This document shows positions 1-64,000 of a stretch of 64,000 nucleotides of DNA, piece after piece. The position numbers and the translations under genes were made by a program. Below the pieces are notes generated by a model. It was not told the DNA's origin, did no database searches, and was given only the letters and a program-made list of their open reading frames with translations. How positions within the stretch are numbered: position 1 is the first letter of the stretch; each line of letters begins with the position of its first letter. Source of the DNA: Gonocerus acuteangulatus (lineage: Eukaryota; Arthropoda; Insecta; Hemiptera; Coreidae); assembly GCA_946811695.1 (NCBI GenBank), contig OX328131.1:14155289-14219288 (forward strand), in the 5' to 3' direction.

Positions 1-128
1 TTTTTTTAGATAATTTAGTAAGCTTTCGAATGGGTACCTTCCACTTACCAAGATTTCCTTACAGTTTTTGAGATATTTCAGAAAATATACGAAAACCCCA
101 AAACGTTTCATGCCTGTTATTGAAATAT

Positions 129-132
<4 letters not shown>
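1..132. repeat. Fragment of the 37-47 kb HINE-like repeat (family C)
   Basis: The words tagtaagctttcgaatggg and caaaacgtttcatgcctgtt match the interior of the elements at 36814-38647 and 46151-47491. No terminal structure is visible before the window edge. Confidence 0.5.

Positions 133-187
<55 letters not shown>
133..187. repeat. (AT)n microsatellite
   Basis: Pure TA dinucleotide run. Similar tracts occur near 11405, 30150, 30868, 31231, 32287, 32797, 35422, 41273, 45247, 47303, 54892, 58929 and 61173, usually inside or at the borders of mobile elements. Confidence 0.9.
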
Positions 188-191
<4 letters not shown>

Positions 192-391
192 CAAATACCA
201 CTCACTCACTCACTGACCTATCATCGCCCACCACTTGGCAGAAAAATTTGAAATTTTGCATGGAGACTTCCTATAGAGCGTAGATACTCGCTAAGAAAGG
301 TTTTTTTTTATATTAAAGTTATAGTTGGTTAGATCAGGCACGCCTAGGCAGCATGCGTTGCTAGGACGATAACAGAACAGCTGTACTACAC

Positions 392-966
392 TTAGAGATG
401 TGGGGTAGAAAATTTTCCAGAAAATTTTCAGCTACGTTTTTTCCGGAAAATTTTCCATTTACAAAAGGCTATTTTTTGGTAAATTTGTTCTAGGAAATAT
501 ATGAGCAATCCATATTTTCTTATATAAGCTAATTTCTGGACTATTTAAACAAAAAATACAGGTTATAATTAAACTTTTTAATTCGCGTGAATAAAATTAA
601 ATGTGATTATGTTTCACCTAACAATTGTCATATTGCTTATGTAATAACTCATAAAAAGGCAATTCATCCTATTTCATTATAAAAGAGCACTCACAGAAAA
701 TGACTTGCTCATTTCTCTTAATATTTGATAAACAAGGTTGTACCGGAAACCACCACTCTGTACAAGATGCAACAGTTTTAATAAAATTCGCCTCATTTAA
801 ACAACACTGGATTGGAATTAAAAAAAACAAAACAAAAAAAAACATCATACCGCTCTCTGTCAGGAATAATGGTTAACCAGAAAATAATAAATGTTTGGAC
901 GTTCTACATTTTGTAGAAGTCCATGAAGGCCAAATTCAAAATTTTCCGGAAAACCCACATCTCTAA
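392..966. mobile_element. Small TIR element (MITE) with ends ttagagatgtggg
   Basis: Left end ttagagatgtggggtagaaa and right end cccacatctctaa are inverted, with further complementary aaaattttcc blocks inside. It interrupts the family A Helitron copy near its cagctgt...ccgtac segment. No coding capacity was seen. Confidence 0.5.
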
Positions 967-1595
967 CCGTACTGTATCTATTTCATAGCATTTGTAATTC
1001 AGGTTAATTTCAACTATAATGGCTGACCTTGAATTACTAGAAATAAACTGTTTTTTTGTCACTCATAGAGTTTATGCCCTGGTGATGGACCATCTGAGGT
1101 AATAATATCCAGAACCACTTGACACAAAAATTTGAAATTTTGCACGAACAATCCGTTTAGAAGGTTAATACTCGCTAAGAAAGTTTTTTTTTAAAAAAAA
1201 AAAAATATATTCAAAAGTTTAAGTACTTTTAGGGAGGTTTGAATTAGTAATAAGTTCCTCATCGGCTCAAAAATGGTCCGATTTTGATGACATTTGGTAT
1301 AAAAATCTTTCTTTTCATTTATAACGTCAAGTTCATTAACAAGCTGAATCCGTTTACTAAAAAATGGTTTTTGGGGCAAAATTTGCGCGAAAAAATCGGA
1401 ACGCTTACATCTTCGAGTCTATATGCTTGCAGCAGTAATGGGCATAATTTTATTTATAAATAAAAATACGAATTTATTCGTACTTCATCTATTTGTGAAT
1501 ACGAATATAAATAAATTCGTACTTCATATATTTGTGAATACAAATATATATAAATTCGTATTCATAAGTGTAAATACGGATTTATTTTTATTCAC

Positions 1596-1599
<4 letters not shown>

Positions 1600-1646
<47 letters not shown>

Positions 1647-1809
1647 GGCGCATCTACATCTAGGTCATTAGCGCCGACAACCAGGGTGCGGCGAGGAATT
1701 TTCCCAGCGAGCCCTGAGATGAGAAAATTCCTGCCGGAGGTGGGAATCGAACCCACCATCTCCCGCTTATGAATCCAGCGCGATAGCCACTAGACCACGG
1801 GAGACCCCC
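1600..1809 (-). mobile_element. tRNA-derived SINE, family 1
   Basis: Reading the minus strand, a tRNA-like head contains an A-box region (GTGGTCTAGTGGCTA), a ttCATaa anticodon-loop-like stretch and B box GGTTCGATTCC. A body ending in ggcgctaatgacctagatgt and an A-rich tail (poly-T on the plus strand) follow. Direct repeats tattcacatat at 1589-1599 and 1810-1820 are the target duplication. Confidence 0.85.
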
Positions 1810-2087
1810 TATTCACATATATTAAATATAAAAATACAAATTAAATTTTTATTCGCAAATTTTCCTGCGAATACAAATAAATTCACAGAAAAAATTGTAA
1901 ATAATCACAAAAAATGTGAATATTTACAAAAAATCAAGTGATTACAAAAAAAAAATCACACTAAAATATACGAATACAAATTTATTCACATTATAATTCG
2001 TGAATAGAAATTTATTCAGAATAAAATTCGCAAATAAATTATGAATTTATTCGTATTAAGATGATATTACGAAAGTTATTGAAGGTG

Positions 2088-2270
2088 ATTTTTTTTTTTT
2101 TTTTTAATGCGTTTAACGTCTAGGTTATTAGCGCCTAGATTTTTGTTTTACCCCGAGTCCGCCGCGGGACCACCAGCCATGCTGCAGGGACACAGTTTGT
2201 TATCTGTGCCTCCATAAAAAATAAAAAAATAAAAAAAATAAATAAATAAAATAAAAAGAAAAAAATCACC
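2088..2270 (-). mobile_element. SINE-like insert in the centre of the foldback
   Basis: It has a poly-T start, then the tail motif ctaggttattagcgcc shared with SINE family 1 but a different body (ccgcgggaccaccagccatg) with no clear tRNA head. It separates the two foldback arms. Confidence 0.45.
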
Positions 2271-2694
2271 CTCAATAACTTTCGTAATATCATCTTAATA
2301 CGAATAACTTCATAATTTATTTGCGAATTTTATTGTGAATAAATTTTTATTCACAAATTATAATGTGAATAAATTTGTATTCGTATATTTTAATGTGTTT
2401 TTTTTAATCACTTGATTTTTTGTAAATATTCACATTTTTTGTGATTATTTACAATTTTTTCTGTGAATTTATTTGTATTCGCAGGAAAATTTGCGAATAA
2501 AATTTTATTTGTATTTTTAAATTTAATATATGTGAATAAAAATAAGTTCGTATTCACACTTATGAATACGAATTTATTTATATTTGTATTCACAAATATA
2601 TGAAGTACGAATTTATTTATATTCGTATTCACAAATAGATGAAGTACGAAGAAATTCGTATTTTTATTTATAAATAAAATTATGCCCATCTCTG

Positions 2695-4129
2695 GCTTGC
2701 AGGTACTCGTTATATGGGTTCCTCAACGTAGAAAAACGAATGAAACCTTTTTTAAAGCGATTTATGTAACCGTTTAAGAATAAAACTGATAGAAATACTT
2801 TTCCAGACTAATTTTCTGTTTGGGTATTCAGAAACGATGATTGGTTTACTTGAAACTAGTTCCAGGTATTTGACATTCATCTAATCTAAGAGATTTAAAC
2901 ATTAGTATCGTTTGGAGGTAAGAAGTAAATGGGAAAAAAATGTATTAGGATTAGTATCAGGATTTAGTGGCGATTAACATTTTATCATGTTTTTACGCAA
3001 AAAAAAAAATTGTATTGATGGCGATGGAAAGTTTCCGGATCTTAGTATATTTTCTAAAATATCTCGAAAACGGTTGGGAAATCGTAGTCAGTGGAAGGCG
3101 GCTATTCGAAAGGCTACTAAAGTTTTTACGAAAAAGATTCTGTTGTAATGTTCGGTGGGGCGACGTCAATCGAAGAGATAAGTGCTTAAAGTTGTTAGTT
3201 TTATTCTTTTCAATTTTGTGTTTGTCTCTGTTTGCCTAAATTTTTAAGTGGTGGTTGTATTTATTTTTTTTTACCCCCAAAAAAAATTATGTAGTAGCGT
3301 AAATTTTGACCGTACCTTATTTAACACAATATAAAAACTATTTGTCGGCCGCGGTGAAGCACTGGAAGTCAGCTAGTGTTTTATAAATAAGAAGGTCATT
3401 TACAGCAATATTGAACAATGTTGTGCTAAGAACACCTCCTTGTGGTACTCCATTTTCTTGAGGGAAAAGTAATTAAAAACAGAAAACTGAGTTATCTTAG
3501 TGCCCTAAGAATAATAATCGTAAAATTTGTTAACATAATTAGGTCCTAATTAAATTACATGAATTATTAGAATATTTATGCGAAATAAAATACGTTACTA
3601 TTTGATATTTTATGCAAATAAAGAAGGATGGTAGAAAATATGAAAGATATGTCAATGTCAGGTTGTTAGATATGTTCGGACGCCTTTTCCAATTTGCAGG
3701 TCCTTTGTTCGGAGAAATCTTTTCTTGAAGGAAAAAGAAGGCTGATTTGGTTAAAGTGACGTGCACGTCTCGGGAAAACATCCAAGATTGTAGATAAGAG
3801 GCGAAGGAATATGAAGGATATGGACTGAAGGAAATCCGGCATTATTGCGCGCAAGATAAAATGTAGCTTAACCCTTTCCGTTCGTGCGTTCTCAAGATTG
3901 ATTGTCGGCCATTGTGTAGAGATTGGCAGCCATTGTAGATATTTCCCGGAAGGATAGTACAAAGAGGAACGGAATAGCCGGCGATATTTTGTTGTAAATG
4001 TTGATTCTATCTCTTTGTATTCGTGCTACGTGTATGGGCGGTAGAACTTGAAAATATCAACTGTCTAAATCAATAATGTCAGAAAATGTTCGCAAGAAAT
4101 TAAATACGAAATTTGGTGGGAAATTATTT
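2695..4129. other. Helitron interior and unassigned AT-rich DNA
   Basis: 2703-3376 is the 3' half of the interrupted family A Helitron (compare 33500-34071). From 3377 to 4129 I see no coding signal; the short minus-strand frames at 3539-3962 have no recognisable domain. Confidence 0.4.
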
Positions 4130-4575
4130 TTAGCGCGGTTCCTCCCTCCCACCAAAGATCGGACCTCAAGACGCAATCTGGATGTGCCGATAAGAAAGTT
4201 TCACGTTTCAGATCCCATAGATTCGGTACATAAAACGTTTGTCTAATTTGAAAATTCAAGTTCTTTAACTAGGGGAATTCGTCTACCAGAACATGGTTTT
4301 TGGAAAGAAATTCGTGAATAAAAATCGTAAACCTTAAGCTTTCGAGTTCATATGCTTGCAGGTACTCGTTTTTAACGTAGGGAAATGGATAAAATAATTT
4401 TTATTGCGATATCCGTCACCGTTCACGAGAAAAATTGGTAAAACTACTATTCCAAACTAATTTTCTGTTTGGTTATTCAGATTGGTTGAATTAAAACTTG
4501 TTACAGATATTTTACATTTATCTAATCCAATGTATTTACATTTTGGTTGCATTTGGAGCAGAGTAGGGCACAAAT
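4130..4575 (-). mobile_element. HINE-like element family C, 3' part
   Basis: On the minus strand the 3' terminus reads gggagggaggaaccgcgcta followed by aaaa, identical to the 3' hairpin of the copies at 38647 and 47491. Interior words such as ttcatatgcttgcaggtact also match family C. The element is broken by DNA from 4575 to about 5750 and resumes near 5760-5905. Confidence 0.5.
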
Positions 4576-4862
4576 CAACTAAATGATTGACAAATCGATT
4601 AAATTTTACTTATCACTAATCAATCACAGGATGAAATAAGCTAATCACAACTCTAGTTAATCATTAATCATATTTCATATTAATAATATTTGAAGTTAGT
4701 CATCAATCAATCGTTACTCGTCAATCATTGATAGTCTGTACTAATGATTGACATTGTAAATACTTTTAGTATTAGGCTAATACCAACTTGTTTACACATA
4801 CTATCTATAAATTGGGCATTGAAATTACTTCATGAGCGGGTTAGTCATCAATCGTAAATTAA

Positions 4863-5670
4863 GGCCTTTTGGTAAAAATGAAATTTCACGCCCTCAAAAC
4901 CGATTTCTTTCAAATTTTGTACAATAACGTATTTTGGCGCTAATGGCCAAGTTGTAGATGCGACGTAAAAAAAAAAAAAAATAAAAAAAATAACGTATTT
5001 TGATGCACTAAACACAAATACGTTAATAAAAACCTTCGCATTTAACTACGAATGAAGTTATTAAGCACTAAAGTTCACTGTTATGCGGGTTATGAGAGCT
5101 AATGTTAACAACTAAATTTGTGAGGCATAAATGACGACTTTAAGGCATACATGCTAAGCGTTTCCGCTCGCTCAAGAAGATAACAAACCCCAGTCAATCC
5201 AACTCGCTAAAATTAATAGAATTCTAATAGAATATAATATTAATCACTAAAGTTCACTGTTAGGAAGGTTATAAAACTAGGCGTAAACAGCGTATTTGTA
5301 AACACGCGCATGCGCAGATATGTAACATTGGGAAACAGAGAACTCTCATTTGAAATGTTCAGAAACCATTTATTCAAAAATATTGTTAATTTTAAGGGCA
5401 TCCTCACCCGTCGTCACCTGTCGCTTAAGAGCATACGTGCTATGCGTTTCCGCTCGCTACGCTCGCTCAAGAAAATAACAAAACCCCAGTCAATCCAACT
5501 CGCTAAAATTAATAGAATTCAATTAATTATTCTATTAACTTTAGTGCTTAATAACTTATTTCCTAGTTAAATGCGAAGTTTTTTTAAAAGTATTCGTGTT
5601 TAGTGCATCAAAATACGTTATTGTACGGAAATCGGTTTTGAGGGCGTGAAACTTCATTTTTACTGGCCTT
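4863..5670. mobile_element. Foldback (long inverted repeat) element
   Basis: The arms carry ggcctttt...cacgccctcaaaaccgattt on the left and its complement on the right, with internal complementary blocks tttgatgcactaaacac / gtgtttagtgcatcaaa. The left arm holds a SINE family 1 tail (ggcgctaatggcc near 4935, then poly-A). The centre contains an internal direct duplication: cgtttccgctcgct...aaccccagtcaatccaac occurs near 5160 and again near 5446. No intact coding frame was seen. Confidence 0.65.
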
Positions 5671-5905
5671 TTTTTAGTCATTAATCACTAATCTGAGTAA
5701 GGTTAGTCAGTAATCATCAATCATGAGAAAAGGACATATTAGAAGGAAATGTATTAATAGACGTGATAAGTCTTTCTATATTGGAATATTTTCTAAAATA
5801 TCTCAAAAACGGTTGGTAAATCGTTGTAAGAGGAAGGTGACCATTCGATAATTTTCGATGAGGCGATGTCACTCGGAGAAATAAGTTCAAGCACTTAAAA
5901 ATCGT

Positions 5906-6388
5906 TAGTTTTTTTTTTTTTTTTTAATTGCATTTAACTTTAACTAAATGAGTATTTTAATAAAACAAGTTAAGAAAATAGAAACATATTGGTTTTACTG
6001 AGAAAGAGAATGGAGAAATGTTCGCTTAACATACAGCCAGTTTCCTGTTACAGCACCTGTAATATCTAACCATTTCACAATAATCTATCTATATTTGCTG
6101 TAGCTTAGTAACCAGAAGGTTATAACACATGTTTTCAGTTACAATTCATTCAATGTTATGTTGTGTTATGTTCCAATCTATTCTATGTTACAATGAAAAT
6201 AAACGCAGTTTTAAGTAAAATGTATTATAGCAACTTAAACCTTTCTTCTCTTTAAATTTTTTTTAATTTTTATTTTATTTATCGAGACACTTCGCAGCTT
6301 TGGCGATTAAGTTAAGAATTTAAGTATTTAAAATGTTAAACTAAACAACATACTTTAATTAACAAACTGTATTACAATTCAACATATA
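5906..6388. other. AT-rich stretch with no recognised feature
   Basis: Contains a poly-T run near 5911-5925 and no coding, RNA or repeat signal that I can assign. Confidence 0.4.
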
Positions 6389-7319
6389 CAGTAGAACTTG
6401 GATAATTCGAACCCCTAGGGACCGACAAAAAAGTTCGAATTATCCAAAATTCGAATTACAAAAGTTTTGGAAAATAAAGGTCTTAAAAATCGAACTTCAT
6501 ATTTTTTACATTTTTTAATTTAAAAATAAAAATACGTTTTATAAAAAACATTTCATGTAATGATGATTACGTACATAAGGAATTAATAATTTATCAAAAA
6601 AGTAAAACTAGAGGTCTGTTGTTTTGAAAAAAAGTCATTTTCATGGGCAAGAAATTTTTCTTTATTTTTCAGGTGAGTTGGTAAAGTGTTAGGAGGAATT
6701 CCAAAGTCCTTGGCAATTTCAGATTTTTTCTTTATTCCTTTTTCAACTTCTTTAATTGCAGCTATTGTCTCTGACTACGTTAAAGTTTTATAACTTCTAG
6801 GCTTCGACATCTTAAATTAACAAGTCACTGAACTGCACTGTACACCAGAAATTCAAGGCTCATACAATACAACAGATCTAGGCGCTGACTGACATAACTG
6901 AATAAGAAATGAAGATCGGAGGGATGGTGGGAGGGAATTCTAGGATAGAACGACAGGATGTAACTATAACAACCCCTGGAAGGGAGAAAGCGCGACCCAC
7001 CACTTTGCAGAACTCCTAGAGTCCAAGAACTAGACTATGAGACCGCCGCGCTTCTTGTCCCGGGACCCCTACATCCGTATCTAACTATCCTTCTTACCCG
7101 AGGGGAGAATATTTTCACAAGATTTAAGATCGACCGCCTCTCTGACCACTTCCCAGTGGAGGGATGGAATCTGAAAAAATTCGAATTATCCAAAATTTTA
7201 TTCGAATTAGCCACGATTTTTTTACATTTTTTTTTGCCCTCAATTCTAGGGACCGAGAGAAATATTCGAATTGAAGACGATTTCGAATTACCGAAGTTCG
7301 AATTATCCATGTTCCACTA
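6389..7319. mobile_element. Deleted Tigger/pogo DNA transposon
   Basis: Inverted ends CAGTAGAACTTGGATAATTC and its near complement (ending gttccacta) are flanked by TA on both sides (6387-6388, 7320-7321), the Tc1/mariner-superfamily target. The interior encodes only the N-terminal DNA-binding part of a transposase on the minus strand. An AT-poor block at 6900-7140 between them is unrelated to the transposase. Confidence 0.75.
6606..6810 (-). pseudogene. Tigger-type transposase, N-terminal CENP-B/HTH remnant
   Basis: From ATG at 6810 the minus strand reads MSKPRSYKTLT, a stop, then ETIAAIKEVEKGIKKKSEIA, KDFGIPPNTLPTHLKNKEKF. The pattern of helix, E-I-A-K-D-F-G-I-P-P-N-T-L, then L-K-N-K-E-K is the CENP-B-type helix-turn-helix of pogo/Tigger transposases, which binds the element ends. 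There is a stop after residue 11 and no catalytic DDE domain, so this is a dead remnant. Confidence 0.75.
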
Positions 7320-7436
7320 TATACATATTAGTTTTCCAATCAGTCTATTTTAAGTATAAGTTATTTTGGGGATTATATTGAGGGTTTAATTTCATTTAGA
7401 GTGTGTCATATAGTCTGGTTTGTTTCAAAAAGTCTA

Positions 7437-7593
7437 ATGTCTCACTCACACCGTATGACGAAACAAGACACACCTATCTGCCAATATTGCAACATAAACC
7501 TTACACTTGCTAACGCAGACTAAGACAAAACTTTGACATGCCTGATAACTTGACTGACTTACTCAGGGACTTACCAATAACGTCTTCTATCTT
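7437..7593 (+). pseudogene. LINE ORF2 C-terminal zinc-knuckle remnant
   Basis: The frame reads HSHRMTKQDTPICQYCNINL then TLANAD, matching the RLRIGH..L(T)HSYLM..D.PIC.YC...LT segment at the C-terminus of jockey/I-like LINEs (compare 45886-46129). The first two Cys are present, the His-x4-Cys half is damaged and stops follow. The SINE at 7604 inserted just downstream. Confidence 0.6.
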
Positions 7594-7603
7594 TTTACTA
7601 TTT

Positions 7604-7825
7604 GTAGGGGTCTCCCGTGGTCTAATGGCTAGCGCCTTGCATTCATAAGCGGGAGGTGGTGGGTTTGATTCCCAACCTCCGGCAGGAATTTTATCATCCC
7701 ACGGCTCGCTGGTAAAATTCCTAGCTGCACCCTGGATGTCGGCGCTAATGACCTAGATGTAGATGCACCGTAAAAAAAATAAATAAATAAATAAATAAAT
7801 ATATAAAAAAAAAATTAAACAATAA
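7604..7825 (+). mobile_element. tRNA-derived SINE, family 1
   Basis: The head has the A-box region gtggtctaatggctagcg and the B box region gggtttgattccc. The conserved tail ggcgctaatgacctagatgt and an (AAAT)n/poly-A end follow. Direct repeats tttactattt at 7594-7603 and 7826-7835 are the target duplication. Confidence 0.85.
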
Positions 7826-7835
7826 TTTACTATTT

Positions 7836-8286
7836 CTATTTCTACCAGGAGCTAAATTGGCTATTCCCTCTTTATCGTCGACAGTACTTCCTCTGCTCAG
7901 TCCTTTACCAATTAATTCAATCCCGTAGACCTTCTTATATTTTTCAACTCCTTAAATTTAAATCCTCGGTTCACTCCCGTAACACCCGATCTCGTCCTTC
8001 CGATCTTTATATTCCTTCCCACCGTCACTCGTGCCACCTCGCTATGGAATTCCTTGCCTTCGTTTGTCCGCCATTCTACCAACCTAGAAACCTTTGAATC
8101 CCGACTCTTCCACCACCTTCTATCCCTCCAAGTTTTACCCAACCCCTAGTCTATATTGAAGCTGTACACTATATACTGATACTGATAGCACTTATATGTT
8201 TTCAAGTTTATACGTAAAATTCAAAATTATTTTGTAATTTCAAAATTATTCCTATGGGACTTCTGTCCCGGAATAAGAATAAAACT
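7836..8286 (+). pseudogene. LINE ORF2 C-terminal end and 3' UTR
   Basis: Frame 1 gives FQLLKFKSSVHSRNTRSRPS then DLYIPSHRHS. A frameshift leads to LWNSLPSFVRHSTNLETFES then RLFHHLL and a stop at about 8150. The W-N-S-L-P ... S-x-x-x-F-x-x-x-L ending is typical of CR1/jockey/RTE-type LINE proteins. A 3' UTR follows, ending gaataagaataaaacttttc, directly joined to an (ATTC)n tract that probably grew from the LINE's repetitive tail. Confidence 0.65.
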
Positions 8287-8576
8287 TTTCATTCATTCAT
8301 TCATTTCATTCATTCATTCATTCATTTCATTCATTCATTCATTCATTCATTCATTCATTCATTCATTCATTCATTCATTCATTTCATTAATTCATTCATT
8401 CATTCATTCATTCATTCATTCATTCATTCATTCATTTCATTCATTCATTCATTCATTCATTCATTCATTCATTCATTCATTCATTCATTCATTCATTCAT
8501 TCATTCATTCATTCATTCATTTCATTAATTCATTCATTCAGTCATTCATTCATTCATTCATTCATTCATTCATTCA
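8287..8576 (+). repeat. (ATTC)n microsatellite
   Basis: Nearly pure ATTC tetranucleotide run with occasional ATTTC or ATTA interruptions. The FIHSFIHS-type reading frame over it is only the translation of the tetramer. Confidence 0.95.
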
Positions 8577-9143
8577 TATTTGTACTAGAAATATGAATGT
8601 AAACGCACTAAGATAACGCAGTTCCGGACATTTGATTAATTTTAAATATTTTTTTTTGTATTTCTGAGTAATTTAATAGTTGTGAGCTTGATGTGTTTGT
8701 GAAACAAGTCCTGTTCTGTTATTATTTTAATGTCCAAGTTCTGTTTGTATTATTCGCATCAGCAGAAAACTTCACAAACGAAGCAACTAAAATAAATACA
8801 TTTATTTAGCTGATCTGTTGAAATCCTAGTTTAATAAGCGAGTGAAAATTCTGCCTATTTGTGCTATGGTCCAATATTTTTCAGTGATCGCCTATATGGG
8901 CTATTGTATTTTACGAGGCATTGTTATTAAAGGCCAATAGGATCTTCTGAAAGGGCGTAAAACATGATGACGATGGGAGTCATAAAAAGGTAACGGGAGC
9001 AAAAGCCTATATTGGAGGGTAGGTTTATTAAAGGAAGTATCTTCAGTATACATATCTCTCTTTTCAGGGGTGAATTAATTTCTATACCGAGAATCTTGGG
9101 TTCGATTCCTACAACTGGGATGGTGGATTTTCATTTTAAAAAT
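8577..9143. other. Unassigned DNA with a SINE family 2 fragment
   Basis: No coding signal. Around 9095-9140 a B-box-like gggttcgattcctac and gatggtggattttcatttt resemble the middle of the family 2 SINE at 12693. Confidence 0.35.
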
Positions 9144-9742
9144 TCCGTCACGTAGGAGCTGCATAACTAAGCACTTTCCTCAGAATTGGGTAGTGTCGTA
9201 TGCATTCCTGAATAATTTGCTTAAAAAAACCTATATAGATAAATAAAATAAAAACATAAATAGTTCTGCTCTTTTGAATTTATTATGAGCAGCTGTTTCA
9301 ATTATTAATTTTGTAATTAATTTCCTTCCAGAGTTTTGTGTATGTGGGGTACTACACTACGTAATAAATACACAAAGCTTCACATATTCGTCTACTGATC
9401 GTAATGAATAAAATAGAATAAACATTACGACTGGTATTGGTAAATAACTACTTTGGCTCCGGAGTAACCCCCCCCCCCCCCCTTGTAGTTGGACCGATTT
9501 TGTTGGTTAAGGAACTCGTTCAATCGTTAGATGGGGGAAAAAACAAAAACTCTGGCCTGTATCGTGTTAACGGACACATATATAACTGTATATATATATA
9601 TAGAGGGAGAGAGAGAGAAATTTTAACTGGGGTCATTTTTGGTGTCTACTAGGTAGGATCGATAAAGATTCGAAGAAATTTGTCAAAAATTCCGTCATGA
9701 GTGCAACCTCAATTGCTACTTTCCTTCGGAGGAAAGTGCTAA
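9144..9742 (+). mobile_element. HINE/Helentron-like element, family B
   Basis: The 5' end is tccgtcacgtaggagctgc, followed by the subterminal motif agcactttcctc. The 3' end is a hairpin ctttccttcggaggaaag, then tgctaa and A residues. The subterminal motif is the complement of the 3' hairpin arm (gaggaaagtgct). One copy of the internal ggagtaaccccccccc block and a short (TA)n lie inside. It is immediately followed by another 5' end at 9747 (tccgacacgcag). No transposase is encoded, so it is non-autonomous. Confidence 0.6.
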
Positions 9743-9746
9743 AAAG

Positions 9747-9943
9747 TCCGACACGCAGTAATTGCCTCAATAGAGCGCGTTTTCCTTTTAAACCCTAGGG
9801 TGATTTGGAAAGCTTCGTGTAGGAAAAGTTTATATTTTCTTTTGATATTTCCCAAAAATTTAAAAAACCCTACTCAAATGACCTCTGGATGAAAAGCAAT
9901 ACTTTAGGGTACACAATACTCAGAAATCCGACAATACTCAACG
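9747..9943 (+). mobile_element. HINE-like 5' end abutting the previous element
   Basis: Starts tccgacacgcagtaattgcc with a subterminal motif tagagcgcgttttcc, a third variant of the family B/C design. Its 3' hairpin was not found. Confidence 0.4.
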
Positions 9944-10357
9944 CCAACTGGCGCACAGTGGGGCCAAACGACATTTCGTGTTTCAAAAAAGGCTACAGCC
10001 TCTAAATCTTAACCGATTTCAATGTATTTTTTTTTTTTTTTTTTTTTAATGAAAGCTAATAATTTTTAGAACACCATTGTCTAGCCAGATTTTTGTTTCC
10101 TATGTTTATTAAATTACGTGTAAGTAATTCAGGAACTGTGTTATTCGCCACTGTAAATAACATTAATTCTTAATTTAATGGCAGTTTAAAAGCATTTATG
10201 GATTTATAACTAACTAATTACAAATATGAAATTTTTATAAATTCATTATTAAACAATAATAAACTTCCAATCGCGATGATGGAATTACACATTCATATAA
10301 CGGAACTGTCAGAAAAGGGTGGTATCCTATAAATAAAGAAAATATGTCATTAAAAAG

Positions 10358-11403
10358 TCCGTCACGCAGGAGCTGCATAATTAAGCACTTTCCTCAGAAT
10401 TTGGGTAGTGTAGATTGCTTTCCAGAACAATTTGCTTAAAATATCCTACATAAATAAAATAAAAACATGAATAGTTCTCTTTTAAATTTGTAATGAGTAA
10501 CTGATCAATTAATAATTTGCTTCCAGAGTTATGTTTACACATGGTACCTACTACACTACGTAATAAATACAAAAAACTTCATATTTTCGTGTTTTGATCT
10601 GGCGCAGGAATAGGATACAGTCCCTCTAGTGGGAGATAGCGCTCCTTGCGGCGGCCTTGCGAACCTACGTCAGGCGGGCTATTCTATCGAAATATATTAC
10701 AAAGTAAACCCCCCTTTCCGATTGACCGATTTAGCTCATTTTTACAAAACTTTTTTCCCATGAGTTACCCATGACGTATACCGCGTTTCGTTACAATACA
10801 GCAGAAATTACGACCGGTATGAGTATATTAGTAATTTGGGTCAGGAGTAAACCCCCCCTTCTAATGAACCGATTTAGTTTATTTTTACAACACATATTTA
10901 CCTGTAGATTACCACTACGAATGCCGAGTTTCGTCGAAATATACCAAAAATCACTGCTGGTAGTGGCGAATTGGTATTGTGGGTCCGGAGTAAACCCCCC
11001 CTCCTAATGAACCGATTTAGTTTATTTTTACAAAAGTTATTAACCTGTGGATTACCACTACGAATACCGAGTTCCGTTGAAATATACCAAAAATCACGGC
11101 TGGTAGTGGCGAATTGGTATTGTGGGTCCGGAGTAAACCCCCCCTTCTAATGAACGGATTTAGTTCATTTTTATATCTCACTTTTCTCTCTATATTACCA
11201 CTACGAATACCAAGTTTCGTTGAAATATAACAAATATTACGGCTGACATAGTCAAATTAGTGTTTTGGGTTTGGGGTAAACCCCCCCTTCCGGTGGACCG
11301 ACTTTGGTGGTTAACGAACTCGTTCAATCGTTTGCTAATTGAATGCTATATACCAAGTTTCGTGACGAAAAAACAAAAACTCTGGCCGCTAACGTGTTAA
11401 CAG

Positions 11404-11472
<69 letters not shown>

Positions 11473-11540
11473 TATATATAAATTTTAACGGGGGTCATTT
11501 TCGGTGTCAATAGCTACTTTCCTTCGGAGGAAAGTGCTAA
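10358..11540 (+). mobile_element. HINE/Helentron-like element, family B, full copy with internal tandem repeats
   Basis: 5' tccgtcacgcaggagctgc and subterminal agcactttcctc; 3' hairpin cttcggaggaaag and gtgctaa at 11534-11540. The interior has four to five tandem units of 143 bp (ggagtaaaccccccc landmarks at 10838, 10981, 11124 and 11267), then an (AT)n run at 11405-11470. Subterminal inverted motif, central tandem repeats, microsatellite and 3' hairpin is the organisation described for Helentron-associated elements such as Drosophila DINE-1. Confidence 0.6.
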
Positions 11541-11656
11541 AATGAAAGAAATACCAGAAAATTCTTTTTAAAGCCCTCATGAGCAGTTATATAGAAAACA
11601 TTACTTATCAAAACTCTGTGCAATTGACATACACTTCTGATAAAATTATTACAATG

Positions 11657-12030
11657 CAGAGATGGGCATAATTTTATTTATAAATAAAAATACGAATTTA
11701 TTCCTACTTCATATATTTGTGAATACGAATATAAATAAATTCGTACTTCATATATTTGTGAATACGAATATAAATAAATTCGTATTCATAAGTGTGAATA
11801 CGAATTTATTTTTATTCACATATATTAAATATAAAAATACAAATAAAATTTTATTCGCAAATTTTTCTGCGAATAAAAATAAATTCACAGAAAAAAGTGT
11901 AAATAATCACAAAAAATGTGAATGTTTACAAAAAATCTAGTGATTACAAAAAAAAATCACATTAAAATATACGAATAAAAATTTATTCACATTGTAATTT
12001 GTGAATAAACATTTATTCACACGAATTTCG
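11657..12030 (+). mobile_element. Single arm of the hAT-type foldback family
   Basis: Starts cagagatgggcataatttta and is nearly identical to each arm of the element at 1433-2694. The opposite end is not visible, so it is truncated or one-armed. The apparent reading frame is an artefact of the aatacgaatt-rich sequence. Confidence 0.6.
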
Positions 12031-12692
12031 AATTTCGTCGAAAACAAAAAAGGTTTTACAAATTAAATTACATTTTGACGTCACAAATATCAATTCGAAA
12101 GCTTATTTTCCCAACCCTTGGATTGACCCTCTGTAAATCACAGAGCCTTCCTTGGTAGAAGGAATGCACAGGCATAATGAATAGCAGGAATGAGAGAGGA
12201 TGAGAGAAGTACGTCTCCTTCCACACACCCCTTTTGCTGTGACAATGGTGTAGTTACCTGGTATTCCGGATTTAGAAATGATAAGATAATGCAGAGGAAG
12301 TTTTTCCATAATGAAAAACATTTTTTCTTAGAAGGTCTATGAGAGTTGATACTTTGAAAAAGCATCTTGTCGTTGCTTGTAAGAAGGGAAAGTAAGAGTT
12401 AGTACACTAATTCTGTGGTAAATTGGTAATAAATAAATTAATGAGTATTTAAAATTCATATTTTCATTAATAATGAGTGAGATTCCTCATTGCCTTCACT
12501 CCTAATAAATGCCTATTTTAATTACAATACTGCCTATTTTCAGTATTTCAAGTGCCTTTTTGCCTGCCTATTTTAACCAAAAATAAATGCCTATCTTCCG
12601 GGCTCTAGTTATTAGCATTTGTTGTATAAGACGTGGCAAATATTTAATCAATAAGAAATTAGACTAACATGGGACATTTTACTTTACTTTAT
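12031..12692. other. No recognised gene; short GCCTATTTT-type repeats
   Basis: 12530-12610 repeats tgcctattttaattacaata / tgcctattttaaccaaaaat words that look like the terminus of a DNA element, but I could not pair it with a second end. Confidence 0.3.
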
Positions 12693-12905
12693 GGAGACCC
12701 GGTAGCCGTGAGGGTTAAGGCGTGAGGACTTAACACTCCGTGCCAAAGGTCGTAGGTTCGATTCCCACTAGGGTTGGTGGCTTTTCTTTCGAAAAAATGA
12801 AAAGGCATCAGCCCTATCCTGCCTAGAAAAGGATTGTAACCTATAGATAACCCGTCCTAAAATTCGTAGTTAATAATAAATGGACGTTAAAATTTAAATA
12901 AATTA
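12693..12905 (+). mobile_element. tRNA-derived SINE, family 2
   Basis: The head ggtagccgtgagggttaagg (A-box region) and B box ggttcgattccc suggest a Ser/Leu-type tRNA origin. The body has gaaaaggcatcagccctatc and ends aataaatggacgttaaaatt. A second copy lies at 62915-63126 with the same order of blocks. Confidence 0.75.
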
Positions 12906-12909
12906 AATT

Positions 12910-13290
12910 TAAGAACGTTTACAATTTAACATAAAATAACATTTTATTTCTCATCGAACTGAATATCAGCACTGATATCCTTGAAATTAAACATTCAAAT
13001 CCTCATTAGACTTGTGAAAAACCAAAATCTATTTTCAAATCATTCAAAAATCCTATTATTTCAGTTATCTCATTGTTGAATTAAGATAAATTTACGTTTT
13101 GAAGATGTCAGCCTGATTTTTTCAGTCTGAAATAATAGGATTTTTGAATGATTTGAAAATAGATTTTGATTTTTCCAAAGCCTAATCAGGATTTGAATGT
13201 TTATTTTCAATAATATCTGTGCTGAAATTGAATTAGATAAAAAATAAAATATTATTTTATGTTCAATTGTAAAAGTTCGTGAATTATTTA
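12910..13290. repeat. Large imperfect hairpin (inverted repeat)
   Basis: Arms 12910-13065 and about 13122-13290 are complementary (aaaatctattttcaaatcat against atgatttgaaaatagatttt; atttgaatgtttattttcaa against the left arm), with about 55 nt between them. It lies inside the long-TIR element at 9944-13455 and may be its palindromic end. Confidence 0.7.
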
Positions 13291-13607
13291 CACGTAACTT
13301 GGTAAACAAGGGAACCAAAAAAGACAAAGATCTTTTAAATTTTATTAGCTTTTATTTTTAAAAAAATACTTTGAAATCGGTTGAGATTTAGAGGTAGCAT
13401 TTTTTGGAACACTAAATGTCGTTTGGTACCACTGTGTGGCGCCGACTTTCTGTGTGGCGCCGACTTGCTCATTTGTAAAGAAAATTATTTAAAAACTGAG
13501 GATTAAAAAGACAAAAACCTTTCTGCAAGACTTTAAAGCAAGACTTTCTGCTTCTAATCATAGGTTTCTCTAAGTAAAGTCTTCTGTCGAAAATTACATA
13601 AGAATCA

Positions 13608-13880
13608 TGGGCGTATATAAGGGAGGGGCTGAGGGGGCCGGAGCCCCCCCCCCGATATTTTTATTTGATCGGTACAAATGTGTTATAACCCCCTTAAAAA
13701 AAATTAAGATCACTTAGTTTATAAAAATTATTATATTTTGGGTATAATAGCGTTTTAGTTGGCTAAAACTATTCCAAGTTCTAGATTGTTAGTATTCGAT
13801 ATCCCGGAAATGGTCCCAGCCCCCCCCCCCCCTAAATATTTTGCCAGCCTCCCGAATTATTTCCTATATACGTCTATAAT
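13608..13880. mobile_element. MITE-like element with C/G-tract interior
   Basis: Ends catgggcgtatataaggg and tcctatatacgtctat are imperfect inverted repeats. Long C runs follow at 13646 and 13820. No coding sequence. Confidence 0.4.
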
Positions 13881-14702
13881 AAGAATGAGCTCTGTAAGAA
13901 ATTTAGTGTACCGAATTTAGTGTAAGAAATTTAGTGTACTTTAGTGAAATTTAGTTTACTTTAGTGAAATTTAGTGTAAGAAATTTAGTGTACTGAATTT
14001 AGTGTAAGAAATTTAGTGTTTTGAATCGGATTCCATTTACCACGATTTGCCAATAGGTTTCCAGATTTTTAAGGGAATATACTAAAATTTCCTTTAATTA
14101 AATAAAAATTACCTTTGGAATTGTTAGTTTTCTCTTATTTCGAATTCCCAACCCTTTTTTTTCTTGTTTTTTTTTTTTAATACTTCGTCAACACCAAAGC
14201 TAACTAAGCCTGTCTTAATTTTGATGAATTTCAAATGTCTCAAAACTTCTTAAACCTAATCCGCCATGTCGAACTATCCAAAACTATCATTATAATTTAG
14301 AAGGCTTTCCAGAAGTTACGGTCATCTTTAGTTTAAGTGGTCAATTTTACATCAGGAGTAAACCTAGATTTTATCAAAACTCTTAGTCTCTTTAGAAAGA
14401 GAATTTGTCATCAAACAGCCTTGGCGAAACTATCATTAAATATGCATAAAGACTTTATCGTCCGGAAGTTTGCTAAAAGTGAACAATCTCCCTAGTTAAT
14501 ATCTTAAAGGTTTTCCAAGGATATCTAAGGACATAGATGCTGCTCTCTTCCTGTAACCTGTAGACTTATATGAAAGCTTATTTGATGAATCAGAAGCTAA
14601 CATATTAATCCCTTAAAAATTGTATAAGCCACGATTAATTGATATAATTCAAATTATTAAGACATTTACTTACGAAAATTTCATTATAATTACTTTTTAT
14701 CT
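13881..14702. other. Short direct repeats, otherwise unassigned
   Basis: 13905-14020 holds several copies of gtaagaaatttagtgtac-like words. From 14030 to 14700 I see no gene. Confidence 0.35.
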
Positions 14703-15017
14703 TTGACCGTTGGTGGCGTTCGGGGCGGAGGCGGGGCGCGTGGGTCGGCGGGAGCGATGGGCTTGGCTAGGGTTGGGGACAAGCCCCCCCCCCCACATGC
14801 GGTCTGTGAAGGTTTGGTTGCCCTGGCACCAGCAAGCACACTTTCTATCATAGACCTAGCAGCCAGTCACCAGATGCGGGCCACTAAGGTAGGACTGGCA
14901 CGGGGACTCTACTCGACCTTGGCTAGGTCCGCCTCCCGCTGGCCGTCGGGCTCTGTCTCTGCTTTCGATGCTACCAATGGACCGACCAAGAGGCACAAAT
15001 CACCCAATAGTGGTTGA
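14703..15017 (+). CDS. GC-rich ORF of unknown, probably transposon, origin
   Basis: An island rich in G and C within AT-rich DNA, open for about 104 codons to a stop after TKRHKSPNSG. It encodes Gly/Ala/Ser/Arg-rich sequence (GGARGSAGAMGLARVGD, a PPPP run, LARGLYSTLARSASRWPSGS) with no domain I recognise. There is no in-frame ATG before Thr-2 that is clearly a natural start, so it is probably the 3' part of a longer, decayed frame. A hammerhead-like motif lies 136 bp downstream (15153), and together they may be the 3' end of a Penelope-like or other retroelement. I infer this from arrangement only; a chance or host-gene fragment cannot be excluded. Confidence 0.35.
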   Translation: MTVGGVRGGGGARGSAGAMGLARVGDKPPPPHAVCEGLVALAPASTLSIIDLAASHQMRATKVGLARGLYSTLARSASRWPSGSVSAFDATNGPTKRHKSPNSG

Positions 15018-15152
15018 ATGGCCTTTAAACACCAAGGGGGAAAAAAGAATCAGAAGCTGATCTATTTAAAAAGAGAAGAATGCGTCAAGAAAGGACTCAC
15101 ATTAAAATGTAGCCTCCACAATATTGAGCTGTTCTCAGTCTCCTCCATACCC

Positions 15153-15188
15153 CTGAAGATGGCTCGTAATTTATGCCGAAACGTTGGC
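15153..15188 (+). ncRNA. Hammerhead-ribozyme-like motif
   Basis: Core CTGAAGA, short hairpin stem GGC...GCC, then GAAACGTTGG. The conserved strands match the hammerhead catalytic core (CUGANGA and GAAA). Such minimal motifs are known from Penelope-like retroelements. Activity is not shown by sequence. Confidence 0.45.
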
Positions 15189-15240
15189 AAAAAGATCTTA
15201 CCCATTCTGGTCATAAAATGTATTATTATTCATAGATGAC

Positions 15241-17050
15241 CGAAACACCGGTCATATACAACTTCTCAATATGAACGGTCGACTGCCTCTACACTACAAT
15301 TGGATTACTACTGAGTCGCACAGAATCACGCTCTTCTACAATATACCGTCTTCCAAGGCATTCAAGTTTTTCATGAAATGTCGACAAACAAAAAAATATT
15401 AACTATTTCTAGAACTAGTTTCCAAAGGACTCTAGGTATAACAATTAAAACGCCCTAAAATGACGAAGTTCCTGCAGATAAGACTTTTCAAATTATTAAT
15501 CCAATTGTTTGTATATATAAATGGTTATGGATACAACGAAACTTATACTTAAGTATAACTTATACTTATTGCATTGGTTACAGTTGGTATAAGTATACTC
15601 CCAAGGGGGTGTGGTTACGTTTTCCTCTAGTAACCTTACAGAAATGTATAGAAGTTGGGAACCATTCGTAGGCAGAAGCAGCGAGATTTTAACGAGTAAA
15701 CTTTCTTCAACAATTCCTCTATTAATTATGTAATTCAGTAACTCGTCAAACAACTTGATAACGAACAGACTTAGCAACTTCCTACCAACAGCAAATTTAT
15801 ATTTACCGCACGAATTCATATTTTCACTTAGTCTCTCTCAATTAAATTATCATAAAATATGAGTGGAAATTAAGTAAAAATGTATTTAGGGTGAATATAT
15901 ATACATATATATCATTGTTTTGACAACATTACCTTCAATATGCCAACGAACATTGCAAAATACATACACGATCGCCAATAATCAGCAGTCCTTAAATTTC
16001 ATAATATTATAACTGCTACATCCGACGTTCTTTATTTGCTTTAAGGTTCTAACCGCACTGCTCGCCTCTTATTTAGTTCAAACTGTAATCCCATGCTTGC
16101 AATTGTACCCGTAACCCTGCATCGGGTGCAATGGTTCTATTGGTACGGGTGGATGGTTTTTAAGGTACCTCCCATCCTGTCCCTCAACGCAAGGTACTCC
16201 TCCCCCAGTACCTTTCTAGGTCGGTACCGTCTACACGGCATCACACTTTAATAGCCTGTAAGATTGCTAGGGAAGTGGATACAGCGCCGCCGTCCCAATG
16301 GGACCATTGCGCCTGATCCCGTCACAAATATTGAAGTTTGTGAATTTTCTTTAAAATATTATTTTCTCATTATTTGGGTAATTTAAACGGCACTTGCAAA
16401 GCCATTTACTGATGTAATCGGGATACGCTGTTTGGTGAATTATTTTATTATGATAAGCGAAGAAAGTAGTTCTTTTCTTATACAGATGTTTCACAAAATG
16501 CCAGAAAATATTTTATTTTACCATCACAGTAATGGGAGGTTGAGTTGGTTGTTATTCCAGTGTATGTTCGAGGGCTTATAGAGCTGAAACAGAAAATATG
16601 TTTATTGGTAATGATAATTGGCTACCATTTACCAAACCTTTCTTTTAATTTCATGATTTTGACTGTGGGCGATTAGTATACATCCACAGAGAGTAATTAT
16701 GTACTGGTTTGGGTGATAGAGCTCTCTGAGAGAGGTGAAAAGTCTGAAAATAAACATAATGTCCTTTGCGATTTCACAAAATCAGTGCTTTTACTATTTA
16801 TTTTTTCGCATTGAGCTGATTCATCTACTAGCAACACTTTAAATTTTATTCCATTTCTTAGATGCCTACGAATGTTCTCAAATTGTTTAGGCCTTAAAAT
16901 GCATGTGGGAATTCTTTAAGGGCAAAAAATGTTGGCCGTCCTGTTAGGACGGTTGCGCCAGATTACGCTACTCCGGGAATGCGCCTGATCCAGGGTTAAC
17001 CGCCACAGGACTATTACTAGACAGTAACTGAACAGGACATATGGACTCCT
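15241..17050. other. Unassigned intergenic or intronic DNA with two GC-richer blocks
   Basis: 16090-16325 and 16930-17010 are richer in G and C and each contains a small hairpin followed by the same word: ccgtcccaatgggaccattg with gcgcctgatcc, and cgtcctgttaggacggttgc with gcgcctgatcc. They look like two fragments of one repeat. No coding signal was seen in the rest; the minus-strand frame at 15496-15819 has no known domain. Confidence 0.35.
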
Positions 17051-17052
17051 AC

Positions 17053-17940
17053 GGCTATTGAGTCCTTCACTAAGACTCAAACGCAGAACAAACTCATTAT
17101 ATACAAAACTATCACCAGACCCATTAGGACGTACTTAATTGAATTGTGGGGAACAACCAAAACTTCAAAAAGTTAATGCCCCTTTCTACGTTTCCAATAA
17201 AGCCCTTCATAATGACCTCAACGTTCGTCCAATAACTGGCAAAATTCCTACTCCTAACTGATAGACTTCTTCCAAAGTCCTTGCTTTCTCGGTGATGCCC
17301 ACCCAGTCACCGAGAAAATAGAATAGTTCTGGCTCGACTACGAATTGGACATACTCTACTAACACAGGAATACTTAATGACAAGACGTAACAGACCAATA
17401 TGTGACATATGTAACTGCGAACTTACAGTCAAACATTTACTGACAGACTGCCGCAGAAGAAACGATATTAATCTGCCGTATGATATGCAAGAACTGTTTG
17501 GCAATGATAGCCAGTATTGACATACCTCAGTAAGGGTGCGTTTACACTAGGATAGTTATTGCAGGATATTTAGATCAGAGAGAAATTCTGACTAATGGAA
17601 ACCATGTAGAATTTATGTCAGACAGAAATTTTACATGGTTTACATTAGTCAGAATTTCTCTCTGATATAAATGTCCTGCAATAACTATCCTAGTGTAAAC
17701 GCACCCTTACACAGGACTGTACGACCTCATTTGATGATCTTAAGCGTGTTGTCTTGAAAACATTAAGTTCCTATGAACTTTAAGTGATATTTTCATTTAA
17801 ACCCCTATCTCGCCACCTTAACACATACATTTAAACACATACAATCAAACAAGTTGGTTTCCTAGTGAGACTAAGTTCAGAAGATGCTGCTCACTGTGTT
17901 ATCGCCAAGAAGCGGAACACTGATAAATTTAAATAAATAA
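17053..17940 (+). pseudogene. Jockey/I-like LINE ORF2 C-terminus and 3' UTR, split by a MITE
   Basis: Successive frames encode the C-terminal reverse transcriptase/connection segment (KLIIYKTITRPIRTYLIELW), then FYVSNKALHNDLNVRPITG, then RLRIGHTLLTQEYLMTRRNR and the zinc knuckle CDICNCELTVKHLLTDC (C-x2-C-x7-H-x4-C). After the MITE at 17530-17710 the frame resumes as TTSFDDLKRVVLKTLSSYEL and a stop. The 3' UTR ends gataaatttaaataaataat. Frameshifts make it a dead copy. LINE ORF2 normally copies its own RNA at nicked DNA. Confidence 0.75.
17530..17710. mobile_element. 181-bp MITE (near-perfect palindrome)
   Basis: Ends gtaagggtgcgtttacacta and its exact complement; the arms of about 85 bp run almost to the centre (gagagaaattctgactaatg / cattagtcagaatttctctc). 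It is inserted in the LINE C-terminal frame, which can be read on both sides. Confidence 0.85.
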
Positions 17941-18026
17941 TTTTGTTTTATTATAATTAGTAATTATTTTTTATCTTTTTTTTCCCCTTTATTAATAATC
18001 TAATGGATTCCTTTAATCTGTTGCAG

Positions 18027-18227
18027 CTTACCTTCGATACCTTCACCGTTGGGAAGTTTGTATCCTTTACAACAGAAGGCTGCCCGGATGGCTACATGTC
18101 CATCCAGGAATCCGAGAGGCCTCTGACGGGAGGGCAGTGGTGTGGATCAGCTTGGGGGTACACTGTATATTACTCGGAAACCAGGAGTCTCAACCTAACA
18201 CTAAGGCTGGACAGGCTTTCAGAACAG
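18027..18227 (+). CDS. Internal exon of a CUB-domain protein gene (C-terminal half of a CUB domain)
   Basis: The exon is 201 nt, exactly 67 codons, bounded by a pyrimidine-rich acceptor ending ttgcag and a donor gtaggg; both borders are phase 0. It encodes LTFDTFTVGKF...SEQ, including a Cys-containing FTTEGCPDGYM segment, a WCG motif, and YYSETRSLNLTLRLDRL. The pattern Cys ... CG ... Y-S-E-T, then alternating hydrophobics, is the second half of a CUB domain, a disulfide-bonded beta-sandwich of secreted or cell-surface proteins. Codon use and GC content differ sharply from the AT-rich surroundings. The exon continues in frame into 55887-56017, whose GIGYNFDFKLAYKF completes the final strands. 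CUB proteins mediate extracellular protein-protein contacts; the specific ligand and gene name are not recognisable. Earlier exons lie left of the window. Confidence 0.85.
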
Positions 18228-18267
18228 GTAGGGATACTGTAATAATTATAGAAGGATTTAGCTTATT

Positions 18268-18670
18268 GCAATAGTATTTCTGAAGTTACACAGCTCAAAA
18301 TAAAACTCTGCTGAAAATGTGTCACTCTTGCTCAAGTAGGGGGCATAGATTGAACACAGGAAGATAGATAGATATGGATTTTGAGGCTCTACTACTAGAT
18401 TATTTGCGCCCTCCAATATATTGGTTAGAAAAGGTTTGGGTTCTGTTTTACAAATGTTTGACTTAGATATTTTAAATAAATTTTGAGACGTCTGATACGA
18501 GATCCTACGTAGAACACAGGAAGAGTGACGCACGTACCCTCTGGTGTACATGCTCTAAAGCTAGGTACATACAGTTTTGATTGGTAATAAGGAGATATTT
18601 ACTATGTCTTTCATAGTCATGACTAAAAAACACTGACTTTTGAGTTATGTCACTTTAAAAATACTAGTGC
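18268..18670. mobile_element. MITE with ends g-c-a-c-t-a-g-t-a-t-t-t (copy 1, with extra segment)
   Basis: Terminal inverted repeats gcaatagtatttctgaagtt and its partner ending taaaaatactagtgc, about 31 bp. Compared with copy 2 at 23398-23639 it has about 160 bp more, bounded by direct repeats gaacacagg at 18352 and 18512. It lies 40 bp into the intron after the first CUB exon. Confidence 0.7.
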
Positions 18671-18894
18671 GATATGCACAAGTCATTGTTCAGAATGAAA
18701 TAATAATTCTATCCATTAGTCAATATCCATTATTAAGAATGAAATAATAATCCTACTCATTAGTCATTATTCATTATTCTAAATAATTATTGCCCAACAC
18801 TGACGCGGAAGATGAGATTAAATTATCATTTTACTCACACCCTCCATAACACAGGGTTCATCTCGGAATTTTATATTCTTGTTCGAGCCCTAAG

Positions 18895-18957
18895 GGGGCA
18901 AGGTTAGCTCAGCGGTAGAGCACTCGACTCATATGCTGGAGGACCTGAGTTCAAATT
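18895..18957 (+). pseudogene. tRNA pseudogene or SINE head (tRNA-Met-like)
   Basis: ggttagctcagcggtagagc is a good D-arm/A box, ctCATat fits an anticodon loop, and gacctgagttcaaa is T-arm/B-box-like. The anticodon stem is poorly paired and the 3' acceptor strand is replaced by poly-T, so it is not a functional tRNA. Confidence 0.55.
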
Positions 18958-19220
18958 TTTTTTTTTTCGAGACCTGGTCAGCCTTACCTTAAAGTCATCA
19001 TGAACATCGCGATTAAAGTTGCAATCATGATAGAATTATGGGATTATTTATTTAAATCTTACCGATCCAACCTACCTCATACCAATACTTACCCCCTGTT
19101 AAAATTGGTATTATATTTATTACAAAAGAATATACAAAGACTCTATGTTTTCTCTTAAAACGAAATTCTCGCGCTACATAGAGGCTTTTCCTTGTGATTC
19201 TAGTGGTGGTTCCACTTGCT

Positions 19221-19440
19221 CACTACTACTATGGGTGAAAACATAGTGGAGCGACGAGGGTAGAGGGTAGGCGAGAGGGTAGCCAAGAGGGTAGCTCAGG
19301 TGGGTTTGACCCTCTCGGCTACCCTCGCCGCTCCATGTTTTGGCAAGTGTAAATACATGCATTATTTTCAACCCTCTCAGCTACCCTCTCGGCTACCCTC
19401 TACCTTCGCCGCTCCACTATGCTTTCACCCATAGTAAGTG
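19221..19440. mobile_element. GC-rich foldback built on gagggtagc repeats
   Basis: The left arm actatgggtgaaaacatagt, then ggagcg and gagggtag repeats, is inverted on the right (cgctccactatgctttcacc). The centre alternates gagggtagc and gctaccctc, so many alternative hairpins are possible. Confidence 0.65.
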
Positions 19441-20162
19441 TTGTATAACTCGCTCCTGTCAATCAGAACTAAGATAAATACGAAATCAGCTCCGCCCGAG
19501 GCGTGTATCACTAGCCAACTGAATTCCGCCTGACCCGCACAACGTCAGTGTGTCGAATTCAGCGGTCAAAACGTTAAACACATTTCAGGAAAGCGGCTTA
19601 AGCGAACGTTGCGACGTAGCTGGGGAACGTTCTGCAGTCTCTGCTAGATAATTTTTTTTTTCAATTATATTTTCCTCATATTTTTCACCTGGTTTTAGGA
19701 AATCTTTAGCCTTAAAGTCTTTCTTTATTAAGAATTTTACAGTCTTATCATTTTCAATTTTTCCCCTTCTAAAATCACCTAAAATAATGAGTTTAATATT
19801 TACAGGTGAGCCTTTATAAGTCTTGTGAAAGAAAAGAATGTATTCCAATAACCCTATTTTCTTGTTAAGAGGCCTAATTGAATACCAAGTATATTCATGG
19901 AGAAAAAAAGCCTTTTTTAGAAGACAAGAAAAAATGAGAGTAAAAAAAAAGGAAAAGAAGAAAATTCAGGAAGCATTGTTAACTTTTTCGTGGTACTTGA
20001 GGAAGTGGAAAATAAGTGATGTTGGTGGAGTGAAAAGACCCCCCAGAGTACAAAACGTCTTTTCTCAAGGAAGGCTCGTTTTTCACAATTGCCCTACATT
20101 ATAGCGTTTAAGGTGAGGGGAGGGGGGGGGGGGTTAGAGAGGAAGAGAGGGGGGTTTGTAAT
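19441..20162. other. No recognised feature
   Basis: AT-rich, with a poly-T run at 19653 and a G-run at 20119-20134. The short open frames on both strands lack domains. Confidence 0.35.
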
Positions 20163-21745
20163 GAGGCCCAGCGATTGTTATACCTACCCCCCGCCCTATA
20201 ATTCAAGCAAACTGCCAGTTTAACCTTCCTAAGGGAAGCGTTTTAAAATTTCATACTAGTTGGAGATTTTAACACAGGCCAAGGTCGACGGGATTGCGTT
20301 TCAATCCACGATTTTACGAGAGAAACAGTACTCTCTGGATCGCATGGTTTATAAATAGGCATGATATTAAAAAGCAGGACGATGGGTAACAAGACATGCA
20401 ACTAGAAGGAAAGTAGTTCATTCTGCTTTCAAGAGAGGAAAACAAATGGAGTCGTTGTCTTTTGCCCCACCAGAATGGTTCAACGTTTATTACTCACACT
20501 TCAAGACGACACAAGTCATACCAAGTGGGAAAGAGACGTTAAGACGAAGCGTTATAAAATTTCATTCTGGGAGGAGATTTTAACACTGTCCAAGATCTAT
20601 GGGATTGCGTTTGAACCCAGACGAAAACGAGCTGCAGACGATAGCGTCACGCCATCGATGGACGCACGTAGCTTTGCCGAACTACCGAAAGCCACACGCT
20701 CGGGATCACGATCTTGGTTTAAACAGTGCACTGTACAATGTTGTGCAAATTAAAACTCCGCAAATAGATATAACATCAACAAACAGGTCGTTGAATATGA
20801 GCAAAAAGAAGTTCATTATGCATAAATTGCATCAATCAATATTCCAGAAAAGAAACTAACAGAAATTAAATGTTCCATAGGTGGTTGGCCTTTAAGTTAG
20901 AGATGCAAAAGTGTAGAAGAAGTTGTCCTGTGTGCATAGGAATAAATCAGTTCTTATTACTCATTTACATATTATGACGAAACAAGTTATACGAAGTAGA
21001 ATGAACAGACGTTTTTGATGAGGTCCAGCGATTGTTCTCTCTACTCCCACCCTATAATTCAAACAAACTGCCAATTTCACCTTTCTAAAGAAAGATTTTT
21101 TAAACTCCATGCCAGCAGGAGTTATTAACACTGGCCAAAATCTATGGGACTGCATATGAAGCCCAACAAAAACGGAAAAACGTGCTCGAGTTGTTAGAGT
21201 CGCATCCACGCGGCTTTGTCAAACCTCAGAATGCTACGCGCTCGAGGTCGGGCGCTTGGTTTCGTTCGTGTATTTGTGCAACTTCTAACTCCAAAAATTG
21301 GTATTGGTTGGGTATCAAGACATGCAACTGTTAGCCAAATCGCAAATCGTATGTAGGAATTGTTGAAAGTTTACAGCCAGTATATAAACACAATATTCTC
21401 TTACTTACAAAACTGTTCAATCTGCATTCAAGAGAAGAAAAAGAACTTGAGTTTTAGTTGTTATACCTAGCCCCCCTTACAATAATAATTCAAGCAAACC
21501 GTCAGTTCAACCTTCCTAAGAGAGGCGTTTTAAAATTTCTTACTGAGAGGAGATTTTAACACTGTACAAGATCAATCGGGGTGCGTTTGAACCCCCAACG
21601 GAAACAGCCTGACGTTTGAGTCACGTCCATATCGGACGCACATTGCTTTGCCAAACAAAGTAAGGCTACAATCCGGGGTCACGTACTTGATTTGGACAAT
21701 GCAATGGGCAAAATTGTGTAACGTTGAACTGAACAAATAAACTTA
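20163..21745 (+). repeat. Diverged direct repeats of about 430 bp
   Basis: Landmark ccagcgattgtt or its variant gttgttatacctagcccc recurs near 20168, 21025 and 21455, each followed by ataattcaa(g/a)caaactgcc, aacctt/cctaag and gagattttaacactg. A further part-copy starts near 20540 (ttataaaatttcattctggg). Copies differ by many substitutions and gaps. Open frames inside are not conserved between copies, so I do not call a gene. Confidence 0.5.
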
Positions 21746-21836
21746 AACATCCATAAATAAATATAACTGGCGAATACGGCGGAAGTCAATAAAATATCGC
21801 CACACACTTTTACACTTTTATTTATCTTCCCTACAT

Positions 21837-21865
21837 GTTTCGCACCCTTATTGGTGCCTCTTCAG
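21837..21865 (-). ncRNA. Hammerhead-ribozyme-like motif
   Basis: On the minus strand CTGAAGA, stem GCACC...GGGTGC, GAAAC. The mirror copy on the plus strand is at 22022-22050. Confidence 0.45.
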
Positions 21866-22021
21866 GGGAGCACACTTAAACATTAAATTCAGCCTCAACC
21901 TGAGGAATGGAACCTTCCACTAGCAGGGCCTCGTCTAAACTCCCCAGTCTAGACGAGGCTCAGCTAGTGGAAGGTTCCATTCCTCAAGTTGAGGCTGAAT
22001 TTAATGTTTAAGTGTGTTCCC

Positions 22022-22050
22022 CTGAAGAGGCACCAAAAAGGGTGCGAAAC
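22022..22050 (+). ncRNA. Hammerhead-ribozyme-like motif
   Basis: CTGAAGA, stem GCACC...GGGTGC, GAAACATGTAG. It is the inverted partner of 21837-21865, followed by atgtagg as in the motif at 36163. Confidence 0.45.
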
Positions 22051-22082
22051 ATGTAGGGAAGATAAATAAAAGTGTAAAATAC

Positions 22083-22266
22083 GAAGACAGGTATAGTTGG
22101 GATTCGGCTAGGAGAAAAACGTCAGACTTTCAAAAAGAGATCTGTATTTTGGACGTTTCGACTGCAACAATGGCAGCCTTCAGTCGAAACGTCCAAAATA
22201 CAGATCAATTTTTGAAAGTCTGACGTTTTTCTCCTAGCCGAATCCCAACTATACCTGTCTTCGTAT
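22083..22266. mobile_element. Inner palindrome related to the 46.3-kb repeat
   Basis: Arms acgaagacaggtatagttgg, then gattcggctaggag, and their complements surround ggacgtttcgactgcaacaa / cagtcgaaacgtcc. The gattcggcta...ggacgttt order also occurs at 46318-46375. It is inserted in the right arm of the outer foldback. Confidence 0.7.
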
Positions 22267-22477
22267 CTCTACAGCGGCTAACTACCTCCATCTACACTAA
22301 AAGTGTAAAAGTGTGTGGCGATATTTTATTGACCTTCCGCCTTATTCGCCAGTTATATATATTTGAGCTAAGGGTCATTTAATGAATAATCCACAAATAA
22401 GACATTGAATATTTCATCAATTGTAATAATTGTGTCTTGACGAGACAGACAACAAACCATCAGAAATTATATGGAAC

Positions 22478-22545
22478 AGATCCGTCAGGCTGGAGCTGCA
22501 TAACTAAGCCGAATCCTCAGAATTTGGTTAGTGTAGACTGTATTT
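22478..22545 (+). mobile_element. HINE family B 5' fragment
   Basis: tccgtcaggctggagctgca, then taactaagccgaatcctcag, is a decayed copy of the family B 5' end and subterminal motif. No 3' end follows. Confidence 0.45.
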
Positions 22546-22617
22546 CTGATTATCTTAAAATTGCCTATATAAATTTAAAAAAAATATACAAATTCATCTG
22601 CTGAATAACCAGTAGCA

Positions 22618-22800
22618 TTAACCCACCGTTGGTCGCACCGTGAGCATTTCCCTCACGGTTGCAGCCCTGATGAAGGCATGAATTTCGCCAACAATAAAAC
22701 CATTTTCACTTGTAGAAAGTGAATTATTAAGAAGTAATGACCGAACCCCGACAATCCATACCTTGGAAACAATTAATGTTTGTGCAGAATGCTGGTTTAT
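22618..22800 (+). mobile_element. Penelope-like 3'-end remnant
   Basis: ccctgatgaaggcatgaatt is a half hammerhead-like core; then caataaaaccattttcac and taatgaccgaaccccgacaa match the block after the motif at 37184-37290. The second half of the core is lost. Confidence 0.4.
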
Positions 22801-22827
22801 TCCGCAGTATGTTAGGTACGTTAACAC

Positions 22828-23397
22828 CTTAAAGGAATGAAGTTGCCCTAAAAACGGAACACTTACATATGAAATAATAAATAAATTACGTAAAAGGAAA
22901 GAGAAAAGAAAAAGGACAGCTCTTGATTTTCTTTCTGTATTACAAATTAAATTGTAAAATTAATTACGCCCTGAAGTTTGTGTGTTTTGGACGTAAAGAG
23001 AATGGAATTAAGCCCGAGTGTTTGATAAAGCCCAACCGGAATATTCAAGTGCAATACTAAATTTAAGTCCTTGTTTATTAAAATGAGAAGTGCTATTTCT
23101 ATTTTAGGGCACCGGACGGTGATGGGGGAAGGTTTTAGCTACTCCACGGAGTGTATCATTTCAAATTCCTTCTGCTTCACAATCCCTTTCATTTTAGGCC
23201 TTCAATTAAACACAATAATTACATAATATATTATATTTCATATTCCCAGACGGATTCCACGATCCTCTTCCATCAGTACTTCGTTGGCTTTGTATTTTAG
23301 AACTAATGAATGTAGCTGTTGAGAATGGACTCAAAAAACAAGTTTTGAAATGTGATTTAAAATCTTCAAGGATCCTTTCTCCTGGACAGGACATATC
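22828..23397. other. No recognised feature
   Basis: AT-rich intronic DNA; I see no coding, RNA or repeat signal. Confidence 0.35.
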
Positions 23398-23639
23398 GCA
23401 CTAGTATTTCTAAAGTGACACACCTCAAAATAAAACTCAACTGAAAATATGTCACTTTTGCCTATGTAGGGGGAATAGCATAGAAAGAGAGAGTGACACA
23501 TGTGCCCTCGGATCTACAACCACTGAAGCTAGGTACATAATGTTTTGATGGTTGATAAAGAGATAAATACTTATGTCTTTCACAGCCATAACTGAAAGAA
23601 ACCGATTTTTGAGTGGTGTCACTTTAGAAATACTAGTGC
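23398..23639. mobile_element. MITE, copy 2 of the 18268-18670 family
   Basis: Terminal inverted repeats gcactagtatttctaaagtg and its complement at the right end. The internal words aaaataaaactcaactgaaa and agctaggtacataatgtttt are shared with copy 1. Confidence 0.75.
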
Positions 23640-24062
23640 AATATATCGTTCTAGAAGTTATTTAGAAAAAAAAAAACGTGTTTTTTGTTGGAAAGCCACA
23701 GTTTGTACGCATTATTTTCTAACCTTACGTTACTTTTTTGGAATTAGCATTAACATCTCTTTAAGTTTAATGCACTTTCAATGTTTACAATGTTTTTTTT
23801 TCAAATCAAACTGTTTAAAAATTTGATATAAATAAAAAAGTCTAGTTAGCGACAAACATTCGCGAATCACTACTCCTAAAAAAACTGCCGAATCTCACAA
23901 AAGTTGTAAAAGGTAATTAACTTTCTAATGTTATACTCAGAACTGAGTATTATTATGGGGAGTGTTCCCCACAGTTTTCTTGGATAAATGCTTTCGGGGG
24001 CTATTGCCAACCGAAAGAATTCTTGTTTTTATTTTATTTTTTTTCTTTGTTTTTATGTATAA
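23640..24062. other. Unassigned intronic DNA
   Basis: No assignable signal; a homopurine A run at 23669 and a small ggggagtgttccccac hairpin near 23957. Confidence 0.3.
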
Positions 24063-24674
24063 CTAGCTGATAAGTAGTTATTTTATTGCCTTAAATGCTG
24101 CTACATAATTTTGTTCAGTTTATTATAGCACTGTTCCCGTCATAGATTATGTTAGTCATCAATTGATAAGTAATCAATGTATAATGTTTCTTGACACCGG
24201 GGCGATCCGGACTAGTGTCAACAAACATTTAACCTAGAGATAACCCGTTATCTATAGGTTATCAGTAACTGGAGTTTAAGGGTTCAGGATCGCCTAAGAT
24301 AGACCAGGACCACGTACATGGTAAACTCTATTACGGGGCAAAATAACAGTTTATTTATAGTAATTCAAGGTCTGCCATCATAGTTGAAATGATGCTAAAA
24401 TAGAAATAATATTATGACATAGATACAGTACGGTAACAGCTGACCTGTTATCGTCCTAGCAACGCATGCAGCCTAGGCTTGCCTGATCTAACCAACTAAG
24501 CATTCAAACCCCTCTCAATATACTTAAAAATTTTAATATCAAAAATCCTTTCTTAGCGAGTGTTTTCGTTCTAAGGAGAGAGGCCATGCCAAATTTCAAA
24601 ATTTTCTGTCAAGTGGTTTGGGCTGGGCGATGATAGGTCAGTGAGTGAGTGGTATTTGACCAATATATAGTAGA
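24063..24674 (-). mobile_element. Helitron-like element, family A, deleted copy
   Basis: On the minus strand it starts TCTACTATATATTGGTCAAA, flanked 5' by A, and ends CTAG at 24063 followed by T, as expected for Helitron insertion between A and T. The GC hairpin before CTAG is missing (only ctagctgataag remains). It interrupts the LINE fragment that starts at 24675. Confidence 0.55.
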
Positions 24675-25625
24675 TATCACGGGCGTTCGTATCGAGCAGT
24701 ACCGCTTGTTGGGCGTCTCTAATCAATTCCTCCGAGATTTTTAAGTAATTTGTAGCTGTAACAGTAGTCAATGTTGGGCAAAACTAAAAACTAAAACTAA
24801 AATTAAAACTAAATTCACTTTTTGGAATAAACTAAAACTAAACTAAAAATTGCAACCTAAAAAAACTAAAACTAAAATTTTACTAATTAATGGATTTTAA
24901 CTAAACTAAAACTAAAACTAAATCTTTGGGAATTGACTAAAAACTAAACTAAAAATTTAGTTTAGTTTAGTTTTACTAAAATAACATGAATTAATATAAA
25001 TCATATGTTATTTCGATAATTAAGTAAATTATTAAAACTAATTGAACTTGCTTAAGATTAATAAATTGTGGCTTTTTCTCGTAATTTGAAAACATATGTT
25101 CTTTGATAAACTAAATTAGTTAACTAAAAACTAAAACTAAACTTAAATTTAGGACTAAATTTAGGTCTCTTTTACTAAACTAAACTAATTGCATTACTAA
25201 AAACGGAGTCCATATGATTAATAATTATACAAATCTAAAACTAAACTAAAACTAAAACTAAAAATATAACATTAGTTTAGTTTTAGTTAGGGAAAACTAT
25301 CGTTAGTTTAGTTTACTAACGTTAGTTTTGCCCAACACTGACTGTGGTCTTCGGTATGAGTCCATTAGCCGATATAATAATAGCTGTTATCCTTGCGGAA
25401 TATAACTTATACAAATCTTTCACCTCTATGGCCAAGTCCTGGTATTTTCGTAGCTTCTCGGCATAATATTTCCGAATATTCTCATCATTCGGGACAGTGA
25501 TATGAATAATATCAGCTCTCTTATTCCCTTTATCAATGACAAGAATATCCGGTTTATTGTGATGGACAGTTCGGTCCGTCAACATCGCTTCGTCCCAATA
25601 CACATTAAAATGTACCTTTCTCTAA
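24675..25625 (-). pseudogene. Non-LTR retrotransposon C-terminal, restriction-like endonuclease-type fragment
   Basis: Minus-strand residues [20 protein letters not shown], then [20 protein letters not shown], then [20 protein letters not shown] and [12 protein letters not shown] are encoded at 25349-25625. The frame continues after an insertion as TTVTATNYLKISEELIRDAQ and QAVLLDTNARDIYY (24675-24765). The KPDI...DI..VP.D...EK..KY..LA.E spacing resembles the PD-(D/E)-K endonuclease-like domain at the C-terminus of some non-LTR elements, which nicks the target DNA. It is split by a hAT-type element (24769-25340) and cut off by a Helitron at 24674. The family assignment (R2/R4-like or other) is uncertain. 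Confidence 0.55.
24769..25340. mobile_element. hAT-type non-autonomous element made of ACTAAA words
   Basis: Inverted ends caatgttgggcaaaactaaa and its complement ending gcccaacactg. Imperfect 8-bp direct repeats acagtagt (24761-24768) and actgtggt (25341-25348) flank it; in the interrupted LINE frame both encode Thr-Thr-Val. The interior is mostly aaactaaaacta repeats. A relative lies at 48476-49048. Confidence 0.65.
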
Positions 25626-26439
25626 AAGTATTTGTGGAACGTAGCGATAATAAGGGACCTTCTTATCCAACAACCCGAATTTTTCTGCAAAAGCTTGGTG
25701 GTATATCTAGGCCACCAAGGACGTTGAAGATAATCAGATCCCACAAGGATCTTCTGACATATTCTTCTTCTACTTCTTATTATTATTACTATAACGTAAT
25801 AATAATTTGTGAAAACAAAATATATTTCATAAAAAATATTTCAATTTTCTTACTACCAGCAGAATATAGCGGATATTAAGTAAAATAGAGCCTCAGTGTG
25901 TTATTTTATACAAACCCGATTGCATTAAACTTATTTTGATATTATCGAGGAATGATTACAGCGAAAATAGGGGCCATTGTCACAAAAACCATCCATCCAT
26001 TATGGCCGTTAGTATAAAAGTTATTTAAAGGTAAAACCCTGTTAAAAGGATGGCCTATTCAGGCCGAATGAAGACTAATGATGAAGGCAACTCCGTGAAA
26101 ATAGAAGATGCAGCAATATGGCGGAGGTGCGGACAAAATCATATATGATGCAATTTATCTTGGTTTATCGCGCACGGATTGTGCCGAACTGTGGCCTATC
26201 CGTAGCCCATACATCATCGAGGACTATCGACCTACGTCCTGACAGGGTCTGACCCTTCCTGCTCAGCTAGCCCTGCCCTCTCCATGACTGATGTCCTTTC
26301 ATTATTTATCTCTTTAATAGCGCATTGTTCTAATACTCAGGTCCTTCTACTGCAAGAGTTGAAAAAATAAAAAGAGTACTAACAATTATCAAATATTGTC
26401 AAATGGTCACTTCCACCCAACGTAACCGTCTGGCAGGAG
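25626..26439. other. Unassigned; possible further LINE fragment
   Basis: No clear gene. 25640-25760 contains GC-richer sequence upstream of the LINE fragment on the same strand but with stops; no domain could be placed. Short hexamer-scale repeats appear near 26400 before the minisatellite. Confidence 0.3.
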
Positions 26440-29085
26440 GACAGATCATAATAGGAGATTATTAGGACAGATAATCCAACTATACTATTGGTCTGCCGAG
26501 CGCAGAAACAGACAGATAGTCTCTGCCAACTATAATACTGGTCTACAAACAGCAAAAATAGTCAGATAATCTCTGCCGACTATCCTAATTGTCCTGCAGG
26601 AGCAAAGATAGCCGGATAATTTCTGGCAAATATCCTAATCGTGTAGTAGGAGCAAAGATAACCGGATGATCTCTGCCGACTAGCCTAACTGTCTGGCAGG
26701 AGCAAAGATAGCTGGGTAATTTCTGCCAAATATCCTAATCGTCTGTCAGGAGCAAAGATAACCGGATAATCTCTGTTGACTATCCTAGTCGTCTAGTAGG
26801 AGCAAAGATAACCGGATAATTTCTGCCGACTATCCTAATCGTCTTCCACGAGCAGAGATGGACAAATGATCTTTGCCGACTATCCTAATCGTCTGTCAGG
26901 AGCAAAGATAGCCGGATAATCCCTGCTGACTACCCCAATTGTCTGCCAAGAAAAGAGATATGCAGATAATCTCTTCCAACTATCTTAATCGTCTACCAAA
27001 AGAAGCGATAGGCAGATAATCTCTTCCAACTATCCTAATAGTCTGCCAAGAAAAGAGATATGCAGATAATCTCTTCCAATTATCTTAATCGTCTACCAAA
27101 AGAAGCGATAGGCAGATAATCTCTTCCAACTATCCTAATAGTCTGCCAAGAAAAGAGATATGCAGATAATCTCTTCCAACTATCTTAATCGTCTACCAAA
27201 AGAAGCGATAGGCAGATAATCTCTTCCAACTATCCTAATAGTCTGCCAAGAAAAGCGATAGGCAGATAATCTCTTCCAACTATCCTAATAGTCTGCCAAG
27301 AAAAGAGATATGCAGATAATCTCTTCCAACTATCTTAATCGTCTACCAAAAGAAGAGATAGGCAGATGATCTCTTCCAACTATCCTAATAGTCTGCCAAG
27401 AAAAGAGATATGCAGATAATCTCTTCCAACTATCTTAATCGTCTACCAAAAGAAGAGATAGGCAGATGATCTCTTCCAACTATCCTAATAGTCTGCCAAG
27501 AAAAGAGATATGCAGATAATCTCTTCCAACTATCTTAGTCGTCTACCAAAAGAAGAGATAGGCAGATAATCTCTTCCAACTATCCTAATAGTCTGCCAAG
27601 AAAAGAGATATGTAGATAATCTCTTCCAACTATCTTAATCGTCTACCAAAAGAAGCGATAGGCAGATAATCTCTTCCAACTATCCTAATAGTCTGCCAAG
27701 AAAAGAGATATGCAGATAATCTCTTCCAACTATCTTAATCGTCTACCAAAAGAAGAGATAGGCAGATGATCTCTTCCAACTATCCTAATAGTCTGCCAAG
27801 AAAAGAGATATGTAGATAATCTCTTCCAACTATCTTAATCGTTTACCAAAAGAAGCGATAGGCAGATAACCTCTTCCAACTATCCTAATAGTCTGCCAAG
27901 AAAAGAGATATGCAGATAATCTCTTGCAATTATCTTAATCGTCTACCAAAAGAAGCGATAGGCAGATAATCTCTTCCAACTATCCTAATAGTCTGCCAAG
28001 AAAAGAGATATGCAGATAATCTCTTCCAACTATCTTAATCGTCTACCAAAAGAAGCGATAGGCAGATAATCTCTTCCAACTATCCTAATAGTCTGCCAAG
28101 AAAAGCGATAGGCAGATAATCTCTTCCAACTATCCTAATAGTCTGCCAAGAAAAGAGATATGCAGATAATCTCTTCCAACTATCTTAATCGTCTACCAAA
28201 AGAAGAGATAGGCAGATGATCTCTTCCAACTATCCTAATAGTCTGCCAAGAAAAGAGATATGCAGATAATCTCTTCCAACTATCTTAATCGTCTACCAAA
28301 AGAAGAGATAGGCAGATGATCTCTTCCAACTATCCTAATAGTCTGCCAAGAAAAGAGATATGCAGATAATCTCTTCCAACTATCTTAATCGTCTACCAAA
28401 AGAAGAGATAGGCAGATAATCTCTTCCAACTATCCTAATAGTCTGCCAAGAAAAGAGATATGTAGATAATCTCTTCCAACTATCTTAATCGTCTACCAAA
28501 AGAAGCGATAGGCAGATAATCTCTTCCAACTATCCTAATAGTCTGCCAAGAAAAGAGATATGCAGATAATCTCTTCCAACTATCTTAATCGTCTACCAAA
28601 AGAAGAGATAGGCAGATGATCTCTTCCAACTATCCTAATAGTCTGCCAAGAAAAGAGATATGTAGATAATCTCTTCCAACTATCTTAATCGTTTACCAAA
28701 AGAAGCGATAGGCAGATAACCTCTTCCAACTATCCTAATAGTCTGCCAAGAAAAGAGATATGCAGATAATCTCTTCCAATTATCTTAATCGTCTACCTAA
28801 AGAAGCGATAGGCAGGTAATCTCTTCCAACTATCCTAATAGTCTGCCAAGAAAAGAGATATGCAGATAATCTCTTCCAAATATCTTAATCGTCTACCAAA
28901 AGAAGCGATAGGCAGATAATCTCTTCCAACTATCCTAATAGTCTGCCAAGAAAAGAGATATGCAGATAATCTCTTCCAACTATCTTAATCGTCTACCAAA
29001 AGAAGAGATAGGCAGATAATCTCTTCCAACTATCCTAATAGTCTGCCAAGAAAAGAGATAGGCAGATAATCTCTTCAAACTATTC
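26440..29085 (+). repeat. 50-bp minisatellite with 100-bp dimer structure
   Basis: About 53 units of 50 bp with core gcagataatctcttccaact. Units alternate between two types (gtctgccaagaaaagagata and gtctaccaaaagaagcgata), giving a 100-bp dimer. Units at the left edge (26440-26940) are diverged; the rest are nearly identical. Rare variants recur exactly 850 bp apart (gtttaccaaa at 27841 and 28691; the aaaagcgata dimer break near 27251 and 28101), indicating an 850-bp segmental duplication. No reading frame persists. Confidence 0.95.
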
Positions 29086-29339
29086 TAAAAGAAGAAATAA
29101 ATATACTTTCTCAAGAAAAATGAATGTTCTCTTATATAATACCAGTATGAAAGTTTAGTAATCGTACTAAGGCTTATGTTCGCCAGTAATATTAATTGTA
29201 CTAAGGCTTAAATGAGTTTATGTTCGCTACTAATATACAGGGTGAATAGCAAGATAATATCAATATTATTTAAGGGGTAAAACTAGACACAGAATGTGGT
29301 TCATCGCCACTAACCACACGTCTCCATCTCACTCTCGAG
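29086..29339. other. Unassigned DNA
   Basis: No recognised feature; a short direct repeat actaaggctta at 29168 and 29199. Confidence 0.3.
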
Positions 29340-30148
29340 ACATATGCACACTAAGTACTTTCCTCAGAATTGGGTAGGGTCGAGTGCATTCCTGAATAAT
29401 TTCCGTAAAATAACCTATATAGATAAATTAAATAAAAACATAAATTGTTATGCTCTTTTGCTTTTATGAGTAGCTGTTTCAATTATTAATTTTGTAATTA
29501 ATTTCCTTCCTGAGTTTTGTGTATGCGTGGTACTACACTACGTAATAAATACACAAGGTTTAACATATTCATCCATTGATCTAGATGAGTTTCGCGAACC
29601 TACGTTCGCTATGTAAACATAGCACAAAGTAACACCCCCCCCCCCCCCCTTTCAATTGACTGATTTAGTTCATTTTCACAAAAATTCTTTCTTATTAGAT
29701 AGCCAGGACGCACACAGAGTTTCGTAACAATACAACAGAAATTACGACCGGTATAAGGAAATTAGTAATTTTTGTCCGGAGTAAACCCTCCCTTCTAGTC
29801 AACCCATTTAGTTTATTTTTATAACAATTTTTTTTTCTTCGGTTGACCGCAACAAATACCGAGTTTTGTTGATATATAACAAAAATTACGGCTGGTATTG
29901 ACAAATAACTACTTTGGCTCCGGAGTAAACCCCCCCCCCCTCCGGATGTATCGATTTTTTTGATTAACGAACACGTTCAATCGTTTGAAGGGGGAATACA
30001 ACATATCAAGTTTCGTGGCGAAAAAACAAAAACTCTGGCCTGTATCGTGTTAACTGTATATAGTTATTTATGTGTGGACACATATCTAACTATATATATA
30101 TATATATAAATTTTAAGAAGAAAGTTTTTAAAAATTCCGAGACGAGTG

Positions 30149-30202
<54 letters not shown>

Positions 30203-30240
30203 TTATATACATATTATACGTTATAGGTTTATTGATAGAT
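29340..30240 (+). mobile_element. HINE-like element, family B, decayed copy
   Basis: 5' subterminal motif taagtactttcctcagaatt near 29355, then internal ggagtaaaccc/c-tract blocks near 29620, 29775 and 29920, then an (AT)n run. The 3' hairpin is absent. Confidence 0.5.
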
Positions 30241-30776
30241 GTTAAAAGCTGACCTGGCGAGTGCAGAACGATGTTTCTCAAACTCCACAGTCCTAATGGT
30301 TGAAATTTACATAATTCAATCCTGTTGAATCAAGGCTTGAGAGGTGGGGTTGAAAGGAGATATGGATTGACCAAGGCTGAATCTATGAATAGCAATAGGA
30401 AGGAAGAGCTTTAGACTCCCATGACCCTAATGTGCCTGGTCCTTAGCTCTATGGATGTCGGTAAAGGGTTAAGATAAACCAATATCCTGTGTTTGATCCG
30501 CTCAGTCGCTTTGGTATCCTTTGAACATCAGTCTTGGGGTTAGTCTTTAGTCGTCAAACAAAGCATTTCTTTAGGGCATCAGTGGATTCTTTGATGACAA
30601 GTCTATTTTAAAAAACTTTTCAGTGTTTCACTTACATATTTATTTTATAATTTATCACCTACGACCTCGTTTGAGGGTAGGGTAGGGGGTCCCAGACCGT
30701 CCCTAGAGTCGCTCAGCCTGAAGAATCTGAACCGCGAGGTCTACGCGTTGCAAAACAAGAACTGCGAGAACTCATT
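30241..30776. other. No recognised feature
   Basis: Moderately GC-richer intronic DNA without coding or repeat signal that I can name. Confidence 0.3.
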
Positions 30777-30867
30777 TTAGCGCGGTTCCTCTCTCCCACC
30801 ATAAGAAGGAAACCCGCTTATGAGGTTGACCTCATGACGCAATCCGGAATATAAAGGTGGTTCAATT
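30777..30867 (-). mobile_element. HINE family C 3' end fragment
   Basis: On the minus strand the sequence ends gggagagaggaaccgcgcta followed by aaaatg, the family C 3' hairpin. The rest is replaced by an (AT)n tract at 30868-30910. Confidence 0.5.
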
Positions 30868-30910
<43 letters not shown>

Positions 30911-30912
<2 letters not shown>

Positions 30913-31196
30913 TCTTTTTTTTATAAGGCCTTATAGGTCAAAAAATTGTTTCAACACTTATTTCACATCATTTTATTCATGTCGACTAGTTTCTGGCAAC
31001 TTGGCCTCTCATCACAGACATTTCTGAAAAAAAAAATTTTAAAAACCAAATATTACAATTTTGAAATCTGAACATATCTGATATTTATATGTATAGTTTA
31101 TATTTCAAATACTCTGTCTGTGATGATGAATAAAATGATGAAAAAGAAGTGTTGAAGCAATTTTTTGACCTATAAGACCTTATTAAGAGAAGAAGA
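30911..31196. mobile_element. Foldback/MITE
   Basis: Left ataaggccttataggtcaaa, then ttgtttcaacactt, is inverted at the right (aagtgttgaagcaatttttt, gacctataagaccttatt). The arms are about 100 bp with cttctttttt / agagaagaag outer ends. Confidence 0.65.
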
Positions 31197-31228
31197 AAAA
31201 TACATGTGGAAGAGGTCAAGTTCCGAGA

Positions 31229-31266
<38 letters not shown>

Positions 31267-31311
31267 GTATATTTATATATATATGTATATATATAAAAAT
31301 ATAGATGATCA

Positions 31312-32284
31312 CAGTACTCTCCCTAATCCGGCAAAGTCGGGACCGGGGTACAGTCGGATTAGAGAAAACGCCGGATTAGCGAATTCACTTAGAAGCGGCC
31401 TATTACGTCTTTGAAAAACCTTAATATATTTGAGGATACAATAATATTCACCATTTTTAATATTGCATTTTTAAGTAAAATTTAGGTACCAAATTATAAA
31501 TTAAAATTCAAAATATGTAAATCCTTGCTGTATCATTATTTACAAGTGCATATGCATGTGAAAGTTTCAAGGATTAAATATATGTTGATAGTTAAACTAA
31601 ATAAAACATATTTAATTACTGACTAAATCAACTATGTATGGAATCCATACTATGGATATATTGTTACAATATCAAACAGCAGAAATTACGACCGGTATGA
31701 GTATATTAGGAATTTGGGTCCGGAGTAAACCCCCCCTTCTAATGAACCGATTTAGTTTCTTTTTACAACACATATTTACCTGTAGATTACCACTACGAAT
31801 ACCGAGTTTCGTCGAAATATACCAAAAATCACGGCTGGTAGTGGCAAATTGGTATTGTGGGTCCGGAGTAAACCCCCCCCCCTTCTAATGAACCGATTTA
31901 GTTTATTTTTACAACACATATTTAACTGTAGATTACCACTACGAATACCGAGTTTCGTCGAAATATACCAAAAATCACGGCTGGCAGTGGCGAATTGGTA
32001 TTGTGGGTCCGGAGTAAACCCCCCCTTCTAATGAACCGATTTAGTTCATTTTTATATCTCACTTTTCTGCCTATATTACCACTACGAATACCAAGTTTCG
32101 TTGAAATATAACAAATATTACGGCTGCCATAGTCAAATTAGTGTTTCGGGTTCGGGGTAAACCCCCCCTTCCGGCGGACCGACTCTGGTGGTTAACGAAC
32201 TCGTTCAATCGTTTGCTAATTGAATGCTATATACCAAGTTTCGTGACGAAAAAACAAAAACTCTGGCCGCTATCGTGTTAACAG

Positions 32285-32339
<55 letters not shown>

Positions 32340-32787
32340 TATATATATATATGTATATATATATATTTATATAGATATATATAAATTTTAACGGGGGTCA
32401 TTTTCGGTGTCTACTAGGTAGGATCGATAAAGATTTGAAGACATTTTTCAAAAATTCCGTCATGAGTCCAACCTCAATAGCTACTTTCCTTCGGAGGAAA
32501 GTGCTAAAACCAGTTACATGGGAAATCAGGCGTTCCAGCCGCAAGTGCATTTGTATAATCATTTATTTTCTTAGTATAAACACAAGTTCCTGCCTATAAA
32601 ACGGAACTTATATGCCTCCTTCGACTTCCATTCAATGAAATACCACGAAACAAATGTTTGGCTAGCTAGGAAGGGAAGGTTTTCTAGGAACCCTCGAGCC
32701 TGTCTAGCTCTGACCAGTTCCGAGATCTCTTATTACTCTAGGAGACTGCCGGATTAGAGAGAACGCCGGATAAGGGAGAATCTACCG
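31312..32787. mobile_element. Tigger/pogo-like non-autonomous element interrupted by a HINE
   Basis: Left end cagtactctccctaatccgg, with cagtcggattagagaaaacg just inside; the right end has gccggattagagagaacgcc and gccggataagggagaatcta. The end design (CAGTA...C.CTAATCCGG with a second internal copy) parallels the Tigger termini at 58989. No transposase remains. A family B HINE occupies 31672-32507. Confidence 0.55.
31672..32507 (+). mobile_element. HINE/Helentron-like element, family B, 3' part
   Basis: Tandem 143-bp units with ggagtaaaccccccc at 31716, 31859, 32005 and 32148, an (AT)n run from 32287, and the 3' hairpin cctttcggaggaaag-type sequence ending gtgctaa at 32507. The 5' end with its subterminal motif is missing. 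Nested in the Tigger-like element. Confidence 0.6.
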
Positions 32788-32789
32788 TG

Positions 32790-32847
<58 letters not shown>

Positions 32848-32850
<3 letters not shown>

Positions 32851-34071
32851 ACTATATATTTGTCAAATACCACTCACTCATCTATCAACGCCCAGCCCAA
32901 ACCGCTCGACAGAAAATTTTGAAATTTTGCATGGACACTCCCTATATAACGTAGGCGCTCGCTAAGAAAGGATTTTTTGATATTCGTATTTTTAAGCATT
33001 TTTAGGGGGGTTTAAAGTTTGAGTTGGTTAGAGAAGGCAAGCCTAGGCAGCCTGCGTTGCTAGGAGGATAAAGAACAGCTGTTACCGTACAATATCTATT
33101 TCAAAGTATTATTTTTAATTGAGGTTAATTTCAACTATGATGGCAGTCCTTGAATCACTAGAAATAAACTGTTATTTTGTCCCTCCTAGAGTTTACGCCC
33201 CGGTGATGGCCCATCCGAGGTAATTGTATCCAGAACCACTTGACACAAAAATTTGAAATTTTGCACGGACAATCCTTTTAGAATGTAAACACTCGCTAAG
33301 AAAGTTTTTTTTTTATACATATTCAAATGTTTAAGTACATTTAGGGGGGTTTGAATTATTAAGAAGTTCCTCATCGGCTCAAAAATGGTTCGATTTTGAT
33401 AACATTTGCTACAAAAATCTTTCTCTCATTTAAAAGGTCAAGTTCATTAACCAGTTGAATCCGTTTACTGGAACGTGGTTTTAAGAGCGAAATTTGTGCG
33501 AAAGATTTCTTAACGTAGGAAAACGAATGAAACCATTTTTTAAGCGAGTTCGGTAGCCATTTACCAAAAAAATTGATAGAAATACTTCTCAAAACTAATT
33601 TTCTGTTTGGGTATTTAGAAACGAAGTATATGGAAAAAAATTGTATGAATGGTGATACAAAGTTTTCGGATCTCAGTATATTTTCTAAAATATCTCGAAA
33701 TCGGTTGGGAACTCGTAGTAAGTGGAAGGCGGCTATTCGAAAGTTTACTAAATTCTCTAGAATAAGATTCTGTTGTAATGGTCGGTGGGGCGATGTCAAT
33801 CGAAGAGATAACTGCTTAAATCTTCAAATTTGTTAGTTTTATGCTTTTCTACGTGTATTTGTCTCTGTTTACCTAAATTTTTAAGCGTTTTTTTTTTTCT
33901 CCAACGGAAACAAGCACGGTTACCTCCACATGGTGTTTCCAGGGTAATTTTAAAGTCCGTGCAATAATAAGCCGTACAAAATTATGTAGTAGCGTTAATT
34001 TTGGTCATATCTTATTTAACATAATATAAAAAATACTTATCGGCCGTGGTGAAGCACGGGTATTCAGCTAG
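32848..34071 (+). mobile_element. Helitron-like element, family A, most complete copy
   Basis: Starts TCTACTATATATTTGTCAAA (flanking A on the left) and ends ccgtggtgaagcacggg, then tattcagctag, followed by T. Terminal TC, a GC hairpin about 8 nt before CTAG, no target duplication and no TIR all fit a Helitron. About 1.2 kb, without RepHel coding, so it is non-autonomous. Interior reading frames are shadows. Confidence 0.65.
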
Positions 34072-34091
34072 TATATATATATATATACATA

Positions 34092-35417
34092 CAGTGATGT
34101 GGGCCGGGTCAATACCCAGTGGGTAGGTAAATATAAATTGGATATTTACCCACAGGGAAGGTAAATACCCAAAAAGCGGGTATTTTCAGTTTTTGAGCCT
34201 GATACAACTTCTTTGAATATTTTTTGGTGCAAAAAAGGACTGAAACTTACCCATTTGATCATAAAAACTTAATAAACATTAATACTTACCCAGTAATATT
34301 TTAAAGAAAGTTAAAAGTCGGTCCGGGTATTTACAACCTTATGTATATCTATGAATTTTCATGATTACTTTTACAGTGGGGAAGGTTAATTAATTTTAAA
34401 AAGGTTTTAATGAAGCCTATTCAATTATTAAGGACTTATTTAAATTTAAAAAAAGGGCCAAAAACATTTTTAATGTTTATTATAATAGTTCAAACCCATT
34501 TTAAGTGGTTTGTGATCCTTGTTAATATTACTTGAAATTATGCTCATACAGCAGTAACAACATTACAGGAAGCGGAAATCTCACCAGAAATGAGAAGGCA
34601 GTTTCTTGATGACAGAGTGTTTTGAGTCCGAGTCAGGAAACTAGTTAACATCCTTGATCCAATTGTTGAACTTATCACTGCCATTCTGTTAAATGCCCAT
34701 TTGATCCACACAGTTCATAAGAGATTTAAGAATTACTGAAAACTCTTCAACATGAAACCCAGAATCTTCTCTTCAAAAAACGGAGGAAAAACTTGTGCTA
34801 ACTAAATAGGAGAAACGCATTCAGTTTGGTGTTGGACATCTTGCTGCAGACTTGTTGAACTCTTCCATTTGTTTTGTGAGTGAGTTAGGCAGAAGCATGG
34901 GATTGAAATCAGTTGATTTTCGGAAATACATAGCTGACTATAGGGACCAAGAGGGATTATGGCAAAGATCCTTTGATTGGGACGGTCATGAAGACAATGA
35001 CAAAGAAAATAATAAAATAAGTCCCATGTTGTGGTGGAGAGGCTTGAATGGTACATGTGTTCTGATCAATGAGTAGGTAACTTAATATTTGTTTTGAGAA
35101 ATAGAGATAATCCTAGTCCAAAGTTTCAGCTTAGGCTAGATTTTGTGAGTGCAGTACAGTAGTATCAAATTTTGGCAATCAACTTGTTTTATTTGTAGTC
35201 GGAAGATCCATGGCAAATTTTCAGGTAATAATTTATTATTTATTACCCTCTCAGTGATCCTATTTTATAATTTATTTTACGTTTTACAATATTCTATTAC
35301 TAAGTCGCGGTTTAGTTAAATACCTTAAATACCCGGGTATTTATGAAATTGGGCATTTACCCTGGGTATATACCCTGGGAATTTACCCTTAAGAATAAAT
35401 ACTCTGGTATTTTACAA

Positions 35418-35422
<5 letters not shown>
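34092..35422. mobile_element. hAT-like element with decayed transposase
   Basis: Left end cagtgatgtgggccgggtca, with tacccagtgggtaggtaaat; right end ccctgggaatttacccttaa, then tattttacaacacta. Imperfect terminal inverted repeats of CAGTG/CACTA type with shared aaatacccgggta-like words are typical of hAT elements. AT repeats at both borders hide any target duplication. Confidence 0.5.
34563..35070 (+). pseudogene. Probable hAT transposase C-terminal half remnant
   Basis: Broken frames give VTTLQEAEISPEMRRQFLDD, then KLVNILDPIVELITAI, then SVDFRKYIADYRDQEGLWQR and ISPMLWWRGLNGTCVLINE. Leu-Asp-Pro-Ile and a late W-W follow the layout of hAT transposases before the hATC dimerisation domain. There are several stops and frameshifts. 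The assignment rests on pattern and on the hAT-like termini around it. Confidence 0.4.
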
Positions 35423-35465
<43 letters not shown>

Positions 35466-35469
<4 letters not shown>

Positions 35470-35934
35470 TTATCGTGGAAACATCCAAGAACACTCATCT
35501 GACAACCTTAAAAGCTAAGTTTACGTTGGTAAACAATAAAGAGATAGTAAATAAATTGTGAGTTGAACCTTCTTGCGGGTTAAGTGACGGGGGGGGGGTA
35601 AACTTTTCAAGGGCTTTTTGCTTCCTTCCTAAAGAGCGCCTCATCCCTTACTCGGAAAGATTCCGCCTCTCCTCTAAGATTCCGGCATAAATTAAGAAGT
35701 TCTGAAATAAGATTAAAACGGCCGGGTTTAGCCTCGGGGGGGGGGGGGAGATGGCCACGCTCTAACTCCCACTACCTTAAGCTCTTCGCTCTTTTTGGCT
35801 CTTAGGACCTTCCATTATGTATTAAAAATTTTTATGGCCCTTCCACTTCCAGAAGAGAGAAGGGGTGTCTGAAGGGGATTTATCTCGAATGCACGAAGCG
35901 TTGCTGTCAGTGAAAGAAAATTCAGTGACGTTCA
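35466..35934. other. Unassigned, with G runs
   Basis: Contains G homopolymers at 35589 and 35738. No gene recognised. Confidence 0.3.
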
Positions 35935-36745
35935 GTCCAGTCAACGAATAGTTATAGATGGAAATTTTTTGAACAAAATTTTTGACTTCGTAACTTTGTT
36001 TGGGCTGGATAGGAGGTGAACATATCAAAAGACCTCTCCCCTAGCCTATTTGCCGGGGGGAGGGGGGTTTAGAAGGTCCCATACGGAGTACGGTACGTGG
36101 CCCTACCTATGGAAGGTCTTCCGTAGCTAAGGCTAAATTTATGTATACTGATTAAGTTGCTCCTGAAGAGGCGTCAAGAGACGCGAAACATGTAGAGAAT
36201 AAAATAAACTAAGGCATATAAAGTGAAGTGGATGTAGTTTTATATATGTATGACCTTCCGCCTATTCAAATAATATATTGAAAGAAAAAAGGGTCACAAT
36301 TTTATAATAGTAAAAATATATATATTCTTGAAGAGAATGTAATGTACTATAAACCAATAAACGGCATTTATTTTTTGGGTTTATTGTTAAAGAGTTATCC
36401 GGCCAAAAAGAGCAAAAAGTGTGTTTTTTCTCAAAATGACAGACATTCAAGAGCGGATATTTCGAAAACTAAAGATATATGGAAAAACGTTATAGAGTTG
36501 AACTTGTAGCATATTTAATCAGCATTCATTTGTTATAGAATAGTCATGTCTCTAGGACCCACGGTTTCCGAGATATAAGTGAAAACCCGAAAAATGGGGC
36601 CTTCTAAACCCCCCTCCCCCAGGCACAAAGGCTACGGGCGAGGACTTCTGATATTTTGACCTACTAACAGCCGAAACAAAGTTATGAAGTCAAAAATTGT
36701 GTTCCAAACATTTTCATCTATAAATCTTAGTTACCTGGCGGTAAT
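35935..36745. mobile_element. Foldback element with purine/C-tract arms
   Basis: Left arm atagatggaaattttttgaa, aatttttgacttcgtaactt, then ggggaggggggtttagaagg. It is inverted on the right from ccttctaaacccccctcccc to aaacattttcatctat. The loop between the arms holds a hammerhead-like motif (36163-36189). Confidence 0.7.
36163..36189 (+). ncRNA. Hammerhead-ribozyme-like motif
   Basis: CTGAAGA, stem GCGTC-aaga-GACGC (5 bp perfect), GAAAC, followed by atgtaga. Same core as 22022-22050 with a different but fully complementary stem. Confidence 0.5.
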
Positions 36746-36954
36746 TCTTTATTTTTATTTTTTTTTATATAGAACCGCAATTTCTAAATAGTAATTTGGT
36801 TGCAAGGGTAAAAGTCCGACTCGCAGGAACTGCCTCATCTTAGCGCGGTTCCGTTCTTATCCCTAGTCTAATTTCGAAAGATTAAAATAGAAGCAGTTAT
36901 TATTTTGTTGAGAGGAGATCGTTGACCGTTGATGATGCAAGGTAGGGATTGCCC

Positions 36955-37079
36955 GGGTTCGGTCACTGCTACTTAATAATACATACCCCATATGTGTATG
37001 TATGTGGGCATATATATGTACATATGTGTGCGTGTATATGTGTATGTGTATATGCATATATATAAATATATATATATTA

Positions 37080-37119
<40 letters not shown>

Positions 37120-37277
37120 AGGTATATTTACATAGATATGTGCATATATTAGTGTTAAATATGTCCTACTTGTATTTACAGCACTGATGAAGGCTTGAAG
37201 TTCAAGCCGAAACGTCGGCACAATAAAACCATTTTTACGATAAAATGTAGTTTTATTAAGTAGCAGTGACCGAACCC
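36955..37277. mobile_element. Penelope-like terminal fragment with inverted ends
   Basis: gttcggtcactgctacttaa at the left is inverted at 37253-37277 (ttaagtagcagtgaccgaac). The right part carries the hammerhead-like motif 37184-37216, then ggcacaataaaaccattttt. Inverted and tandem terminal repeats plus hammerhead motifs are features described for Penelope-like elements. Confidence 0.45.
37184..37216 (+). ncRNA. Hammerhead-ribozyme-like motif (best example)
   Basis: CTGATGA, stem GGCTTGAA / TTCAAGCC (perfect), GAAACGTC. All conserved residues of both core strands are present. Located in a Penelope-like fragment. Confidence 0.55.
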
Positions 37278-38682
37278 CGACAGTTATATTTTGGTTCCAC
37301 CAGTCTTGAAAGGTAGGATTTACAATCTTACCTGGAAGGGTCGGCAACACTAGAAACCGTCCCGCTAGTTACAAGGTCTTGGAATCTTGGAACTCTATAT
37401 TTCTAACAATAAATTGTTTTTGTTATTTTACTTAACCTGTTTTATTTTCGAATACATTATCCAACTATAAACAATTAAAAAATAACAAGGAATAAAATAC
37501 AGACAAAAAGAACAGTTCGAATAAGCGAAATCAATTACTTTAAAGTTTTAAGCTCTTATTTCTCTGATTGTCATCGCCTAATCAAAACTTTCATTAGAAC
37601 CTTTTATGTAGAGCATTTAATAAGCTTTCTAAAGGTATTCTTCCGTTTACCAAGATTTTCAACAGTTTTCGAGATATTAATGAAAGTTCCCAAAATTTAT
37701 GTTATTTCTAGCAACAGAAAATTGGCCTCATTTTTCATATCCTGTTTTACACACAAAATTTTCGCAACATAAGAAATTACAAAAATAAAAAGCAATAAAA
37801 AACGAAGGGAAAGAGAGAAAAATTACAACAAGAACGACAAAAACCCGTTCATAAGAACAAAACAGACGTATTTGAAGTTTTAAGCACTTATTTCTCCGAT
37901 TGACATAACCTAATCAAAAATAGTTTTAGAATCTTATTTGTAGAGAATTTAGTAAGCTTTCAAATAGTTTCTATCCACTTACCACGATTTCCCAACCGTG
38001 TTCGAGATATTAATGAAAGTATACGAACTTCCCAAAACTTTTCATGTCTGTTCATAAAATATTTTATTCTAACCCTTCCTTAACTCCAAACGTAACAAAA
38101 CTTTCAACATATTAGTTTTAATGAAGGTAGAACATGCAGATAAAGTTTCAACTGAATCCCGTAATTCTAAGTACCCAAACCAAAAACGGTATTCAAAAAC
38201 TATTTTTCCAATTTTCTCGAAAACAGTTAAAGCGATCGCCTTCAAAATGGTTTCATTCGTTTTCCTAGCCCAGGAATCATATACAACGAGTACTTACAAG
38301 CTTATAAACTCAAAAACGTAAGCGTTACGATTTTTTTTGCGCGAATTTCGCCCCAAACGCCATCTTCCAGTAGGCGGATTTTGCTGGTTAACGAACTTGA
38401 CCTTTCAAATTGGACGAAGGATTTTTGTACCAAATTTCATCAAAATCGGACCATTCGTCTTCTATCTAGAGAGCGAACAGACAAATATATATATATATAT
38501 ATATATATACAAATTTGAACCACCGTTATTTTCGGTCTCTAGGGGTTCTAAAACGCGAAATTTTCTAGTCGGCACTTCCGGATTGTTTCATTGTATCAAC
38601 CCTATAAGCGGGGTTCCTCCCTATGGGGGAGGGAGGAACCGCGCTAAAAATTACATGTGAAACAAATCTGTAATCTAAATAC

Positions 38683-39120
38683 ATTGGTAAGAACCTTACA
38701 TTTTCCTGGGTCCCAGAACACAGAGGTTTAGCAGGAAATGAGATAGCAGACAAAGCCGCCAAAGAAGCTGCAAGCACTTAATCGCCTTCGCTACACATAT
38801 ATGAAAAATAAGACGTCAAAGCTTGGCTCAGAAGAAGAGTTCGCACCTAATAGGAATCCATGTAAACAGAAATACCTCGCACAAACAAATTAAGAACTAT
38901 TAAGCGCACAACTACGGTAACAGTGAGCCATCTAAGGTAACAGGCGTGAAATAAAGAGGTTCTTATTACAAGGATGAGAATAACCCACACGAACTTGACT
39001 TATGTCAATATTATAACAAAGGATCCTATGCGTGAAACCTGCCAGGTCCCTCTCACTATCTGCAACATGTTGGAAGATTACTCAACGTTCCATTTAGTCC
39101 CACGCATATACAAAACTCTG
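38683..39120 (+). pseudogene. LINE RNase H and zinc-knuckle remnant
   Basis: 38683-38781 reads IGKNLTFSWVPEHRGLAGNE then IADKAAKEAAST and a stop. The W-V-P-x-H-x-G-x-x-G-N-E-x-A-D motif is the C-terminal active-site region of LINE-encoded RNase H. Downstream, in another frame, RMRITHTNLTYVN and PMRETCQVPLTICNMLEDY (about 38971-39090) are a decayed version of the RLRIGHT...C..C..LTI.H.L..C zinc knuckle. The upstream part is displaced by the HINE ending at 38647. Confidence 0.7.
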
Positions 39121-39159
39121 GAATTCCTTAATAAAAAAATACTTTGTTTATCATCATAA

Positions 39160-39618
39160 TTGAAGGGCTCAGTTCCAAAGGTGACTAACCCACAATTTTA
39201 ACAAATTTGTGTTATTCACTTCTCCTGATAGAGAATTTTAAGTTTTATAATTGATAGAAATGCCCAGCCTTTACACCTCATTGATTTGTACTGACTTCTG
39301 TTTGTTTTGGAACTAAATGCAAAGCTAAATCATGTGAGAGGCAGACTTGACCAACCCACACTAGGTATGGCTTTGCTAATGGTCAGCAACAACATGAGTG
39401 ATATAGTTGAAGCTTCTGATGACCCTCTGGCAGATCCTGTCTATGAACCAACAAGAAATGTTCATGAAATACGCTTGTGGAGGACAAAACCGCAATATTA
39501 AGATTGTACTGTTCCTCTCCCCCATACTACACAACTCACCTAATCTGGAAATCATTGTTTTGTTAAATTATTAATACATAATCATAAAAATCTAAAGAAA
39601 AAAAAAATTAATTAATTA
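39160..39618. other. Unassigned; one open frame of unknown nature
   Basis: 39307-39501 is open for 64 codons (MELNAKLNHVRGRLDQPTLG, then ALLMVSNNMSDIVEASDDPL). The codon pattern looks protein-like (many Asp/Glu, no repeats), but I recognise no family. It sits just left of the TIR element at 39619 and may be an older part of the same mobile sequence. Confidence 0.3.
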
Positions 39619-40625
39619 CACTGTTCTGCACGAAAATCCTCCTTCAAACCAAAACATGCTTTCTTACTGTTTTCAAATGTGCTGAACACGAATTTGAAGT
39701 CAGATTCTGTCTATCACGCACAGTTTCTTGAGAAATTCTAGTTTTTTAGCCAAAAATGTGAGTTTTTTTGTAAATTTGACGAATTTTTTTTGGCATCAAA
39801 ACATAGTGAAAAAAATTCAAAAGCCCGATGATTTTGAGCGCAATGAAGTATATTTGAACGGGAAAAAAATTGATGGGATTATTACAAGTGGTTGAAGAAA
39901 TATGGCTAAAAGTGTTTTTTCAGTTTTTGATCTTTAGGCAGGGATTTGGTCTCTGCCTGGCTCTTTAGGGGAATGACCTTCCTTTCTCTTTTATGGTGGC
40001 ATCCTTTTCTATGTGGTATGTGCTAAGTTTTTGGGAAACGAAAAATTTAGAGACTACCGAAAAATAGTCCAAGAACTGCTTACTTCATATAAAACATTGG
40101 GATGCAATATGTACTTAAAATACATTTCCTGCATAGTCACATAGACTTTTTCGCCCCAAATTTGTGTGCAGTTTCGTACGAACATGGAGAACGATTCCAC
40201 CAAGATATATCCAGAATAGAAAAAAGATATACTGGCAAATGGAATGAGAAGATGCTGGCAGATTACTGCAGGACACTGCAGCGGGAGACAGAGGAGGAAG
40301 AGTACAAAAGAAAAAAAAAAACTCATTGACGATGTGTGTATATTTTTTGAGTTGTGTCATATCTAGTATTATACCTGATAGCATGCAGGATTCAATTAAT
40401 TATATTTTACCGTTGAAAAAGAAAAAAAATCTGTTATAATAAAGACAATAATTTTCAAATACAATTTTTCATTTTTTCCAAGTTTCTCCTCTTTTCTCTC
40501 AAAATCAGAGGGTGATAGAATTTTTCTGAGTTCAGATTCGGACTCAGCACACCTGAAAACACGAGAAACAGGCAAAATTGTTCAAGGGAGGAGAGAAAAG
40601 TTTTTTTTTTTTTTGCAGAACAGTG
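39619..40625. mobile_element. 1.0-kb TIR element carrying a decayed conserved protein
   Basis: Left end cactgttctgca, then gtgctgaacacgaatttgaa; right end has ttcagattcggactcagcac, then ttgcagaacagtg. The inverted similarity extends for over 100 bp with gaps. A coding remnant (40028-40329) lies between. The superfamily is not recognised. Confidence 0.55.
40028..40329 (+). pseudogene. Remnant of a repeated arthropod protein family of unknown function
   Basis: One frame reads FLGNEKFRDYRKIVQELLTS then YKTLGCNMYLK. A 1-nt frameshift near 40115 leads to LKIHFLHSHIDFFAPNLCAV, then SYEHGERFHQDISRIEKRYT and GKWNEKMLADYCRTLQRE, ending in Lys/Glu. I recognise the H-F-L-H-S-H-x-D-F-F ... G-E-R-F-H-Q-D-I ... 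R-Y-x-G-K-W ... M-L-A-D-Y-C signature as recurring in many uncharacterised arthropod proteins, usually multi-copy. The His/Asp/Glu-rich pattern suggests an ancestral metal site but no function is established. The left boundary and any upstream exons are not visible. Confidence 0.55.
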
Positions 40626-40761
40626 TTATTAATCTCCGGATATGTGACAAAAATTGTTTAAGTGTACGTTATTTTTCATTCATGTAAGAGCCAAAGATGA
40701 CTATACTTTTGGTTTTTGTTTCAACCTTGATTTTCTCAGTTTGTTCTAATTGTGTGTTAGT

Positions 40762-41139
40762 CACCTTTGGCACTGAGCCCATCAATAAGCAACCCACTCC
40801 CTCTTCCTCTTGATTCACCTTTGGCACTGAGCCCATCAATTAGCAACCCACTCCCTCTTCCTCTTGATTCACCTTTGGCACTGAGCCCATAAATTAGCAA
40901 CCCACTCCCTCTTCCTCTTGATTCACCTTTCGCACTGAGCCCATCAATTAGCAACCCACTCCCTCTTCCTCTTGATTCACCCTTGGCACTGAGCCCATCA
41001 ATTAGCAACCCACTCCCTCTTCCTCTTGATTCACCTTTCGCACTGAGCCCATCAATTAGCAACCCACTCCCTCTTCCTCTTGATTCACCCTTGGCACTGA
41101 GCCCATCAATTAGCAACCCACTCCCTCTTCCTCTTGATT
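40762..41139. repeat. 54-bp minisatellite, seven units, open in frame
   Basis: Unit cacctttggcactgagccca..., exactly 54 bp. Since 54 is divisible by 3, both strands stay open; on the minus strand each unit would encode 18 residues including GLLIDGLSAKGESRGRGS. No start context, flanking coding or splice signal supports translation, so I call it a repeat. Confidence 0.85.
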
Positions 41140-41247
41140 CACCTTTAATTCCCTTCCTACATTTTACATGATAATTTTCAAATTCGTAAATTTTACCGAT
41201 TACTACTTTTAACCAGGTAGAATATATATTAAATTATAGAAAACTAA

Positions 41248-41250
41248 ATG

Positions 41251-41314
<64 letters not shown>
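41248..41314 (+). repeat. (CT)n then (AT)n microsatellite
   Basis: ctctctctct followed by tatatatata, directly upstream of the LINE fragment. Confidence 0.9.
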
Positions 41315-41316
<2 letters not shown>

Positions 41317-44300
41317 AATAAATCTAAATACAACTGGGTAACCCAAATTAAACAAATCTTTAACGGTGATTTTCAAAATATCTGGTTAACCCAAAATTCA
41401 AATATTATTGAGAACAATCTAAAGGCGATAACAACTAAATACAAAGACAATCTAATAAAAAATGATTTGTCTAAAAACAAAACTCAAACTTCAGCTGTTT
41501 CTATAAAAATCTTTCAATAATTCCCGGTGTTCCTCAAAACTATATGCTACTAGACATACCATTCCCCATTCTCAAAATAATTATCCAACACACAACATCC
41601 AGCAAATATGCCATAAAATTCTCATCCAAGTCCATCAAATACACCATCAACCCCAGACTCTTGTGCACTCTATGTAATAGTACAGCTGAAGAAACCATAT
41701 ACCACATCCTACTCTACTGTCCTGCTTATGACAACATCCGACAAACACTACACCATCAACCCCAGACTCTTGTGCACTCTATGTAATAATACAGCTGAAG
41801 AAACCATATACCACATCCTACTCTACTGTCGTGCTTATGACAACATCCGACAAACACTACACCATCAACCCCAGACTCTTGTGCACTCTATGTAATAATA
41901 CAGCTGAAGAAACCATATACCACATCCTACTCTACTGTCGTGCTTATGACAACATCCGACAAACACTACACCATCAACCCCAGACTCTTGTGCACTCTAT
42001 GTAATAATACAGCTGAAGAAACCATATACCACATCCTACTCTACTGTCGTGCTTATGACAACATCCGACAAACACTACACCATCAACCCCAGACTCTTGT
42101 GCACTCTATGTAATAATACAGCTGAAGAAACCATATACCACATCCTACTCTACTGTCCTGCTTATGACAACATCCGACAAACACTACACCATCAACCCCA
42201 GACTCTTGTGCACTCTATGTAATAATACAGCTGAAGAAACCATATACCACATCCTACTCTACTGTCCTGCTTATGACAACATCCGACAAACACTACACCA
42301 TCAACCCCAGACTCTTGTGCACTCTATGTAATAGTACAGCTCAATAAACCATATACCACATCCTACTCTACTGTCGTGCTTATGACAACATCCGACAAAC
42401 ACTACACCATCAACCCTAGACTCTTGTGCACTCTATGTAATAATACAGCTGAAGAAACCATATACCACATCCTACTCTACTGTCCTGCTTATGACAACAT
42501 CCGACAAACACTACACCATCAACCCCAGACTCTTGTGTACTCTATGTAATAATACAGCTGAAGAAACCATATACCACATCCTACTCTACTGTCCTGCTTA
42601 TGACAACATCCGACAAACACTACACCATCAACCCTAGACTGTTGTGTACTCTATGTAATAATACAGCTGAAGAAACCATATACCACATCCTACTCTACTG
42701 TCCTGCTTATGACAACATCCGACAAACACTACACCATCAACCCCAGACTCTTGTGTACTCTATGTAATAATACAGCTGAAGAAACCATATACCACATCCT
42801 ACTCTACTGTCCTGCTTATGACAACATCCGACAAACACTACACCATCAACCCTAGACTCTTGTGTACTCTATGTAATAATACAGCTGAAGAAACCATATA
42901 CCACATCCTACTCTACTGTCCTGCTTATGACAACATCCGACAAACACTACACCATCAACCCCAGACTCTTGTGCACTCTATGTAATAATACAGCTGAAGA
43001 AACCATATACCACATCCTACTCTACTGTCCTGCTTATGACAACATCCGACAAACACTACACCATCAACCCTAGACTCTTGTGCACTCTATTAATAATACA
43101 GCTGAAGAAACCATATACCACATCCTACTCTACTGTCCTGCTTATGACAACATCCGACAAACACTACACCATCAACCCCAGACTCTTGTGTACTCTATGT
43201 AATAATACAGCTGAAGAAACCATATACCACATCCTACTCTACTGTCCTGATTATGACAACATCCGACAAACACTACACCATCAACCCTAGACTCTTGTGT
43301 ACTCTATGTAATAATACAGCTCAATAAACCATATACCACATCCTACTCTACTGTCGTGCTTATGACAACATCCGACAAACACTACACCATCAACCCCAGA
43401 CTCTTGTGTACTCTATGTAATAATACAGCTGAAGAAACCATATACCACATCCTACTCTACTGTCCTGCTTATGACAACATCCGACAAACACTACACCATC
43501 AACCCTAGACTCTTGTGCACTCTATGTAATAATACAGCTGAAGAAACCATATACCACATCCTACTCTACTGTCCTGCTTATGACAACATCCGACAAACAC
43601 TACACCATCAACCCCAGACTCTTGTGTACTCTATGTAATAATACAGCTGAAGAAACCATATACCACATCCTACTCTACTGTCCTGCTTATGACAACATCC
43701 GACAAACACTACACCATCAACCCTAGACTCTTGTGTACTCTATGTAATAATACAGCTCAATAAACCATATACCACATCCTACTCTACTGTCGTGCTTATG
43801 ACAACATCCGACAAACACTACACCATCAACCCCAGACTCTTGTGTACTCTATGTAATAATACAGCTGAAGAAACCATATACCACATCCTACTCTACTGTC
43901 CTGCTTATGACAACATCCGACAAACACTACACCATCAACCCTAGACTCTTGTGCACTCTATGTAATAATACAGCTGAAGAAACCATATACCACATCCTAC
44001 TCTACTGTCCTGCTTATGACAACATCCGACAAACACTACACCATCAACCCCAGACTCTTGTGTACTCTATGTAATAATACAGCTGAAGAAACCATATACC
44101 ACATCCTACTCTACTGTCCTGCTTATGACAACATCCGACAAACACTACACCATCAACCCTAGACTCTTGTGTACTCTATGTAATAATACAGCTCAATAAA
44201 CCATATACCACATCCTACTCTACTGTCGTGCTTATGACAACATCCGACAAACACTACACCATCAACCCCAGACTCTTGTGTACTCTATGTAATAATACAG

Positions 44301-44721
44301 CTGAAGAAACCATATACCACATCCTACTCTACTGTCCTGCTTATGACAACATCCGACAAACACTACACCATCAACCCTAGACTCTTGTATACTCTATGTA
44401 ATAATACAGCTGAAGAAACCATATACCACATCCTACTCTACTGTCCTGCTTATGACAACATCCGACAAACACTACACCGTCAACCCCAGACTCTTGTGCA
44501 CTCTATGTAATAGTACAGCTGAAGAAACCATATACCACATCCTACTCTACTGTCCTGCTTATGACAACATCCGACAACCATTATTCCCATCTACCATTCC
44601 ACCCACTGAAGAGAATACATTTCTTGCAATTCTCAGTAGTAATAGCATAGAACCGTTTGTCAGATTTGCCAGCTATATTTTGAAGATCTTACAACTAAGG
44701 TCAGAAATACTGAAAGATTAA
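41315..44721 (+). pseudogene. LINE ORF2 C-terminus containing an amplified internal segment
   Basis: It starts as NKSKYNWVTQIKQIFNGDFQ, NIWLTQNSNIIENNLK, and then, after a stop at 41518, the overlapping frame gives FSSKSIKYTINPRLLCTLCN and STAEETIYHILLYCPAYDNI. The zinc knuckle is CTLCNSTAEETIYHILLYC (C-x2-C-x9-H-x4-C). After the 109-bp array the last unit continues normally into PLFPSTIPPTEENTFLAILS, then SYILKILQLRSEILKD and the stop at 44721. A 3' UTR with aaataaagaataat follows. The array destroys the frame because 109 is not a multiple of 3. Confidence 0.8.
41643..44578 (+). repeat. 109-bp tandem array derived from LINE zinc-knuckle coding sequence
   Basis: About 27 units. The landmark gacaacatccgacaa first occurs at 41730 and last at 44563, 26 intervals of 109 bp less a single 1-nt deletion (near 43090). 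Variants gtgcactc/gtgtactc, ccccagac/ccctagac and ctgaagaaacc/ctcaataaacc alternate. The ctcaataaacc variant is at 42341, 43321, 43757 and 44193, the last three exactly 436 bp (4 units) apart: a young four-unit higher-order repeat. Confidence 0.95.
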
Positions 44722-44779
44722 AATATAAATAAAGAATAATTTAGTAATACTTGTAGTATAATAAATAAAAACCTATTAC

Positions 44780-44813
<34 letters not shown>

Positions 44814-45237
44814 GGCACATCTACATCTAGGTCATTAGCGCCGACATCCAGGGTGTAGCGAGGAATTTCACCAGCGAGCTGTGGGATGATAAAATTCCTG
44901 CCGGAGGTTGGGAATCGAACCCACCATCTCCCGCTTATGAATCCAAGGCGCTAGCCATTAGACCACGGGAGACCCCCCTATTACTATTAAATATTATTTA
45001 ATTTAAATAAGAGCTAAGAAGAGATATATATTTTATTTTAATTACTTCATGTATATTTTTTTTTTTTTTATTTCACATAATTATATTAAGAAAAGAACTT
45101 ACACTGTGTTAATGTTTTATATTAGTGTTTTATTTTTGTAACCTCACCTATGAATAATTTAATATTACTAACGTAGTAACTAACGGAATTATATAAGTGC
45201 TATGAGTTGTAACTCAAAAGCAAATAAATAAATTGAA

Positions 45238-45296
<59 letters not shown>
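44722..45296 (+). other. LINE 3' UTR with SINE insertion, then (AT)n
   Basis: AT-rich tail of the LINE, interrupted by a SINE at 44784-44976 and ending in aaataaataaattgaaaaat before the (AT)n tract at 45247. Confidence 0.5.
44784..44976 (-). mobile_element. tRNA-derived SINE, family 1
   Basis: Minus strand: tRNA-like head (GTGGTCTAATGGCTAGCG, B box GGTTCGATTCC), body, tail ggcgctaatgacctagatgt and poly-A. Perfect 12-bp target duplication cctattactatt at 44772-44783 and 44977-44988, so this is a fairly young insertion. Confidence 0.88.
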
Positions 45297-45885
45297 CAAA
45301 TTTTTCAGTGTATACCCCTTTCCCCCACGTCAGCTGCTAAGTTTCTTGAGCGAAGGTTCGCCCTGGCCTTGAATTCAATAACTCATCACCATCAATCAAC
45401 CAACTTCTATACTTTATTGCTTCTTCATCAGCTGTTCTCAAGGACCATCATTGCACTCGAGCTGTCTTCCATCTTAATTAGAGTGTCATACTAAACGACA
45501 TTGGCCTCATCCCAAAGAACTTTGGGCATTCATCATAACTTATTTTCAAGATTCATTATAGAACATAAAATGCTTACAATTTCTTCTGATGCCTCGGTAA
45601 TTTAATGCACATATAATATTTGGAACTTCACTGCTGTTTGAAATATTGATCAAGATTGCATTATAGCATAAAATATATATCTGAACAGAAAATCCGTCGT
45701 TTCTTCCAATAACTTGCTGCTCCTCGAACACACATATATATATATAATAAATAAATTTAATAGAACAATGCAAAAAAATGTGTAAACATGTAATTAAATT
45801 AAATAGTGTACAAATTATTCAAGATGAAATAAAAATTTAAAATATGACTACTTTTTACTTCAATGTATAATGTATAATAAGTTAT
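45297..45885. other. Unassigned intronic DNA
   Basis: No recognised gene; the minus frame at 45546-45773 has no domain. Confidence 0.3.
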
Positions 45886-46129
45886 ATTGACCAGACTACG
45901 CATTGGACACTCATTCCTCACTCACTCCTACTTAATGAATAGAAACGATAGACCTATTTGCCAGTACTGTAACAGGACTCTTACTATAAAACATATACTT
46001 ACAGAATGCAGACAGAGAAATCTACTAAACATACCTTATGACGTTCAAGAACTGTTAACGGAAAACAGCCCACATATTAAAACCATATTACAACATTTTC
46101 ATAACATAAACATACACCATAAAATCTAA
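45886..46129 (+). pseudogene. LINE ORF2 C-terminal zinc-knuckle fragment
   Basis: Reads TRLRIGHSFLTHSYLMNRND, RPICQYCNRTLTIKHILTEC (C-x2-C-x7-H-x4-C), then RQRNLLNIPYDVQELLTENS, ending HNINIHHKI and a stop. This is the jockey/I-type C-terminal nucleic-acid-binding knuckle, open here for 80 codons, closely related to the copy at 17330-17519. The upstream reverse transcriptase is missing. Confidence 0.75.
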
Positions 46130-46150
46130 CAAGTATACTGTATTAAAAAG

Positions 46151-47298
46151 TCCGACTCGCAGGAACTGCATAATCTTAGCGCGGTTCCGTTCTTATCTCT
46201 AGACTCATTTAAAATTATTAAAATAGAAGCTGTTATTATTTTGGGTCCACATTTCTAGAAAGCATGAAGATTAGATAGTTAGCCGTCGAGGTGATAAGTA
46301 AAGATGGAATGGCTGGGATTCGGCTAAAGAAACCTCAATACGATTTTTGTTAAAAAATCTATATTTAGGACGTTTTGGCTACTCATTGGTAGCCTTCGTC
46401 AGCAATGAAAGTGCCGGGAGGCAGAGGAGGACCAACGTTGACAGTTCCATCTTTACTTTCAAGAAAGGTCTTATTTACGATCTTACCTGGATACCCATCC
46501 AGGGTATCCAGCCCTAGGAAGGACCCCGCTAGGCATTTGAAAAGCTATCTATCTCTAAGATTAAATTGTTTTTCTTATTTTTCTTAACCTGATTTATTAT
46601 CAAATACATTATCCAACTACAAGCAGTTAAAAAATAATAAGGAATAAAAACAGACAAAAAGAAAAGTTCGAATAAGCGAAATCAATTACTTTAAAGTTTT
46701 AAGCACTTATTTCTCCGATTGACATCGTCTAATCAAAACTTTTATTAGAACCATTTTTTTAGAGAATTTAGTAAGCTTTCTAATGGTATTCTTCCGTTTA
46801 CGAAGATTCTCAACCTTTTTCGAGATATTAAGGAAAGTATACAAAGTTACCAAAACTTTTTATGTCTGTTAATAAAATATTTTATTCTGACCCTTCCTTA
46901 ACTCCAAACGTAACGTAAATTTCAACATATAAGTTTTAATGAAAGTAGAACATGCAGAACATTTTTCAACTGAATCCCATGATTCTAAGTACCTAAACCA
47001 AAAACGGTATTCAAAAACTATTTTTCCAATTTTCTCGAAAACGGTTAAAGCTATCGCCTTGAAAATGGTTTCATTCGTTTTCCTAGCCCAAGAAGCCTAT
47101 AAAACGAGTACTTACAAGCTTATGAACTCAAAAACGTAAGCGTTACGATTTTTTCTGCGCGAATTTCGCCCCAAACGCCATCTTCCAGTGGGCGGATTTT
47201 GCTGGTTAACGAACTTGACCTTCCAAATTGGACGATGGATTTTTGTACCAAATTTCATCAAAATCGGACCATCAGGGAAGCCAGAAATGAGCGAACAG

Positions 47299-47355
<57 letters not shown>

Positions 47356-47491
47356 AATTTGAAGCACCGTTATTTTCGGTCTCTAGGGGTTCTGAAACGC
47401 GAAATGTTTTGGTCGGGACTTCCGGATTGTTTCATTGTATCAACCTTATAAGCGGGGTTCCTCCCTATGGGGGAGGGAGGAACCGCGCTAA
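46151..47491 (+). mobile_element. HINE/Helentron-like element, family C, second copy
   Basis: tccgactcgcaggaactgca at the 5' end, subterminal ttagcgcggttcc, 3' hairpin gggttcctccctatggggga, then ggaggaaccgcgctaa at 47491. An (AT)n tract lies at 47303-47353. The interior is collinear with 37600-38647. Confidence 0.6.
46371..46402 (-). ncRNA. Hammerhead-like motif, mutated core
   Basis: Minus strand CTGACGA, stem GGCTAC / GTAGCC (perfect 6 bp), then AAAAC where GAAAC is expected. Probably inactive. It lies in the 5' part of the second family C element, next to a gattcggcta block. Confidence 0.4.
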
Positions 47492-47648
47492 AAAGGAAAA
47501 AAAAAATATATATATATATAATATAACTCTTCGTTACTTTAAAGGATCCTCATTTCTAGACATTATACATTAATATTCTTGTGTTTATAATACGAATATA
47601 CTCGTATATCGGCATCAATTTAACACCATAACGCTCAACTTTTTTTTT

Positions 47649-47694
<46 letters not shown>

Positions 47695-48475
47695 ACTTCG
47701 GCTATTTATATTTATTATTATTAATATTTTCCTTTATTTATTTATTTTTAATTTACTAATATTAATTTCTATATTTACTTTATTCCTTTTTTTTCTATTT
47801 TATTTATTTATTTTTTTTATTTATTTATTTTTTATTTTTTTATTATTATTATTATTTTTTTTTTAATTTATTTATTTTTTTTTTCCTTCTCTTCTTATTT
47901 TCACCTTTTCTGTTACTAATATATTTTCCCCTCCTAAGAGTTACTGCCTTTCGTTTTCCCGATTCTTACGTTGTTCAATAATTTTATTCATTATCAAATT
48001 TTGTATATACCTTATTCACAGTATCAACAACAGTGCTAAACAACTTCATATTTTACACCTTCTATCTCGAAGTAATTGTAAACAGACCTTATTTGTAACC
48101 ACATGAACATTGTTCTAATGTATTTTATCTGTTATTATTAAGAATTCACAATGTATTTCTTTATTTATATTATTTTTTTTTAATTACAACTAGAAATAAA
48201 TCTGTATAATTGTTTCGAGCACATCACCTTAGTTGCGGGTGCTCATAAATAAATGAATTAAAAAAAAAAAATTATTTCAATGTACATAATCAAATTCTAA
48301 AATCTCCCAGGGTGGGTGTAAGATTTTGCCCAATGGGATGTTCAAAACTGATACAACCAGAAATAGATGTAATTTTAAGCCCCTGAAGACCCTACAGAAG
48401 AGCTTGAAAAATGAAAATCAAGGAACGATATATATATATATACATGTGTATGTGGGTGTTTCTGTATATTTATAC
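47492..48475. other. Low-complexity T-rich DNA and a LINE-like poly-A tail
   Basis: 47640-47693 is nearly pure T and 47694-47890 is TTTA-rich. 48205-48280 (gagcacatcaccttagttgc, gctcataaataaatgaatta and poly-A) resembles the 3' tail of a jockey-like LINE. No coding sequence. Confidence 0.4.
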
Positions 48476-49048
48476 CAATGTTAGGCAAGAAACTAAAATT
48501 AAAACTACATTTACTTTTTAGAATAAACTAAATCTAAACTAAAAATTGCAACCTAAAAAAACTAAAACTAAAATTTTAGTTAAGTTTTACAAAAATAACA
48601 TGAGTTAATGTAAATCATATGTTATTTCGATAATTTAGTAAATAATTAAAACTAATAGAACTTATTTTCATTTTGTTTTAAATAGGCTGGAATTGTAGTT
48701 GTAAGATGTAACCTCATTTTTCCCCACTATAGTTCATAAATAAACACTCTCTATTTAAACTAAAATACATACATACCTATTTTTTTTACCCTTGTTCTGA
48801 ATCAGAGTATGCAATAAACTAATTAGTGAATTAAAAACCAAAGCTAAACTAAAATCATAAAATAAGGTCACTTTTGCTTAAATTAAACTAATTGCCATAC
48901 TAAAAACGTATACAAAAACTATAAACAACTATTTATTAAGAAAAAAACTCCAACACTTGATTAATAATTATTACAAATCTAAAACTAATAATATAACGTG
49001 AGTTCATTTTTAGTTAGAATGAATTGACTTTAGTTTTGCCCATCACTG
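48476..49048. mobile_element. hAT-type non-autonomous element, relative of 24769-25340
   Basis: Ends caatgttaggcaagaaacta and ttgcccatcactg; the interior repeats aaactaaaacta words in the same order as the 24.8-kb copy. No clear target duplication. Confidence 0.55.
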
Positions 49049-49260
49049 GTATAAACACACATTCAATCTATAGAATTCCCTCTATATTTTTTCACCCTCA
49101 AAATGTGATCCATCCTGAAACTATTGAAGAGCCCTCTATCTGTAGTAAGTGTAACCAAGACTTCCCCATCCTGCCAGTTATTCCAACGAGTGGACATTGG
49201 AAAACACTCGAGATCTCGTTTGTCACTCCCTACACCTGCGGCCTCCATTCGGGATTATCT
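49049..49260. other. Unassigned GC-richer segment
   Basis: Open in several frames for 50-70 codons on both strands (for example SICSKCNQDFPILPVIPTSG), possibly the end of a LINE protein, but I cannot place a domain. Confidence 0.3.
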
Positions 49261-49828
49261 TTTAGCATTTTTTTTTTCTTTTTTATTATTATTGTTTCAT
49301 CCTGTATTTATTTAAAACAATATTGTTAAATAATATTCGGAGTTATAATAAAATAAATCTTCTCTGTTGATATCTTTTAGGATTTTTTTTTCTTTTTTAT
49401 TATTATTGTTTCATCCTGTATTTATTTAAAACAATATTGTTAAATAATATTCGGAGTTATAATAAAATAAATCTTCTCTGTTGATATCTTTTAGCATTTT
49501 TTTTTTTATTTTTTATTATTATTGTTTCATCCTGTATTTATTTAAAACAATATTGTTAAATAATATTCGGAGTTATAATAAAATAAATCTTCTCTGTTGA
49601 TATCTTTTAGGATTTTTTTTCTTTTTTATTATTATTGTTTCATCCTGTATTTATTTAAAACAATATTGTTAAATAATATTCGGAGTTATAATAAAATAAA
49701 TCTTCTCTGTTGATATCTTTTAGGATTTTTTTTCTTTTTTATTATTATTGTTTCATCCTGTATTTATTTAAAACAATATTGTTAAATAATATTCGGAGTT
49801 ATAATAAAATAAATCTTCTCTGTTGATA
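49261..49828 (+). repeat. 113-116-bp tandem repeat, five units
   Basis: Unit ends tattcggagttataataaaa, then cttctctgttgatatctttt, then a poly-T tract. The landmark ttcgg lies at 49336, 49450, 49566, 49679 and 49792. Length differences come from the T run. The unit resembles a LINE 3' UTR (aataaaataaatct) amplified in tandem. Confidence 0.9.
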
Positions 49829-50423
49829 TTCTGGGGATACTTCGATGGTTTCTCGTATAATCCTTTCTTGTATGTTTGATTCATCGCTCTATTGCAAGGT
49901 GCTTTTTTAGGTTAATTTCTATAAATCTTTCAGAGACCCTTTCAGAAAGTTATGGTTATGCTCCTCCGTTATATCAAAATTGTCTGATATGCTTTTACCG
50001 ATTGAAAAGCGGTGATTTCCACGTCAATAGCAAAGAAAATCCCGGAGAACCCGAAATATTCTAAGACAATCAATTGCAAAACTTATTGAATATTTTGATT
50101 GATTTTTGTCAATACATGTTTAAAGTGATAAAATGATCAAAATATATGCAAACACCTTATATCTGTACCACGGATGTAAAGGACACCATGCCACATCTTT
50201 GTATTTGTGCAGGAGAGCAAGTTTTTCATAACTCTGAACTCTCAGCATTTGTTTTTTCGTTACTTATAGAAACAGTTTACAGAAAACCTTTTAGATTGTT
50301 GTTGGCATTGATAAGTAATTGGAAGTATTGATCAAAGTAAAACAGAATCAGAAATAGACATGGCATGTTGTACCTGAAATGAAAACGGACATGATTTTAT
50401 TTTTCATCGTCTTATCTTCGTTA
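49829..50423. other. No recognised feature
   Basis: Intronic AT-rich DNA; the short open frames at 49876 and 50146 have no domain. Confidence 0.3.
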
Positions 50424-50431
50424 TTTGTGGG

Positions 50432-51232
50432 CAGAGTTGGGCAAAAATTATCATCGGATAACGGATGACGAATAACCTAGGTTATTCGTTATTTGTCATC
50501 TATAATTTTCGGATATCCGTTATCCGTTATTCGAAATTATTACCATTTACGTAAATTTATCCGTCATCTTTTATCTTAAGATTTCATTTGAAATAATTTT
50601 TCATCTTACGGATGAATTTGAATTCGATGGATAAATTTTCATCCAAAAGATGATTTTTATATTTGGAAGATGTGTAGAAAACCAATTTACTACTTAATCA
50701 TAATGTATTTATTAATTATTTAAATATAATATAATATGTAATTATTTAAATTATTATTAAATATAATTATGTATTACATTATTATTTAAATATATAATTA
50801 AACTTTAAATTAAATTCAGCATAGATTTTAAAACTACTCTTTTCTCAAACATTTCATCTGAGAGTCGATTGCTTTTTGGAATATCCGTTATGGAAGCAAA
50901 CGAGAACAGCCGTTCGACTGGTGCTGACGATGGAAGTGCCGAGTTGTACTTAAAAAACAATTTCTTGATGTTTAAATGTTTATTTAAAGAGTGCAATGCC
51001 ATGTGCAAGCGAACAGTTTGTTTTTGCCCGAATTGATGGAAAAAAGTGGTATTGTGGACGGATAACGAATAAAAGATAACGGATAATCAAATGACGAATA
51101 AAAGATAATTCCCCCGTTTCTCGAATAACGGATAATTGGTCATCCGTGGTTTTATGATTAACTAATAACGGATAAAAAATTATCTTTTATTCGTTACTTA
51201 AATAAAAAATTATTCGAATAAGCCCAACTCTG
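50432..51232. mobile_element. hAT element remnant with exact 8-bp target duplication
   Basis: Inverted ends cagagttgggcaaaaattat and its partner ending gcccaactctg. Flanked by tttgtggg at 50424-50431 and 51233-51240. Internal ggataacgga/taacggataa words repeat near both ends. It encodes only the last part of a hAT transposase. Confidence 0.85.
50805..51008 (-). pseudogene. hAT transposase C-terminal dimerisation domain (hATC) remnant
   Basis: 67 codons: MHMALHSLNKHLNIKKLFFK, YNSALPSSAPVERLFSFAS, NRLSDEMFEKRVVLKSM. The F-x-K-Y-N-x-x-L-P-S-S-A-P-V-E-R-L-F-S signature followed by N-R-L-S-D-E-x-F-E is the hATC domain, needed for transposase dimerisation. The frame is open and well preserved, but the catalytic and zinc-finger parts are gone, so the element is an internal-deletion derivative. 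Confidence 0.85.
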
Positions 51233-51240
51233 TTTGTGGG

Positions 51241-52020
51241 AAGGGGACATATTGGCCTATACTATTATATGGATCGAAATATACACAATAAGAACTTGGT
51301 GTTAAGTAAATTTAATAAAAAAAATGGACATGGCGTCCTTTACATCCGGGGTACAGATATACAGGGTGGCCCAGATAAGCGGGCCACAAGAGCAATAACT
51401 ACTAAACGGTTTGAAATATCAAAATGTTTCAAAGGGGCAAAGTTGTAGTTCTCGTCGAGATCTATAAAATGTTGCCATTGGAAATGAGAAAATAACACTT
51501 CTAAGGGCTCAAATAGGCCTTTGAAGGGAAGGGTTTCTTCTTTACCCATATTTTGCATTATATTTTTTAAATGTACTAATAAAACAAGGAAGAGCCGCGC
51601 AAACGGGGTTTCGATGCGTCAAGTAGTTCTCTGTAAAAATACATTTTCATTTGCATGTATTCCTCATCTGAAATTCCCCCCAAAAAAGGCACTTGAATTT
51701 ATTTAAACAGTATTTTTGTTAAGGGAGGGGCAATTCAGCATAGGAGAATATGCTCTATTTTCGGAATGCCCTGAAAGACTAGCATAAGACTGTAGTACCA
51801 TCATATCTTTAACATAATTTTTAACCGCTAGAGATAAGAAGTGTCGTTTTCGAATTATTTCAGAAGTGTTATTTTCAAGAACGTCAAAAGTCAGCCACCT
51901 TTGAAACAGTTCTGCAAAAAAAGAAACACCATTTTTCCGAGTTTTGCATCAAGAAAAGAATATTTCGTATTATGCCAGTATTGTACCGAAAGCTAATAGT
52001 TTTCAGTCGTGTTATATTTT
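51241..52020. other. Unassigned; possible end of the element that seeded the 76-bp array
   Basis: 51360-51390 (tacagggtggcccagataag) looks like a transposon end of the kind common in arthropods. No coding domain. Confidence 0.3.
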
Positions 52021-54620
52021 GTTTTATGACGTTCTTGCACAATAATTGAGAGACATATTTTGTACTATTTTAGAAACATTGGTTTTGGATCAATTGGTTT
52101 TATGACGTTCTTGCACAATAATTGAGAGACATCTTTTGTACTATTTTAGAAACATTGGTTTTGGATCAATTGGTTTTATGACGTTCTTGCACAATAATTG
52201 AGAGACATCTTTTGTACTATTTTAGAAACATTGGTTTTGGATCAATTGGTTTTATGACGTTCTTGCACAATAATTGAGAGACATCTTTTGTACTATTTTA
52301 GAAACATTGGTTTTGGATCAATTGGTTTTATGACGTTCTTGCACAATAATTGAGAGACATCTTTTGTACTATTTTAGAAACATTGGTTTTGGATCAATTG
52401 GTTTTATGACGTTCTTGCACAATAATTGAGAGACATCTTTTGTACTATTTTAGAAACATTGGTTTTGGATCAATTGGTTTTATGACGTTCTTGCACAATA
52501 ATTGAGAGACATCTTTTGTACTATTTTAGAAACATTGGTTTTGGATCAATTGGTTTTATGACGTTCTTGCACAATAATTGAGAGACATCTTTTGTACTAT
52601 TTTAGAAACATTGGTTTTGGATCAATTGGTTTTATGACGTTCTTGCACAATAATTGAGAGACATCTTTTGTACTATTTTAGAAACATTGGTTTTGGATCA
52701 ATTGGTTTTATGACGTTCTTGCACAATAATTGAGAGACATCTTTTGTACTATTTTAGAAACATTGGTTTTGGATCAATTGGTTTTATGACGTTCTTGCAC
52801 AATAATTGAGAGACATCTTTTGTACTATTTTAGAAACATTGGTTTTGGATCAATTGGTTTTATGACGTTCTTGCACAATAATTGAGAGACATCTTTTGTA
52901 CTATTTTAGAAACATTGGTTTTGGATCAATTGGTTTTATGACGTTCTTGCACAATAATTGAGAGACATCTTTTGTACTATTTTAGAAACATTGGTTTTGG
53001 ATCAATTGGTTTTATGACGTTCTTGCACAATAATTGAGAGACATCTTTTGTACTATTTTAGAAACATTGGTTTTGGATCAATTGGTTTTATGACGTTCTT
53101 GCACAATAATTGAGAGACATCTTTTGTACTATTTTAGAAACATTGGTTTTGGATCAATTGGTTTTATGACGTTCTTGCACAATAATTGAGAGACATCTTT
53201 TGTACTATTTTAGAAACATTGGTTTTGGATCAATTGGTTTTATGACGTTCTTGCACAATAATTGAGAGACATCTTTTGTACTATTTTAGAAACATTGGTT
53301 TTGGATCAATTGGTTTTATGACGTTCTTGCACAATAATTGAGAGACATCTTTTGTACTATTTTAGAAACATTGGTTTTGGATCAATTGGTTTTATGACGT
53401 TCTTGCACAATAATTGAGAGACATCTTTTGTACTATTTTAGAAACATTGGTTTTGGATCAATTGGTTTTATGACGTTCTTGCACAATAATTGAGAGACAT
53501 CTTTTGTACTATTTTAGAAACATTGGTTTTGGATCAATTGGTTTTATGACGTTCTTGCACAATAATTGAGAGACATCTTTTGTACTATTTTAGAAATATT
53601 GGTTTTGTATCAATTGGTTTTATGACGTTCTTGCACAATAATTGAGAGACATCTTTTGTACTATTTTAGAAATATTGGTTTTGGATCAATTGGTTTTATG
53701 ACGTTCTTGCACAATAATTGAGAGACATCTTTTGTACTATTTTAGAAATATTGGTTTTGGATCAATTGGTTTTATGACGTTCTTGCACAATAATTGAGAG
53801 ACATCTTTTGTACTATTTTAGAAACATTGGTTTTGGATCAATTGGTTTTATGACGTTCTTGCACAATAATTGAGAGACATCTTTTGTACTATTTTAGAAA
53901 CATTGGTTTTGGATCAATTGGTTTTATGACGTTCTTGCACAATAATTGAGAGACATCTTTTGTACTATTTTAGAAACATTGGTTTTGGATCAATTGGTTT
54001 TATGACGTTCTTGCACAATAATTGAGAGACATCTTTTGTACTATTTTAGAAATATTGGTTTTGTATCAATTGGTTTTATGACGTTCTTGCACAATAATTG
54101 AGAGACATCTTTTGTACTATTTTAGAAATATTGGTTTTGTATCAATTGGTTTTATGACGTTCTTGCACAATAATTGAGAGACATCTTTTGTACTATTTTA
54201 GAAATATTGGTTTTGGATCAATTAGTTTTATGACGTTCTTGCACAATAATTGAGAGACATCTTTTGTACTATTTTAGAAATATTGGTTTTGGATCAATTA
54301 GTTTTATGACGTTCTTGCACAATAATTGAGAGACATCTTTTGTACTATTTTAGAAATATTGGTTTTGGATCAATTGGTTTTATGACGTTCTTGCACAATA
54401 ATTGAGAGACATCTTTTGTACTATTTTAGAAATATTGGTTTTGGATCAATTGGTTTTATGACGTTCTTGCCCAATAATTGAGAGACATCTTTTGTACTAT
54501 TTTAGAAACATTGGTTTTGGATCAATTAGTTTTATGGCGTTCTTGCACAATAATTGAGAGACATCTTTTGTACTATTTTAGAAATATTGGTTTTGGATCA
54601 ATTAGTTTTATGACGTTCTT
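52021..54620 (+). repeat. 76-bp minisatellite, 34 complete units
   Basis: Unit gttttatgacgttcttgcac, aataattgagagacatcttt, tgtactattttagaaacatt, ggttttggatcaattg. The unit start at 52021 and the last at 54605 are exactly 34 x 76 bp apart. Units are almost identical up to about 53590; aaacatt/aaatatt, ttggatc/ttgtatc and aattggt/aattagt variants cluster towards the right end. Confidence 0.97.
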
Positions 54621-54675
54621 CCAAAGAAAAATCGGACCATTTTTGCAAAATGCACTGTACCATTTACATACATAT

Positions 54676-54889
54676 TATGTATATCAGTTCATCCCATAAG
54701 TAATGTAGGTTTATGTCTGTGTACTGTAGAATGTGTCGATCCAAGTTTTTCTGCTAGCTCTTCGACTGTTACAACAGGATTTTCTTCTACAGTAGCCTGC
54801 AGGAGTTGGTAGTCAAGCTCTGTTGCTAGACCTGTACGAGGCTCGTCTTCAAGCTTGCGTTTTCCCACCGAAATCGAAATGCGTTCAAA

Positions 54890-54900
<11 letters not shown>
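54676..54900 (-). pseudogene. Mariner-like transposase N-terminal fragment
   Basis: Minus strand: VGKRKLEDEPRTGLATELDY, QLLQATVEENPVVTVEELAE, KLGSTHSTVHRHK. The L-E-D-x-P-R-x-G, V-E-E-x-P-x-x-T-V-x-E-L-A-x-x-L-G-x-S-x-S-T-V-H-R-H pattern is the second helix-turn-helix of mariner transposases, which binds the terminal repeat. It then runs into caaacctacattacttatgg-type sequence that could be the 3' terminal repeat, so the catalytic domain is deleted. The upstream side is replaced by an (AT)n tract at 54892. Confidence 0.7.
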
Positions 54901-54949
<49 letters not shown>

Positions 54950-54950
<1 letters not shown>

Positions 54951-55886
54951 AGTGATATTTGCAATATAAATAGATTAAATTTAAATAATGAACCAAGAAA
55001 TATCTTACTACTTCTTAGTAATATAAAATTCCGACTGAATATAAATTTCCTGAATCTGAAATCAAGAAGGCCGTGCATATCTTCAGTAGTTTTCCTGAAG
55101 AGAAGAAGAAGAGATCCTTGGTCTTTATGTTAGGAGATCTGCATCCTAAAGTTTTTGTACCAAAATAATTGTTTGAATTGAACAAGAGAATGTTGAGAAC
55201 CTTGGGAATATTGAAAATTTTTATATCAATTGCAACTAGGCGATTAGCTCTATAAACACGTAGAGTGCAAACAAAATAAAATATGTAGAACATCAAAAAT
55301 AAAACATTTAAATAAAAAATTAAATAACTGAATCTATCAACTATACAAGACAAAAAAAGGCAGAAAGAGAAAAAAAATAGAATAATAAAAATACCAAACA
55401 TAAAGGCAACTATAAAATAAAAAACAGATAAGTAATAAATTATTTTTAATAAATGAAATCTTTTCCCTTTATTTTGTACAAATAAAATTGAATTATAAAA
55501 TTAATTTTAACATACTTCAAATTTTACAATTTCAAGTTCCAATATTGAAAATTGGAACTTGAGCTACGCCTGTGGATATAAGGTAATTTATTTTCATAGT
55601 ATAAATTTTATATTATTCTGTGGTAGTAAGATGTACATCACTAACCACGTATATGTTTTTTTAAAATATCTTTCTAATTTTGTATAAGAACCCAACACGG
55701 CCAGTTTAAATAATAAAATAACATTTAAAATTGATTATACGTCGATATATACAAAAATTAAATTATTTAAAATTAATTAATTTTTATTTTATAACAATAT
55801 ATGTATATATATGGTTCCTCAGAAAGTAATATCCATATTTTTCTCTTCTAAAGAAAATTTGATGAATGACATTTTATTTCTTCCAG
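54950..55886. other. End of the 37.7-kb intron, AT-rich
   Basis: No recognised gene or element; the pyrimidine-rich acceptor region before 55887 is visible. Confidence 0.4.
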
Positions 55887-56017
55887 GGTATCGGCTACAA
55901 CTTCGACTTCAAATTGGCTTACAAGTTTCTGCGCCGAGGCGAAGCACACCTGAGGTATGGCAACAGGTCTCTTACTTCATGGAGGGGGGACCTCGTACCC
56001 GGCAGTTACTGTGACAG
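55887..56017 (+). CDS. Internal exon of the CUB-domain gene (end of first CUB domain plus linker)
   Basis: The exon is 131 nt, with acceptor ttatttcttccag and donor gtaatt; it enters in phase 0 and leaves in phase 2. It encodes GIGYNFDFKLAYKFLRR, then EAHLRYGN, then SWRGDLVPGSYCDR. The F-D-F-K-L-A-Y-K-F run is the last CUB beta strand, and GSYCDR contains the first Cys of the linker into the next domain. Joined to the exon at 18027-18227 the frame is uninterrupted. The intron between them (18228-55886) is about 37.7 kb and full of transposons. The short open frame starting at 55811 extends upstream of the acceptor and is an artefact. Confidence 0.85.
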
Positions 56018-56505
56018 GTAATTTTATTTTATTTTGAAATTATTTTAATTAATGTTTACAAATGATATTCGTTTATTTTTTCGGTTCGTTAAAGAGGGTA
56101 AAATAGGAAGTTTTGAATTGTTATTTTGCAAAAAATGAATCTGCAGTGAAAAATTCATTTTTTTGCAAAATAGACATATTTGTCCTTGAAATGTACTTGA
56201 TTTTGCGCCGATGGAATTAAAAAGACCTGGGATTCGAATTCAGCGACCCTAAAAACCATGGTAGCTCTAGTTATTTCTTTTTAAACGACTTCATTCAAAA
56301 TTTACAATGCTCTTAAACCTGACGTGATAGTGTGAAACGGACTCCGGATTCGGCGTGTCAAAATACATTAGAATATATATAAAGTGTCTTTAGAAATACC
56401 ACTTGTTTTATTTTGCGTACGTGTGTAATCATTCACCTTAAAGATTTTTATATTTTTATTTTCGAGTTACGCTATATATGCGATGTGCACCTTACATTTT
56501 TTATA
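56018..56505. other. Start of the 6.6-kb intron, no recognised feature
   Basis: AT-rich; no coding or repeat signal. Confidence 0.35.
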
Positions 56506-56509
56506 CATT

Positions 56510-56755
56510 ACATTATTGTCTATATGTTTGCATTGTGTATATATTACTACATTATATTATATTACATTGTTGTCTATATGTTTGCATTGTGTATATATTA
56601 CTACATTATATTATATTACATTGTTGTCTATATGTTTGCATTGTGTATATATTACTACATTATATTATATTACATTATTGTCTATATGTTTGCATTGTGT
56701 ATATATTACTACATTATATTATATTACATTGTTGTCTATATGTTCACGTTGTGTA
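56510..56755 (+). repeat. 54-bp tandem repeat, about 4.5 units
   Basis: Unit attgttgtctatatgtttgc, attgtgtatatattactaca, ttatattatattac. Because the unit is a multiple of 3, three plus-strand frames remain open (YMFALCIYYYI-type repeats); they are not genes. Confidence 0.9.
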
Positions 56756-56766
56756 TTAAATTGTTA

Positions 56767-57885
56767 CTAGCTGAATACCCGTGCTTCGTCACGGCAGATA
56801 AGTAGTTATTTTATTGCGTTAAATAAGGTTTCATTAAAATTACTTTACTATACAATTTTGTGCAGTTTATTATAGCACGGTTCCCGTCAGACTTTATGTT
56901 ATTCAATGGGCGTTAAAATTTAAAAGTTTATGTTTCCAAAAGATTATTTGGAAACACCCATTAAATTTGCGGGCATTACCAAGGTTATAGGTGAGGAGGC
57001 TGTGCAAGGGTTCCGGATATTATTACCTCGCCTGGAAAACCTAAGGATATGCCATACATCACGGTTTGACCGGGACTGTCCCGGTATTTTGCAATTGTTT
57101 CGGTGTCCCGCCCAGTTTTATCAATGTCCCGGAAAAGGCTTTAAGATGTAAAAAGTAATGAATTCATGTTTATAAGAATCTTTTATAAATCGGTTACTTT
57201 TCTACAATCAACATTTTTACTACTGCTCACAGTGTCAAAGAAATGAGAAGTAATCTAACTAAAAAACGCTGGAACTACCTGCACAGCGCTGCCAGCTGTC
57301 AGACACTGCTATTTGGCTGAGAGAGAAAATCAAGTAGCAAAAAGTGGGTAGGCTACCATTCAGGATTCCCCCTTCCCGTTAGTTGCTAGGCTTAAGACTC
57401 ACAATTTTGCTTATAATTTGTACTGTTTTTATCCCCCCCCCCTGGTATGCCTATCCCATATTAATGTTTCCCGGTTTAACGCTCCAAAAATATGGCAAGC
57501 CTATCTGACGGGGACATGCAGAAAAGAAACGCAATTAAAACTCTATGAGGGACAATTTATTTCTAGTAATTCAAGGACTGCCACCATAGTGGAAATTAAC
57601 CTCAATTAGAAATAATACTATGAAATAGATAATGTACGGTAACAGCTGTTCTGTTATCGTCCTAGCAACGCTTGCTGCCTAGGCTTGCCTGCTCTAACCA
57701 ACTCAAACTTTAATCCCCTCTAAAAATACTTAAAAATTCGAATATCAAAAAATCCTTTCTTAGCGAGCGCCTACGTTATATAGGGAGTGACCATGCAAAA
57801 TTTCAAAACTTCCTGTCAAGCGGTTTGGGCTGGGGGATGATAGATGAGTGAGTGAGTGAGTGGTATTTGACAAATATATAGTAGA
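56767..57885 (-). mobile_element. Helitron-like element, family A, with internal insertion
   Basis: On the plus strand it starts ctagctgaatacccgtgctt, cgtcacggc (the 3' hairpin and CTAG of the minus-strand element, followed by T). It ends tatttgacaaatatatagta, ga (5' TC). 57040-57470 contains unrelated sequence (ccgggactgtcccgg hairpin, then a C tract), probably a second insertion. Confidence 0.6.
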
Positions 57886-58925
57886 ATAATAAGTGTAAAT
57901 ATTATTATATAATATTAAATTACATTAGTACCTATATATTTACATTACGTATATATGCATATTAAAGATGCATATGTATATATAGATATTAAAGATTCAA
58001 ATATGTACAGTTAAATTTAGCACTGACAGACCGTAACATTTCTGAAAACATGTATGAGTTAACTTCAAGTGTACTAGTGGACACAGTGCTGAAACCTTTG
58101 AGAGCTATTGTAGCTTAAAATGTGAAAATCTTTTAAAAAAATATCCGTATACACGTATACATATATATATATATATTTATATATATTATCTACTCCCTAG
58201 GAACAATTTTCCACAAAACCTTAAAAAATTTCAGTGATCTTTCATTTACTATGACCTAAAAGTATTTCCTACCTCAAACATTCACAAATATCAAATCGCT
58301 ACATGTGCGAGCTCTTAATGTAGGTAAATAAATAAATTTTACATATTTTTTTTTTTTTATTCGAGAATTTACATGACCGTTTTCCAGGAAGGTAAGCATA
58401 TTAATTTGCATTCTAAGCGAACCTTCCAGGTAGAGCAATTATGATAATGATTGTAAAATATTACACAGCGGACAGGATAATTAGGTTATTATGAATGTAG
58501 TTTATATTAAAGAGACAAGAGCACTAAGAAAGCAAAGCATCCTCAGGAGGGCTTAAGAGAGTCTGCTTGTGCCTCAAGACGTGTACCCAGTAATCCCGGC
58601 CTCATTGATATGCAGGTGGGCCTCAGATAATCTGGCTAGGCTATAGGCCTCACATTATACAACTAATGGATCATGGGGGCCTCTTTCTTGCTTGCAACTA
58701 TAGGCTACTTTAGGATACAGATTTTAATCATTGACCTGCATAGAAAAGCTATCAAGAAAAAAATGCCTAAACAGTGATTTTCCACTAAAGGGTACTCATT
58801 TCCGTAAAAATAATGTCATTTGAGAAAATAATAAGATACATTTACTGATTTCTCATTCATAAATTGCGCATATACTGTGTATCCTCAATCATTTATGGGT
58901 TGCCCTCAAGACGCAATGCATGCAG

Positions 58926-58928
<3 letters not shown>
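57886..58928. other. No recognised feature
   Basis: AT-rich intronic DNA with small (AT)n tracts near 58160. No gene. Confidence 0.35.
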
Positions 58929-58988
<60 letters not shown>

Positions 58989-58989
<1 letters not shown>

Positions 58990-61168
58990 GTAAACTCCCG
59001 ATAATCCGCGGAATTGACTGGCGCGGCACCCGCGGATTAGGCGATCCCGCGGACAACACGCAAAAATTCTAAAATGGAGACATACAACACAGGGATGTTA
59101 CTGGAAAATGTTTGTTTAGTAATATTAAAATGTGAAATATGAAAATATAATATGAAAAAACAATAAATATGAAAATAATTCAAATTAAACATATTTACGT
59201 AATACACATACATGTACAATTTACTTTTTCAGAAAAAATCCGTTAAAAGTGTTTGTTGTTTTGAAGCAAAACATCTCTTCTTGACTTGATTCTGAAGTTT
59301 TTTCAACACCATTTTATCACACAGTGATGCATCATCTTGTTCTTCCAGATATTGAATTAGTCCATTAACGTGTATTAGGGCTTCGTCATGACTTACTTTC
59401 TTTTTGGTCTTATCCTCCTCTTCTTCCTCACTCTCCTCTAATTCAATACCTGATACTCTATCTATTATTTGTTCATCAGTAAGATGTTCGAATCCTGGAT
59501 CACTGGCATCGCAATTAATCCACTCAACAATATTTCTTTCATCGACATCACTTCCTCCAGCAACTGATTTCGCTAAATTTGCTAAATCATTAGCAGAAAC
59601 TTCCTCTTCTTTATCTGAAGGCTCTACTGAAGTATTTTCTACATTTGGTAAAATTTTCCTCCAGGACTTTACCAACGTAGTTTGTTTTACTGACTCCCAA
59701 GCAGTGTTTATGTCATAAATGCTGTCGAGAATGGTATAATCTTTCCAGAAACCCTGAAGATCATTACCCTCTTCAATCCTTTTTTTTAACAAGTTGGTTC
59801 TATTTTTTTTTTTTTTTTTTTTTCATCAAAGCAATTACTCCCTGGTCCATTGGTTGGATAAGAGCAGTGACATTTGGAGGCAGAAAACTGACGAAAAAAT
59901 TTCCACAGTCCGATAGTAAAATATTTTTCGATGGGTGTGACGGGGCGTTGTCAATAAGCAGCATGGCTGTTTGGGGTAGGTTTCTTGCTTTTAAATGTTA
60001 TTTCACTTGAGGGATGACTTTTTTATGAAACCACTCTTTAAAAATTTGTTGGTCCATTCAGCCTTTCTTCTGATTAAAATAATGTACTGGTGGTGTTGCA
60101 TTGCTGCATGTCATTATAGTAATGCGCTCTTTACTGGACTTATGGCCTGGAGCTTGCCTCTCGCTATTAAATGCCAGTGTTCGCGTTGGCAAACATTTCC
60201 ATAGCAGCCCTGATTCGTCAGCGTTATACAGCTGTTCGTAACAAATTCCTTCTGACTGAAGGAGCTGTTCAAACTCTGTTTTAAAATTTTCTGCTGCCTG
60301 CTGGTCGTTACTTAATTTCTCGCCGTAAAGTCCGATTTCCCTTATCCCTTGGCGCTGTTTAAACCTCGTCAACCACCCTGATGATGCATTAAATGTTCCC
60401 TCTAAACCTAGCATTACAAAAAACTGTTTAGCTTTTTCAGCAACAATAGGCCCAGAAACAGGAGTTCCCTCACTTCTCAACTGACTTACCCATTCCAACA
60501 GTGCAGCATCTAGCTCTTCATAAGTGCTCCTTCTCATGGTTTTTCTTTTCTTCATCGATGAAGAGTTGTCTGATGAGGTTGCAAATTGCAATAATTTATC
60601 TTTTTGCTTAAAAATCTCTCGAACAGTTGTTTCTCCTATTCCATATTGCAAACAAATTTGCTTCCTAGATTCGCCATTTTCGAGTTTTTTTATTAATTCG
60701 AGTTTCTCTTGAATCGATAAAAACACTTTTTTCCTTTTATCGGTCATTGTTAAATAAAATAACGACAAACTTTGACGATAACTACTGTCAGTAATTCAAA
60801 CACACGAGCGAAATGAACTACTAGACGGCAATGCGACAGAAACTAAACTGATATGAGAAGAGTTTGGAAATGAAAATTAGATTCTGATCTTATTAGAAAA
60901 TTATATGGAAAAAGGAAGGATGAGGTAAGATGTTTCTGAGAAAAAAAGACTAATGCATTCTCAGGCAACACCTGGATAATTTGATTAAAGAGAATTGAAT
61001 CTTTCTATTTAATGTGTTTCCTCTCTACTACAGTTCCTTAAGACCTAACTCTTCAAACTTATTCTGTATAAAAACTTTTCTTATTCAAACATTAAAAAAA
61101 AAAAATCCATGGATGAGCGCGGAATAGCCGCAAAGCGGAATATCCGCCCGCGGATTATCGAGAGTTTA

Positions 61169-61171
<3 letters not shown>
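58989..61171 (-). mobile_element. Tigger/pogo DNA transposon, nearly full length
   Basis: Inverted ends: left cgtaaactcccgataatccg (cgg), right ccgcggattatcgagagttt, actg. Flanked by TA inside an (AT)n tract on both sides. Second internal copies (cccgcggattaggcgatccc; gccgcaaagcggaatatccg) lie just inside. 2183 bp, carrying one transposase frame on the minus strand with a few disruptions. Confidence 0.88.
59229..60768 (-). pseudogene. Tigger-type (pogo family) transposase, frameshifted
   Basis: 236 codons from about 60768 (ATG at 60747 is the better start: MTDKRKKVFLSIQEKLELIK). The CENP-B-type HTH (ENGESRKQICLQYGIGETTV), then a second HTH (LLEWVSQLRSEGTPVSGPIV, GWLTRFKQRQGI), then the first catalytic region with YNADESGLLWKCLP. 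A frameshift near 60058 follows. In the next frame NLPQTAMLLIDNAPSHPSKN (second catalytic Asp) and VSFLPPNVTALIQPMDQGVI are intact. A poly-T tract (59798-59823) breaks the frame again. The last 187 codons (DYTILDSIYDINTAWESV, then an acidic EESEEEEED run) complete the usual Tigger C-terminus. Nearly all of the family's length is present; it cuts and pastes at TA when intact. Inactive here. Confidence 0.88.
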
Positions 61172-61220
<49 letters not shown>

Positions 61221-61225
<5 letters not shown>

Positions 61226-61473
61226 AATATTTATTTTTATTTATTAGAAGATCCACATACATTATTATTATAAACTCTCAACTTAACAATACACATGGTC
61301 AACTTAACAATTGAACTCGATTACCCTCGTTATTTAAGCTTGAAAACATCAAGCCTAGTTGGTGTGAGACGTAAACAATAACAATAATACATTACATTGT
61401 ATTTTAATAAATACAATTAAAAAATATAAATGCATATATTATATATATTATATATATATATATATATTATATA

Positions 61474-61510
<37 letters not shown>
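61221..61510. other. AT-rich intronic DNA and (AT)n tracts
   Basis: No gene; (AT)n runs from 61440 to 61517. Confidence 0.4.
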
Positions 61511-61517
<7 letters not shown>

Positions 61518-61521
<4 letters not shown>

Positions 61522-61678
61522 CTGATCGCCCTCTCACAGGCTCAAAAATGGTCCAATTTTGATGAAATTTAGTGCAAAAATCTTTCATCTAATTTGAAAG
61601 GTCAAGTTCGGTAACCAGCAGAATCCGTCAAGGGGAACACGGTTTTTGGAGCGAAACTCCATTCATTGTTTTACAGCC
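61518..61678 (-). mobile_element. Fragment of the family A/C repeat interior
   Basis: ggctcaaaaatggtccaatt and aggtcaagttcggtaaccag match 1265-1345, 33375-33455 and, inverted, 38395-38460. Confidence 0.5.
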
Positions 61679-61708
61679 CTGACGAAGGCTTTATTTGCAA
61701 GCCGAAAC
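61679..61708 (+). ncRNA. Hammerhead-ribozyme-like motif
   Basis: CTGACGA, stem GGCTT / AAGCC, GAAAC. It is followed by aaaccacatttccttataaa and gaccccgac-like words as in the Penelope-like fragment at 37216-37290. Confidence 0.5.
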
Positions 61709-61799
61709 TTCCTTAAAAAATAAACCACATTTCCTTATAAAAAAAAATGTAGTTTTATTAAGATATCATAACCTAACCCCGACTAAATCTACCTACTTA

Positions 61800-62440
61800 A
61801 GCTTTCATAACGCGGTTTTGCGAATGTTTATGGGAACATGGCAGCATACATGAAATAATTTTTTGTTGGGTTAATGCTGACAGAAAACGAAAAAAAAATA
61901 AAAAATACGAAAACGGCTTGTGAGAAATATGTCAAATTGTTTTCTTCTGCACTAATGAATTTTTTTATTGGAAAATTCACTTCTTGTGGTAGAAGCACAC
62001 TAAAATTAAATATTCTTTATTTTCAAGAAAATGTCAGAATATAAATGTTTTGTAATATATTTGTGTCAAAAAGCACCAAACTCAAGTTGATTTTCTCAAA
62101 AGCAAACAGAAATGTTTTGACGTTAGAGTTGACCGACCCAGGAAGAGTGAACTCCAAGGAGAGTGTTGTTGGTAGCCCAAGACTCTCCTATAAGTTTCCT
62201 TAGAATCGATACTGTTTACAATCGAACCACTTAACTTAAGCTATCGATCAAGGCTCTCGACTCCTCGACTCTTGTAAGGTATACCAACGCTCTAGGGGTT
62301 TATTCACTGGGAAAGGCAGTTTCGCTGGAGCTGAGTAAAAGGTGCGCATTGGCCAGCAACGTAACACCAACAATAAACGTAGAAGTCTTAATTTGTTTTA
62401 TAAATTAAAAAAAAAACAAAAAAAAACGGTGTTATATTCA
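61800..62440. other. No recognised feature
   Basis: Intronic DNA with no coding or repeat signal. Confidence 0.35.
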
Positions 62441-62503
62441 GGAATGCAATCGACCCTACCCAATTCTGAGGAAACTGCTTAGTTATGCAGCTCCTGCGTG
62501 TTT
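62441..62503 (-). mobile_element. HINE family B 5' fragment
   Basis: Minus strand cacgcaggagctgcataact, then aagcagtttcctcagaattg, the family B 5' end, 75 bp upstream of the third CUB exon. Confidence 0.5.
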
Positions 62504-62577
62504 TCCTTTATTTTTGTTTTCTTGTATTTTATCCTAAAACTTGTCATTCATACCTAATGCTACCTTCTCTCGACCAG

Positions 62578-62790
62578 GATCCTGGAGAGATGCGACACCC
62601 GTCCCTGCCGTATCCAGAGCCCTAACTATCCCGGAGTCTACCCCAGGAACATCACCTGCTATTATCGGGTGGAGCATCGACAGGTACCTCGGGGCAAGCA
62701 TGCACTCCTGGCGGTCAGGCAGAGGAACAGTCACAAGGTACACATCAAGGATCAGGTAGTCAAGTACGACAGGAGTCAGCGGGTACTCAG
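62578..62790 (+). CDS. Internal exon of the CUB-domain gene (start of second CUB domain)
   Basis: The exon is 213 nt, with acceptor ctctcgaccag and donor gttagt. It enters in phase 2, completing the Arg codon split across the previous border, and leaves in phase 2. It encodes RILERCDTRPCRIQSP, then NYPGVYPRNITCYYRVE, then RGKHALLAV, HKVHIKDQVVKYDR and QRVLR. The C..SPNYPG.YP.N..C.Y stretch is the classic opening of a CUB domain, with N-I-T a potential glycosylation site. Splice phases agree across all three exons, the best evidence that this is one live gene. The rest of the second CUB domain and any transmembrane segment must lie right of the window. Confidence 0.88.
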
Positions 62791-62914
62791 GTTAGTACAC
62801 CATTTTTATTATTTCGTATATTTAAGAATTTAGTGGTTTATTGAGCACCAAAATGGCAAGATGATGAATATACGTAGTTCCATATACAGCATTATAAGTA
62901 TTTACAAAATTCTT

Positions 62915-63126
62915 GGAGGACCGGTGGCCGTGAGTGCTAAGGCATATGCACTCCGCGCCAAAGTCGTGGGTTCCATACCCGCTAAGGGTGTTGGTTTTTC
63001 ATTCGAAAAAAGGAAAAGGCATCAGTCCTATCATGGATGGAAAAGAGTGACAACCTAAAGATAACCCGTACGAAAAATTCGTTGTCAATAATAAATGGAT
63101 GTCAAAATTTAAACCAAAAAATAAAA
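62915..63126 (+). mobile_element. tRNA-derived SINE, family 2, second copy
   Basis: ggaccggtggccgtgagtgc, taaggc head, B box region gggttccatacccgc, body ggaaaaggcatcagtcctat, tail aataaatggatgtcaaaatt. Same order as 12693-12905 with many substitutions. Confidence 0.75.
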
Positions 63127-64000
63127 CATTCTGAACACAATATTTCTATTTATTTATTTATTAAGAATTTCGCAGCTTTTAGCTATTAACTCTATAACAA
63201 TAAATGATGTTATTACAAAATTACATTTACACATTTCGTATACAGAAACAATATTATTAGTTAATATATTATATTATTATGTGTATATATATATACATAT
63301 AGATAAAGACATACTGTAATGTAATAACAGTATGTCTATATCTATATATATAAACATACACATACCTATACACATATATACATATGCATATATTATTGCA
63401 CTATATTTATATTAATTGTTTTAATTACATTATACATACATTATACATTATTATTATCTATATACTTATATTGTACATTATTATATCTATATACTTATTT
63501 TATTAATTAATATTATTATTATTACATTATTCCATATTATTATCTTCATACTTATATTACACATTATTATTATTGCATTATTCCTTATTATTATCTATAT
63601 ACTTATATTACACATTATTATTATTACATTATTCCTTATTTATTATCTATATACTTATATTACACATTATTATTACATTGCTCATTATTATTTATTTTAT
63701 TTTTATTTTATTTATTTTTTTTTTGCTACACACACAATATTTTTTTTTCTAAAACAATAAATACCTATGTAACGTAATTTAAAAAACAATAATAAGAAAA
63801 AAAATATTTGTTGAAAAAAATAAACTAAAATTAGGAATGGGGGGGGGGTTCTCTCAAAGCAAATTATGAATTCGACAGTAACTGCCGTTTTTATTATTTC
63901 TTTGTAATGATCACTAAGTAGAAATCATGACCGAACATTTAAAAATGTTTTTGTTTTTCTTTAAATAAAAAGAAAAACGTCTTCATTTGAAATTGGGGAT
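63127..64000. other. AT-rich intron, TTATTA-type low-complexity repeats
   Basis: 63400-63720 repeats attattattacattattcc and atctatatacttatattaca, a diverged tandem repeat. A G run lies at 63839-63849. No gene recognised. Confidence 0.5.

What the first reader, a model, noticed from the sequence alone, without database searches (positions are those of the whole stretch)
15153..61708. Dispersed hammerhead-ribozyme-like motifs with covarying stems
At least six sites share the core CTGA(A/T/C)GA, hairpin, (G)AAAC, yet have different hairpins that are still self-complementary: GCACC/GGGTGC (21837, 22022), GCGTC/GACGC (36163), GGCTTGAA/TTCAAGCC (37184), GGCTAC/GTAGCC (46371), GGCTT/AAGCC (61679), GGC/GCC (15153). 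Conserved single strands with compensated stems is what an RNA constraint looks like. Hammerhead cores (CUGANGA, GAAA) are known from Penelope-like retroelements, and two of the sites lie beside inverted terminal fragments. No Penelope reverse transcriptase is visible here, so either only ends are left or these are retrozyme-like non-autonomous units.
Basis: partly seen in the sequence, partly recalled or inferred. Interest (0 to 1): 0.8.

Follow-up and report, generated by a model that had tools for sequence, protein, structure and literature searches.

The report
Hammerhead motifs marking Penelope retrotransposon ends
The scattered hairpin motifs are small hammerhead-ribozyme-like RNA elements sitting at the ends of Penelope-like retrotransposons, a known association, and in this genome the paired ends of single insertions give a clue to how such elements copy themselves into DNA.

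Summary
In detail: 7 sites match the motif, against 0.72 expected in shuffled sequence, all with one extra base between CUGANGA and the hairpin. The genome holds 18,522 strict matches, reversed control none. [quoted passage not shown] Stem I, which played no part in choosing the sites, pairs best at the hammerhead position. Rfam hammerhead models do not hit; cleavage is untested. Neighbouring copies lie head-to-head, tails outward: 20 of 26 in a mixed list, 26 of 26 in one family. Of 35 such insertions with target-site duplications, 32 have one long and one short tail, none two long. I read this as two reverse-transcription starts, one per target strand, but 6 of the 35 are near-perfect palindromes, which fits self-priming as well. 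The motif class is already described; the counted long/short rule sharpens an open question.

The parts
15153..15182 (+). hammerhead-like motif, family-D type, decayed stem II (GGC/GCC)
15238..15280 (+). AC-rich tail stem-loop, arms GACCG / CGGTC (the minimum-energy fold of this decayed copy pairs differently)
21837..21865 (-). hammerhead-like motif, family A, left half of an inverted pair; stem I UCCC/GGGA
22022..22050 (+). hammerhead-like motif, family A, right half of the inverted pair; stem I UUCCC/GGGAA
22067..22079 (.). left target-site duplication TAAAAGTGTAAAA of a nested PLE insertion
22080..22297 (.). nested head-to-head PLE-derived insertion inside the 22022 copy: short tail on the minus arm, long tail on the plus arm (read by eye); minus-strand motif remnant at 22146-22191
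22298..22310 (.). right target-site duplication TAAAAGTGTAAAA
22667..22691 (+). degenerate family-B motif followed by a tail with GACCGAACCCCGAC
36163..36189 (+). hammerhead-like motif, family A variant: stem II GCGUC/GACGC, stem I CUC/GAG
36938..36983 (-). family-B tail without the motif, start of a full AC-rich stem-loop (GACCG/CGGTC, second arm just below 36938); lies inverted to the 37184 copy
37184..37213 (+). hammerhead-like motif, family B (stem II GGCUUGAA/UUCAAGCC); the sequence after its tail recurs in L037
46372..46402 (-). hammerhead-like motif, family C, G12 to A (AAAAC); upstream sequence is of the intron-free type
61679..61708 (+). hammerhead-like motif, family-B-like, decayed stem I and stem III

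Best explanation
The sites are minimal type-I hammerhead motifs of Penelope-like retrotransposons, left by several separate, mostly truncated insertions of at least five subfamilies (A-E). In a full-length unit the motif lies in the 5' UTR just after an inferred intron and about 140 nt before the ATG of the RT-GIY-YIG ORF; a second copy lies in the downstream pseudo-LTR. Next comes a tail with an AC-rich stem-loop in which reverse transcription starts, as in the lizard element PAc. Insertions make AT-rich target-site duplications. Both 3' DNA ends of the target are inferred to prime reverse transcription, one at a long start site (F) and one at a start site about 30 nt shorter (S), so that the two cDNAs meet head-to-head and the motifs face outward at both ends. 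The palindromic stem III suggests that the ribozyme acts as an RNA dimer. Shown by sequence: motif, covariation, PLE ORF, inverted pairs, duplications, long/short tail pairing. Inferred: dimer cleavage, splicing, and one start site per target strand (this last step I hold at about even odds).
For: Motif enrichment. Stem I at the hammerhead register: 26 contiguous pairs against 15.6 for swapped arms (p 0.016), and 12 or fewer at five other registers; stem I was not used to choose the 13 sequences. Stem II one base after the core: 50 contiguous pairs over 10 distinct arm pairs against 25.8 swapped, 0 of 20,000 as high, though the sites were found through this stem. 18,522 genome matches, reversed control 0. 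L040: direct copies at 2981 and 6111 flank an ORF whose first ATG is at 3121; its product (P0001) matches 42 of the 7,987 proteins scored, best 36% identity, 35 of the 42 annotated with RVT_1 and 6 with GIY-YIG; YVDD and VYIGET...RL..H motifs align. Head-to-head pairs 20 of 26 and 26 of 26. Duplications of 8 bp or more at 35 of 42 pairs against 21 of 980 for swapped partners. One F and one S end in 32 of these 35, against 16.8 expected from the same ends paired at random, 0 of 20,000 as high. The stem-loop and both start sites keep the same geometry in families B-E.
Against: No Rfam hammerhead family reaches E 10 on the window or on six well-preserved loci. The extra base between A9 and stem II is not canonical. 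In the window, stem I is 0-2 contiguous bp in 4 of 7 copies. A covariance model built here scores bacterial decoys, picked because they carry the core pattern, up to 31.7 bits against 55-61 for its own training sites, gives a tandem-repeat false match at 17.4 bits, and finds the held-out family-A copies only at 8-11 bits. P0001 itself has no Pfam hit. Swap tests ignore shared ancestry. Against two independent starts: 6 of 35 insertions are near-perfect palindromes with no middle left over, and L062 and L063 leave only 29 and 23 nt between arms of about 0.7 and 1.5 kb; equal arms suit self-priming better.
Confidence: 0.88

Rival explanations
1. Retrozymes: non-autonomous tandem repeats of 150-400 bp with canonical type-I hammerheads, spreading as circular RNA.
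For: Type-I hammerhead-like core, many copies without coding capacity.
Against: Window sites are not in the tandem arrays listed; close neighbours are mostly head-to-head, not head-to-tail; stem III is reduced to a palindrome; the motif flanks a PLE ORF in L040.
Confidence: 0.03
2. DNA transposon terminal inverted repeats: the outward-facing motifs would be transposase binding sites.
For: Inverted pairs with duplications look like terminal inverted repeats.
Against: Interiors differ in length from 113 bp to about 3.75 kb, most with arms of unequal length; the two ends differ by about 30 nt in 32 of 35; several interiors encode RT-like sequence.
Confidence: 0.02
3. The stem-loops are retained for protein binding or as an mRNA or splicing structure, and hammerhead catalysis is vestigial.
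For: The motif directly follows a 3' splice-like end in 93 of 94 tallied copies of the fetched loci; in PAc ribozyme mutants still insert in vitro (PMC11167929); stem I is weak in several copies.
Against: CUGANGA, GAAA, the NUH triplet (12 of 13 sequences) and the stem I register are kept; PAc RNA cleaves when its protein is present.
Confidence: 0.2
4. Head-to-head copies arise by self-priming or template jumping on antisense RNA or cDNA, not by priming from both target strands.
For: Proposed for Adineta PLEs with palindromic junctions (PMC3846280, passages). Here 6 of 35 duplicated insertions are near-perfect palindromes and two more leave under 30 nt between long arms.
Against: Duplications at both ends and the one-F-one-S pairing are simpler with two primed strands; most of the 35 have arms of unequal length.
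Confidence: 0.35

Closest known systems
[quoted passage not shown] Lunse, Weinberg and Breaker 2017; neither paper held, known from passages in reviews, and from recall)
   Same: Core, reduced stem III, PLE association, high copy number, dimer action (here inferred).
   Different: One extra base before stem II in the copies examined here; I could not check whether the published consensus has it. PMC10085705 (passage) says insertions of one or two bases there occur in known alignments.
PAc, Poseidon from Anolis carolinensis (PMC11167929, main text read)
   Same: Hammerhead upstream of an AC-rich stem-loop; two RT starts whose interval corresponds to the 30-40 bp tail; RT + C-terminal GIY-YIG ORF; AT-rich targets.
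   Different: The PAc ORF starts inside the ribozyme; here it starts about 140 nt downstream. In vitro PAc showed no strand difference in start site; here nearly every duplicated insertion has one of each.
Adineta vaga Penelope families (PMC3846280, passages)
   Same: Inverted pseudo-LTRs, 8-10 bp duplications, palindromic junctions, tail optionally on one of the inverted repeats.
   Different: Copy numbers there are very low; here the long/short tail pairing could be counted and is nearly strict.
Metazoan retrozymes (PMC7229834, passages)
   Same: Type-I hammerhead motif.
   Different: Tandem repeats with canonical loops and circular RNA; none seen here.

Membership tests
Minimal type-I hammerhead motif (PLE kind) | CUGANGA core | tested here: met
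   7 of 7 window sites; the scan required it
Minimal type-I hammerhead motif (PLE kind) | Stem II with GAAA after it, covarying between families | tested here: met
   6 of 7 window sites GAAAC, 46402 AAAAC; swap test 0 of 20,000, partly circular because a hairpin was required; enrichment over shuffles 7 to 0.72
Minimal type-I hammerhead motif (PLE kind) | Stem I at the expected register | tested here: met
   26 against 15.6 pairs, p 0.016, best of 6 registers over 13 sequences; weak or absent in 4 of 7 window copies
Minimal type-I hammerhead motif (PLE kind) | NUH cleavage triplet | tested here: met
   Position 17 is not G in 12 of 13 sequences
Minimal type-I hammerhead motif (PLE kind) | Diminished, self-complementary stem III | tested here: met
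   ACGU or ACAUGU in 12 of 13 sequences, 61679 decayed (read from the sequences typed)
Minimal type-I hammerhead motif (PLE kind) | Match to a curated hammerhead covariance model | tested here: not met
   No hammerhead family in Rfam at E up to 10 on the window and six loci
Minimal type-I hammerhead motif (PLE kind) | Self-cleavage | not testable with these tools
   Needs an RNA cleavage assay
Penelope-like element | ORF with RT and GIY-YIG endonuclease | tested here: met
   L040 P0001 by homologues and aligned motifs, no Pfam hit of its own; not found in the 115 window ORFs scanned
Penelope-like element | Pseudo-LTR in direct and inverted copies | tested here: met
   Direct 2981+/6111+ and inverted 1081- in L040
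Penelope-like element | Target-site duplication and 30-40 bp tail | tested here: met
   Duplication at 35 of 42 pairs; short ends mostly 25-35 nt short of the long end
Metazoan retrozyme | Tandem repeats of 150-400 bp with canonical hammerhead | tested here: not met

The most novel reading that the evidence does not exclude
In PLEs the hammerhead's palindromic, stem-III-poor form is kept mainly as an RNA dimerisation site: two template RNAs pair head-to-head, and the dimeric PLE protein copies one from start site F and the other from start site S, each primed by one strand of a staggered double-strand break. This single geometry would explain the unknown role of these ribozymes, the outward-facing inverted ends, and the rule of one long and one short tail per insertion. 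(Lowered from 0.13 after one search showed near-perfect palindromes among the insertions.)
Probability: 0.11. Interest if true: 0.78.

Novelty: new member of a known kind. Interest (0 to 1): 0.46.

Why it matters
PLE transposition is poorly understood, and a review calls the role of its hammerheads a mystery (PMC7761336, passages). A genome with about 18,500 strict copies lets the insertion products be counted: the head-to-head form with one long and one short tail is close to a rule in the sample, which points to a concerted, asymmetric insertion step and makes competing models testable in the published PAc system. The stem-loop module is also a practical marker for PLE ends that current Rfam models miss here.

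Tried and rejected
Rfam at gathering and at E up to 10 on the window, and at E up to 10 on six loci: no hammerhead. Pattern scans: viral contigs 0; bacterial and archaeal genomes 26 stretches, whose hairpins extend at most 3 bp beyond the forced GGC/GCC, so treated as chance or gene sequence. Pfam on 115 of 225 low-complexity-filtered ORFs of 60 aa or more: 35 of the 150 longest were left out by eye, mainly in tandem arrays, and the 75 shorter ones were not scanned; no RT core or GIY-YIG domain, three members with zf-RVT. A model built here (R1) separates weakly and is not used as proof. Which arm, F or S, is longer: no clear bias among the pairs that could be oriented (read by eye, about 6 to 4). 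I first took 46402 as evidence of repeated retrotransposition of spliced RNA; the 1,778 genome matches to its intron-free start may derive from few events, because 46402 and L044 share flanking sequence beyond the 44-nt exon, so that claim was dropped.

Rows dropped before counts. One search used 6 of the 17 distinct forms; left out were near copies of families B and C (L027, L028, L029, and L030, whose motif equals 37184), one degenerate C form (L041), and six forms with stems of 0-3 that look like chance. The pairs all come from the first 100 hits of two capped lists on one contig, and 27 of the 35 with duplications are family D or mostly so (26 D). The outer family-B pair of L054 was not scored. 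The long end F is zero by construction, because I cut the reference tails at the long end seen in the loci. For families C and E the script picked an AGCCG inside the hammerhead as first arm; the arm in the tail was read by eye. Three of the 35 duplications lie in AT microsatellites (L041, L046, L054) and prove little.

Paper searches for the long/short tail rule: (listing; PMC3846280 and PMC8969392 seen in passages, PMC11167929 main text) found the tail described as optional on one inverted pseudo-LTR; I saw no count of pairs. Lunse 2017, Cervera 2014, Craig 2021 and Arkhipova 2017 are not held, so earlier description cannot be excluded.
Full report
Observation. The scan of both strands finds seven sites with CTGANGA, a self-complementary hairpin and (G/A)AAAC: 15153+, 21865-, 22022+, 36163+, 37184+, 46402- and 61679+. 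One hundred dinucleotide shuffles give 0.72 on average, at most 3. Position 7 of CUGANGA varies (A, U, C), as in hammerheads, and in all seven exactly one base separates the core from stem II. Further remains lie at about 22667+, in a nested inverted pair at 22080-22297, and as a tail alone at 36938-36983 minus.

Is it a hammerhead? I assembled 13 sequences, the seven of the window and six of the 17 distinct forms found in loci of the same genome (the dropped forms are named in Tried and rejected). Reading stem II one base after the core gives 50 contiguous pairs over 10 distinct arm pairs; swapping arms gives 25.8 on average and never as many in 20,000 trials; the two neighbouring offsets give 4 and 7. 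This test is partly circular, because the sites were found through a hairpin or through GGC/GCC; the shuffles are the fairer control. Stem I was not used for choosing. The hammerhead fold predicts where it must lie, and pairing peaks exactly there: 26 contiguous pairs against 15.6 for swapped arms (p 0.016), and 12 or fewer at five other registers. Family A shows UUCCC/GGGAA and CUC/GAG; well-preserved B and D copies have GCC/GGC. The expected cleavage triplet ends in A, C or U in 12 of 13. Stem III is reduced to a palindrome, ACGU or ACAUGU, in 12 of 13, which can pair only between two molecules. None of these tests corrects for shared ancestry. Individual window copies are decayed: stem I is 0-2 contiguous pairs in four of seven and 46402 has lost G12. 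Rfam hammerhead models recognise neither the window copies nor the six well-preserved loci tried. A model built here was weak outside its training set: two held-out remnants reached 18.8 and 16.1 bits, but a tandem repeat 17.4, family A copies 8-11, and bacterial decoys chosen for the core pattern up to 31.7, against 55-61 for training sites.

Which element? The window is part of a 1.106-Gb genome with 9,370 + 9,152 strict matches and none for the reversed pattern. Twenty regions were fetched around all 20 divergent pairs among the first 100 listed hits. In L040 an 844-aa open frame, 821 aa from its first ATG at 3121, lies between two direct copies at 2981 and 6111. Its product matches 42 proteins at E 0.001 or better among 7,987 scored, best 36% identity; 35 of the 42 are annotated with RVT_1 and six with GIY-YIG. 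It has no Pfam hit itself, but YVDD and the motifs VYEV...VYIGET...RL..H align with homologues that have these domains. L042 (family B) gives RVT_1 directly. So the motif is the 5' UTR and pseudo-LTR hammerhead of PLEs with RT followed by GIY-YIG. In the 115 window ORFs scanned no such domain was found.

Anatomy. Upstream of the motif stands a splice-acceptor-like end, TTTTAG in families C and E and ACAGCC or a near variant in B and D, in 93 of 94 tallied copies. L040 also has a donor-like ATTG|GTATGT, giving an inferred intron of 271 nt, and two copies (46402 in the window, L044) have the upstream exon joined directly to the motif. Introns in PLEs are known (Arkhipova 2003, recalled); that the acceptor abuts the ribozyme I infer from sequence alone. 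Downstream come an AT-rich stretch and an AC-rich stem-loop with arms GACCG/CGGTC or AGCCG/CGGCT, two compensated pairs. In families B, C, D and E a short end (S) lies 8-10 nt before the second arm and a long end (F) 15-18 nt after it. [quoted passage not shown]

Insertion products. Among listed hits within 5 kb of each other, 20 of 26 are minus-then-plus; in the family-D list, 26 of 26. I classified the 20 pairs of the first list and the 22 further pairs of the family-D list, 42 in all. Thirty-five have a duplication of 8 bp or more at both ends; swapped partners give this in 21 of 980. In the 33 known the matched stretches are 10-17 bp apart from two in AT repeats, with 16% G+C against 35% for the loci. 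Of the 35, 32 have one F and one S end, two have F and an earlier stop, one (in an AT repeat) has two S ends, none has two F ends; random pairing of the same ends gives 16.8 mixed pairs and never 32 in 20,000. By family the 32 are 25 D, 3 C, 2 B and 2 E. The seven pairs without duplication are mixed: 2 FS, 2 SS, 1 F with other, 1 S with other, 1 other. The nested element in the window, with the 13-bp duplication TAAAAGTGTAAAA, also has one long and one short end, read by eye. Arm lengths: most of the 35 have unequal arms, but six leave no middle at all and two more leave 23 and 29 nt between arms of about 1.5 and 0.7 kb.

Mechanism. I read the ends as target-primed reverse transcription on both strands of a staggered break, one strand starting at F and the other at S, with the two cDNAs joining head-to-head. 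PAc protein extends both strands and is predicted to be a dimer, though in vitro its start site did not differ between strands. Adineta PLEs were described with a tail optionally on one inverted repeat, and self-priming on an antisense template was proposed for the head-to-head form (PMC3846280, passages). The palindromic stem III could supply the pairing of two template RNAs; that is my most novel reading and is untested.

Placement. PLE hammerheads lacking stem III are an established class (PMC7761336 and PMC7229834, passages; the two primary papers are not held). These are new members of it. What may be new is the counted F/S rule; the primary PLE literature could not be fully searched.

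Noticed in passing
window 41640-44577: About 27 tandem copies of a 109-bp unit. Three scanned ORFs match zf-RVT (members not named); by its translation this array is the likely source, i.e. a satellite apparently born from a LINE-type fragment.
   Followed up: partly
window 59232-60795 (-): Tigger/pogo-like transposase remains: CENP-B_N and Tc5-type DNA-binding domains in ORF 60061-60795, followed by ORF 59232-59822.
   Followed up: no
window 52021-54620 and 26475-29088: Two long satellites: 34 copies of a 76-bp unit at 99% matches, and a 100-bp-based array with higher-order periods of 150-300 bp.
   Followed up: no
window 10703-11290 and 31715-32171: What looks like the same 143-146 bp tandem unit (AGTAAACCCCCCC...) occurs at two places about 20 kb apart.
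   Followed up: no
window 46372-46402 and L044: Intron-free PLE copies with shared flanking sequence; the start TTTCATTG|CTGANGAAGGC has 911+867 genome matches. A PLE insertion may be hitch-hiking inside another repeat.
   Followed up: partly
L035, L039: Head-to-head pairs with no duplication whose flanks are themselves reverse complements, as if a larger palindrome had formed around the element.
   Followed up: no
L038, L045, L052, L055, L068, L075 (also L062, L063): Head-to-head insertions that are nearly perfect palindromes with arms of almost equal length, unlike the other duplicated pairs.
   Followed up: partly
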